From Cenococcum geophilum 1.58 (lineage: Eukaryota > Ascomycota > Dothideomycetes > Gloniales > Gloniaceae): 64,000 nucleotides of DNA. The stretch spans positions 1,178,001-1,242,000 of the forward strand of contig KV748211.1 of the NCBI GenBank assembly GCA_001692895.1, in the 5' to 3' direction. A program made the translations under genes and the position numbers. The notes under the pieces are model-generated. The model was not told the DNA's origin. It made no database searches and saw only the letters and a program-made list of their open reading frames with translations. Below are positions 1-64,000 of the stretch, piece by piece. Numbering within the stretch: the stretch's first letter is position 1; each line of letters opens with the position of its first letter.

Positions 1-129
1 TTTCGATTACCGTCAAAGCTTTAAAACCAATCCAGATAGAGCTAATCAAGTTGGATAAACCGGATCTACTTTAGATTTTGGTTTGTCCGAACCAACCGAG
101 ATAGATCCAATCCAATTGCGTCACTGGCT

Positions 130-1134
130 GCGCGCAGGCCGCATCCAATGGCTTTGAGTATGTGTGGATAGACACGTGCTGCGTTGACGAATCTAGTAGC
201 GCGGAGCTCTCGGAAGCCATCAACTCCATGTACCGCTGGTACCGGAATGCGGCCATACGCTATGCTTACCTATCGGACGTGCCAGCGCACGACGCAGAAA
301 TAGACCCCCCCCCCCAAAAAAAAGCCAGTGGTTCACAAGATGGTGCCCACTGCAGGAACTCCTTGCGCCTGAGTACATCGTATTCTACGGCGCGGGATGG
401 GCGGAGATCGGGACGAAAGCGAGTTTAAAGGAGACTATCTCCCAGATCACGGACATCCAGATTTCTGCTCTATTGCTGGGTCGGGGGACGACCAATTCAG
501 TATAGCACAGAAAATGTCCTGGGCCTTTAAGAGGAAAACGACTAGAGTTGAGGACATGGCCTACTCCCTTATTGGTATTTTCGGAGTAAATATCCCACTG
601 CTGTACGGCGAAGGGGAGAAGGCTTTCAATAGACTGCGGCTCGAGATTCTCAGCTCGTCGCAAGACACGGCCACCTTTGCGTGGACCGCGCGCGGCACTT
701 CCGATTCCGCGTTTGAGGGGAGAAGGTCCTGTAAGGCTGATAGGGGCTTGCTCGCCCATTCACCTGTAGAATTCTCTGAATGTCGTGATATCATATGGGT
801 TGGTGGTGAAAGTAGCGGTGGAAAGCTAGCTTCAATGACCGCTATGGGATTGCGGTTAGAGATGTGCCTTGCAGAAGAAAAATCTACGGGGACGTCTGTT
901 GGGGAACGAAAAGTTCCGGATGCAGGCCTCCGTCTCGCAGTCACACCGGAGAGGCTAAGCGGGAATCGGTATTGCAGAGTCGATTACGAGACTGTCCGAA
1001 CAGTACAACTCGACTGCATAGCGGATTCTGCGGAATCATTAACAAAGCCGGACTACAAGAGAATTGTGTTAGCGGACGGCTCCACTATGCCTATCGAAAA
1101 GATAATTATTTTTGTCAGAGAAGCAAGTAGTTAG
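130..1134 (+). pseudogene. HET-domain (heterokaryon incompatibility) gene remnant
   Basis: Translated segments match the fungal HET domain, the N-terminal module of nonself-recognition proteins that trigger cell death after fusion of unlike hyphae. Seen directly: YVWIDTCCVDESSSAELSEA followed by INSMYRWYRNAAIRYAYLSD near 155-280, then LQELLAPEYIVFYG near 350-395, then SWAFKRKTTRVEDMAYSLIG and the IFGVNIPLLYGEG stretch near 517-620, all classic HET signatures in the right order. The region after about 650 is a typical poorly conserved C-terminal part. The similarity does not run in one continuous frame, so introns, decay or sequence error are all possible. The 5' start is not resolved. HET genes are commonly polymorphic and often decayed next to repeats. 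Family assignment is firm; functional status is uncertain. Confidence 0.75.
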
Positions 1135-1930
1135 AAGAGAATGTCGGTGAAATTAGACTTTACAGTCACAAAGGTCTTATCGCGGAAACCGATTTTTCAG
1201 ACAGACATCCACCCTGTGGATTACTGGCGCTTCGGGGACGGGTCTAACTTCGACACCTACGCTCACCAGATGGGCCAGCCACGGATGAGGTCTGGTCTTA
1301 GAACGCGCCATGGAGGAGCCGTAATATATCAAAACAGCAACAGAAGCTTTCGTACTTATTCTGAGGCGTATCTACACGAACGTAAAGGACGTGGCTTTAA
1401 CACGCAACTTTCAGTACTCTCTCATCGCGGCGCAGATTATAGCTGAACCTGATTGTGTGGATTAGATTTGCGTTTGCTTGCTGGGGGGAAAGTCGGTGTG
1501 TGGCCATGAAAAGAGAACGTGTTGCAGGCGACCTGATCTATGCCGTAGAAATCTCAGTGGTATGACAACAGCGGAAGATGAGATATTAATAAAGCTTGGA
1601 ACACTAATGCCCAAATTTCTTCCGGTTTATTTGCTGGGTTCCCCGTACATAGAATTAGCTGGACAATTCCTGCTAGGGAGAAAAAGGGACCGAAGGGTAT
1701 TCCAAGTTATATGGCTGTTAATTCCCTTACGCTAGCTTTACTTTTGGATTCGTACTTCTGTCTGGTTGCAGTACAACCTTGAACCAGATCCGTCCCAACA
1801 GTTTTTGGTCAACGCGTTCCTAAGGCACGATCTCCGCATGATGTAACAACTCACTTATGGTCACGTCTCCTCATCTCTAGCAGCATACAGCTCATGAAAA
1901 GTTCATGATTTTAGCAGGTAGCGTTCGCTA
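1135..1930. other. Region between HET remnant and SEC61 3' end
   Basis: An open stretch of about 100 codons (1141-1443, +) continues in the frame of the last HET segment after a single stop. It could be the eroded C-terminus of the HET protein, but I see no recognisable motif. The rest (1447-1930) holds no convincing gene and includes the 3' flank of SEC61, which reads toward it. Confidence 0.35.
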
Positions 1931-4221
1931 TCACATAACCATGCCCTTCAAGCTGGCCATATCCCCTTCTTTGGTGGTAATTTCGAAATAGCTGTAGATG
2001 ATTCTAGGATCGAATTGTTAGTAACTTTCGGGGTCCAGAAGTCCTTTAGGGTGATTCTAGAATTTTGAACGACTTACGTCACAGCCATCAGAATGCCTGT
2101 GCCACTTCCCAAAGCACCTAGTAGGTCGCTGGTTACGGAAAGTGCTCCGATGCAAGCTCCACCAAACGCCGCCGCAGTAGGGATGACCCTCTTGAGCTCT
2201 TTATACATGCTCTCTTCACGGTGGCCCGCTATGACTAGACCTTGTTCTTTAAGCTGCTTCGCGACATCTCGAGGGGATGATCCAGACACCTCTATCCACG
2301 TCTTTGAGAACATAGCACAAGCAACAAGCATGAAGGTAAAGTAGGCAGCAGTGTGAAGAGGTTGAAGCAGAGCGTCACTGAAAGATAGTGGCGGTGACAT
2401 GTAGTAGGCAATCCCGGAGGCAGCGTGTAGTTGGCCGGAACCTTCCGTAATTTCCCACACACCAAGTAGGCGGACAAGGACGTTGTCGGAGAAGCGGGAG
2501 AACAGCGCTTGGGAAATCATGAAAATATTTGATGAGAGAGCACTTTGGAGCATAATGGGCCTGAGGAGGATTAGCATATGCACATCAAGGTGATTTAGGA
2601 ACATGCATTTTTTAGAAAATCGCCGAAACTCACATATTGGATGTGTAAAACAGGCGGACCGGGTAAGAACCCCGCATGCCACGCTGACGGGATGACTTGA
2701 CCGGGCTAATCACGATTAGTGCGTTTTATCAACAATATATGATGCACCTTACATTTCGACGCGGAATCCTTGAAGGTAGATGACAATAGCAAAGACCAGG
2801 ACAGTGCTCATCAGCTGCATAATGTTTGGCAGGTTTTGTCGATAAAATGCTTCGCGGAGTGCGATTTGTTTGTTGGGCCAAGTCAAGAGGAGATGGACCA
2901 GCGCGACAATGGCTCCTTCGAACTCTGGAAAATGTTAGGGGATGGCAGGATAAGAGGAACGGAATAGCCTACCCGGCCCTCGTCCTGTGTTGATGGTGGT
3001 GGGACTGAAAGCTTTCCATACGATTGACTCACAGATATTTGTGGCAACTACAAAAATGTCAGTGTCTTGCATCCCGAAATTAGAATAATTACGAAAGACT
3101 TACTGAATAAAGAAATACCACTGCCAAGACCATAACCCTTTTGAAGTCTACAGATAGGAGATATATTAGAAATACTGCTTCTCCGAAAACAGTTCAAATA
3201 CAGCTCACAATTCATCGAGTAAAATTACGATCAAACCCGCAATCATCAATTGGACGACGAGCAAAACACAGACACCCGCACCTAGTTCGGTAGGGCGTCC
3301 ATATGTGCCTAGGGGAGCCGTTAATAAATGCGGAAGCAACAGAAGTAGATTCTTGCTACCTGTTATTACCATGACAGAAGCTTGGCCGAAAGATATAACC
3401 AGGCTGAGGAGCTAATAACACTGAGTAAGGTGCAACACGGACAGGAGATAAGCGCAAGTGGCAAACCTTTTGGGCAGTTTGATAAAGCTCACGGTCCGTT
3501 TTTAGCTATTGCAGGTGTCAGAAATGCCATGTAAAGCTGAGGTCGCTCGTAGCCTACGTCCAAGTTGACATCGATCGAGTGTGTACCGGCCAGGAGCTGG
3601 AGTGCATTAATTCTGACTATCGCCAAGCATGGCGTTGAATGTTACCTGGAAAACCATGCCTGACGAAATAATGGGTGTAATACCAAGCTCCATCAATGTC
3701 CCTCGGTTACTAGCCATCATCATTCTTGGAATATTATTAATTCGATGCCACGCTACTTAAGTCTAAGCAGGTGTGCTTGCCTTAGCCACATTACCGGATC
3801 CGATGAGTCTGAGTGAGCATGGTCAGTCTCCCAAATGCTTGTGTAGCACATCGCCTTCACTTGCCTGAGGACACAATGCCATAGAGGGGCATTTGGCTCA
3901 TGACTAAGAAAATCAATAGTGTCAAAGCCGTCCACATCAACTTCTGATTGAATACAATCTTTGTTTCGGGAGCAGCGACCTAGTGGGGTGTCAATGCGTG
4001 GACATGGATGCGACTGGAGTTCGACGTACCTCGGGGAGGAAAGGCGTGAAGGCTTGCAAATGGTATTTAGTTCCTAGTCGCAATAGTGTTGGGTATGCGT
4101 GGAGTGCACTCACGCTTGACGATATCGAGAAATCGGACTAAAGATAGAAGAGGGTATCAGCATATAGTTTAATTGAGTTTCGGAGCAGTAAAGATATTAA
4201 TAAAAACTTACAGCCGCTCAT
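1931..4221 (-). CDS. SEC61: Sec61 alpha, protein-conducting channel of the ER (16 exons)
   Basis: Pore subunit of the ER translocon, a ten-helix membrane protein that passes or inserts nascent secretory and membrane proteins. Coding exons, 5' to 3' on the minus strand: 4221-4212, 4137-4114, 4052-4030, 3979-3865, 3808-3781, 3724-3646, 3596-3558, 3505-3467, 3411-3360, 3308-3209, 3147-3104, 3047-2973, 2924-2753, 2705-2634, 2560-2078, 2003-1931. They sum to 1428 nt, or 475 residues plus stop, the usual fungal length. The N-terminus MSGFRFLDIVKPFTPFLPE, the segments [38 protein letters not shown] and [16 protein letters not shown], and the C-terminus KGMVM are strongly Sec61-like. Every junction keeps frame. 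Thirteen introns are GT-AG. Introns 4 and 5, on either side of the 28-nt exon 5, begin GCAAG, so both would be GC-AG. The gene appears intact and shows no RIP-like damage. It shares a promoter region with MET10. Confidence 0.97.
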
Positions 4222-4951
4222 GATTGCGATATTGTGCGAATTGAAAGATCCCTTGAAAAAGAATTCAGAAGGATTCTAGTAGTGAGAGTTAAAGCATGAA
4301 GGAAGAAGATTACAAGGAGTATCGTAAGTGCAGCAAAGAGCAGTGGTAGTGGTGTGTAGAGTCAGCGGCTGCCTAGGTGGATGGAGCTGTTGACACAATA
4401 TGCAGACGATTCTGGGTACGACTCCTCCGTGTCCCGCTAGCTATCATTCTCCCAGGGTCTGCCCGCCTTCACGTGACTTTTGCGGAGGAATGATAATGCG
4501 GAGGAGCCCCAGACTCCGGGGTTTCTTTTTGCCGAAGCGAGGGATTTCTTTATGCCGGGGATGCGGATTGCGATGGATTGCGTGCTCGACTCTGCACCCA
4601 AGGTTTTCGAGGCGATTGCCTGTCGTCGCTGCCACCACCTGCAGAGCTAATATGGAGCCCCAAACTTTTGCCCATAAGGCCCAATGGCCGTCTTTGATTA
4701 AGAATCCGCGTCTAGAACTTTGCGATTTTATCTATTATTACCTCTTGGTCCCCGACATCACCCTGTCATACCTTCAACCGTCAAATTATTCCCTCTTCCT
4801 TTTCCCTCCTCCTTTCCTTCACTCCTCCCTTCCTACGCCAAATAGTGTAGAGCGTTTGCGAGCTCTCATCACTACCGCTTCTGCGGACTGCCACCATCTG
4901 CGCATTCCCTAAATCGTTCTCGTTGCGTCTTCCATTCCCCCATTTTCCGCC
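4222..4951. promoter_or_regulatory. Divergent promoter region between SEC61 and MET10
   Basis: The 730 bp between the two divergent start codons should hold both promoters. A strongly pyrimidine-rich stretch (about 4785-4850, CCTCTTCC/CCTCCTTTCC-like) lies just upstream of the MET10 ATG, as is common for fungal housekeeping transcription starts. An open frame of about 170 codons at 4400-4912 has no recognisable domain and runs through this pyrimidine tract, so I treat it as chance. Confidence 0.6.
4469..4476. promoter_or_regulatory. Palindromic TCACGTGA E-box, candidate Cbf1-type site
   Basis: A perfect TCACGTGA palindrome about 480 bp upstream of the MET10 start. In yeasts this is the binding site of the bHLH protein Cbf1, which works with Met4/Met28 on sulfur-assimilation genes including MET10. 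The motif is seen directly; its use here is inferred, and filamentous fungi rely mainly on the bZIP regulator CYS3/MetR. Confidence 0.4.
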
Positions 4952-7900
4952 ATGCATCTGCAGCAATCCCAATCCGCGGGACCTGGCGTTACCGAGGATG
5001 CCGTGAAACCTCCCAAGCAGTTCGCGGAGCAGTCCTCGAGCTTGCCGTTCGGCCAGGAGCTCTCTCTGTCCTCAATTAGCGGGCCTACCTACTTGACTGC
5101 TCAGGCTCTTGTCCAACAAGTCGCCTATACGCTTTCCGACAGGATATTTACATATTCGTTGGAATCATTCGATCTGGATGCCGCTGCCAAGCTTTGGGTC
5201 TCAAGGAAAGAGAAGAATGCTTTCGGATATAGAACTGGTGTGTCATTTATGGAGACGCGAACTGGTGCAGCTTCAATTGCTCTTGGGTACATGTTTTCTA
5301 AGGACTTCGACCTCGCCAAACGCCACATTCCACAAGCTATTATTGCTTCTTCCTCCACGTTACACCATCTCCGCCCCGCTCTCGACCAACTGTCTTTGCT
5401 GTACTCGGTAGCCAACCCTCTCATCGCCCATATTGCTGCTGTGGACTATACCGAAACCTCTGCAACCGGTCTCGTCACGGATTACATATCGTCCTTGACT
5501 CTCGCAGATGACTTAGGATTGGGACTCGTGTCAAGCGCCTCCGTATTTGAAGTACAGCACATGTCCCTTTTTGCCACTCTGCTATCTAGCGTAGTTCCTA
5601 CTATTCACACGTATGATGGCATCAGTGTCGGCAGAGAAACCACCAGAATCATAGATGTTCTGGACCAGGCTGGGCTCTACAACAACTATCAGGCCATCCT
5701 GAAGGCTACTTCAGGCCCGGAGAAGAAGCACAGCGATAATGAAGGACGAGTAGTCCGCCTCCTAAACGCATTCAATGACGAATTAGGAACCGATTATGAA
5801 CTCTTCGAGTACTATGGGCATCAGTCACCAGAATCCGTCTTAGTCGTGTTTGGCACAGTGGAGGCATCCTTGGCTGCGCAAGTTGCGTCCGCTCTTGCCA
5901 AGGACGGGGATAAGCTTGGCGTGATCAACGTCCGTGTCTACCGACCGTTCGTGGAAGAGGCGTTCATTCAGACACTGCCGAAATCTACTCAAACGATTGC
6001 AGTTCTGGGTCAAGTCAAGGGTGAAGCTGCCGTGTTTGACAATGCAGTCTATTCCCAATTATACTCAGATGTCTTGGCAGCTGTACAGTTCTCCCTGGAA
6101 CACCCGTCTGCAGTCGTTACGGATATCAAATATTCTAGGGAACAGGTCTGGACGCCCAGTAACATCCTTGACGTATTCCAACAAGTGTGCGGTGAAAATA
6201 CGCAGTCGGAAGAAGTGCGATCGTACGTGGACATCCTGGACAGCTCTACTGTTCGGCAATACAGCTTCTGGGACGTCGATGAATCCCCGGCTGCCTATGC
6301 ACCGATAGTGCTTGGCAAGCTTTTGTCATTGGATTCGTCAAATAACGTGTTGCTCCGTTCTGGTCACGACAACTTGGTTCAAGGGGGTGTTGTCCGGACC
6401 AACATTCGGAGCTCCAGCTATACGATTGAGGCTCCATACTCTGTCGAGCAAGCCGATGTGACGTTCATCGGAGAGGAGAAACTCCTCAAGGAATTCGACG
6501 TGCTAAATAGTGTCAAGGCCGACAGCTCCTTAATCGTTAAACTTCCTGGAGCCAAGGATGAGGACCTTGAGAACAGGCTCTCTCCAGCTCTACGCAAAGC
6601 TATCTTCACGAAGGGAGTTGAGGTCTTCGTATTGGATCCCTCTCTCTCGGGGAAGGTTTCTGAAGATCCTAGCCTCGAGACTTACCTTACCCAATTAGCC
6701 TTCTTGAAGGTCGCTAGAGAGGATATTCTCTCGTCTGGTCTTGGAAAGCTTACTACAATCAATGGGAGCTCTGAAATGTTCAAGAACCTTGTTCTCGACC
6801 TTGAGACAGCTCTTCACGAGATAGAGGTACCAGAGTCATGGTCAACTACAGAACTGGAAATTGAGCATGTGTCGCTTTCGACCGACATCAATGTAAACAG
6901 CTTTTCCGCTTTTGATCGTACCGAGCCAGAACCACCAACTCTACTCAAGTCTTGGATTGTCGCAGCTAAAGGCCTTGCCTTCAAAGAAGCGTACGGAACG
7001 AAGACAGCCCTTCGACCAGATCTGGGTATCGAGACAACAGTCGCATATGTGAAAGAACATCGCCGACTTACCCCATTGACATACGATCGAAACATCTTCC
7101 ATATCGAGTTTGACCTTACTGGCTCCAGTCTTACCTACGCCATCGGAGAAGCGCTAGGTATTCACGCAGAAAACGACAAGGTGGAGGTAGAAGAATTCAT
7201 CAAGTGGTACAGACTGAACCCCGACGAAATTGTCGAAGTACCGTCTCGGGAGGACCCCAACATTCTCGAAAACCGCACCGTTTACCAGTCACTGATTCAG
7301 AACGTTGACATATTCGGTCGTCCCCTCAAGCGTTTCTACGAAGCACTCTCCGCCTTCGCAGATGACGAGAATGAGAAGAAAACTCTCCTTGCCCTCGCTG
7401 GGCCGGAAGGTGTAACGGAGTTCAAACGTCGTGCGGAAGTTGACACTATTACCTATGCTGACATTCTCCTCGAATTCCCTTCTGCTCATCCTTCATTCCA
7501 CGACATCGCCCGCATCGTTAGCCCCATGAAACGCCGTGAATACTCCATTGCCTCGTCCCAGCACGTAACGCCTAATTCGGTTGCCCTCCTCATCGTAGCA
7601 GTCAACTGGGTCGACCCTAAAGGCCGCGATCGCTTCGGTCAGGCTACTCGCTACCTCAACGGTCTCAAAGTTGGCACACCCGTCACTGTGTCAGTCAAGC
7701 CATCCGTCATGAAGCTGCCCACTCAGACCACCGCCCCAATTATCATGGCTGGTCTTGGCACCGGTCTCGCTCCCTTCCGCGCCTTCGTACAAGAGCGTGC
7801 ATATCAGAAGCAGCAAGGCCGCGAAATCGGCGAGGTGTTGCTGTACATGGGCTCGCGCCACCAGCGCGAAGAGTACCTTTATGGCGAGGAGTGGGAAGCG

Positions 7901-8206
7901 TACCAAGACGCCGGCATCATCACGCTGCTCGGACGTGCATTCAGCAGAGATCAACCGCAGAAGATCTATATCCAGGATCGCATGCGCCAGACACTAGGTG
8001 ATATTCGTAAAGCGTACCTGAGAGACGAAGGCAGCTTTTATCTCTGTGGTCCGACGTGGCCCGTGCCTGATGTTACTGAGGTGTTGCAGGAGGCCGTGGA
8101 GATGGAGCATGCTGCAAAGTATGGAAAGGGTGGCAAGAAGGTTGACTCGAGGAGAGAGATTGAGACGCTGAAAGAGGCGCAGAGGTATGTCTTGGAGGTT
8201 TATTAG
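4952..8206 (+). CDS. MET10: Sulfite reductase [NADPH] flavoprotein (alpha) component
   Basis: Single uninterrupted frame of 1084 codons. The product is the FAD- and NADPH-binding subunit of assimilatory sulfite reductase. It passes NADPH electrons to the siroheme beta subunit (MET5 type), which reduces sulfite to sulfide for cysteine and methionine synthesis in the cytosol. Residues about 45-430 form the pyruvate:ferredoxin-oxidoreductase-like N-terminal region usual for fungal Met10. From about residue 700 a ferredoxin-reductase-type FAD domain follows, with the flavin motif RREYS at about 861-865, the NADP-binding glycine turn GLGTGLAPFR near 935-944, and FYLCGPTWPVPD around residue 1030 (catalytic-region cysteine near 1032). 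The C-terminus ends in an aromatic residue (EVY), as in CysJ/CPR-type reductases. Length is close to that of ascomycete orthologues. The ATG used opens the longest in-frame reading and follows a pyrimidine-rich leader. Its divergent partner is SEC61. Confidence 0.97.
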   Translation: MHLQQSQSAGPGVTEDAVKPPKQFAEQSSSLPFGQELSLSSISGPTYLTAQALVQQVAYTLSDRIFTYSLESFDLDAAAKLWVSRKEKNAFGYRTGVSFMETRTGAASIALGYMFSKDFDLAKRHIPQAIIASSSTLHHLRPALDQLSLLYSVANPLIAHIAAVDYTETSATGLVTDYISSLTLADDLGLGLVSSASVFEVQHMSLFATLLSSVVPTIHTYDGISVGRETTRIIDVLDQAGLYNNYQAILKATSGPEKKHSDNEGRVVRLLNAFNDELGTDYELFEYYGHQSPESVLVVFGTVEASLAAQVASALAKDGDKLGVINVRVYRPFVEEAFIQTLPKSTQTIAVLGQVKGEAAVFDNAVYSQLYSDVLAAVQFSLEHPSAVVTDIKYSREQVWTPSNILDVFQQVCGENTQSEEVRSYVDILDSSTVRQYSFWDVDESPAAYAPIVLGKLLSLDSSNNVLLRSGHDNLVQGGVVRTNIRSSSYTIEAPYSVEQADVTFIGEEKLLKEFDVLNSVKADSSLIVKLPGAKDEDLENRLSPALRKAIFTKGVEVFVLDPSLSGKVSEDPSLETYLTQLAFLKVAREDILSSGLGKLTTINGSSEMFKNLVLDLETALHEIEVPESWSTTELEIEHVSLSTDINVNSFSAFDRTEPEPPTLLKSWIVAAKGLAFKEAYGTKTALRPDLGIETTVAYVKEHRRLTPLTYDRNIFHIEFDLTGSSLTYAIGEALGIHAENDKVEVEEFIKWYRLNPDEIVEVPSREDPNILENRTVYQSLIQNVDIFGRPLKRFYEALSAFADDENEKKTLLALAGPEGVTEFKRRAEVDTITYADILLEFPSAHPSFHDIARIVSPMKRREYSIASSQHVTPNSVALLIVAVNWVDPKGRDRFGQATRYLNGLKVGTPVTVSVKPSVMKLPTQTTAPIIMAGLGTGLAPFRAFVQERAYQKQQGREIGEVLLYMGSRHQREEYLYGEEWEAYQDAGIITLLGRAFSRDQPQKIYIQDRMRQTLGDIRKAYLRDEGSFYLCGPTWPVPDVTEVLQEAVEMEHAAKYGKGGKKVDSRREIETLKEAQRYVLEVY

Positions 8207-8370
8207 AGGGAGCTATGTGCATGGGGTTTTAGAGAGAAGGTGGGTGTATGGTAGACAAATAGTATCCGGTGCGTAGAAGCGGCTTTGCCCAGCAATATCC
8301 GTTTCTGTAAATCAGATGTAAAATGCTTTCATATAAACACCTAATTCCAACAAATATATCTATTGAAGCG

Positions 8371-9297
8371 TTAATAGAAAACCACCCGAACCCTTACACT
8401 ACTCAACCTCCTTCCCGCCCTTTTCAGGGCCCTAACCTTCTCAGTATCACTCATCTCAACCGTCACCGGATTCGTAGCTTGCTGCCCCAGCTGCGCACCC
8501 TGCGCACCCCACGGCGTCTCCCGGTTAAGCCCCACACCAGCACTCCCATACCATACTGCGTTTGCGGCGCACCCGGTCCATAGAGTACCTGCATCGACGG
8601 ACTACTCACAGCACTCAGATTCAAATAGAACAAGCTCGCCGCATTCAGCACCCTCCGCTGCCGTAGCCGCATCCTCGCAATCACCACAATCTCGCGCATC
8701 ACCGGCACTGTCTGCGCGTACGCTCGTTGTACACCATCCCCCGCCACCGCCCCTGCCCCCGCACACGTGCCAAATACATCCCGCACACCCGCTCTTCCCG
8801 CACTACGCCTTGCGGCGCTAGCAGCTCCCGAGCCCCCAGTCTCTGATCGCCTCCTCAAAGCACGCTTCACAAGCGTACATCTCTCCAGACGGCCCGGCGC
8901 TCTGCAGGACGTACCACACGCGGCTCTGCGGGCTCGGTGCCGGCGCAGAGCGGGAGGGGCGAGGCGCCGCACGAAGGCGGCGAAATTGGGGGGTGTTGAT
9001 TGCGGCGGCGAAGCCGCGCATCCAGGTGCGCCAGGGTGGGGCCGCGGGATTTAAGGCGCAGAGGCGGGGTGTGGCGGGGTGTGGCGGGTTGCTGGTGCTG
9101 GTGGTGCTGGGGCTGCTGCCGGGGCTGGAAATGGTGTGTTAGGTTCAGGGCGGCGATGAGCCCCGTGTGGCGTGTTTGGCAGATGGAAAAGTCCCCGCCG
9201 GTGATGCCGTGGGCGGTACAGAGGGAGTTAGTGGCGAAGGCTTGGGAGATGATGTGCAGTGTTCTTAAGGCTCCGGGTAACTTAGTAGTAGTATAAT
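8371..9297 (-). pseudogene. 5'-truncated conserved fungal gene of unknown function
   Basis: GC-rich coding-like sequence convergent with MET10, about 165 bp from its stop. Several minus-strand segments look protein-coding but sit in different frames. They are LCTAHGITGGDFSICQTRHT (about 9240-9180), a stretch with MYACEACFEEAI (about 8885-8850), MREIVVIARMRLRQRRVLNA plus SLFYLNLSAVSS (about 8700-8600), and a tail containing QLGQQATNPVTVEMSDTEKV (about 8500-8430) that runs to a stop at 8371-8373. The order and the Cys-rich patches suggest a zinc-binding-like fungal protein whose C-terminal tail I recall as conserved, but I cannot name it. Short introns could explain part of the frame changes. 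The coding look ends at about 9297, exactly where AT-rich repeat sequence begins, so the 5' end is probably lost. Confidence 0.5.
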
Positions 9298-9541
9298 TTA
9301 GTTATGTGACTAAGGTGTTTGCGTTTATCTCTACTGTAAAGCGAACGCCATATAGGTATACGCGATACTTCTTTAACACATACAGCAACGCCCGACATTT
9401 AAGCTTCCCTCAGCTATATTTCTATTCCGCTTAAGACTAGATACCGCTCTTATATTAATATCGGTGACAATGACCTCACATATCTAGTTGTATAAGGCCG
9501 CATCCCCATCTATTCTTATATCCGTTAACGGTAAGAATAAT
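9298..9541. other. AT-rich spacer at the gene/repeat boundary
   Basis: No gene or element end recognised. Base composition shifts here from GC-rich coding sequence to the AT-rich repeat block. Confidence 0.5.
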
Positions 9542-10942
9542 CGTCAGGAAAACGGGAGAGTAGTAGGGGCTAGCCCGGGGTCATTTTAGCTGGATCCGCT
9601 GATCTGCTTATGTACACTTCTTTACGCTAGCCCGGGGCCCTATTAGCAATATTAGCAATATTATTTTTAAAAATTATAATATACCCTCCCACCATAATAG
9701 TTATAATAGCTATAATATATCCTATAACTGCAATATTTATATAAAAATAATAATCAAATTTCAAATTTCAAATTTGGGTATTAAGCAATTAATTAAGATA
9801 AGCGGGAAGCCTCTCATAGAGGCTCCAAATCGTCAATTGGCGGTGTTCCTGACGATCCACCGGCCGCGTACTGATTTCCTAACTAGGCCTAGCACCCGCC
9901 TGCCCGCCTGCCCGCCCTCCTACCTATCTACGCCTACCCGTCCGTGCCTACCTATCCATGCCTACTTATCTACGCCTACCGTCCGTATCCGTCTATAGTA
10001 TCTAATTCAATTCGGGGGAGAGGTCGGCCCGATCAAAGGCTCTAATTAATTCAATTGATCGATTGATTGTATTGGTTCGAATTGTTCTCTATAGGCGTTA
10101 GCTGGCTGTACGTTCGAACGGTGGTCGTTTGGGGTACCTCCCTAGGAAGCCTTGATTCGATTCGATTCGGTGGCGGGCTGATATCGAAGCTCTGGTTCGA
10201 TTCGATCGATCGATCGAATCGTTCGTGATGTTCGCTGGCTGGTTGTTGGAACGGTCGTCGTCTGGTTCTGGTAACGGTCGTCTGGTTCTGGCCACAGTCC
10301 TCTGCTGGCTGCCGTTCTAGTGCCTCCCTAGGTAGAGAGAATGTAAGGAAGGAAGGGTAAAAAGTAAGGTGGCATTTAGGTGTACAAGGGGTATGCAAAG
10401 GCACGTGTAGAGGCTATTGGGAATATAGTGGGGACCCGATGGGCTAGGAGGACGATTTGGATAACTAGGAAAATCAAAGTTCTACTAAGGGTCTGCTAGG
10501 AAGCCTGCTAGGAGCCTACTAGGAGGCCTTTAGGGTCTTAATACCCTAATCGCAATAAATGTAATAATGTCGATCTAGGTCGGGTTTTGAAACGGGTTTC
10601 CTTACCACCGTCTTACTACTGTCTCGGTCACCGACGTAGTCTACTGTCCCTTTTTCTTATGTATACATAGAGGCTATAGAGCCACATTCAATAGACAGAG
10701 TCCTCATTCTTTACTTACTCATCGGTGCACGGACTACCGATCGACAAATAATAATAACAATATTTATTTCATAACTATAAGCTGGCTTATTGCTGCAATA
10801 TATATAGTATTATACTCTTTTAGCTAGAGCAGTGCTAGCGCATACTCTAAGGTTTAGTTAATATGGCGGAAAGCTAGCCCTAGGCCCTAAATATACTTTT
10901 AGCAAAACTAAATTTTCTACGCCACTCCCCGTTTTCCTAACG
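9542..10942 (-). mobile_element. 1.4-kb deletion derivative of the giant TIR element
   Basis: It begins with CGTCAGGAAAACGGG and ends with the complement, CCCGTTTTCCTAACG. The first 220 bp (including the GGGGCTAGCCCGGGG-type stretch and a few eroded copies of the 27-bp repeat near 9664-9755) match the right end of the 21-kb element at about 49.27-49.42 kb in inverted orientation. The last 450 bp match its left end (28.39-28.86 kb), also inverted. It is therefore a short copy in the opposite orientation that lacks all coding sequence. The GC-richer repeat R fills much of its middle. No matching target duplication is visible: the flanking bases are AAT on the left and TTA on the right. Confidence 0.7.
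9804..10330 (+). repeat. Dispersed repeat R, copy 1
   Basis: About 0.5 kb, GC-richer and less RIP-like than its surroundings. It has a GAGGCTCCAAATCGTCAATT block, a CTGCC/CTACC microsatellite (about 9900-9985), runs of ATCGATCGATCG and TTCGATTCGATTCG (about 10160-10220), and iterated GGTCGTCTGGTTCTGG units (about 10250-10300). The same order recurs at 63556-64000 in the same orientation. No coding potential seen. Confidence 0.8.
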
Positions 10943-10950
10943 TTAGTTTA

Positions 10951-13450
10951 ACGTAAGTGATAGGGTTATGACGGCGATAGGGTTATGACGGTCGGCTAGT
11001 ACCGCCTTCCTAATTGGGCTCACGAACACCAAAGTACTACCGAATGCCCGATTGTGGGTAAAATACTAGTAAAAGGCATCGCACTGCATCACGATATCAC
11101 TGAGGTTTATGAAGCCTTAATTTAATATAATAGAGGCTCTGTATTAATATTTTTTGGTGTTTTTAATACCAACTAACATCCTCGTCTATATCCGACACCT
11201 CATCGTTGCTTGATCTACCTAGCTCATCGTCTACTTCTTCATCGTCCACTTCCTCATCTGCCTGTGTAGACTGCTGAGAGGCCTCTTTTGCCTTCTTTGC
11301 AGCGTCTTGTAGAGCCTTAGAGCGAGCTATAGCCTCTATAGCTACTGCGAAGGAGTCCTCCCATTGCTTCCGCAGTATTGCTAAGGCTTCTGCTTTAAAT
11401 TTCGCCTCCTCTACTGCTTGAGCAGCTGCTATATAAGCTTCCGTAGTCTTCTTTTTATTTGCTATATTGCCTATAGTTACCAACGCCTTCTGCGCTTTTT
11501 TTACCGCCCGATTAGCCTCTTCTAGGTTCCTTTTATGTTGATCTGTAGCCTTTTTAGCCTTTATAGCAGCAGCCTGAGCCTCCTTCCTATCTTAAACTTA
11601 TGCCTAAACAATTGTAGCTATCTCCTTTTTCTCCTTTTTATGCTGCTATCTAGTATTCCTAGTCCTCTGCTTAGCCTCCTCTACAGCCTCCCTAGCGTTA
11701 ATAAGTGCTTTGGCCCATTTAGTAGTAAGTACTAATTCGGTAGAAAGTACTACCCGCTTCTTTTTCTTCTTAGCTCTCCTATCTGCAGCGCCGTTGCGAA
11801 GCTCTGTGTTTTCTAGCCGCAGTATTTCTATGCCTTCGTCCATTGAATCCATATGGCTTATGAGCTTTCTGATAACAACGTTAATCGCTTTAGTAGTGGT
11901 ATCTGAGTGACGGATTATATGGCTATACCGAGCTCGATCGGAGTGGCTTTTTAGAGTCTTTGGATATAGAGATAAGGATAAAAGCGTTGGTTTGTTTGGG
12001 GGCTGAGGTATACATAGTCGCGCATATGTAAGGCGTTGGAGGACTTAATTGGGGTTAAAAGGAAGAAGGCCTGCAGCTTTAAATGCACTGTTAATTAGTT
12101 CGGGTGTATATATTTGAGGCCTAATCTCGCCCAGGATCTGCAGAAAGTAGTCTCTATTAATACCAGTAATACCGCGAGCTGCGTATTTATCGACTTTAGC
12201 TAAATATAGGCGCTTAACTACCGAAAAGATGACAAGATCTAGAGGCTGTAGAAAGTGGGTTAAGTAAGGTGGAAGATATATAGGAATAATCTTATACTTC
12301 CAGTAGAACTCTATAAACTTAATATTAGTATAAGAGATGTGTCCATTTATAATAAGCAATCGGTAGCTATAGTGTTCGACGTTTGGGGTATTAATTTTAG
12401 AGGCCTCCTATGCCTCTGTTTGTTGAGTATAACGCTCAAAATGTTAAAGCTACTTAAGGCCCATTTCTTTATTTAACCAGCCATTCTCCGTTATTCTAAT
12501 TAAGCACTCGCCTATAGCTTCCTCTGCTATTTCCCATAGTATATTCGTATACTGCTTCCCTTTAAAAATAATAAACGGTAGAATTATCTGTCCATGCATA
12601 CTAATTGAGTTAATTTAGGTAACCTACTCCCGATTACCGTTAATTGTCTTAAAGTTAATAATTCTGCCTCTTAGTATAACCACCTTTATAGAAAAAGCTA
12701 GTCCCATTATATAGCCCGTCTTATCTATATTCCACCTATTAAATTCGCTAATATTATATTGGGTAATAGCGTTGGTATAGTTAGTAAAGAATCTCTAAAT
12801 AAGGCCGGGATTGTTATTTGCGAGAGCTCGTTCTTAATTAATTAAACGCATATAGCAGTAATAAAGCTTATCCTGCCGTTTTAGGAAGTTATACACCTAC
12901 TTTATACTAAGAGAGTCGACATAGACGTATTAAGGAAGGTTGGCGTACTCCTGGTAGAGGACTACTGTGGCAATTAATTAAACGGTATTCTGCCAATATG
13001 GAAATCCAGTATTTGCAAGATATATAAGGTGTTAAACAATTGCATCTTCGCCAGCAACGGTAATACAATTTTGGTTAGTATGGGCGACTTTATAGGGCTG
13101 TTGCTTTCCATTAAGACGGTGTTAAAATGTCTATAGATCTACCCCATAGGCATTTATATAAGTTTCCCGGTCTTTATAGAGCCTAGAATGCCAGGCAATA
13201 ATAGCGCTCTATATTTTCTCTTCCTTGCTAGGTTATAGGGGCTAGCAGGGCATTATAGTATTAGTAAAAGATTTTTTAATTTGGTCGTAAGCATTTAAAA
13301 TAAGATAAAGTTGCTGCTATTTTGATTTTGGAACCGGCAATATACTATATTAGGAAAGCGGTAAACTCAATTAGGAAGGCGGTACTAGCCGACCGTTATA
13401 ACCCTATCGCCGTTATAACCCTATCGCCGTTATAACCCTATTACTTACGT
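10951..13450 (-). mobile_element. Pogo/Fot1-like Tc1-mariner transposon
   Basis: Exactly 2500 bp between TA dinucleotides (10949-10950 and 13451-13452), the expected target duplication. Inverted ends begin ACGTAAGTGATAGGG. The left TIR is 10951-11015 (65 bp) and the right TIR is 13369-13450 (82 bp). The 17-bp difference is one extra copy of an internal GATAGGGTTATRACGGC unit. The interior carries a decayed pogo-type transposase gene on the minus strand. It abuts the 1.4-kb TIR derivative, leaving only an 8-bp gap. Confidence 0.88.
11163..13340 (-). pseudogene. Pogo/Fot1-type DDE transposase, decayed
   Basis: The clearest segment (about 12359-12045) reads MLIINGHISYTNIKFIEF, then IPIYLPPYLTHFLQPLDL. 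This is the DG/H-SH...LPPH-TH-LQPLD core of pogo/Fot1 DDE transposases, with the first catalytic Asp of that motif replaced by Asn (GAT to AAT, a RIP-type change). Upstream (about 12700-12560) a block like QINSISMHGQIILPFIIFKG fits the preceding catalytic strand. Downstream (about 11850-11163) come a Lys-rich helical stretch and an acidic tail (DEEVDDEEVDDELG) ending at a stop at 11163. Many stops and shifts separate the blocks, so it is inactive. Confidence 0.8.
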
Positions 13451-13452
13451 TA

Positions 13453-13959
13453 GCCCCCTTACTATAATCTAGTTAAACTAATACGGGTATAATAGTAATT
13501 ATATACTTTAAAGTCTATATAGTAGTTAGAAGATTGGCTCTATCTTAATTATAAAGTCTTCTAGTAATAAATAATAACTTTTAGAAATGCTTAGGCGGAC
13601 ATAACGCCTTTATAGTCTATTTAGTAAATAATCTTTATAACCTTTAACTCTCTTAGATATTATCCCTTTCTATTATAGTAGTAACTAACTACTATAATCT
13701 TATTTTTATAGAAATAAGACTTTACGCCTAATATTATACACCTAGCTTATTTTAAATCTTCTATAGTATTAAATTAACTTTTTTATTTAGTTATTATATG
13801 TTAGGTTACCTAATATAAGGGATATACTTACCCTATTAAATTCGTAACCTTATAACCTTATAACCTTACGACCTCGCGACCTTAAACCCTACCCCTTACT
13901 ACTTAAATACTACTCCCTACCTACTGCCTAAATGCCTTCTAACCGCCTATTTTGTACTA
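13453..13959. other. Left flank of Gypsy C, probably 5' part of the split Helitron
   Basis: AT-rich, no open frame. It is continuous with the sequence after 60254 once Gypsy C and its duplication are subtracted, so it is probably the upstream part of the Helitron. It includes a short array of TATAACCT/CGACCT-like 8-mers at about 13848-13895. No Helitron 5' end could be fixed. Confidence 0.4.
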
Positions 13960-14169
13960 TGTAACGGCGCTATCATACGTTACCTGCCAAATTCTACTCT
14001 GTTCTGCCGACCTATAATTAGCTTACCTAAAGCTAGCACTTTAGCAGTTTACTTTATATATTTATTTATATTAGTCCTAACAACCCCTTTTCCTTCTCCT
14101 TAGCTTAGTATCTTTATAAGATGGCATTCTATAAGCTTTAGTTTAGAGGCGTTTATACAAGCCGTTATA
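13960..14169 (+). repeat. 5' LTR of Gypsy C
   Basis: 210 bp, direct partner of 60040-60249. Differences between the two look like transitions only. Preceded by TACTA. Confidence 0.92.
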
Positions 14170-15307
14170 TTATACTAAGCTCTCCTTATATTGTCTAGGA
14201 AAGCCTTAATTAATATCTCACTTAAGAGAAACTTTATCTATAATAACGCGTTAACATATTATACTTAAACACTAAATAACACTATACTGCCTGGGAAGGC
14301 CTTAATAATATCCCACTTATATGCTAGATAGGACTAGACCTATACCGCCGGAATTAAAACCGAAGCGTATAATACTAATAGACCCTAGGAAGCTAATAAT
14401 AGTACCTAAAGCCAGCTTATTTAAGAGAGCTGCCTTTACCTAAGAGGAACCTAAGATCTAATTAGGATTAGAAATTAAAGATAGTAATAACGTTATAGAC
14501 ATACGTGAGTAGATTCGCGCCCTTGCGGCCAGCTAGAAAGCTAATTGTTTTAAAGTAAGAAATATATAAGAGACTCTATAAAAGATTTTAATAAGCCTTA
14601 CGGCCCTATAAAATAGCCTAGCTTCCCCTTTTTAAAGCCCTAGCCAACCTATTTACTCTACTAAATATAATATACTAGGGAGTATAGATATAATAATAAA
14701 GTAATTAAAGTCCGTTAAGCTTCCTAACCCTTAACCCCTATCTAATAGAATAAACCCTATCTTTAAGAATTAGAGGATCTAAGTATAAGGAAAACTCCGC
14801 GTTAACTATAACTATTTCCCCTCTAAAGAAGTTAAGATACTTTACCTCTTTAGTTAAACTATAGGAGATGCCTAACGTTACCTTTAAGCTAAATTTAAGG
14901 ATAACTTCCCTGTCCGCTTTATATCTATTAATAAAATGCTATAGTATTTAACCGTTATATATATAAACCCAAATAAAGTACGTGATATATGTTATAACTA
15001 TAATAGCTTAATAATAAAGTTAAACGAATCCTTTACTAAGTTTTAAACTTAATTCTTACACCTAGTAGGCAAAGGCTAGGTTCCCCTTAAGAACTACTAT
15101 TTAGACCTATATAATAAGCTAACGGTTTAACTATAAAAGAAGATTGCGGTAGTTTTAGATAACCTACTAACTTACTTAAGATTTACAGTCTAATATTTAT
15201 TACTAAACTTAGAACTAAAGCAAATTAATACCCGTTCTAATTAACAAAAAAAGGCTTATAGTAGTTAAAACTTATTAACTATACCTATAGAAGCTAGAGT
15301 AGGAAGA

Positions 15308-15499
15308 TGTCACGGGACGGGGCAGTGGCTATAAGACGTATGTATTCGAGGAGTCTATAAGATATTACGCGATCGATCATAAGGGTCGAGGGCGTAAGGA
15401 GGTGATATACCTACGCGTAGCTGACATAAGCTGTACGCGAGGTGTACGCGAGAGCACGGGGCTCTCCTATGGAGGCCCCTGCGGTAGGGTTCCGTAATA
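15308..15499 (-). repeat. 3' LTR of Gypsy A
   Basis: 192 bp, partner of 21460-21651. Preceded by GAAGA on its outer side. Confidence 0.93.
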
Positions 15500-18400
15500 C
15501 TACCCCCCCTCCTATAGAGGCGGAGCTCCGGCGACGCTGTGGTTACTATATATATATAGAAGGGACACTTAGGGTATAGAAAAGAAGAAAGGGGGGTATT
15601 GCTAAAGGCTTAAAACAACGTTATGTAATAAGGCTTGGTATTTAAGAATCCGACTAATTAGATAACTTTAACCGCCGGTTAAAGTTCCTGGATATCTTAA
15701 CGATATTCCGGTCACGTAATCGCACTTTACCGTAATCTAACGGTAATTTAACGGCAATTTGCCCCTACGTAGTAATATATAACGGTTTAACTCTATAAGG
15801 GCTCCTATAGAGGATTAGGTATAAAATCTCTACTTAGGCCCGGTTTCTATAGGTTCGCGTAGTAAAAGTCGCTAATTAAATCCTTTGCATTTTTAAAGTC
15901 TTCCTATAGTTGCCATTCTGGCTAATCTATATTAAATCCTATGTATATAGCTCTATAGTAGAGCCGTTGTCCTCTACCTTTGCTAAAGTATTTAGAGTTA
16001 ATAATTTGTTTAATAGTCTACTCCTTATGGTTCTCGTCTTCGTTCTTATCTTGGATTAGTACTAGTAGGGGTTTAGGCTATGTCTGCCCCGGTAAGGGGT
16101 TAGGCTAGTAAAGGTATAGTAGCTATAGGTGAAATATAGGCTATATCCCGCGGGTGGCTAGGGTAGGCGGGAGCTCTAGCTTATATACGGCTCCCCTGTT
16201 AATAACTTATTTAATTAGGTAGGGGCTAAGGTTCTTATAATTAAGTAACTTTATAGGCCTCTGCGTAGAGATATTGCGTGTATCTAGCTATACCCAGTCG
16301 CCAACACATATCTCCGGTGGTAGCGTTCTATGACGGTTAGCGAAGTAGGCCTACTTTGCTTAAGCCTAGGCCATTTCTCCCTTATAGTAGTTGAGTAGAT
16401 TTTTTATACGGTCTGTATACTAGTTGGCAAGTAGCATCTTAAGGCGTTTTCCATATGGCAGTTTTTTATTAATAGGTTCTAGTGGTTCTATGCTAGATTG
16501 GGGGTAATATCCTTTGTTCGCGAAGAACGGGGTAAGTCCTGTAGTAGTTAAGACGTAGTTATTTGCTGCGAATTCACCTAGTAGGAGGTAATCCACCCAG
16601 TTATCTTGACTATAGGCGACTACCTGTTATAGGTACGCTTTTATACTAGTATTAGCGTTTTCCGGTTGCCTAGCAGTTTTATAGTAGAAGAATGTAGATA
16701 TCTTAACGGAGATGCTAAGGCGTTAGCAGATTCGTCTCTATACATTAGAGCCGAACTATATGCCTTAGTCGGACGTAATTAAGTTAGGTAACCTATGTAA
16801 TTGGTAGATTTCGCGGAGGAAGGCGTTAGTAACGTTGCTAACGGCTACGCCTTTGGTTGGGACGTAGTGGCGCTCTTTTATAAGTTGGCATATTATTATA
16901 AGGATGTTCTTATAGGTACGGCCATGTTGCTTATAGGGTAGTAGGTTAACAACGAAATCTATGGCGATATCTACCTATCGTTATATAGGTACTAGTAGAG
17001 GGTGCAGTAGTCCTTAGTACTTTATATTAAAGGCCTTAGCGCGCTTATAACCGTGGCAGGCGCCTATAAAGCGTTTAACTAAGTCTATTATTTTAGGCCA
17101 GAAGTAGTATTAGCTAAGAAGCTTATAGGTTCCTCCTCTGCCTAGGTGGCCGCTTAATTAAAGGTTGTGGGCTATTTGGATTAGTTACCGTTATAGATTT
17201 TCTAAGTTAGGGATAAATAGACGGCCTCTATAATAGAGCCTATTCTCTTTTACTTCTAAGGCTGCTATATTAATCTGGCCTAAGCTTTAGAGTTTAGTTG
17301 GCAGCGTACAGGCGCTAGCGGTCTTTGTGGCAATAAGTTAATACAGTAATAGGTTAACAGAGGTGTTATATGCCGTAGTAATAAGCTTATTAATTTTAGG
17401 AGGTAATTTTAGTTCTATAGTGTAAAGCTAAGGTATAGTTAGCTCTATTATAGGTAGCATACCTAGGGCCAAATTCCGTGCTTTTAGGATCGTTTGTTGT
17501 TAGAACTGGTTATAGGGGTTATCTTTAGACTAAGGAAGGTCTTATAAGCGGCGTGTTAGGCTATTAAGCTTAGTACCTTATACTCCTGGCCTATATATAA
17601 TTTTAAAGTTAAAATTAAAGAGGAACTCGTTCTAGCGTGCTTGGCGTTAGTTTAGCTATTTTATAGTTATAAAGTACTTAAGGTTACAATAATCCGTAAG
17701 GACTTTAGTTGGCTAGTTAGGTTCTGCTAAGGAGAGTTCTAGTTAGAATTCCTTAAACACTTATATAATTACAAGAAGTTCCTTATTATAGATCTTGTAG
17801 TTATATTCTTATAGTATAAGCTTAGATAAATAGAATGCGACTGGGTAGAGGAGACCGTTGTTACCCATTTGGGAGAAAACGCCTGCATTAACGTGGTTTA
17901 AGGAGTTAGTCTTAAGATAGAGTTGTTGTCCTAGTATAAAGTAAGCTAGGATAGGTGCTTTAGTAAAAGCATCTTTAAGGTTTTAGAACGCCTTCTTATA
18001 TTTAGGCATCCAGATAAAACATAAATATATTTTTCTTCCTTTCGCGGAAAGGCCCTTTGTTTATATTATTGCTATAAGTAGTGCTACAACACCTAAGAAG
18101 TTATATATGAATTTTTAATAGAAGTTAGCGAAACTAAGGAAAGCTTATACGTCTTTAATGCAGTTAGGGGTTTACTATTCGGTAATTATACGTACCTTCT
18201 TAGGGTCNATACGGACACCCTTAGTAGTAACAATTAGTTTAAGGTATTTTACTTCTATAACTAAGAATTCGCACTTCTTTAAATTAATATAAAGTCCTGC
18301 GTCCCTAAGGCGCTATAGGACCTTTTAAACGTGCTTAGTATGCTTAGAAGGGTTATTGCTATAAATAAGTATATTATCTAGGTACGCAGAGCAGAAGTCG

Positions 18401-21400
18401 TTAAGGTAGTCCCGTAAAGCGTTATTAATATAGCTTTAGAAGCTGCCTAGGCCGTTACATACGCTAAAGGGCATAATAGTATATTTAAATTAGCTAAAGC
18501 GCGATACAAATATAGTTTTCCATTCGTCACCTTTTCGTATTCAGAGGCGGTTAAAGGCGGCGATAATATTAAGCTTAGTATAGATTTTAGCTTAGCTAAG
18601 CCGCTTAAGAGTCTCACATATAAGCGGTATAGGGTATTAGTTCTTAATTGTAATAGCGTTAAATCCTCTATAGTTAATATAGAATTAAATACCTCCTCCT
18701 AGCTTCTTAGTAAGGAGGATAGGGGCGGCTGCTAGGGATATACTAGGGCGAATAAACCCTTTATTAAGGTGTTCGTCAATATACTTTTTAATAACTAGAA
18801 GTTCGTCTTTTAATATTAGGTAGAGTCTCTTATAGGGTAGCATTTTTCCTTATTTAATATTAATGGCATAGTTATTAGGTTAATGTGGGGGGAGTATATC
18901 TACGCTCTTTTATAAGTACACGTTAATAAAGTTATAGTACCTCTTAGGGAGGAGCTTGCGGAGTTCCTTATTAGTAAGTCCTTTTTTAAGCTTTATAAAC
19001 TTCTTAAAGTCTAAAGGTAAAAGTCCGTAGAGTTCTACGGGGGCATCATTTTCTAGGAGGTCGACTATATCTATCCTATTACTATAGAGGACATAGTCCT
19101 ATTCTTTATTAAGCTTATATAGTTATAATTAGAAGGCTACGGTAACGGTCTAGCCTTTCCTACGTGCTATACGGTAGAAGGCCGCGGCACTTACGTGGTA
19201 GTAGTTAGTCGTAGGTAGGGTAATAAGGGGTTCCTTAGGTTGGTATCCTAGGGAGTAGATAGAGGCGGCTAGGCCATATCCTAGGCAGGTCTCTCTATAG
19301 TATTTAGAGTTAAAGGTTACTTCTCTCTTTTTCCAGTTAATGGCGGGGTTATATTATTTAAGCTAGTTTATTCCAAGGATAATAGGGTAGTTAGCAAGTG
19401 GTGTAATATAGGCCCAGAGTTCTTCCTAGTGCCCATTTATATCTAGGTGGAGTTATGCTATATAGGTAATCTTCTATGCGGTATAACTACCATTAGCGAG
19501 TTATAGGGCGCGGGCTTTAGTAAGGGGTAAGGTAGGTAAGTTATAAGTGCGCACAAATTAGGTATCTATAAATTTATTAGTAGCTCCGCAATTAATCATA
19601 GAACAGCTTTTATATTATTTTTTAGCAGTAGTTCCTATTACGGGTAAAACTATCTATTTCCGTTTATTTATCTTTACTAAGTTATCTATTAAGCAGGCTA
19701 ATATATAGATCCCCTTATCGTTAGGGCGTCCTAACCTATAACTTAGGGCTAGGACTTAGCGTTTTCCGTTTCCGTATCCAACTCTACCGCTATTACTACG
19801 TCTTTGTCTTATATAGTAATGGTATATAGTAACGTATTTAGTATTCGAGGTACTAGGTTAAGTATTAGGCGGCGGCTGCTAAACCTAGCCATTAGGCAGT
19901 TTAGGCTATAGCTATAACAGCCTTCTTAACGACATTTATAGCAACGCTTTAGCTTTTAGAGTAGCTCGCGTTCTCCGTCTAGTAGCTTCTATAGAAAGGT
20001 TAGTATAAAAAGGTTAATATTAGGACTAGTAGTGTTGCTTAGGGTAGTAGGCGTTAGTAGTTTAGTAGGTCCGGAGGGCTTCTATAGGGAGGTCTTCGGG
20101 TAGAGGTTTGCAGTAGCAATCTAATTCAGTCGTTATTTAATCTTCCGTATAGCTGCTACTATATTATAAACATTATTATAGTTATAGCTGGCGGCTGCGT
20201 AACTAAGGTAATAAGTAACTTTTTTAAGGAGATCTTCCTGGTCTTTAGTATCGTCTCAGGCGAGGGCTCCGGTATATTCCTGGAATTTAACATAGAACTT
20301 ATTAAATAATTCGGTAGGGCTCATCTTTAAGGCACATAGTTTAGCTTAGTTAGTGGCCAGTAGGTTATAGTCGCGGTATATTAGGTTAAGATTATTAAGG
20401 ACTTCTTAGTGGGACTGCCACTTCCAGGGGCTATTGGTCTCCTATTAGGCGAAAAATCTATTAAATAGTNTACCCTTTATTCGCCCAATAATATAGCCAA
20501 TCTTAGTATCTTCTGTAGGAAAAAGGCAGGCGCTCTAAGTTAGTTTCTCGCGGATTTATATCTTCTAGTAGCTATATTCTTTACGGTCTCCCTAGAAAAC
20601 TAGGGGATTAGAGTAACATGCATTAGACCCTACAGTAGTAGCTTAAGTTCGGTTATTATAGCTTTCATCATTACTTTAGTAGGGGTTCCCGTTAGGTAAG
20701 ACTGCTTAGCGCTAACCCTCCGTTAAGCGTTAAGTAGGTAAAGTTACTGGGGGCGTAGAGACTTAAGTGGCGTTATATACAGTAGAGAGGTGTCTAGCGT
20801 TATTACAAATATACTCATTAAGCTAAGATTGTAGGTATTTAATTATGCCTTCTCTTTTAGTAACTATAGCAATAAGTACAATCTCAGCCTTCTTTAACTG
20901 TTAGACGTCGCGTTTAGACATACGGAGGTCATCTTTAGTTTCTTAACGCGTGTTATTAGCGAGCGCCTCGCGAGCTTATAGGTCTTAGATAATATTACAA
21001 TCTTAAGTAGTACGCATCTTAGCTTATATAAGCTTTAGGTAGTAGTTCTATAGAAGGCGGTAGTATTTATTAGGTTCTCGTGCTACTATTTTTACAAACG
21101 TCTCGGCGTCTCGTATTTTAATTTTAATAAGTAGTAGCCCTTCCGCTTACTTATCCGTAGTTATATAGTTAATAAAAGATAAAACATTATTAGTGTCCAT
21201 CTCCTTAGGGGTTAAGGCTAGGGCTAATAAATCAAATTCTCCTAGGATTAATTGGCGTTGTAGGTTAAGTGTAGGTATTAGATTATTCTTTAGGTTTAAT
21301 ATAGTAGCTAGTAAGGAATATTATCTTACTATTATGGGTTCCTTAGAAGTATAAAGTGAGGTAACTTATAGGCACGCTACTTCTAGTAGCGCCTGTAGTA

Positions 21401-21459
21401 TTATAGAGACGTAGAATTGGTCGTAGGCTAGGTATTGGTGGTAAAAAGGCGCAACGTAA

Positions 21460-21651
21460 TGTCATGGGACGGGGCAGTGGCTACAAGACGTATGTATTTA
21501 AGGAGTTTATAAGACGTTGCGCGATCGATTATAAGGGTCGAGGGCGTAAGGAGGTGATATACCTACGCGTAGCTAATATAAGCTGTATGTGAGGTGTACG
21601 TAAGAGCACGGGGCTCTCCTATAGAGGCCCCTGCGGTGGGGTTCCGTGACA
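21460..21651 (-). repeat. 5' LTR of Gypsy A
   Basis: 192 bp with clear TGTCA...TGACA ends, followed by GAAGA. The less decayed of the two LTRs. Confidence 0.93.
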
Positions 21652-22211
21652 GAAGATAAGCTATAATAGCTCTTGTATTAAAAGCGGTTATATCTATACA
21701 CCGGTAAGCCTTGCCCGACCAGCTATATAATACACTATTAACTAGTACTCGTTGTAATACCCCAATTAACTCTATCTCGGCTATGTACTATAACTATAAT
21801 AAAAAGGGTTACTTTACCTTGTCTTACTTAGAGTTAAAGGATATAGGCAATACCAAGGAGATAGAGAAAGGAGAAATATCTAATGAGTTAGGAAAAAAAG
21901 AATTCTAGGGAAAGACTCTCCTCTAGGGTACCCTATTAATTTTAAAGAGATTATCTTAGTTAATAGGTAGAAAGCATTTTACAGTTCTATATATAGTATC
22001 TTAAAATAAATATAGAGTTAATATAACCGCCCTTATTAATACTAGAGTAAATAGCTTTGCTTTTATAAATACTGCTTATATAAATAATGTTACTAAAAAT
22101 TTAAATATAAAAGCTACCTAATTAAAGAAGCCTATTTAGGTAAAAGGCTATATTAGCTAAGCCAGTTACCTAGTTACCCACGTTTTAAAGTTATATATTA
22201 CTCTTAATAGA

Positions 22212-22404
22212 TATTATAGGACGGGGGCAGTGGCTACAAAGCGTATGTATTTAAGGAGTCTATAAGACGTTACGCGATCGATTGTAAGGGTCGAGGGCGT
22301 AAGGAGGTAATATACCTACGCGTAGCTAATATAAGCTATACGCGAGTTATACGTAAGAGCACGGGGCTCTCCTATAGAGGCCCCTGCGGTGGGGTTCCGT
22401 AATA
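22212..22404 (-). repeat. 3' LTR of Gypsy B
   Basis: 193 bp, preceded by ATAGA. The adjoining purine tract (complement of about 22405-22420) matches the one in copy A. Confidence 0.92.
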
Positions 22405-22533
22405 CTACCCCCCCTCTTATAGAGGCGGAGCTCTGGCGACGCTGTGGTTACTATATATATATAGAAGAGACACTTAAGGTATAGAAAAGAAGAAAAGGGG
22501 GGTATTATTAAAGGCTTAAAATAACGTTATATA

Positions 22534-22644
22534 CTAGCGTCTATATATTACTTGGTAGCATCTACCTCAGTAACGCATAATGCTAAGACCTCCTGCAATA
22601 TTCGCGAATATCGAACGCAGTTACTATATGGCTAATTCGCTTTT
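22534..22644 (+). repeat. Ngaro-like split repeat A1
   Basis: 111 bp, direct copy of A2 with scattered transitions. Marks the left end of the element. Confidence 0.88.
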
Positions 22645-25600
22645 AATATTGCTAAACTTATTAATATTTATTATATATCTATTATCCATTCGTTTAAGAA
22701 TTATTTTATAACGCTATTACCGCTTATAACCAACTAGGAGATTTGTACGCGTGCATAATCCTAATAAGTAAACCCACCTAGACGACCTACCTTAACTACA
22801 CCATTGTCTACAACCGCTATACCCTCCTCTACTAGTTCTATAATGCTGTTTAAGGCTAATATACGCGCCGCTGCCGTAGAAGAGCGCAAAATTGCTAAAG
22901 AGTAAAGGGAATAAGCCTAAGATAAAAGGGAGATTTAGAAGTATAAGGAAGAGCGCAAAGCCCGCCTAGCAGAGGAGGCTTACTAGCATAAATACTACCT
23001 GGCTTAAATAGCTTAATTATAGTTAGGCTTGGCCGCTTCGGCCTTATAGGCTACTATAATAGCTGCTACAGCTAATGTCCTTAGTGAGCCTCTCCCTCTT
23101 AGTATAAAGTCGCTCGAACTCCGCCTTTCTAGCGTTATAAAAAGGGATTACCTAGATATTTTTAAGGGTACCTTTGATCCAGTAAACCTCGCCCGTTTTT
23201 AAGTCTATACTGCTTAAATTAAGATCGCCGACGAGACATGGATTAAGAATGGTACTCTAGTTATAAGGAAGGCAAAGGTAGACAGGAAGCTATTTATAGA
23301 TAAAGGCGTCTAGTTTAAAGGTTTTACTAACTATATGGTTATTACTAGCACCCTTTATATATGCCCGCTGGACCTTATTGCTAGTATACTTCTCTAAATA
23401 AATATAATTCGTACCTTATTAACCTAGTATATCTAGGTAGGTTATATACTTGACTTAGCACTCGACTATTATACCTTTATAATAACTAATGGCTAACTAG
23501 AGCCCGCTAATTAGCAAATGCCAGCCTAGTATATAGCGCTATACCTTACGATGTCTAGTGCTATCGGCTTTGCCGCCTTAAAGAGACCTAGGTTAGATAC
23601 CTCCTATACCTCTAATACCTGCTATAGGTTTAATAGCAGAGGTTGCGATAATATAGCTTGCAAATACCCCTATAAGTGCTTAAAGTGTAGTAAAGATTAT
23701 ATTGTATTATCTAAAGCTTGCGCCTAGGAACAGTAAGGCGAACCTTATGAAGTAGGGTCTAGCCTAACAATAACACCAACTTTAATTATACGCCTAGGAC
23801 CTAGGCCTAATACGTTACTATTATTCTCTACCTTTGTAGAGGTAAAGGCTCTCTACCACTCTCCATCGCCCCTAAGGATCTTAGCGTGGCACTCCTTTCT
23901 ATCTAACTACCTAGGCAACCTACTAGCTATCTTAGTAGGCATCCTAACCTATGGCTGCGAGATAGGAGCTGAGTCTATTTTTACCCTAAGATCTTATAGG
24001 AACTATAACTCCTCTTAGGATAACGCCGACCTTATCTCTAAGAAGATAATATTAGACCTTAAAAAAGGATACATTAGAATCGTAATAGGGCCTATTATAG
24101 TCTTACCTCTTAGCCTAGTGCCAAAATCGGATAGAGGATACCGCCGAATTCACAATCTCTCCTTTCTACTAGCATTTTTAGTTAATAACGCAATCCTAGA
24201 AGAATATGGAGTACTAGTATANACTANAGTTACCNCTATTTAAGCCCACGTTATTTCTNNAGGTTNTANATATCTNCTACTTAAAAGAGATATTAAAGAC
24301 GCGTTTTATATAGTCCCCCTATCTTATAGGGCAAGAACATTAATAGGCTTCTCCTAGGAAGGTATTACCTACTAGGAATACTGCCTATCCTTTAGTCTTT
24401 AAACTGCGCCGCTTATATTTAACCTCTTTGCGGAAGGCCTGCACTAGATACTCTATTTATAACTACCTTACGAGGTGGAATACTACCTAGATAACTTTAT
24501 CTTTATCCTTACTAACCTAAACAACTTAGCGGCTATTACCTAGACTTATATCTCTATTACTAACTCCCTAAATATCCCTTAAAATGGCTCTAAAGATATA
24601 GTAGGAACTATTATTAAAGTTCTAGGATATACTATTAATACCGTATAAATGCAAACGTGATTATCACCACAGAAACAATTACGTGCTATTAAGAAAGTCA
24701 CTACCGCACTCTAATACGGCTTATTATTGTTCCTTTAAGCCTAGTAGCTTGTGGGCTATCTTGTATAGTACGCCTATATAATTAGACTCGGTTAATCTTA
24801 CTCTAGATCCCTCTAGATCTTTATTACTACTTAGCCGGAAACTCTAGTAAATAAGTATAAACCTAGGCGATTTAGTACTAAGTTACGAAGTAACTTATAT
24901 ATCTAGCTTAACCTACTTACTATAAGTAATAGGGTATTATTCTTTAACGACGTTAAGCATACCTATATTTATCTCTTTACTAACGCCTCTACCCGGTTTA
25001 GGTTTGGCGGCTTTTACTTTTTTAAGGAACTTAAATATAAGGATAACTGGTAGTAGTACACAGCCAACCTCCCTTAATCTTAGGCGTTTAGCATATTACC
25101 TAAGCCTAGTTAATAAGTAGACTATATTAATCTGAAAGAGATGCATACTATTACTTACGCATTTAATCTATAGTCTACCAACTGGTAGTATAGCGCGTTA
25201 TCTATTTATACTAATAGCATAGTGGTTCACCAGGGCATTAAAAAGACCGTTATCCGTAGCGTAGCAAATGAATCGCTCTATAAGATTATGCTAGCTGCTA
25301 TAGCTTATAATATTATAATATCCGCAAAGTAGATCCTAGGTAATTCGAATAGCTTAGCTAATACACTATCTTAATTTTAGGCCGCAGCTATTCATTAGTT
25401 CTGCCTACACTAGGCCCTTAATTTATTACTACTAAAGCTAATAAGTTTTTAATAGGTGCCGTAAACCCAATAGACTACTTATAACCGCCTATAAACTTTA
25501 AAGATAATATTAACGCGCCATCCGACCTTTACGCGCTCCTTCTTTAAAACGGCCTTATGCTAGCAACCCATAGGAATTATTCCTTAGTAGTTAACAGCTG

Positions 25601-26611
25601 GGAGTTATACTGCGCACTTAAAGGAGTCTCCCCTTACCTAGCTAAGCCGCGTAAACTAGGTAAATAGATTACCTGCCGCGTGTTTGGTACCTCCTAGCTA
25701 TAGATAGGTAGGCTTAAGGCCGAAACCTTATAAGCCTACGTCTTCGTAATTCGCTTGCGCTACATAGATTACGGTATCTTAATTACAGTATTTAAGAATC
25801 CTATAGTACACCGATTACTTACCAGAGCAGCCGCTATCTCTCCCTTAGTAAAAAAGGACAAGTAACCTATTACTAGGGATATTCTAGCCTAAGTAGTGAT
25901 ATACGGCCTATTACTACTAGATGTTAACACTGATGCCGTATTTACCCTCGCATTTGCTAGATTTCTATAGATAGGCGAGATTACGTATATTATGGCGGAG
26001 CTTAAGAACCGAACGACCTTCCTAGTAAAAAAGGCCACTTAACACGATATTACCTTTACGCCTAATAGGATGATATTCCGCCTTAAATAGAGTAAAGCTG
26101 ATAAGCAACACTAGGGCGTTAACGTCGCCATTACAGCAGTAGGCGGCCTATTATGCCTAGTCGCTGCTATAATAAAGCTGTTTAATAGGGACCCTTAACC
26201 CCTTAACTCTCCCTTATTTAGTCTTAATAGTAAACCCTTTGCCTCTCTAGGGGTTTATAAGATCCTTTCCTCCTATCTAGTAGCTGCTGGGATTAACCTA
26301 AGTAGTTACTTAAACCACTCCTTCCGCTAGGGCGCTGCCCAGTTCGCTAAAGATTTAGGGTATTTATATTAGCAAATTCAGCAGCTAGGTTGGTGGTTAT
26401 TAGAAGCCTTTCGCCTATATATTAGAACTAAGACTACTAACCTCCGTCGCCTTAACTCTTACTTCTAGCGTGGTGTACCGCTCTTAGCGTAAGGATTATT
26501 AAGTAGTAGGTTAAGATGTTAAGAGGGCCGCTAAGGCGCTAGTGGTAAGCGAGCTAATAGCGATTTTCTATGCTAGGCATAGAAAATCCTAATTAGTTGG
26601 CTTATAACTTA

Positions 26612-26745
26612 GGGTTAGCAGAATATGGCAGAATATAATAATATGGCAGAACTTAGCAGAATGCGATAATGTGGCAGAATTTAGCAGAATGCGACAATAT
26701 AGTAGAATTTGGCAGAATATAGTAGAATGTGGTAATGTCTTGTTG
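26612..26745 (+). repeat. Iterated GCAGAAT motif
   Basis: About ten irregularly spaced GGCAGAAT/AGCAGAATG units between the recombinase region and repeat B1 of the Ngaro-like element. No coding role seen. Confidence 0.6.
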
Positions 26746-26764
26746 GGCGTAGGAGCTTCACTTA

Positions 26765-26920
26765 GGGACATCTGGCCGCTTTAGGGCAAATCCTTAATAG
26801 ATTTAAGTGCTAGGAACTAGTAAAACTGCTAAGAATTAGCCCTAGAGCGACCTTATAGCCCTACGCCTCCCAATTATACAAAAATTAAATATCCCCTTAT
26901 ATAACTGTGATAGATAGATA
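26765..26920 (+). repeat. Ngaro-like split repeat B1
   Basis: 156 bp, direct copy of B2 (constant offset 422 bp). Begins GGGACATCTGGCCGC and ends GATAGATAGATA. Abuts A2 with no gap. Confidence 0.88.
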
Positions 26921-27031
26921 CTAGCGTCTATATATTGCTTAGTAGTATCTACCTTAGCAACGCATAATGCTAAGACCTCCTGTAATATTCGCGAATATTA
27001 AACGCAGTTACTATGTGGCTAATTTGCTTTT
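26921..27031 (+). repeat. Ngaro-like split repeat A2
   Basis: 111 bp, same length as A1. Confidence 0.88.
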
Positions 27032-27186
27032 CCTACCCGCCATCCCTTATACTTAGTATGCATTATATATAGATAGCGCTTTAAAGCAATTCTTTAGTAG
27101 GTACTAGGAACTAGCAAAACTACTAAGAGCTAGCCTTAATGCGACTACTATAGTTAGATAGTCTTATAGCTATAGGCTTACGGTTG

Positions 27187-27342
27187 GGGACATCTGGCCG
27201 CTTTAGGGCAAATCCTTAGCAGATTTGAGTGCTAGGAACTAGCAAAACTGTTAAGAACTAGCCCTAGAGCGACCTTATAGCCCTACGCCTCCCAATTATA
27301 CAAAAATTAAATATCCCCTCACGTGACTGCGATAGATAGATA
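27187..27342 (+). repeat. Ngaro-like split repeat B2
   Basis: 156 bp, right end of the element. Gypsy B sequence resumes immediately after. Confidence 0.88.
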
Positions 27343-29099
27343 ATAGGGCTTAGCATCTAAAAATCCAACTAATTAGATAACTTTAACCGCTGGTTAAAGT
27401 TCCTGGATATCTTAACAATATTCTAGTTACGTAATTGCACTTTACCGCAATCTGACGGTAATCTAATGGCAATTTACCCTTATATAGCAATGTATAACGG
27501 TTTAACTCTATAAGGGCTCCTATAGAGGATTAGGTATAAAGTTTTTACTTAGGCCCAGTTTCTATAGGTTCGCGTAGTAAAAGTCGCTAATTAGATCCTT
27601 TACATTTTTAAAGTCTTCCTATAGTTGCCATTCTGGCTAATTTATATCAAATCCTGTGTATATAGCTCTATAGTAGAGCCGTTGTCCTCTACCTTTACCA
27701 AAGTATTTAGAGTTAATAATTTATTTAATAGTCTACTCCTCGTAGTTCTCGTCTTCGTTCTTATCTTAGATTAGTACTAATAGGGGTTTAGGCTATATCT
27801 ACCCTAGTAAGGGGTTAGGCTAATAAAGGTATAGTAGCTATAGGTAAAATACGGGCTATATCCCGTGGGTAGCTAGGGTAGGTAGGAGTTCTAGCTTATA
27901 TACGGCTCCCCTATTAATAACTCGTTTAATTAAATAGGGGCTAAGGTTTTTATAATTAAGTAACTTTATAGGCCTCTATATAGAGATATTGCGTATATCT
28001 AGCTATACCTAGTCGCCAACACGTATCTCCGGTGGTGGCGTTCTATAATAATTAGTAAAGTAGGCCTACTTTACTTAAGCCTAGGCCATTTCTCCCTTGC
28101 AGTAGTTAAGTAGATTTTTTATATAGTCTGCATGCTAGTTAGTAAGTAGTATCTTAAGGCGTTTTCTATATAGTAGTTTCTTATTAATAGGTTCTAGTGG
28201 CTTTATACTGGATTAGGGGTAATAACCCTTATTCGCGAAGAACGGGGTAAGTCCTATAGTGGTTAAGACGTAGTTATTTGCTGTAAATTTACCTAGTAGG
28301 AGGTAATCTACTTAGTTATCTTAACTATAGGCGACTACCTATCGTAGGTATACTTTTATACTGGCGTTAGCGTTTTCTAATTACCTAGCACGTCAGGAAA
28401 ACGGGAAGTGGCGTAGGAAATTTGGTTTTGCTAAATGTGTTTTTGGGGCCCAGGGCTAGCTTTCCGCCATATTAGCCGACCCCCTGGAGCCTAGGGCCAG
28501 CTTTCTGCCATATTAGCTAACCCCCTAGAGCTATACGCTAGCTTATGGCTATAAAATAAATATTGTCACTATTATTGCATTTTTTGCCATTAGGGTATTA
28601 AAATCCTAAAGGCCTCCTAGCAGGCTCTACGTCAGGAAAACGGGGAGTGGCGTAGGAAATTTAGTTCTGCTAAAAGCGTTTTTAGGGCCTAGGGCTAGCT
28701 TTCCGCCATATTCGCCAAAGCCTAGAGCTATTATAATTCTCAAATGGCCATGGCTAAAAGAGCGCAATACTATATATATTGCAGCAATAAGCCAGCTTAT
28801 AGCTATAAAATAGATATTATTACCATTATTGCATTTATCGCAGATATTATATATATTGCTTTCATTAAAATCTATATTTATAACTATGCTTTTCGTTTAC
28901 GGCTCTAACTCTTTATATATTTATTAGCAGCTTATTTACCTTTTAAAAGAAAATCTTTATTATATAATATATTAAACTAATTAAAATCAACCTAAGGATT
29001 AATAAAAAAGCTTTAGGGCTCTAACCTAAGCTTTAATAGCACTATATACGCGCTACGGAGCACTAATAAAAGGTTATAAATACGACGTCCACTAATACT

Positions 29100-31990
29100 T
29101 CGTTAGCACTTTGCAAGAGATCGCTGCTATAGCTCTACCTCCACTATACCGTAAAAATCGTTTACGCGGCCTATATCTTTAAGACGAAGCAGGTTAACTA
29201 AAACACCCATATATTAAAGCCACCTACCCTATAAGTTTAACCTTTCTTTATCTATAACTGTAATAATTAGTTAAGCCTTTCCAGGAAGTATACTGCTAAG
29301 AGGGTATATCTGCCCAGAAGTGGCAGTTTACGTATACTCTTACACCTATATATAATCTCGTCTCTATTTACCTTAGCTCTGCCAATTATATATATATTAG
29401 ATAAACTCTTTAGCTATAGAGTCTAGGCTCTTTCCATCCCGCTTCTAACATTGGACTAAGTTATAGATGCACATAAAGTATAAGCCTACTTTAAAAGAAT
29501 CCTCTTCTCTATAATCCATTTAAATATTAGTAGTAGAGGTTCTATCCTACTTATTACAATTCTCTTATAAAAACACAGCTAGTGCTTTAATAAAACCAGA
29601 AAGCCCTGTTTCGTTTTTAACTTAATATACCCAGCGCCATATTTTAATTAGGATACTAGCCTCTTCCGCTGCATATCTATTATCCTAGTTAATAAACTAG
29701 CCCATATCGGTTAGGTCTACTAGTTGTGTTAAGGTTATAGCGTAAACTACCTTAGCAATGTCTACTGGCGATAAAGGTTTCGTCACTTTAAGCATACGGA
29801 GTTCTTTTATTGCTATTATTTGGAGGTACTAGGTATTATAATAGAGCAATTACTCCTAGTAGTCAGAGCGCTTATTTATACAGTTAAAAAATGCCTTTAC
29901 TAGAAGTTTATACATAACCTTACTATACTTAACGTCTATACTAGTAAGGCTACCTATCTTATAGATATAGTAGGGGTAATAGGTAAGAGCGTAAAGCTTT
30001 AGAATATTAAAGTGCCGTTCCTGCGTTACGCGGTATAATAGGCGGAATCTAAAGAAGGCGGTTTTTATCTGGTCTATAATATAGAGTACATATTCCATAT
30101 ACCTAATAGTATTATTATTATATAAAGCGTATTATATAAGCATTATAAAGTCCAAAACTGCTCAAGCATATAGCATTACTTCTATATATTCCTTTAGTAT
30201 AAGGGGTACTAGTACTGCTATAAGCTATCACATTATATCCTTCCGGAGATAGCCTATCCATTAACCAACTAATATAAACTCTTTAAACCGTTTCATACTA
30301 ACAAATTCCGGTATTTAACTAAATCGTTCATTTAGCACGGCATTAACATAGTCTTCAGTTAAACCCTACCACTTTAGTTACCCTTTTAATCGCCGTAGTT
30401 TTGCATTTTTAAGCAAGAGATTCTTAGTCCAGTCAATTAGGTCGGTTACTATCCCTTTTATAAGCTGGTGTAGTATATTAGGAGTTATACAGGTATAGAT
30501 ATTCACTAAGTAATGCTTCCAGGCAAAGTTTTATTATAGGTAAACCTAAGCATCGTCCAACTGTTTAATATTCCTTCTAGATTGGAGCTCTATTTATTGT
30601 CTTATGCTTATATAATTACGGAACTTCCATTTAGCCTAGAGATTTCCTCGCTAGTCGGGCGGTATCTGGCATATAGTGTATTATCAAAGATTCTTTACAC
30701 CTATAATTACAACTTACTCCTTATAGTCCGCTATTATTAATAAAATAATAGGGTAACATACTCTTATCTTTCTGTCTATATAGGCAATATAAATACCAGT
30801 CTTTAAAATCATTTCTAGCGCTTAAGATGCCATCAGTTAATAATATACGGGTAGGTGGCTTAAAGCACTTATGGGCTAATATAAGTTCTATTACGGTATA
30901 GTATACTTCTAATTTAACCTACCCTTTTATAATAGGAATAAACCTAAGTAATACTATACCCGGGCGTTTCTGTACATAGCAAGTTCGGCTATCTAAGTTA
31001 AACACCAAAGCATACACTGGATATATTATTATTTTACCTTATTCAGACAGTAAGGTCTTATTAGTCGCAATAACTAATAGTACTATAGTAGCGCCCAGTG
31101 GAAGCTAGTCCTACTAGTGCTACTAACAGTTACTAGTATAAACTTCTATATACATCCGTAAATTATCATCATTAAATAGTCAAACTGGGGCGTATATAAG
31201 ATTTAGGGCGAATGGCTAGTAACCTAGTAAGAACCGTAGTACCTACACAATACTTCTGTATTGGATGTAGTATTCAGTCTATTTTATTAAACCCTTTCCT
31301 TTATTAACTTGCAACGTATATTCTTCTTATTTTTTAGGCATAATACCCTGGTTTAATTAATTATATCTCCAAAATAAGTCGTTTAAGTTCTTTACAGATA
31401 TCTAATCTTATAGTAGCGGAGCAAGCTAGGGGTCTCGTAGAAATTAATCAATAGCCCCCTATAACACTTTTTCTTGGACAAAGAATAGGGCAAGTATATA
31501 CTCCGCTTTACTTTAAAATAGGTAGAATTCGGTTCTAGCGTCATTAGGTAGATTAGGGCATTACTAATATAGCTACGTCTTGTCTTTGGTCGCATAGTAT
31601 TACACTAGTTCACCAGCACCTCTCCCAGTAACCTCTATATAGCCTTCTATCCTAACAAATATCGCAGTTAATAACAATCCTCTCTCTTATAGGGGGGGTT
31701 TCGGTTAGTTAATAGAGGTCTCTATAGTAGGTACCTCACAGCATATAGCCTGGTCGTTTAACAGTGGGGTAGATATCCCATTAGCAGTAATAATTACTAT
31801 ATCATTATTGCGCAATACAAAGCCCTTATCTTTAGAAGATATTTGTCAGTTACAGTTGGCGATTTTTAGTATATTATCGAATCCGTCATCAGTAGTTTAA
31901 TAGTTAAATTAGACCGGTTCATTCTTATCCTTACGTCTACGCCTTTTCTAGGGGTTGCTTTACCTTTAGATTTTATTCTTACATTTACAT
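29100..31990 (-). pseudogene. KDZ/Plavaka-like transposase remnant
   Basis: Minus-strand blocks in order include LFNDDNLRMYIEVYTSN (about 31170), LGATIVLLVIATNKTLLSE (about 31090), KIIIYPVYALVFNLDSR (about 31030) and KRPGIVLLRFIPIIKG (about 30960). A KCFKPPTRILLTDGILSARN block follows (about 30860), and farther on YSSTSTPYTKGIYRSNAI (about 30200). The run GATIV-IATDKT-YPVY-N-D-R-P-LLGFIP matches the catalytic region of the large DDE-type transposases called Plavaka/KDZ in fungi. Many in-frame stops are of the TGG or CAA/CAG to stop type expected of RIP. This gene would be the mobilising enzyme of the 21-kb element. The family call rests on memory of the motif pattern. Confidence 0.6.
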
Positions 31991-32399
31991 TTTATTTTAT
32001 AACGTTCCGCGCCACTAGTAGAATATAGGATTGCACGGTATCGGCTATATCTTCTATCTATAAAGTATACGGTAACTATTATAGATTTAGCTAGTGTTTA
32101 CGGCTTATTAATACTTAACTTACTCTTATACTAGGGTAGTAATATATTAAGTAGATATAATATTATTATTTCTAGCTTTATAGTTAGTAAGGAGTAAAGT
32201 AGACGCGTATAGAGGATTTTTTATAAACTACTTACGCGTGGAGTTTATAAGGTATTATATAATCCGCCAATAATAAGATACCTAAAAATGCAATATTTAT
32301 AATATTACAGATATCTAACTCTTATAAACCACTAACCTCGAAATTATCTCCTATTAACATCACTAGATTTTAATTTCTTATAATTCTAGTTCTAATATA

Positions 32400-33480
32400 C
32401 ACTGCCAAACCTATACGTTAGTTCGGTTTGCAATATTATAAATATTAGCATGCTATATTATATACCTAGGGCATACTATATATAATAGTCGCAATATCGC
32501 CTCCTCACATCCTTGTTTCCTACCTCTTAGCAGCACTACCTAGCTCTAGGGCATACACCAGACCCGCGCGTTAGTACGGTTTACAATATCGCAAATATTG
32601 GCGTGCTATATCGCATGCTATATATACAATAGTCGCAATATTACAACCTTAGTTCCCGCCTCTTAGCAGCACTACCTGGCTCTAGGGCATAGCACCAGAC
32701 CTATACGTTGGTACGATTTGCAATATTGCAAATATTAGCATACTATATCACACACCTAAGGCATACTATATATGCAATAGTCGTAATATTACAACCTTAG
32801 TTCCTACCTCTTAGCACCACTACCTGGCTCTAGGGCATAGCACTAGACCTATACATTAGTACGATTTACAATATTATAAATATTAGCGTGCTGTATCGCA
32901 TACCTAAGGCATACTATATATACAATAGTCGTAATATTACAACCTTAGTTCCCGCCTCTTAGCACCACCACCTAGCTCTAGGGTATAGCACCAGACCTAT
33001 ACATTAGTATGATTTACAATATTGCAAATATTGGCGTGCTATATCGCATACCTAAGGCATACTATATATACAATAGTCGCAATATTATAACCTTGGTTCC
33101 CGCCTCTTAGCGGCACCACCTAGCTCTAGGGCATAGCACCAGACCTATACGTTAGTATAATTTGCAATATTACAAATATTAGCGTACTATATCGCATACC
33201 TAAGGCATGCTATATATACAATAGTCGCAATATTATAACCTTAGTTCCCGCCTCTTAGCAGTACCACCTAAGTTCTAGTTCCCTTAATCCCTAACCTAGG
33301 GCATACTACTAGACCATTACATTAATATATTTTACAATATTGCAAATACTACCATACTATATCGCATACTTAAGGCATCTCATATCTACAATAATTATAG
33401 GCTTAACTCATTACCTTCTTATATCCCAGCTGCACTTAGCACTAATAGGTTTTGCTTCCCTTTAATCCCAGATCTAGGGC
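32400..33480. repeat. 148-bp tandem array, copy 1
   Basis: Units of about 148 bp, marked by CTCTAGGGCATAGCACCAGACC-like boxes at about 32545, 32681, 32829, 32977 and 33125 (spacing 136, then three times 148). Each unit contains GCAATATTGCAAATATTRGC and a CAATAGTCGCAATATTACAA-like stretch. The last, more diverged part (33290-33480) also occurs at the end of the second array. It lies just upstream of the first SNF2-type gene. Confidence 0.85.
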
Positions 33481-34029
33481 ATATACTTAGCTCCCTATAA
33501 CTACAAGATTCCGCAATATTACAGTTATTTAAATATCGCGCTATATACCTAAGAAATGGAATATATACATTATCTATAACATCTAAATCCTCTACCTAAG
33601 CTTTTAATTTATATTTTCTATATAATAATTATATTTTCCTAGGATCCTAATTATAAGACACCTCTACCCTTAGGCAATTATGCGTTTTCGTAATATTGCC
33701 AATATCTAGGGTTATGCACTTTCACTTTTATCTCTATACTTATTTATAAAATTAATTTACCTTACCGTCACAAATCTAGCCTCTAGTCATTTACTTCTAT
33801 AACATTTAACCCTCCTTAACCCTCTCTTTTCTATATTATATTTCTTACTATATTATAAGCAACTCGCAAAATGTTTTACTAGCGGCAGTTTTCGTATTAT
33901 ATCCTTTCTTATATTTAAGTTTAGCAAGTTATATATCTTAGTCTATTAGTGCTATACTAGTCCGCCCATTTACTAATCACGCTAATTAATCATTCTAGAA
34001 TCTGTATTTTAACCCACTGTTAGGGTTCT

Positions 34030-37000
34030 GCCCTTCTATATAAATACCATCTAGGACGCCAAGACTGCTATCTAATCATCCTACAAGATAAACCCTAAGA
34101 GATTAGAACTTAAGGCGGCAATACTATAGGGAAGCTAGGACTAAGTTAGGAATATATCTAGCACTTATAATTGTGTTCGCGCTAGAGAATACATTAAGTA
34201 TGGGATATACAGCAATATAGAAGCGTTGGCGTTTAATAATTGCCGCCTTTAAGCAGTATCCCATCCAGTTATTTATAGAGAGGAGCTGCTCGGCACTATT
34301 ATAGAGCGAAAATTAAAATGGTAGAAGGAGTAAGACTAGAATCAGCAAGCTAAAAAAGGGTAACACCATTTATAGGTAATAGGAATAATTCTAACCTAGT
34401 GCCTTCTCGCTAGTCTAGAACACCAGAGCTTATAAAAAAGCATTACTATAATAAATTAAAAGCACCTCCGGCTAACGCCCCAAGTGGGATCTCGCCGCAC
34501 TTTATTAAGAGTAAAGTAACTTTATAAGCTTGCTCTATAACAATATATTCTAGTACTACTTATATTATTACTTAGTCTTATTTCCAATCTATTATAAAGC
34601 AGAAGCCTCATAAGTCCGCCTACTAGACACTAGTTAGCCCATGCTAGAACAAGCTTATATTAATAGCTATCGCACCCAGTAGTAAGATTTGGCCTATAGG
34701 CTTTAACACTAAGCGCCCTTATAATAGCTATGGTCCTGCCTAATATAGGAAAAAGCTAGCTATTATAATTAGCGACGCTATAAACTCTAGTTTATAAATG
34801 CTAAAGCCGGAAGTCTAACTTCTATATAAGTGCTTTATATTGCAGGTATTTCAGCTCTTATAGCATATCACTAATATTTAAATCTAGTTATATCCTTATT
34901 AAATACATAGGTTACAGCTAGCCCATTTCCAACCCTAGATAGCACAACTTCTATGCCAATAACGCCTTAAACCGGTATTTAGAAACTAGTCGCCACCAAA
35001 ATATCTACTAGTTCTGGTAACAATACCACCCTAACTAACCCGCTATTAATCCCCACCTATATTCCTAAAAATAGCGACCAGTTCACGGCTGGTATTGCTA
35101 AAATTACTACCATTAGTAAAAATAATACTGTAATCTAAAAAGGACAATATAGATACTTCTAGAAGTCAGCCATCTCTACTACTAGCGTTAGTAAATACCC
35201 CCGAGCCGTACGGGATTAAGAAGATAGTACAATTAGAAAATAATATAACAACTCTAAACAACGCCATAGACGTAGAGTTTACTAACAGCAGTAATAACGA
35301 AGATAATAGCGCTCCCCTCCCTAGTAAAGGTGATGGCGCTAAAAACGACTTCGTGGACTATAAGAATAAAAGGGATATTAGTAATCCCAATGCCACGTTT
35401 TTTTAATGCATGTACGTCCATATATCTCCAATATATCCAATATAAACGCTCTCTAAATTTAAAACCAATATTCATTTAGTTTAAATCCTGGCTTTAACTA
35501 AGTAATAAGGAAAGAATATAAGTATATTAACGAAAATCTATGACCAGAGGTATGCGGATGCCTCCGTTTTGATCCTAATACTAACTTTAACGCAGGTAGC
35601 CTTTTATTGCCACTATAGCCGGTTATAAAATCCTTTAGGGAAAAAAAATGTTAACTAATTACCGCCTATTGTCAGATTATATTTAAAAAAGACGACGTTA
35701 ATAGCGGTATGCGCGCTAACTAGATAGGCTTAGGCAAGATAGTAACCGCAATTCTTGCCCATCTACTAAACTGATTAATTAATGTTAATAAATAGGCCAT
35801 TTAGGATTCCCGAGTAAAAAGTATAGATTATATTTTACTTATTCCGGAGGGAAAGCCAAAAGCGCGGAATACTCCTTATGGGATAGATTATAAAGGCAGT
35901 ATACCTATATTAATAAGAATCTATATTCTAAATTTAAAGAGTTAATAGACTAACGCTTCTTATAGCGCTACCTAGACGTTTATTAGCCTGGGTAAACAAT
36001 ATAAAAGTAGGGCTTAGCTATTAACGTATTAAGGATATACGCAAATCCGTAGATATAAATAGTAGAAGGGATATTTAGTTTCGGCTAATCTATAATAACT
36101 ATAACAAAATAAACTGCAAGTTCCTCTCTAATATTCTTAAGTACTATAAAAGCAATATTATTCTTAATACAGATACCCCCAACGTTAAATATTATACCCT
36201 ACTTATTAGCTTATCTAGATTTTGTTATTACTATAATATTAAAGTATTAAAAAAAATCTCTTAAGTCTACTAGGTATAAAATAGCACAGACTATAAAGTC
36301 CGAAATGCCCTGTTATATAGCACCATATATATCTTATCCAATTCTATTATATTAAGAAGCGCTTAACTTAAAGCTAGTAGTTAATTAGTAGGTCCGCGAA
36401 AATTAGCTAATTAGATAATACCCTTGTCTGGTAATATTTTAGTGCTCCAAGAGGCGCTATTTCTAGTAATCTTGGCGCCTTTCTAGAAACTCTATTAATA
36501 AGGCAGGGTAATAAATGGGAGAGTAAGCCTGGTTATAATCTACTACTCGGCCCCAATGTCTTTATACTATAGGGAAGTGTTAATAAGATAGTTAGGACAA
36601 AAGTAAAGCTAACTAAAGGTGCTAGGAAGAAAATATAAGAGGTTATAAACGGCTTCTATAATATTATCCCCTAGTTCGTTATTAGATGTTTAATAAAGAC
36701 AAAGTGGTTCATTAAGGAACTACTTATTTGGATTAAAGCGACGCGAACCAACCGGAACTCCCACACCACCTATAATCCCTTTGCTGCAAAGCAGATAAAT
36801 AAGGCCACTTTTAACCTTAAAATAAAGTTTAAGCCACCATATAGTAAGAAATTAGTTGGCTAATTATATAGAGTGTTAAAACTATAATACGGAACTATAG
36901 AATAATATTAGCTTAGTGTGGCATTATAGAAAGCCTTTATATCTATACCAGTTTTTCAAAATAGCATAATTAAAAGGACAAAGGTTAAGGTTTTAATATG

Positions 37001-37640
37001 CCTATTATACCCATATGCTTATTAAAACAATAATAAATAAAATTATACCCTTGGCCGTTACAAGAACCTTAACAATTTAATCCTTTATAGTAAGTCAGAC
37101 TCTTCTATACAGACAAGCCCAAATATAGATACCTTAAAGACTATTTTTACTAAACTTGGGCCTACTCGTAAATGTAATCTATAGAAATTAATTATATTTA
37201 CCGCATTCCCTATAATCGCATTTATAATACGCCTAGTATATTATATTTATAATAAGCGCAATATTCTTACATCCCACTCTTTATTTAATCTCTTAGATAT
37301 AAATATAGCGAGAATACCTGCCATTTTATAGCTAGCCAGATCCAGATTAAGAGGGATAAAGTTATTATTAACGACTTCAACACCAAGGCCTACTAAGGCC
37401 TCTTACTTCTACCGGCCAGGATCCAGATAGTAACTCTTAGCAGTAACTTTACTACTTAAATCTCTTACTAAGTTTCGTTCTGCCGGTGTAAAATCAGTAG
37501 CTTAGAGCTTATTTTTAGTATTATAGATTTTAGAGCCGTAGATCAATCAATTAGCGTAGAGCCGTTATATTGTAGTAAAGCTATATCTAGGCAATCTATA
37601 TCGTAATCCTTGGTATAATATTACATATAGAAATGCTTAA
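34030..37640 (+). pseudogene. SNF2-family ATPase remnant, copy 1
   Basis: Plus-strand remnant collinear with the better preserved copy at 41.2-44.9 kb. The Walker A region is seen at 35727-35747 (GLGKIVT, Thr to Ile by a C-to-T change), following a block that matches the copy-2 lead-in. A helicase C-terminal block lies at about 37.2-37.6 kb, with LIIFTAFPIIAFIIRLV followed by an INDFNTKAYQGLL-like stretch. Between 34.0 and 35.5 kb an N-terminal region of low complexity shares short blocks with copy 2. SNF2 ATPases remodel chromatin or translocate on DNA; why a transposon would carry one is unknown. Many stops. Confidence 0.68.
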
Positions 37641-38006
37641 TTGTAAGAATTATATTTTAATTAAATTTATAAGATTATAACTAAAAGTCCTCGCGGTATA
37701 GTGATACGGTAAGTAATATAATTACTGCTATTTAGAGCTAGCCCAATAAGATTAAAAATAGTTATCTCTAATATATATATATACATAACAAGAAGCGTAA
37801 CTTATAAAATTGGGCCTTAAGATTTAATCAAAAATATAATATTTATAATTTAAAGCCTTTGCTAATACATAATTTCACAATAAATAACCTTCTTTTTATT
37901 GTTCTTAACGCGCTACGGATAAGAATTAAACCTACTACGCCTAAGAGTTGCACTCGCGACATCTAATTACTCGATCTGGCTAGGTAGCTCAGTAACAATA
38001 CGATAA

Positions 38007-38100
38007 GACTCGGCAACGATATAATAAGGCTTATAAGACTCGGCGACAATATAATAAGGCTTATAAGACTTAGCGGTAATATAATAAGACTTGGCGTCAA
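38007..38100. repeat. 30-bp short tandem repeat
   Basis: About three units of GACTCGGCRACRATATAATA plus AGGCTTATAA, with GACT starts at 38007, 38037 and 38067 and a shortened one at 38088. Lies between the first SNF2-type remnant and the coiled-coil remnant. Confidence 0.75.
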
Positions 38101-38439
38101 GCACTAGGAGAATTTAGGGGTTACTCTATCACTATAGGAAGGCTATAATACTTAGCGTAGTATTAAACTTTAAAGATCCCATTTATGGAGTTTTTATTAA
38201 TAACCTATTAATAAAACGTTAACAGCGCTTAATTTTAGTACTTTTATTGGCGGGTATAGGCCTTTAAATTTATGGGTTTATATGGGATAATATAGTCTTT
38301 AACGCCATTTAAAAGGCCTCCAATAATATTAGCAATATTATAAATATTAACGTGCGTTATATGCCATACATGCAATATTTAAAATCTCGCCTATTGCCGG
38401 AGTTATAGTTTCTATAACCCCGTATACACCCTAAACCCA

Positions 38440-39960
38440 TATAATAGTGAGTTTATTTCATTTCTAATAGCTCCTCGCACTACTTACGTAACCTTAATTA
38501 AATTTCCACGTTATGCGCCGCCTACCTAAGATCCTCTAAATAACTAGGATAGCAAACGCATAAAGTAAAAGCCCTATCCCATCTCAATTTTAGGCATTTA
38601 CCGTCGTAATTACCTTAAAAGCTCCTTACTAACCCCCCATTAGATTTTCGTCGGACCGCCGTTCTACAGCTTACTCTTTAGCTTCTTAATTACTCGGCCA
38701 ACCTCTCTATAACAATTATTGGCCATTAAACCGGCGTAGTTACTGATATTACTTGCGACTTCGAAGAGCTATTTACGGATAAGGTTTTTCTAGATACTAT
38801 TAAGTCTTTAGTTTATAGCGTCTAGTTCGGCTATCTTAGACTCTTTTAAGTCCTTAAACTTAGTGTTAAGCTAGTTTTACTTATACTTCAGCGTAACTAG
38901 TTCTAGCAGCGATTTCTTAATCCGTTTAATTTCTGCCTTTAACTTATCGCGCTCCTTTATAAGACGGATTTCTAGGGCTAATTAGGCTGTCTTTATACAA
39001 TCTAGCTCCGCCTTTAATTGGTCGTACTTAAGCGTCTAAGAATCCTCTATTAACTTTTATGTGCTCTTTATAGCCTCCAATTCTTGCACAAATTTAACTA
39101 ACTTTTTAGACGTCGCAATAGACTTATTATGCCAATAATTAACTAATCTTAAATAAGATGAGACTGTTATATCTAGTGCCTTATATTTCGCTAAAAGCTT
39201 TTAAAACATTACCTTTCTCTAATTTATATTATTATGCGCTTCGGTTAGTGCGAATATAGTTTTATAACCTTAGAGTTATAGTCCTACTTTATTACTTAGG
39301 CGTCCTAAATTAGATTAACAATAGATATATTCTAAGCCTTCTTAGCTTTTTAAAGTTCCTTAATATTAGTCTTTAGACTCTCTATATTCTGGCGATTAGC
39401 AGCTAACGCAGTCTATAAAGTATCCTACTTCTCCTTTATACAACTAATTATCTAACTTATAACATTAAAGAGGTCCCCCTTTTATAGTTTTCTAGTTTCC
39501 ATAACAGCCATCTCTATAGCGCTATTTTTATTTAACTTAGTTCTCTCTAGACTATATATAGCGGCATTTCTAGCGGCCGACAGAATAGAATGGGTTGGCG
39601 AAGGCTTCTTAAGAGGTAGCTAAACTGTCTTTATAGCTTTAGCTACCTTACCATTCTTCTCTTACTTAATCAGAAACCCTCTAATCCCCTTTTAGCAACT
39701 ATCCGCCGCCTTTTTCTTTCGCGGCTTTAGAGCTAGCTTTATAGTTCCATTTCCGTTCTTTAGTAACACCTTTTTAACATAGGGACGCTTAGTACGCTTA
39801 GCTAGGGTAGTTGTATACCCCAGCTTTTTATTTATCTATAATAACCAATTAGCGTAAGATATCTATAACTCCTTACCAGCATACGTACTATTGCGACGTT
39901 TACCTTAAAATAGGTTAAGGGCTAGTATATAGTTAAGGTAAGGGGAAATTTATTCTAATA
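38440..39960 (-). pseudogene. Coiled-coil protein remnant of unknown function
   Basis: Read on the minus strand from about 39.9 kb: a basic N-terminal part (TLAKRTKRPYVKKVLLKNGN, then LALKPRKKKAADS, then KKPSPTHSILSAARNAA) followed by long Lys/Glu/Leu-rich stretches of heptad character (for example ANRQNIESLKTNIKEL near 39.38 kb and KDLKESKIAELDA near 38.85 kb). This suggests a DNA-binding or scaffold protein with a coiled coil. I do not recognise a family. It is interrupted by several stops. It sits between the two SNF2-type genes and reads in the opposite direction, like the transposase. Confidence 0.5.
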
Positions 39961-40009
39961 TAGAGAGTAGGTAATAGATAGGTGGATATATAGTTTATAA
40001 TATCACGAA

Positions 40010-40790
40010 TATCTTTACACTAATTTGTATACTTAGGGCATGCTATATATATAATAGTCGCAATATCACCTCTTCGCAACCTTAGTTCCCGCTCTTAGTA
40101 GCACTACCCAGCTCTAGGGCATAGCACTAGACCCATACGTTAGTATAATTTACAATATTATAAATATTAGCGTACTATATCGCATACCTAAGGCATACTA
40201 TATATGCAATAGTCGTAATATTACAACCTTAGTTCCCGCTCTTAATAGCACCACCTAGCTCTAGGGCATAGCACTAGACCCATACATTAGTACGATTTGC
40301 AATATTATAAATATTAGCGTACTGTATTATATACCTAAGGCATACTATATATACAATAGTCGTAATATTATAACCTTAGTTCCTACCTCTTAGCAGCACC
40401 ACCTAGCTCTAGGGCATAGCACTAGACCTATACGTTAGTACGGTTTATAATATTATAGATATTAGCGTACTATATCGCATACCTAAGGCATGCTATATAT
40501 ATAATAGTCACAATATTATAACCTTAGTTCCCGCCTCTTAGCAGCACTACCTAAGTTCTAGTTCCCTTAATCCCTAACCTAAGGCACACTATTAGACTAT
40601 TATATTAATATATTTTGCAATATTGCAAATACTAACATACTACGTCATATACTTAAGGCATCTTATATCTGCAATAATTACAGGCTTAACTTATTACCTT
40701 CTCGCATTCTAGCTGCACTTAGCACTAACGGGTTTTACTTCCCTAGAATCCCTAATTTAGGGCACGCCACCAGATCCACGCAAATATATA
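40010..40790. repeat. 148-bp tandem array, copy 2
   Basis: Same unit as 32400-33480, with CTCTAGGGCATAGCACTAGACC-like boxes at about 40113, 40260 and 40408 (spacing 147-148). It ends in the same diverged segment (about 40580-40760). Precedes the second SNF2-type gene. Confidence 0.85.
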
Positions 40791-41189
40791 CAATATTTTA
40801 ATTATTTTCATTTAATCTATTATACCCAGCCTAATATTACCAATATTGCGCGCAATAACCATTTATTTTATTTTAGTTTAATTCTTAAATTAATTCACCT
40901 TCTTAGTTGTTGGTTATTTACCTATATAGTTAGCAAACCTTTTCTACCTTATGTCTTCTATTACAAGTCCACCGTCTTAACTTTTTTCATCCTAGTATAT
41001 CTTCTCACACTAGATATTATTAAGAGGAGATTTTTCACAATGGCTTCTTAGGAAAGTAAGCTTAGTAAGTTAAACTATATAGGCCATTAAAGCTAAGCTA
41101 GTTTATCCTTTTACTATTTATACTAACCCGCTATTATAGGTCCTAAAGTATAGCCCATCGCCAATAACAAACCCTTACACCCGCATTCT

Positions 41190-44100
41190 ATTTAGTACAC
41201 CTCGGCTGCTATCTAGCCATTAGACGTAATAGTCTATTAGGGTTTAGCAATTAATATATCTGGGCTATATACGGCTAAGGCCTACCTTTAAAAGATACTT
41301 AATAAACATAGATATTTTAAGGCTAAACAATACCGCTAAACCGAGATCCGTAGCAATATAAAAGCAATTACACTTACTAAGATTAACGCCTTTAAGCAGT
41401 GTCCCGATTAAACGTTTATAGAAAGAAGCTACTTAGCACTTATTATAAGGATAAAGTTAAACAAATTAAGAGTAAAATCGGAACCGCTAAGTTAAAAGAG
41501 GCCAACTCTATTAATAGACCCAGAAGATAACTTAGACTTAATTCCTCTACGCCTAAATAAAAACCGGAAAGGTTATAAGAAGCATTATTAAGCAAAACCA
41601 GAAATACCTAAAGCTAACCCTTATGCCGGGATCTTACTATACTATATTAAGAGTAACGTAACCCTATCGGCGTATACTATATATATATCTCACAGTTCTA
41701 ATACTGCTATTACTTAGTTTCGTCTCTAAGCTATTATAAAAGATAAGTTTCATAGGTCCACTAATTAGACGCTAGACAGTTTATCTTAAGATAAGCTCGT
41801 ATTAAAAGCTACCGCATCCAGTGGCGTATTTTATCCCATTAACTTTAATACTAAGTATTTATAAGATAGCTTCGGCCCTATCGGGAATAAAGAAGAGTTA
41901 GCTACCGCAATTAGCGATACTATAAACTCTAGCTTATAGATGCTAAAGCTAGAAGTCTAACCTTTACGTAAGTGCTTTATATTACAAGTATTGCAGCTCT
42001 TTTAGTATATTGCTAATATTTAAATCTAGCTACATCCCAATTAAATAGATAGACCACACTAGACCCATTTCCGAACCTAGACAGTATAGCTTCTACGCCA
42101 ATAATGCCTTAGACTAATATCCGGAAACCAGTTATCACTAGAATATCTACTAGTTCTAGTAATAACGCCACCCTAACTAACCCGCCTTTAATCTATACCA
42201 ATATTCCTAATAATAGCAACTAGCCTACGCCTAGTATTGCTAAGACCACTACTATTGGCGGAAAGGATACTATAATAGGCGGAACCTCTAAGCAGGGCGA
42301 TAAGGATGCTTCCAATAGTTAACTACCTCCGCTATTAGCGTCAGCGGATACTACAGAACTTTATAAAATTAAAAAGATTATATAGGTTAAAAGAAACGGA
42401 ACGAATATAATAAACGTCATAGAAGTGTCGTCTAATAACAGTAGTAATAATAAAGATAATAACGATCCCCTCCCTAATGCAGGTAATAAGGCCAAAAACA
42501 ACTTTAAGGACCATGCGGATAACGAGAAAGGGAATAATCCTAATATTACGTTCTTTAGACGCATATACGTATATATATCTCTAATATATCTAATATAGAT
42601 ACTCTCTTAATTTAAAACTAATTTTTTTTAGCTTAAATTCTAGTTTTAATTAGGCGATAAAGAAGGAGTGTAAATATATTAACGAAACTCTATAGTTAGA
42701 GGTATGTAAATGCCTCCGTCTTAATCCTAACGCCAACCTTAACGCAGATAGCCTTTTATTGCCGCTATAGCCGGTTACAAAATCCTTTAGAGTAAAAAAA
42801 TATTAACTAATTACCGCCTATTACTAGACCGTAAATAAAAAATATAACGTTAATAGTGGTATATACGCGGACCAGATAGGCTTAGGTAAGACAGTTACTA
42901 TAATTCTTACCCATCTATTAAACAGATTAATTATTATTAATTAATAGGCTATTTAGGATTCCTGAGCAAAAAAAGATAGATTATATCTTACTTATTCTGC
43001 TAGGGAAGCTAAGGATGCGCAATGCCCCTTATAGGGTAGCCTGCTAATTTAGTGCATATATATTAACAAGAATCTATACTCCATATTTAAAAGACTTAAT
43101 AGCCTAATACTTATAATAGCACCACCTAAAGCTCTATTGGCATAGAAAAAGAACATTAAGCTAGTATTTAGCGAAAATTACTTAACTATAATGCGCGAGA
43201 ACATAGGCAAGAATAAGGGCACCGCGGATATTCAGTTTCGAATTATATATAGTAACTACGCAAAAACGGCCTGGGAGTACCGGAAAGGTAACTCTAAATT
43301 CCTTCTTAGCTATATAGAGCCTAACCTAGATAACCCGGACGATATATTATATAATCCTCCCACTAATTTATCCCGCTTTATTATCGCCATGACTATTAAA
43401 TGCTAGAAATAACGATTCCTGTACTTACTAGGCGAGATTCTACCTAGGGCACACTATTGATTAAACGCAGTAGTATGGCTCTATATGTTTTTTAATAAGT
43501 TTTATACCACTAAGAATAGCTAAACTTAGTTATGGACTATAACTAGACAGCTCGCGATTTAGGCTTTACCGAATAATATCTATCTTTGGGGATATTCGGG
43601 CACCCTAGCAGGCACTAGCCCTAGTAATCTCGCTATATTTCTGTAAACCTTAGCAATAGGGCGGGATAAAGAATAGGTAGAAAAGCCTAATTATAACCTG
43701 CTACTCGGTTCTAATATCTGTACGCTATAGGCAAAAATGAATAAAATAGTTTAAATAAAAGCTAAGCTATTAAAGGAGGCTAAGAAAGAAATGGGGGCCA
43801 TTATTAACGGTTTTCGCGATATTGTTTCGCAATTTATAATTGGGCGCTCTATAAATATATAATGGTTTAATAACGAACTATTAATTAAAATTAACGCACG
43901 AAGAGTGGACTGGAATATTCATGTTAAGTATATAGGCGAGGTCTTAAAGCGATTAAATAAGGCTATAGACGAACTAAAGAAAGAGATTAATGCAGTATAT
44001 AAGAGGAAACTAGCCAAGTGGAAGTAGAAAGGTTTAAACGCTAATTAAAAACCTACAAAACCATACTGGTCTAGCTCGGCATTTGCCTATAAGCTTCGAA

Positions 44101-44880
44101 TCTTTACGGACTTCCTAGAGCTACAACTCTAGAAAAATAAGGGCAAAGATTTTAATATGCCTTTTACTAGCTTATATTTAGAAGGAGATAAAAATAAAGG
44201 CTATATACTTAACTATTATAAGAACCCCAAGCAGTCTATATTTAAGCAAGAACTGCGTTTTATTGTGGCTTTAAGTCTAAAAATAGATACCTTAAAGACA
44301 GTTCTTATTTAGCTAAGGACTAACTATAAAGGTTATCCTAAGAAGTTGGTCGTCTTTACAGCATTCCCAGTAGCCGCCTTTATTATTTATCTAGTATGTC
44401 TTATCTATTTTTAAAGTAATATTTTTATATTCTAACGCTGGATTAGTATCTTTATAATAGGTACAGATTAGGTAGTTATAAGTTAGTTAGCGGTAAGCTT
44501 AAAATAGAAGAGAGAGAGAGCATCATTAAAAAATTCGAAAATAACCCCACTCTAAGATTCCTTATATTAACTACCGGTCTTATATCTAAAGTATATACTC
44601 TAATTAGAACAAGCAAGGTGTTTATATTTAAGCTACAGCCGCTACCTACGGTTAAAGCTTAGGCATTTGGACGTACCTATAGGATTAGACAGCTAGAAGA
44701 TAAAGTTACGAATATTAGGGCTGTATCTAATGAGGTTAATATAGAGGTGTATATTTAGCAGCGGGCTAAGAAACATAAGATCTTTATACTAGGCGCTTTT
44801 TCTAGAGCGCTAAAGCATTATATTAAAAAGAAGCACCTTTTTAGTGCCTTATTACTTAAGATTGCTTAATATATATTAGA
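41190..44880 (+). pseudogene. SNF2-family ATPase remnant, copy 2 (better preserved)
   Basis: Seen directly: ADQIGLGKTVT at 42867-42899 (motif I of SNF2 ATPases); an open stretch 43191-43403 (MRENIGKNKGTADIQFRIIY onward) between the two lobes; VVFTAFPVAAFIIYLV near 44.35 kb (motif IV region); a run with FENNPTLRFLILTTGLISK near 44.54-44.59 kb; and AFGRTYRIRQ from 44663 (motif VI, the H/Y-RIGQ box). Order and spacing fit a full two-lobe SNF2 ATPase of perhaps 1000 residues, with a Ser/Thr/Asn-rich N-terminal part. Motifs I and VI are in different frames and several stops occur, so it is not functional now. It belongs to a duplicated block together with the 148-bp array. Confidence 0.78.
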
Positions 44881-45239
44881 ACCGGGTTCTATTAGCAAGG
44901 CTATATAGTAGGGAATAGACGGTTTCTTCTATATACTTAATTGGCTTAATTAGTACCACTAGCTAAGTAGGTACTACCTCTACAGTATACTAATTACAAT
45001 ATATTTTATAACACCTAGCTCTAAGTATATATGATAAAGATGTTACGGTTATTGTATATATATAAATATTATAAGAGAGGTAATAAATATAATATATTAC
45101 GAATATTGCAAATAATTAGTAGATATACCTATTTAGGTTTAGCCGCTATATAACTCCTTTTCCCTTACGCTTAATTATAACAACCACCATAAACAACCCA
45201 ACGACAATCGACAGCACTATACTGGGCATTTAAGCGCAA

Positions 45240-46560
45240 ATGGAACAGCAATCCAAACCTATGTCGCTTTCTTTAGTATATAAGGCCCACGCAATAAAAA
45301 ACTGGTTAATAAAGTTTATCTGCCTAGGCCTAAAAATTAATAAAATATCATATAGCGACATTTATTCTACTATGGAATAGGGACTTACAGACATTTAAAT
45401 GCTTGGTTTACGACTAAATAAGGTCGGGAACCGGTTAAGACTTAATTAGGTGTTTCGCAATATAATTAAATTATTTCCTACCGTTTTTATAGGCATACCA
45501 GAACCTTGGCAGAGTAGGTATCTATCTATAATCGCCTAAAAATATAACAATAATCGGAAGCATTAAGTGTTAAATAGAGTAACAACCTTAGCATAAATCG
45601 AGTCCGTTGCGTATTATCTTAAATTAACTAATACACGCCGGCTAAGCAAAGAAGACCCAGAGTTAGTTACTTGGAATAGCCTTATATTTAGGACGGTGTA
45701 AACTAAAGTAGTCTATAAAGGAGATAGCCGGGAAATGCTATGTAGTTATAGATACTTTATGGCCGGTAGTATACCAGATAATAAGATTACGTCAACCGAT
45801 CTAAACTTTAGTCTATTTACTAGTGTACTCTTAGAAGATATTAGCTTTAATCCCATAAAACATAGAATTTTCTATTATAATAGCTAAGGAAGGGAGATAG
45901 AAGTTCTTACCAAACGGACCTAAAGGGCTGCTATAGATAAAATATATACTAAAGGACTTAATCGTTTTTATTTTACAGTAAGATATAAAGACTAAGGTAA
46001 GATAGATTATACAAGCAATTTTAGCAATATTAGAAATATTCTAACGCATTTAAATAGGCACACTACACCCGGCTACTATACCTATATATATTGAAACCAT
46101 TACACTATAAGCCGTTATAAGCAATTTATTATTAAAGCTACTAGGAATATAACTAGAGTTAGAGAGGAACCGTTTTAAGCCTAAGGGTTTAAGGGCATCT
46201 ATATAGGAAATTAGTAGTACACTTAGGCCAACGGTTTCTATATATAAAGTAGAATTAGTAAGCAATAAGTTAAAGCAGAAACGGGAGACCTCTGTCTAGC
46301 CTAAGAAAAAAAAACCAAGGGCCTAATGTTATATTTATATTATACCAACTATCCCACGTACTATGCTACATTTTATATACCTAATATTTCCAATATAGTG
46401 TTGATATATACACGGTTGCGCATATATGCTAGCTCAGCTAGATATACTAGATAGCTTAACCTAAGTAAGCAAGTCTTGAAATTAAAGAGCCCCTTTACAA
46501 TTTTTACTTTTCTCCTCTCTCTTATTAATAATCTACATTAGTACTCTTTTTATAGGCCAT
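45240..46560 (+). pseudogene. Unrecognised coding remnant in the 21-kb element
   Basis: Begins MEQQSKPMSLSLVYKAHAIK at about 45240 and keeps a coding look for roughly 1.2 kb, with blocks such as NRVTTLA, SKEDPELVTWNSLIFRTV (about 45650-45700), LCSYRYFMAGSIPDNKIT (about 45740-45790) and ILTHLNRHTTPGYYTYIY (about 46035-46090). Only RIP-type stops interrupt these. I recognise no family. Confidence 0.45.
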
Positions 46561-46609
46561 TAAATACATCTTTAACACCAATATATTAAACCAATACTAT
46601 TCTCTACTA

Positions 46610-48590
46610 TGGCCAAATTATCTAATATATAGGTTATTGCAGCGTCTAGCAGCCAGGTGCAACTTATATTTACTTTATAGCAGTGCCATATAGCTAATAA
46701 GATAGAGCCTATAGTATTAGTAAGCTTAAAAAGACTAGCGTATACCTAAGGACGAATCCGATAGTAATAAGATTCTATTACACCCCTATCGCCCTTAAGA
46801 CACTTGCCGTAGAACTAATATAACTTAGTATAAGCTTAAATCTGCCACCTATTCTAAGTCATTAGTTTAGAAAATAGTAAGGCCTACACACCTAGTATAT
46901 AGATTAACTATTTACCTATATATATAGGGTTATCGTGACATATTGCCTAATAAACGCCATTATTAACTAAGTACTGCCAAGGACGGAAGCACTAACGGTA
47001 TAAAACGATTAAGATATAAACTAGAACTACTCTAGCAGGGAGTACGACGGCAGGCCAAGTTTAACTCTATACCCGCATATATACCTATACTAGCCTATAC
47101 TAAGCTACTTATGCAGGCTATAGTTATAACAGGCTACTTTAATCCTTCCTATAGGCTCTCTCTATGGCCAGAAAGATAGAAGTCGGGCCTAAACGCACTA
47201 ATTATTAATGCTTGGCGAAAGGCTGGTTCGAACAATTAGGGGCGTATATTTAACGATATTCGGCCTCTACCTAAACCAAAAGAAGCTTATAGGGTAAGTC
47301 TCTAAAATCTACACCTCCTACTAGCAATATTTAAAGTAATACTAACACAGTATATATCGCAAAACTATAGTTATTTAACTGCGTTAGCAACTTTAGATCC
47401 TATATTCTAAGTAATATTCGTATAGTTATATATATACATTATCCGTTCCTTAATATACTAGATACCTAAGCTCTAGTCTTTTAACTACTTAAAGACAACG
47501 CATTTGCATACGCATATTCAAAGCTTATAAGCCCTACTATATACTCCTAGAGTTTACCTACTAATAACGGAAGGGGAAACAACAATTTGCAGCACCCGTA
47601 ATTATTAAGTGTATTGCTTAATGCTTTTTTAACCCAAACTCAAAAGGCCTAGCTTTATATCCTTAGACATCCGAGTATTTCTACCCACTTTTAGCTTACA
47701 CTATTGTACTAATTACTACTTATATTTAATATGCACTCACTAAATATAAAAAGGGAGGTCCGTGGCAAATAGTTAAGGTAGATATAATAGGAGAACTAAA
47801 CGGTATAAGTAATACTCTAATCTATATATATATTATAAGATACTAATTTATAAAGCAACGTATTATTAAATTTGGAAGATATAGGACGCGTAAGCTTCTA
47901 ACAGAAAGGCTAAACTACTATAGGTAATAGCTGGTCTTATTTAGAAGTAGATATACAAAACTAGCAACCTAGTTAATAATATGTATGCAGTATATAATCC
48001 ATATATAGATAACACCGATAATCTAGATAAGCTTAAGCTATATACAACCTAGTATAAGTTTAAGTTCTTAGTAATAGATAGCTTTCCTATCTCTAGCAGC
48101 GATAACTTAAGGCCTACCAGTTCTTCCTCTTTTGCTTATATAGATAAGGTAACGCTAGTAAGGAGTAAAGATTTAGGTTTAGATTAAAGGGTAAGTAAAA
48201 GCACATTTCTAAACATTATATTAATAACTTAACTAGGGCACTTTACGCTTGACCTTAATCTCTTTGCCGTCAATAACTATAAATAGCCCGCCTACCTAAA
48301 ACTATAAGGCTTCTTGCTTTAGGGTTGCTTAGTACTATAACTTAGATAATAAACTATATATACTTAATGTACTATATATAATAACACCAGATAGACTACG
48401 AAACTTACTAGACGTTAAAGAAGAAGATTTTCTTTAGTATACTCTTAGAAAGAGGGAAAAGCTACTAAATAATAGCAGATTTAACGTATTTTTGGAGTCT
48501 GTATAGTAAAAGGAAAATAACAATATTAAAATAAGGCTAGGATTGCCTAAAGATAACAACCTAGATGCATAGTTACTTCCTTAAGGTATA
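46610..48590 (+). pseudogene. Unrecognised coding remnant near the right end of the 21-kb element
   Basis: Opens MAKLSNI at 46611 and continues through blocks such as GTKRLRYKLELLQQGVRRQA (about 47000), FNSIPAYIPILAYTKLL, GLNALIINAWRKAGSNNQGR and VSLQNLHLLLAIFKVILTQY (to about 47350). A more distal block, LDVKEEDFLQYTLRKREKLL, lies near 48.41-48.47 kb. The two halves could be one gene or two. No family recognised. Interrupted by a few stops. Confidence 0.42.
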
Positions 48591-48654
48591 TAGATAATAT
48601 TTTACTTTCTTTCTAATTATTATATAATAATTTTTTTTTATATATAAAATATTA

Positions 48655-49275
48655 TAATTATTACAGTCATAAAAAATATTGCGATTATTATAGTTATAGT
48701 ATTATAGTCGTAGGAAATATTATAATTATTACAGTTATAAGAAATATTGCGACTATTATAGCTATGGGAAATATTGCGACTATTACAATTATAGGAAACA
48801 TTATAAATATTATAACTATTGCAGTCGTGTAAAATATTGCAACTATTACAGTTATGGAAAATATTGCGACCATTACAGTCGTGGGAAATATTGTAACTAT
48901 TACAGTCGTCAAAAATATTGCAACTATTACAGTCGTAGAAAATATTGCGACTATTGCAGCCATAGGAAATATTATAACTATTGCAGTCAAGGAAAATATT
49001 GCAACTATTGCAGTCGTGGGAAATATTGCAAATATTGCAGTCATGGGAAATATTACAACTATTGCAGTCGTGGAAAATATTATAACTATTGCAGTCATAG
49101 GAAATATTGCGACTATTGCAGTCGTGGGAAATATTGCGACTATTATAGTTGTGGGAAATATTACAAATATTACAGTCGTGGGAAATATTGCAACTATTGC
49201 AGTCGCGGGAAATATTATAAATATTGCAGTTATGGGAAATATTGCAACTATTACGGTTATAGGAAATATTATAAT
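48655..49275. repeat. 27-bp subterminal minisatellite
   Basis: About 23 imperfect copies of a 27-bp unit of the form GTGGGAAATATTGCAACTAT + TACAGTC. Because 27 is a multiple of three, long open stretches appear on both strands (48854-49312 + and 49098-48694 -) with a 9-residue period; these are not genes. The array lies about 150 bp inside the right TIR of the 21-kb element. A few eroded units also occur in the 1.4-kb derivative (9664-9755). Confidence 0.9.
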
Positions 49276-52200
49276 TTTAAGATATAAGGTTGCTAAAGTA
49301 GCCCCAGGCTAGCGTAAAAAAGTGTATATAAGCAGATTAGCGGATCCAGCGGAAATGACCCCGGGCTAGCCCCGGGCTAGCCCCTAGCTAGCCCCTACTA
49401 CTCTCCCGTTTTCCTAACGCAGTTTTATAATAGAAGAATATAGATATCTTAACGGAGATGCCAAGGCGTTAGCAGATTTGTCTCTATATATTAGAGTTAA
49501 ATTATATGCCTTAGTTAGACGTAATTGAGTTAGGTAACCTATATAGTTAGTAAACTTCGCGAAGGAAGGCGTTAGTAACGTCACTAATGGCTACGCCTTC
49601 GGTTAGGACGTAGTGGCGCTCTTTTATAAGTCGGCATATTATTATAAGGATATTCTTATAGGTACGGCCGTGTCGTTTATAGGGTAGTAGGTTAATAACG
49701 AAATCTATGGCGATATCTGCCTATTATTATATAGGTACTAGTAGAGGATATAGTAGTCCTTAGTACTTTATATTAAAGGCCTTAGCGCGCTTATAACTAT
49801 AGTAGGCGCCTATAAAGCGTTTAACTAAGTCTATTATTTTTAGCCAGAAGTAGTATCGGCTAAGAAGCTTATAGGTTCCTTTTCTACCTAGGTAGCCGCT
49901 TAATCGGAGGTCGTAGGCCATTTAGATTAGTTGCCGTTATAGATTTTCTAAGTTAGGGATAAATAGGCGGCCTTTATAATAGAGCCTATTCTCTTTTACT
50001 TTTAAGGCTACTATATTAATCTAGCCTAAGCTTTAGAGGTTAGTAGGCAGCGTATAGGCGCCGGCGGTCTTTATAGCAATAAGTTAATATAATAATAGGT
50101 CGGTAAAGGCGTTATATACTATAGTAATAAGCTTATTAATTTTGGGAGGTAACTTTAGTTCTGTGATATAAAGCTAGGGTATAGTTAGCTCTATTATAGG
50201 TAGTATGCCTAAGGCCAAATTTCGTGCTTTTAGGATCGTCTGTTATTAGAACTAATTATAGGGGTTATCTTTAAACTAAGGAAGGTCTTGCGAGCGGCGT
50301 ATTAGGCTATTAGGTTTAGTACCTTATACTCCTAGTCTATATACAATTTTAAAGTTAAAACTAGAGAGGAACTTATTCTAATATACTTAGCGTTAGTTTA
50401 GCTACTTTATGGTTATAAAGTACTTAAGGTTGCAATAGTCCGTAAGGACTTTAGTTAGCTAGTTAGGCTCTACTAAGGAGAGTTCTAGTTAGAATTCTTC
50501 AAACGCTTATATAATTATAAGGAGTTCTTTATTATAGATCTCGTAGTTATACTCTTATAGTATAAGCTTAGACGAGTAGAATGCGACTAGGTAAAGGAGA
50601 CCGTTATTACCTATTTAAGAAAGGATACCTGCGTTAACGTAGTCTAAGGACTTGGTTTTAAGGTAGAGTTATTATCCTAGTATAAAGTAAGCTAGAATAG
50701 ATGCTTTAGTAAAGGTATTTTTAAGGTCTTAAAACGCCTTCTCGCATTTAGGCGTCTAGGTAAAGCATAGGTGCGTTTTTCTTCCTTTTACAGAAAGGCC
50801 CTTCGTTTGTATTATTATTATAAGTAGTGCTACTATACCTAAGAAGTTGTATATAAATTTCTAATAGAAGTTAGCGAAACTTATACGCCCTTAATATAGT
50901 TAAGGGCTTACTATTTGGTAATTATGCGTACCTTCTTAGGGTCTATACGGACACCCTTAGTAGTAATAATTAGTCTAAGGTATTTTACTTCTATAACTAA
51001 GAATTCGCATTTCTTTAAATTAATATAAAGTCCTATGTCCCTAAGGCGCTATAGGACCTTTTAAACGTGTTCTGTATACTTAGAGGGGTTATTGCTATAA
51101 ATAAGTATATTATCTAGGTACGCGGAGTAGAAGTCATTAAGGTAATCCTATAAGGCGTTATTAATATAGCTTTAGAAGGTGCCTGGGCCGTTATATATAC
51201 TAAAGGGCATAACGGTATATTTAAATTGGCTAAAGCGCGATGCAAATGCGGTTTTCCATTTATCACCTTCCCGTATTTAGAGGTGGTTAAAGGCGGCAAT
51301 AATATTAAGCTTAGTATAGATTTTGGCTTAACTAAGCCGCTTAAGGGTCTTACGTATAAGCGGTACTAGGTATTAGTTTTTAATTATAATAGCGTTAAGT
51401 CCTCTATAGTTAACGTAGAATTAAATACCTCCTTTTAGCTTCTTAGCGAGAAGAATAGGGGCGGCTACTAGTGATATACTGGGACGAATAAATCCTTTAT
51501 TAAGGTGCTTATTAATATACTTTTTTATAACTAGAAGCTCGTCTTTTAATATTAGGTAGAGTCTCTTATAAGGTAGCATTTTTCCTTATTTAATATTAAT
51601 GGTATAGTCATTAGGTCGATATAGGGGGAGTATATTTACGCTCTTTTGTAAGCATATATTGGTAAAGTTATAGTACCTCTTAGGGAGGAGCTTATAGAGT
51701 TCTTCGTTAGTAAGTCCTTTTTTAAGCTTTATAAACTTCTTAAAGTCTAAAGGTAAAAGTCCGTAGAGTTCTATAGGGGCGTTATCTTCTAGAAGGTTAA
51801 CTATGTCTATCCTATTACTATAGAGGACGTAGTCCTATTCTTTATTAAGCTTATATAGTTGTAATTAAGAAGCTGTAGTAACGGTCTAGCCTTTCTTACG
51901 TGCTATACGGTAAAAGGCTAGGGCACTTATATAGTGGCAGTTGGTTATAGGTGGGATAATAAGGGGTTCCTTAGGTTAATATCCTAGGGAGTAAATAGAG
52001 GCGGCTAGGCTATGTCCTAGGCAAGTCTCTCTATAGTATTTAGAGTTAAAGGTTACTTCTTTCTTCTTCTAGTTAATAGCAGGGTTATATTATTTAAGCT
52101 AGTTTATTCTAAGGATAATAGGGTAATTAATAAGTAGTATTATATAGGCCTAGAGTTCTTCCTAGTACCTATTTATATCTAGGTGGAGTTATACTATATA

Positions 52201-54211
52201 GGTAATCTTCTATACAGTATAATTACCGTTAGCGAGTTATAGGGCGCGGGCTTTAGTAAGGGGTAAGGTAGGTAGGTTATAAGTACACACAAATTAGGTA
52301 TCTATAAATTTATTAGTAGCTCCGCAATTAATTATAAAACGGCTTTTATATTATTTTTTAGTAGTAGTTCCTATTATAGGTAAAACTATCTATTTCCGTC
52401 TATTTATTTTTATAGAGTTATCTATTAAGCAAGCTAATATATAGATCCCTCCGTCGTTAGGGCGTCCTAACCTATAACTTAGGGCTAGGACTTGGCGTTT
52501 TCTGTTTCCGTATCCAACTCTACCACTATTACTACGTCTTTGTCTTGTATAGTAGTGGCGTATAGCAACGTATTTAGTATTTAGGGTATTAGGTTAAGTA
52601 TTAGGCGGCAGCTACTAAACCTAGCTATTAGGCAGGTTAGGTTATCGCAATAATAGCCTTCTTAACGGCATCTATAGCAGTATCCTAGTTTTTAGAGTAG
52701 CTCGCGCTCTCCATCTAGGAGTTTCTATAGAAAGGTTAGTATAGAGAAATCGATATTGGTTCTGGTAGTACTTAAGGTAGTAAGCGTTAGTAGCTTAGTA
52801 TATATGGGTTTAGTAGGCCTAGGGGGCTTCTATAAAGAGGCCTTTAGGTAAGAGTTAGTAGTAGCTATCTAATTTAGTTATTATTTAATCTTCTATAGAG
52901 CTGCTACCATATTATAAATATTGTTATAGTTATAGCTAGCGGCTGCGTAACTAAGGCAATAAGTAACTTTTTTAAGGAGGTCCTTTTAGTTTTTAGTATT
53001 ATCTTAGGTGAGGGCTCTAGTATATTCCTAGAATTTAATATAGAATTTATTAAATAATTCGGTAGGGCTTATCTTTAGGGTATATAGTTTAGCTCGGTTA
53101 GTGGCTAGTAGGTTATAGTTACGGTATATTAGGTCGAGATCGTTAAGGACTTCTTAGTAGGACTGCTACTTTTAGGGGCTACTAGTCTCCTATTAGGCGA
53201 AGAGTCTATTAAACGGTATACCCTTTATTCGCCTAATAATGTAGCCAATCTTAGTATCTTCTATAGAAAAAAGGCAGGCGCTCTAAGTTAGTTTTTTACG
53301 GATTTATATCTTCTAGTAGCTATATTCTTTATAGTCTTCCTAAAAGACTAGGGGATTAGGGTAGCGTATATTAGACCCTATAGTAGCAGTTTAGGTCTAA
53401 TTATTATAGCTTTTATCATCGCTGCTTTAGTAGGGGTTCCTATTAGGTAAAGCTGCTTAGCGCTAGCCCTCTATTAAGCGTTAAGTAGGTAAAGTTGCTA
53501 GGGGCGTAGAGACTTAGGTGGCGTTATATATAGTAAAAAGGTGTCTAGCGTTATTATAAATGTGCTTATTAAGCTAAGATTATAGGTATTTAATTATGCC
53601 TTCTCTTTTAGTAACCGTAGCAATTAGTATAATCTTAGCCTTCTTTAACTATTGGACGTCGCGTTCAGATACGCGGAGGTTATCTTTGGTTTCTTGTCGT
53701 GTATTATCGGCGAGCGCCTCACAAGCTTATAGGTCTTGGATAATATTACAATCTTAAGCAGTACGTATCTTAGCTCGTATAAGCTTTAGGTAATAGTTTT
53801 GTAGAAGGCGGTAGTATTTATTAGGGTCTTATGCTACCATTTTTACAAACGTCTCAGCGTCTCGTATTTCGATTTTAATGGGTAATAGCCCTTCCGTTTA
53901 CTTATCTGTAGTTATATAATTAATAAAAGATAAGACATTATTGGTGTCTATCTCCTTAGGGGTTAAGGCTAGGGCTAATAAATTAAATTCTTCTGGGATT
54001 AATTGGCGTTGTAGGTTAAGTATAGGTATTGGATTATTCTTTAGGTTTAACATAGTAGCTAGTAAGGGATATTGTCTTACTATTATGGGTTCCTTAGAAG
54101 TATAAAGTGAGGTAATTTATAGACATACTGCTTTTGGTAGCGCCTGCAGTATTATAAAGACGTAGAATTGGTTATAGGCTAAGCGTTAGTGGTAAAAAAG
54201 GCGCAACGTAA

Positions 54212-54404
54212 TATTATGGGATGGGGGCAGTGGCTACAAAGCATATGTATTCGAGGAGTCTACAAGACGTTACGCGATCGATCGTAAGGGTCAAGGGCGT
54301 AAGGAGGTGATATACCTACGCGTAGCTGACATAAGCTATACGCGAGGTGTACGCGAGAGTACGGGGCTCTCCTATAGAGGCCCCTGCGGTGGGGTTCCGT
54401 AACA
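54212..54404 (-). repeat. 5' LTR of Gypsy B
   Basis: 193 bp, followed by ATAGA. Partner of 22212-22404. Confidence 0.92.
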
Positions 54405-56711
54405 ATAGACGACACTAATATAGTATCCCTTTTTATATCTTAGACCTAAGATCTTATAATATAATCCTTAGCCAAAAATAGATATCCTATTTTAATATTT
54501 GGCTAAATATATAATAAAGACAATTTATTTAGCCGGAGGATAGACCAAAAGTACCTTCCTTTATTAGGGAGATCCAAACCAACTATAAAACAATAGCCGT
54601 AAAGGCTAACTCTACCTACTAGCAGAACATCTAGGCCTATAACTTAGCCTTTACTAAAGAAAACGCTCGCTATATAGCTAGAAAGAACTCTATATTAATA
54701 AAGATACTTTTCTAAAGTACTATATTTAAAGAGGACTTTATATATAGTAGTAAGATAGATAGTAATATAAATAACATCTAAATTGTGTAGATTTAACCGG
54801 TATAGAAAAGAACGCATTAATAGGATATAAGGGATAACCTTTAAAAGATGCGATAGGAGCTAAAAGGAGTAATAATAATGCTAGTACCCTAGAAGCCCCT
54901 AAGGTTATATACACCCCTATTATTATATAACCCCCCTATAATAGATATCGCTGTAATTAGCGCTATAGCGTTCTACTTTAATATATACTAAAAAGATAAT
55001 AAGGTCTTTATAACAAGCCTATATAAGATTAACCAAATTATTAATAATAGGAAGAAAAAGCTAGCTAAGGGAACTAATAAGAAACTGGTTAAATGCCTTT
55101 TCTTTACTATCTATATAAACTACAAGGATATATTTTTAAAAGTGACTTTAAATAAGTTACCCCCTTACTAGATATATAATTATAAGATTTAATTAAAAGC
55201 CAATAACTTACTAGGCTATAGCCCCTTTACTAATAATTAATAGATAAGCTAAAAGCAATAAAGTAGTACTTAATTAATAACCTGGATAAAGGGTTTATTA
55301 ATCTAAGTTTAGCCCCTTTTACTCCCTCTATCCTATTTATAAAAAGCTTAGTAAAGGCCTTTATTTTTATATTAACTATTAAAAGCTAAACACTATTACT
55401 TAAAAAGATTAGTATTCTATTTCTTTAATTAATAAAACCCTTATATATCTAAGCCGGGCAAAGATCTTTACTAAACTTAATATCTATTAAGCTTTCCACT
55501 AAATTAGGATAGACCCTATATTTAAAGATTTAATAATATTCTATACCTATTATTGTTTCTATAAATATAAAGTTCTTCCTTTTAGACTAATAAACGGACT
55601 AGCTATATACTAAAAGTATATAAATAACATTCTCTTTAGTTATCTTAATAAATTCTATACAGTATACCTAGACGACATTTTTATATACTTAGATAATAAA
55701 CTTAAGTATTAAGTTTATATTAAAAAGGGTTTGGAGAGACTATAAAACGCGGGCTTATAAGTTAATATTAAGAAATATAAGTTTAGGGTAAAACGTATAA
55801 AATACCTTAGGTTTATTATAACTATAGAAGGAATTAAGGTTAACCCTAAGAAGGTAAAGGCAATCTATAACTAGAAGCCCCCTTATATAGTAAAAGGGAT
55901 CTAGTCCTTCCTTAGCTTTTATAACTTCTACCGCTAATTTATCCGCAATTATAGAATTATAGCGAAGCCCCTTATACGCCTAACTAAAATAGACACGCCT
56001 TTTATATTTAATAGTAGCTATATAAAAGCTTTTAAAGAGATAAAGGATTAGCTTATTTCTTCTTTAATTCTTTATTACTATAGCCCAGACCTTAAATTAA
56101 TATTAGAAATAGATGCTTCTAATAGGGTTATAGCAGGAATTCGATTATAGCTATATCTGGACGGCGAATAGTACCCTATTACCTTCTTTTTAAAAATAAT
56201 AAAACTAGCTAAGTATAACTATAGAGTACATAATAAAAAATGCTAGCTATTATTTAATTACTATTCTAATAGTGTGTAGAGCTTAAAGGTATAAACTTCC
56301 AGATTAAGATATATATAGATTATAAAGCCCTAAAGTATTTTATAACTATAAAGCAGCTTACTAAATAATAAGCCTAGTAGGCCAAAATACTCTTATAAGT
56401 TTACTTTATAATTATATATCGTTTTAGTAAGTAAAACTTTAAGGCTAATACCTTAACCTAAAGAGAATAAAATATAGAACTTTAGAATAAAATATAGAAC
56501 TTTAGGATAAGCTAAAGACCTAATACCGGACGCGTGCCTTCCTTTATCCTAAATAGCTTAACCTACGGATCCTTAAGGAGCTAGACTTTTAGTAAGCCGA
56601 GCTAGCACTAATAAAGGAGTCCTTAGATAAACTAATAAGGCTAATTAACTGCCTTCTAACTATAAACCGCACGGTTAACGCCCTAAAGGCCCTCCGTAAT
56701 TAAGCCGTAAA

Positions 56712-58243
56712 CTCACTAGAGAAATACCAGCTAATCTATTTTATAAGAAAACGCAACCAATCTGCAGATCTCTAGCATATAATTCGCATCTAAGGCTTTG
56801 GGGGTCAACCAGTTCAGGGCCTAAGGGTATTAGGAGTATGGGTAGACAGCAAGCTCCGGTGGAGCGCACATGNGGCGTAAGCGGCCCGTAAAGGCCAAGC
56901 ACAGTTCATCGCTTTATCCAGGATTGTTAATTCTATATAGGGTCCATGCTTCCAGAGGTCACGCCTACTATATACAGCAGTCGTCCGGCCAACCATAACA
57001 TATAGATCCAGTATTTGGGCCATTGGAGAAACTAAGAAGGGCCCCCCTAAATCACTCCTTAAACTACTTCAAAAGGTCCAGATAGCCTGCCTTTAGAGTA
57101 TCACAGGCGGGTATAAGCGAACGGCCACAGCACTGCTTAAGAAGGAATCTAATATTCCCCCCCTACAGTTATATATTAAAGCCGCTACAATATAAAGGAC
57201 GCAAAATAAACGCAACTCTAATATCACAAAGTACATTAAAACACGCCTAAGTAAACTATAGAGGAACCCTAGGGTGCCCTATAGGAGAACAAACCAACAA
57301 CCCCAAAGTAGGGAAGAGATATTAGAGAAACAGGTAAAGAAAGCAGAAGAAAAATAGTGCCGCTTTAGGGCCTAGGCCCATATAGAGGAGGAAGGGAGAC
57401 GCGTAAGAGGTTAGCAAAGACAGCAAGATAGAGAAAGGAGCCAAAGTAGAACATGTAAGAACGCCGGGAAACCATCTACCGTAATGCAATACTGGTTGGA
57501 CTAACGCTAGAGAGGCGAATAGGAGTTAAAGGTATAGAGGCTAACTCAGGCAAGACGAACCCAAGCTATAGCATAGTTAACGCCATGGGGGGTAAATACC
57601 TAAGGGCTCCGAGAAGGCCTAATAAAGGCAGAAAATATAATAGCAATACTCTTAAGAACAGGAATAATAGGACTAAAAGACTGGCTTTACTGGGTAGGTG
57701 TCCTAGTAGGTAGCCCAAGATGCGAATATAGCTGGCCAAGACAGACACCAAAACACGTAATACTGCTATGCCCCCTACGCACCAATCAAGAAACAATGCT
57801 CTCAGCAGCTGGCATAGAGAACTATAATACACTACTCTCAATATAAAAAGGCCTTAAGGCGGTCACCTAGTGGCTTATTAGTTAAAATATGCTAAATTAG
57901 TTCCGGGTTATAAGGGAAATAGTAATAAAAGGCAAGGGGGCGAGCAGCAGGTGCCCCCTAGTAACTCTATAGTAGTAGAGTAATAGTTTATAATACTAGC
58001 GCGTCCATAGGCTTATTACGGCAGCAGTGGTTCCTAAGGAGGTCAAACAGTAAGGTAGTAGAGCACCATAGGCGACTCGTAGGCGCTAAGTAGGCGAGTC
58101 CCAAAAGGCGGGGAGATGGATCACAGGGTTTTCTCATTTTTCTTAAATAGAGTTTTCTCCCCATATGTAAATAAGGAGTAGTCCGCGTGGGCCCAATAGG
58201 GATCCGAATCGGACGTTAAGCAATAAATTATTATTATTATTAT
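56712..58243 (+). mobile_element. 5'-truncated Tad-like LINE (non-LTR retrotransposon)
   Basis: 1.53 kb flanked by a perfect 15-bp duplication TAATTAAGCCGTAAA (56697-56711 and 58244-58258), ending in an (ATT)n tail at about 58225-58243. Plus-strand blocks match the C-terminal end of LINE ORF2: LRVLGVWVDSKLRWSAH (about 56820), ALSRIVNSI, LLYTAVVRPTITY (about 56965-57005) and LQKVQIACLQSITGGYKRTA (about 57070-57130). A terminal Cys/His knuckle block follows (CEYSWPRQTPKHVILLCPLR, about 57721-57780). The endonuclease and most of the reverse transcriptase are absent, the usual result of incomplete reverse transcription. One unresolved base lies at 56873. It sits inside Gypsy C's pol and looks much less RIP-affected than its host. 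Confidence 0.9.
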
Positions 58244-60039
58244 TAATTAAGCCGTAAAAGAAACCCCTAATTTTAAAATAGAGGAAGTGTTGCTTCTATA
58301 CTAGGAGCGGCTTATAGTCCCTAATGTTAATAATTTACTAATAGAACTAATCCGCGAAGCTTATTGCTAAGTCTTTATAACATACCCTAGTAAGAATAAG
58401 ATCCGTTAAATTATTAACTACTACTATTATTAGCTAAGAATGGTTGCGGATATTAATTAATATATATAGAATTACGAGGACTACTAAAAAGCTATAACCC
58501 TATAAGATAAAACCCTAAAACTACTTAAGTTACTCTTAATACTAGAGCGCCCTTAGTAGTATATCTTTATAGACTTTTATAAACTACCTATAGACCGTAA
58601 CGAATATAATATAGTTATAGTTATAGTTAGCCGCTTTAGTAAATGCCCGTTTTTAATTCCCTATTATAAAAATCTTAATGCTAAAGAGGTAGCCTAGCTA
58701 TATATTTACTACGTTTACTAAATATATAGACTACTAGATACTATTATATCTAATTATAGGCTATAGTTTATATTAGCCTTTTAGAGTAAGTTTACTTAAA
58801 TCCTAGGTATTAAGCTAAAGCTTTTTATAGCTTATTACCCCTAAATAGATAGTTAGATAGAGATTATAAATTAATACCTAAACTAGAGGCTTAGGCCCTT
58901 TATTAACTACTTTTAGAATAACTAGTCTAAACTACTGCCTTTAATGGACTACGCCTAAGTAACCTTACCCTATAACTCTATAGGGTTTGCCCTAATTTAG
59001 CTAAAAATAGGATACTTACTCTATATAAGCTTTAACTAAAAAAGGCTAGAAGAACCCTAGACTATATAAGAAACGCTATCCTATAGTAAGGCCTAATAGT
59101 ACGCTAAACACTTAGAGGAAGCCTAGCTAGTAACCTATAAGAATCTAGGAAAAGCCTAGAGATTAATAAAATAGTAGGCAAATAAACACCGTTAAGAGCC
59201 TAATTTTACCCCTAGCGATATAGTTTGGGTTATAATAAGAAATTAAAAGACTAAACAACCTAGCTATAAGCTAGACTACTAAATAGTAGGACTATATAAG
59301 GTCCTTAAGAAGATAGGCAACTTATATAAGGTAAAGCTCCTAAATTTAATTAGGGTACACCCTATTTTCTTACTAGATAAGCTATAGAAAGCTATAAACA
59401 ACCTATTACCTAAATAAAGAATAAGCCTTCTCTGCTAATTTAAGTAAACGGTAATAATAAATAGGAAGTTAATAAAATATTAGCCTATAAGATAGTATAG
59501 GGAATATTAAAATACCGTGTTTAATAAAAGGGGCTATAACCCGGACCTAATCTAGTACCCTATATAGAACTTTATAGGCTACCCCTAAAGGCTTAAAAAT
59601 TTTTTTTAACTAATACCCTAACGTACCTAGACCCCTAAAGTACCTAGATAAGTGGACGAAATGCTAGTGTAATAAAGATAATAAGTTATTAGAGGAGTAT
59701 AGGGATAAGAACGCCCTTAAGCTCTAATATAGCTATCTGCCAAATTCTACTATATTCTGCTGTTTTCTATAAGTACCGTAAAATATTAAATATCTAGAAA
59801 CTTTAACCGCCGGTTAAAGTTATTTAATTAGTTAAATTCTTACTAAGACTTTTAGCGGCTACTATTTTTAGCCTAGTACTTCTACTTAACCTACGGTTGC
59901 CTTTTATACTTAGTTTAGACGCACTTACATCTTCTTTTTCCTCCTTATCTTATATTTTATAATCTTACGTTTTAGAGCCTAGTGCTATCCTATTTCTAAC
60001 TAAGCTTAAGAGTAGGCTTTCTTTTAAAGAGGGGGGTAA

Positions 60040-60249
60040 TGTAACGGCGCTATTGCACGTTACCTACTAAATTCTACTATATTCTGCCGACCTATAATTG
60101 GCTTGCCCAAAGCTAGCGCCTTAGCGGCTTACCCTATATATTTATTTCTATCGGTCCTAGCGACCTCTTTTCCTTCTCCTTAGCTTAGTATCTTTGTAAA
60201 ATAGCATTTTATAAGCTTTAGTTTATAGGTATTTATACAAGCTGTTACA
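60040..60249 (+). repeat. 3' LTR of Gypsy C
   Basis: 210 bp, preceded by a purine tract with six G and followed by TACTA. Ends with intact GTTACA. Confidence 0.92.
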
Positions 60250-60254
60250 TACTA

Positions 60255-63090
60255 CCTATAAGCAGTATTACTCTTCCGCTAACTTTGCAACGAACTGTTA
60301 TAGGGCTCCGTATAAAACCTGTAACTTTTATAGAGGTTAATTTTTTATTTACTCTTTTTTAACTTACTACCTTTCTAACTCTATATATATAGGAGAAAAA
60401 AAGTAAATAATCCTAATAATCTTTAGCAGACCTTCTGCAGCCTATAAACTAATCTATAGCCGCTACTGCCTCCGCTACTACTTCCGCCGCTACTTCTACC
60501 ATTGCTTCTCCCCTTATACCGCCCGTATCCATCTAGCTATAACTACCCATATTAATCTAGTCGCGACTACTAGTATTTATTTAGTCGCGACCTATTATAG
60601 TCCGCCCTATTACGAAGCCGCTAGATTATAGTTTTATTACTATTCGCCCTATTACGGAGCAGCTAGATCTTAGTTCTATAGATATCGCCTATAACTTCTG
60701 CATGGCCCTATATTAGGTAGGTAAGCGTATTAGTATATTACAGCCTAGTAATCTACGCTTTAAAGCCTACTATAAGTACGGTAATATAAACCTCCCTCTA
60801 TTATAGCCTCTACTAAACTATCTATACGACCTTTTAGAGTCCTATAGTACTTCTACTAGGTAATTTAGGTAGCGGCTCTGTCTACATAATATAGTATTAG
60901 CTTTTACGTCCGTAAACTATACCGTTACTAACCGTAGTATAGCCTATAGTTGCCCAAATTGCTTCTAGATATATAGTAAGCTTTACTATCTATAAGGCCC
61001 GCTAAAGGCTCCTATTAACGTAGCTCCGTGGTATACGTAGCTATACTTTTACAACCCTAGTTATACTATAGATTTCTAGCTATAGTTTTATCCTAATACC
61101 TAACTAGATACAGCTACCCTACGGTGCTTTACTGCTATGCTATCTAAGGTACGGAACCCTTTATCGCCCTCTATTAAACCGTAAAAGAACGGCTTAGGTT
61201 TAGCCTACAACGACTCTATTACGGATTATCTTAAACCTATAGATGCGGCTTATCTTAAAGGCTGGTACTAATTAGCGCTATAAGAACCTCCTAATAAGTA
61301 ATAAGGTGGCCGTTTTTATACTAGATAAGCACGGTAATACTAGCTTCCGCGATATTATGCTTATAGAGCGTTATATACCTAATAAACCCCCGCGATACTG
61401 CCGTATTAGCTTAGTATACGCTATATATATACTGCTCCACTACGTACTACTCTTCCCCTATAGTGATACTAGCTAGTACTAGGGTCTTTAGCTATGTAAC
61501 TCTAATTAAGTTTACTAGTGAAACTGTTTAACCTAGTAGGCGTATTTTCGGTTCTACCTATACGTCTATATTTACTCTAGGTTAGTTCCTTTTACCTACT
61601 ACTACCTATTTTAGCAGTATATTATAGATATATAGGCGCTATACAATTAGAATAAGCTTAATTAGATCCGCTTTTACTAAACTAACCTCTATGTGGAGCT
61701 ATATAACGGCTTTATAGATACTCTTACCCGCGTTAATCTAGACCCTAAATTATTAGGCCGCTATATAGTCTATCTATTAAGCCTTTTTAGCGGAGCCCGC
61801 TTTATTATGTAGTGCTTTTAGGATTCTATAGCTATTGTCCGTAAATACGGCCGTCTAAGCCTATTTATTACGTTTACTACTAACCCTAAGTAGGACGAGA
61901 TTACCCGTAAGCTGCTACCTAGGTAGACCCCTATAAATAGGCCCGATTTAATTATACGCGTCTTTTACCTAAAGCTAAACTATTTCCTACACGACCTAAA
62001 ACGGGTCTAGATCTTTAGCTAGTTCCACGGCTACGTTTAGACTATTAAGTACTAGAAACGGGGCCTGCCCTATTTATACCTACTGCTATTTTTATATCCG
62101 TATAACCGCAATAAGCTACTAAACCTAGCTATTATTAACCGCTTTATATCTACGGAGCTTCCGCAGCTAGAGGATAACCTACTAGCCGTCTTACTATTTT
62201 AACCCTATTACTATTATACGTTAGGACAGTTATCCGAAATACTGCTATTATAATAATTAGTAGTTATAGTCTGTCCGCTTACTAGGGCCTATTAGAGCTA
62301 CGTTTAAAATAGATAACCGCTAAGTTATTTTATACTACCTATACCTAACTATAAAGTATTATGCGTATATAAATGTTAAGGTCTGCGCCTCTATACGGTC
62401 CGTTAAGTATATCTATAAGTATATATATAAGGGGAACAACTGTAATACTTTACGGCTTACGGATGGTAATAAGGTAAGCTAGTATTTGCAGGGCTGTTAT
62501 ATTGGCCCCTCTAAGGCTATCTAGTGGCTATTTAAGCTTTCTATTTATAAGGAGTTCCCCCCTATAATTTAGCTTGTGGTACACCTTCTAGGCAAGTAAG
62601 CTATATACTTTTAGCCTAATTAGTCCGCTAATAAGATCTAGCAGCGCCTTAAGCTCTCTTACTTTATACTAACGGCCTTTTTTAAGTATAATGCGGAGTA
62701 TAAGGACGGCCGTAACCGCCTATATTAAGACTTCCCTAAGCGGTATACCTTTGTTTTAAAGTAACAGAAGTGGCGTTTACGCTAGCAAGGCTTTATAATA
62801 GGCCGTATATATTACTATTATCCCGTTATAGGTAAGAGGTTCTACTTATAGCTACTACTAACGTCTAGTCCTAGCTATACCTCCTTTAAGGACCTCCGTA
62901 CTATTGTTAGTATAGTTTATTTAACCTTTTAGGCGGCCTATATGGCCCTAAGGCTACTAGAGGATAATTATAAGTAAATTAATTACTTAATGGAGACCAC
63001 CGTTTTTGCTGTTAGCGCCTAGCTACGCTCCTTATTTATAACTGCTTTACTTTATAGCCTTATTACAGATATTAGGAAATTGTTAATGCC
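60255..63090 (+). pseudogene. Helitron Rep (rolling-circle replicase) remnant
   Basis: Plus-strand blocks fit the Helitron N-terminal and Rep regions: RLCLHNIVLAFTSVNYTVTN (about 60875-60930), a Cys-containing stretch CPNCFQIYSKLYYLQGPLKA, FYTRQARQYQLPRYYAYR (about 61315-61370), LFQQYIIDIQALYNQNKLN (about 61610-61660), LYNGFIDTLTRVNLDPKLLG, FSGARFIMQCFQDSIAIV (about 61790-61840) and KYGRLSLFITFTTNPK. Further on come RPDLIIRVFYLKLNYFLHDL (about 61945-62000), KRGLPYLYLLLFLYPYNRNK (about 62057-62115) and INRFISTELPQLEDNLLAVL. The HUH metal motif would fall at LPYLYLLL, where the expected His positions read Tyr (CAT to TAT, RIP-like). No helicase domain is visible before 63.1 kb, so the gene is truncated as well as broken. 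Gypsy C splits its upstream part. Confidence 0.85.
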
Positions 63091-63196
63091 TCCTAGCGGT
63101 ACTGACAGGTTCCTCATAGCTCCTGTTAGGGCTGCCAGGATCTCCAGAAGACACTTACACTCGGTTTCCTATCAGGAGCCTGTCAGGAGGTCGTCC

Positions 63197-63333
63197 GGAC
63201 CACCCGGACCACCCGGACCATTAGGACCATTAGGACCACTAGGACAATCAGGACTATCAGGACTATTAGTACTATTAGTACTGTCAGTACTGTCAGGACA
63301 ATTAGTACTATTAGGACAATTAGGACAATTAGG
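63197..63333. repeat. 9-bp minisatellite GGACNATTA
   Basis: About 15 units grading from GGACCACCC through GGACCATTA to GGACAATTA and GTACTATTA, followed by an AT-rich tail. The repeat encodes Gly/Pro-like or Val/Leu-like periodic frames on the two strands, which are not genes. Lies just after the Helitron remnant. Confidence 0.85.
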
Positions 63334-63555
63334 ATAATAATAATTTTTAAAATTTTAAAATAAAGCATATTAATGCTCCAGTATTTACAGCCAGCCAATA
63401 AATATAAAAACTAGTTCAATTTTAAGCCCTATGCTATATACAGGATATATAATCTAAATTAATCCTTCCAGCCTACTGTCCGTCTGTTATAGGAGCTCTA
63501 CGCCGCTCTAGGGAGACAATCGCTTGGGCGTCGAGCGATCAATTAAGGAGACAAT
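63334..63555. other. AT-rich spacer before repeat R copy 2
   Basis: No gene or element end recognised. Confidence 0.4.
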
Positions 63556-64000
63556 GGGAAGCCAGTCGCAGAGGCTCCAAATCATCAATTGGCGGTGTTC
63601 CTGACGATCCGCCGGCCGTGTACTGATTTCCTAACTAGGCCTAGTGCCTGCCTGCCTGCCTACCTACCTGCCTACCTGCCTGCCTGCCTGCCTGCCTGCC
63701 TATATATTAGTGTCTGATTTAATTCGGGGGAGGGGTCGGCCCGATTGAAGGCTCTAATTGATTCGAATCGTTCTCTATGGCCGTTCGCTGGCTGTACATT
63801 CGAACAGTGGTCGTCTAGGGTGCCTTAATTTGATTTGGTGACGGGCCAATATTGAAGCTTTGGTTCAATTCGATCGATCGATTAATTGAATTGTTCGTGG
63901 TGTTCGCTGGCTGGTTATTTGAACGGTCGTCGTCTGGCTCTGGTAACGGTCGTCTGGTTTTAGCGATGGTTCTGGCGACGGTCGTCTGGTTTTAGTAACG
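63556..64000 (+). repeat. Dispersed repeat R, copy 2 (cut by window end)
   Basis: Same order of blocks as 9804-10330: GAGGCTCCAAATCATCAATT, GGCGGTGTTCCTGACGATCC, a CTGC/CTAC microsatellite (63650-63700), GGGGTCGGCCCGATTGAAGG, ATCGATCGATT and iterated GGTCGTCTGGTTTTAG units up to the window edge. Same orientation as copy 1. Confidence 0.8.

Follow-up and report, generated by a model that had tools for sequence, protein, structure and literature searches.

The main text of Kojima 2025 (PMC12730594) describes PlavakaB transposons with the ends CATCA..TGATG and a target-site duplication of 2 or 3 bp, and Plavaka elements in which TET/JBP, a chromatin-related gene, can be present; SNF2 is not mentioned anywhere in that main text. 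In the TET/JBP-bearing fungal DNA transposons described there, the presumed target of the carried gene is host silencing. AcademH and KolobokH, as presented in PMC10799480, encode a helicase beside the transposase. VANDAL transposons of Arabidopsis are described as encoding an anti-silencing protein, VANC, to which the genes reported here may be functionally analogous. VANDALs are Mutator-like elements, and VANC does not belong to the SNF2 ATPases. AcademH and KolobokH belong to other transposase superfamilies and have a single helicase, not a paralogous SNF2 pair. Starships are large, cargo-bearing elements of Pezizomycotina with tyrosine recombinase captains. In the main texts of the open-licence PMC literature we found no paper that brings Plavaka and SNF2 together, nor did that literature return one on a transposon-encoded SNF2 chromatin remodeller with terminal inverted repeats. 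Other searches there on SNF2 in transposons led to papers on different subjects or to listings without a relevant title, and DUF6532 was found in a single paper.

We analyzed a window of 64,000 nt from Cenococcum geophilum 1.58 (GCA_001692895.1, contig KV748211.1, forward strand 1,178,001–1,242,000) and searched the 177-Mb genome for relatives of the large element that it contains (termed W; family 1, subfamily A). We put the probability at roughly 0.8 that W is a decayed copy of an extinct Plavaka transposon that was autonomous and had an SNF2 pair of long standing, accompanied by DUF6532; this figure refers to its identity and to the co-inheritance of its genes. W shares with PlavakaB (PMC12730594, main text) the PF18759 transposase and a 2-bp duplication, and its ends differ from the published ones in the second base (CGTCA versus CATCA). 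Whereas published Plavaka elements can carry TET/JBP, W holds two SNF2-like genes and DUF6532 within ∼20 kb, and a six-frame Pfam scan of most of W returned no TET/JBP match. Compared with TET/JBP-bearing transposons, what is carried here is a pair of SNF2-like genes linked to a single kind of transposase. Large size is common to W and Starships, but no captain-type Pfam match was found in the scanned parts of W.

Boundaries and class of the element

The first-pass annotation of this DNA had proposed a single TIR transposon with an exact insertion site, and its boundaries are borne out. W spans 28391–49419 (21,029 bp), as defined by its ends, an empty site and another 15 copies that share its layout. 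A window search for the end located 15-bp terminal inverted repeats at 28391–28405 (+ strand, CGTCAGGAAAACGGG) and 49405–49419 (− strand, CGTTAGGAAAACGGG, with a single C-to-T change), and comparison with the empty site places 2-bp CA duplications at 28389–28390 and 49420–49421. The 600-bp flanks of W align to one contiguous relative within the window (16076–16675, 87.3% identity; 16674–17273, 90.2%), and the 2-bp overlap of the two matches, at 16674–16675, marks the empty target site in this sister repeat and corresponds to the CA duplication. A second empty-site relative is found on contig C27. We considered whether the transposase and the SNF2 genes could sit in separate, differently bounded insertions. 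Some copies have taken up nested insertions (C15, C4b and C3 are longer or split), but a single empty site, end pair and duplication enclose all genes in W, and a duplication surrounds the same gene set in 12 of the 13 copies whose two ends were read. The empty site refutes such a nest for W, and overall the idea is extremely improbable; a composite build of W is likewise ruled out by the empty site and the co-linear copies.

Allowing two mismatches, the end sequence has five matches in the window (chance mean 0.08), and 200 exact copies are present genome-wide, compared with none for the reversed control. A second copy of the left end, revealed by the window search and by comparison of copies, lies 239 bp inside W (28630–28644, + strand); it recurs in 9/9 subfamily A left ends found and in 0/4 from subfamily B (one end of C9, the left, and one of C3 were not found in the end search). 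Repeat scans identified 41-bp subterminal repeats (28444–28544), two 148-bp arrays, one ∼2 kb before SNF2-a (32405–33278) and one ∼2 kb before SNF2-b (40077–40561), and a 27-bp subterminal minisatellite (48700–49270), which is also present in copies C2a and C11; the duplicated arrays and the minisatellite had already been recognized in the initial description. A separate coiled-coil gene reported there could not be confirmed. The only open reading frame of at least 150 aa overlapping 26000–52000 lies within the minisatellite. The window also contains a 1.4-kb element with the same ends (9542–10942), which by comparison with the large elements, based on up to three matches per pair of short and large elements, is a non-autonomous relative.

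A six-frame Pfam scan covering 28700–32400 and 33600–48500 detects the Plavaka transposase PF18759 in two frames of the − strand, with profile positions 8–188 at 30862–31374 (E = 1e-14) and 195–324 at 30429–30818 (E = 1e-15). Among the matches listed, at least 9 of the 16 family 1 copies contain this domain. The transposase had been called KDZ/Plavaka-like; the Plavaka part stands and the KDZ part was not confirmed, with no PF18758 match in the scanned parts of W or genome-wide, where that profile matched nowhere at all and so is uninformative as a control. The family 1 ends, CGTCA..TGACG, are one base off the PlavakaB ends given in the main text of PMC12730594, and the left end of copy C4a reads CATCA, which may be a later change. 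With a 2-bp duplication and ends this close to those of PlavakaB, family 1 is not class-less, and the earlier suggestion of an undescribed system whose ends fit no well-known class is not upheld. The PlavakaA termini (TGT..ACA) and the CAC..GTG ends and 3-bp duplication of CACTA/EnSpm proper were not found. No DUF3435-type tyrosine recombinase of the Starship kind was matched in the scanned intervals, where decay could hide one, and the presence of inverted repeats and a duplication, with no Pfam match to an HUH Rep or Pif1 helicase, sets W apart from Helitrons.

Co-inherited genes and decay in family 1

Family 1 comprises 16 co-linear copies including W. The transposase, SNF2-a and SNF2-b regions all recur at one and the same set of 16 places, and the DUF6532 region is found at 15 of them, the exception (C146) running off the end of its contig. 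In this genome the transposase and both SNF2 genes do travel together at all full places, a check that the first-pass annotation had called for in other Pezizomycotina genomes; two further pieces are incomplete (C7, right end and DUF6532 region with the other pieces absent; C19, left end and broken transposase pieces). The spacing between SNF2-a and SNF2-b is 7.50 kb in 9/10 subfamily A copies and ∼6.4 kb in 5/6 copies of subfamily B. The 13 copies with both ends read are 19.2–21.0 kb long, save two of 27.5 and 30.1 kb, and all except C2a have a matching 2-bp duplication (p ∼2e-13, assuming 62% A+T). Short elements with the same ends carry a matching 2-bp duplication in 10 of 11 cases and contain none of the genes. 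A 20-kb segment with perfect ends (C27:138523–158355) was rejected as a further copy: it has other contents and no duplication, and one of its sides resembles the short elements.

Two SNF2-type genes had been annotated inside the element, and both are retained. The N-lobe region of SNF2-b is assigned by homology to 42300–44096 (+ strand), and near 42.88 kb it retains what is left of motif I; PF00176 matches the corresponding place in 5 of the 16 SNF2-b copies, one above the cut-off of 24.9 (C4, which scores 24.7 alone and 26.3 with its neighbors) and four below, and does not match W or C11. The Helicase_C lobe (PF00271), which includes a stretch resembling motif VI, is located at 44468–44686 (+ strand) and scores 17.9 bits in hmmscan (match at 44471–44686, E = 0.0039, below the cut-off) and 24.4 bits in the genome search (above it). 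Among the matches listed, at least four copies (C36, C43, C4 and C3) exceed the PF00271 cut-off. Relics of motifs I and VI are present in all 14 aligned SNF2-b copies (the incomplete copies C146 and C3 were not included, and the motif VI alignment of C69 loses the reading frame). A PDB search with the C-lobe profile returned two Rad54/SNF2 helicase sequences as its sole matches (E = 0.0056 and 0.014); the N-lobe profile returned none, and an NCBIfam search was also negative. Family 1 SNF2-b shows both lobes of an SNF2 ATPase and relics of both motifs. SNF2-a is assigned through its homology to SNF2-b: its decayed N-lobe at 35466–36878 (+ strand; 41% identity to the query protein) retains an eroded motif I relic, the two genes of W share 31% identity over 822 aa, and SNF2-a has no Pfam match in W or C2b. 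A DUF6532 (PF20149) gene remnant maps to 47553–47756 (+ strand; E = 4.7e-5, 23.8 bits, the cut-off being 24).

Decay has affected every one of the 16 copies. Each of the 14 full-length SNF2-b N-lobe matches contains 31–43 stops, and the other two, which are partial, are broken too. Comparison of W with two subfamily B copies yields 2858 transitions and 151 transversions, a RIP-like pattern; RIP-like dinucleotide ratios are 1.48 and 0.64 in the element versus 1.56 and 0.64 in the whole window, so the element's signal is no stronger. The 151 transversion sites gave no clear codon-position signal (no window with p < 0.05), and stop frequencies gave no clear coding signal.

A second family with the same gene order

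The genome contains a second Plavaka family, whose transposase is 29–35% identical to that of family 1 and whose SNF2 protein is ∼22% identical (21–29% across families). In both families the transposase lies on one strand and two SNF2 genes lie on the opposite strand, ∼4–5 and 11 kb away. We compared 123 Plavaka matches (the best 123 of 266 candidates) with SNF2-b matches counted once per place, 16 from family 1 and 38 from family 2 (drawn from 74 scored out of 250 candidates, and including some fragments), leaving out SNF2-a matches and pieces of split ones. Among the loci listed, a divergent SNF2 homologue is found within 40 kb of 36/43 “split” and 0/67 unbroken Plavaka loci, and no pair occurs in any other arrangement; the number expected for the association is ∼0.26. 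Eleven of the 38 family 2 places have no listed Plavaka match. Of 25 degenerate SNF2/Helicase_C places picked by eye, two lie within 35 kb of an unbroken Plavaka, and only C72 (26 kb) is divergent. The family 2 SNF2 protein reaches E = 0.063 at best against PF00176, has no match in the PDB and, used as a query, failed to retrieve family 1 at E ≤ 0.001. Ends were not found for family 2, where homology between C42 and C91 spans nearly all the sequence compared.

That this distant family keeps the transposase/SNF2/SNF2 layout makes the SNF2 pair look like a component of long standing. The shared pair and layout suggest that the SNF2 genes are part of the transposon's own machinery, and “cargo-bearing”, as W had been termed, is correct in that genes lie inside the ends and too weak as a description of the SNF2 pair. 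That the pair consists of passengers from one capture, with no function for the element, seems to us quite improbable. All copies here are dead, and TET/JBP genes seem to be passively passed between fungal transposon families (PMC12730594, main text); against this, both paralogues and their order are kept across two families with such divergent transposases and in 16/16 copies of family 1, and neutral decay would hardly leave SNF2 proteins recognizable at the identity seen between families.

The genes could instead have entered, or been duplicated in, the two families separately, so that their geometry is parallel and not inherited. This is a rather unlikely alternative with several observations on its side. 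Paralogues resemble each other more within a family (31–65% in family 1, 34–59% in family 2) than across families, a pattern that gene conversion between paralogues would also yield. A third group, consisting of unbroken Plavaka loci in which SNF2 was not detected, has a transposase 35–41% identical to that of family 1 and 29–47% identical to that of family 2; a simple common-ancestor story is weakened because the family 1 and family 2 transposases, if anything, resemble each other less than each resembles that of this group. In the third group, transposase and DUF6532 are separated by about 15 kb. DUF6532 occupies fixed positions relative to Plavaka and lies on different sides in families 1 and 2. 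Inheritance of the arrangement is favored by the distances and strands, which are near-identical in both.

Possible roles of the SNF2 pair

The transposase would bind the short ends and subterminal repeats to cut and paste the element, and may also mobilize the 1.4–4.3-kb elements with the same ends in trans. The SNF2 ATPase pair would serve the element, most likely by clearing or remodeling nucleosomes at its own ends or promoters, or by assisting DNA resolution when the element is excised and integrated. DUF6532, found within 35 kb of a listed Plavaka match at 64 of 91 places, would be a general companion of Plavaka.

Within the SF2 group, SNF2 enzymes act as translocases. Action of the pair on chromatin for the element is a tentative reading that falls short of even odds, and the same holds for the proposal that these proteins are accessory helicases or translocases working on DNA in excision or integration. 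Helicase-bearing fungal DNA transposons exist, namely AcademH and KolobokH as presented in PMC10799480, and the kept pairing with the transposase suits a chromatin role and a core role in transposition equally well; no sequence feature separates the two. The six-frame Pfam scan of W revealed no histone- or chromatin-reading domain, which is neutral given the decay. A broader version of the chromatin reading, which we regard as doubtful, envisages a giant Plavaka clade with an obligate SNF2 pair, maintained together through very long periods and perhaps a heterodimer, forming a chromatin engine of the transposon's own. It would open silenced copies so that they can be expressed or transpose, as a counterpart to TET/JBP.

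Should the SNF2 pair prove to be central to these elements, transposons would have taken up a nucleosome-moving class of enzyme beyond those that edit DNA methylation, and chromatin opening by the transposon itself would become directly testable. It would also help to explain the ∼20-kb length of these Plavaka elements. In addition, an unexplained fungal domain, DUF6532, becomes tied to Plavaka elements (64/91 places within 35 kb of a listed match).

Bounds and copies of the element

The first-pass annotation had placed an element at 28391-49419, and this is borne out by both ends, an empty site and a 2-bp duplication. The left end, at 28391, reads CGTCAGGAAAACGGG, and the right end (49405-49419) is the complement of CGTCAGGAAAACGGG with one C-to-T change. 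The 600-bp flanks align to the contiguous segments 16076-16675 and 16674-17273 of an empty relative in the window, and because these alignments overlap by exactly two bases, the target-site duplication is CA. The exact end motif occurs 200 times in the genome (177 Mb in 162 contigs; the window corresponds to C36:1178001-1242000), and its reversed control does not occur.

We used four separate pieces of the element as DNA queries against the genome, and all four recovered the same places. The transposase region is found in 16 full copies, the SNF2-a region in 16 and the SNF2-b region in 16, with those on contigs C146 and C3 cut or split and a further contig-edge fragment on C56. The co-occurrence of the transposase and both SNF2 regions, a point raised in the first-pass annotation, thus holds at the same 16 places by DNA search. 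The DUF6532 region is recovered by DNA search in 15 of the 16, and the C146 copy runs past its contig end. Partial pieces lie on C56, C81, C30, C7 (right end and DUF6532 region, without the other pieces) and C19 (left end and broken transposase pieces). A matching 2-bp duplication flanks 12 of the 13 copies with both ends read, copy C2a having none; the duplication is TA in eight copies and CA, AA, TC or CT in others. For C9 and C3 one end each was not found. Lengths are 19.2-21.0 kb, apart from two longer copies (27.5 and 30.1 kb). Family 1, comprising the window copy and these relatives, is a repeated mobile family rather than a lone insertion.

The copies fall into two subfamilies. In subfamily A, all nine left ends found (eight plus the window copy) carry a second copy of the end 239 bp further in, and 9/10 copies have 7.5 kb between the SNF2 regions. 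Subfamily B has a single left end (4/4 examined) and SNF2 regions ∼6.4 kb apart in five of six copies. The doubled end, with its 239-bp spacing, is specific to subfamily A and occupies 28391-28644 in the window; in principle, both nested ends might be usable.

The large element shares its ends with eleven retrieved elements of 1.4-4.3 kb, ten of which have a 2-bp duplication; a short element with these ends lies at 9542-10942. When short and large elements were compared (best matches only, at most three per pair), the matches fell at the ends of the large element, mostly no more than 240 bp from its left end or 220 bp from its right end. The short elements look like non-autonomous relatives that may have been mobilised in trans. 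The segment C27:138523-158355 has perfect ends 19.8 kb apart; we rejected it as another copy of the large element, since its content is unrelated and less A+T-rich and no duplication is present at its ends, and it probably consists of parts of separate elements.

Gene content and decay

Translated in six frames with X in place of stops, 28700-32400 and 33600-48500 gave Pfam matches to the Plavaka transposase (two halves, minus strand), DUF6532 and Helicase_C, and no further match up to E = 0.5. Helicase_C (PF00271) exceeds the cut-off in at least four family 1 copies among the matches listed, including the window copy, and PF00176 is found at the corresponding SNF2-b place in five other copies, once above the cut-off. 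Across 14 aligned copies, SNF2-b retains traces of both motif I (AD-x-x-GLGKT) and motif VI. Searched against the PDB, the C-lobe profile weakly matches SNF2/Rad54 helicases only, and the N-lobe profile returned no match. In the window copy and C2b, the two copies scanned, SNF2-a gave no Pfam match; it aligns with SNF2-b over 822 residues (31% identity, E = 2e-80), and at the DNA level 34.77-35.97 kb repeats 41.91-43.13 kb with 75.6% identity. Each of the two SNF2 genes has its own 148-bp array ∼2 kb upstream (32405-33278 and 40077-40561). Pieces of 250, 288 and 294 bp, each roughly two units, are missing from these arrays in two subfamily B copies.

All family 1 copies are broken, and we saw no intact one. 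The SNF2-b N-lobe contains 31 to 43 stops per ∼599 codons in 14 full-length matches, and two partial matches also contain stops. Comparison of the window copy with two subfamily B copies gives 2858 transitions against 151 transversions, the pattern expected from RIP; the dinucleotide ratios of the window copy are also RIP-like, yet no stronger than those of the whole window.

Association of Plavaka transposases with SNF2 genes and DUF6532

A genome search with the SNF2-b protein returned ten further places at 21-28% identity, nine of which adjoin listed Plavaka matches. One of the ten, C42:263607-265370, served as the query that uncovered family 2, a distant Plavaka family with at least 38 SNF2-b places, some of them fragments. 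At many, a count to be taken as a lower bound, a second paralogue lies ∼6.5-7.5 kb off on the same strand. Helicase_C exceeds the cut-off directly after the N-lobe in copy C39, and PF00176 matches weakly in copy C42 (E = 0.063).

The 123 listed Plavaka rows reduce to 110 loci, 43 whose profile match is split near position 168-194, the other 67 having an unbroken match. Among these, a divergent SNF2 homologue lies within 40 kb of 36/43 split loci versus 0/67 unbroken loci, with ∼0.26 of 43 expected from random placement; no Plavaka-SNF2 pair in another arrangement was found within 40 kb of the 110 listed loci. Such a listed Plavaka row accompanies 27/38 SNF2 places of family 2 and 9/16 of family 1, and the remaining seven family 1 copies have the transposase by DNA search. 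In both families the usual distance is ∼11 kb. Transposases of families 1 and 2 share 29-35% identity; those of family 1 are 35-41% identical to the unbroken group, and one family 2 copy is 29-47% identical to five copies of that group. The top-scoring Plavaka transposase among the matches listed, C30:1712561-1713541 (230 bits, 5 stops), falls within the group without detected SNF2; its nearest listed DUF6532 place, some 21 kb off, has no stops.

Of the 91 places returned by the genome search for DUF6532, 64 have a listed Plavaka match no more than 35 kb away. The unbroken group has DUF6532 at 47/67 loci, in 43 cases upstream and on the other strand, most commonly at 15.0-15.5 kb; family 2 has it at 15/27, always downstream on the same strand and ten times at ∼3.55 kb. 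In family 1 it lies beyond SNF2-b, reaching threshold at two of nine listed loci, the DNA region being present in 15/16 copies. One sentence of a Ganoderma genome paper names DUF6532 and Plavaka as domains in some species, and that passage proposes no link between them (PMC8955403).

Other helicase loci were also seen. An identical Helicase_C match (39.2 bits) lies in the first ∼3.4 kb of six contigs (C9:3080, C42:3080, C74:3080, C149:3080, C70:1329 and C43:782) in open frames of 781-883 amino acids with no stops, which look like telomere-linked helicase genes; it recurs at C88:527763 and C41:1518038. Another decayed repeat family has SNF2-type and Helicase_C matches away from listed Plavaka matches (C36:6364-50335, C75, C100, C71, C23:6117, C114, C76, C41:80443, C52 and C93).

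Classification and proposed working

Our analysis shows one bounded mobile unit, present in many copies with duplications, that combines the transposase, the SNF2 pair, DUF6532 and subterminal repeats. PlavakaB elements are reported to have CATCA..TGATG ends and duplications of 2 or 3 bp, and TET/JBP genes are reported in Plavaka (Kojima 2025, PMC12730594); SNF2 is absent from the main text of that paper. We found no paper in the open-licence literature naming both Plavaka and SNF2. We call the element a Plavaka transposon of ∼20 kb with a conserved SNF2 pair as its new feature; its sequence may have been deposited earlier without description.

The Plavaka transposase would carry out cut-and-paste transposition of the element, and the short elements would be mobilised in trans. 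The SNF2 pair may serve the element, either by acting on chromatin or by working as a translocase on DNA during transposition. Since the pair is kept in both families and the paralogues are most alike within a family, sequence comparison suggests that the pair arose either through a single old duplication, combined with gene conversion, or through two duplications in parallel. Either history would imply that two SNF2 genes are useful.
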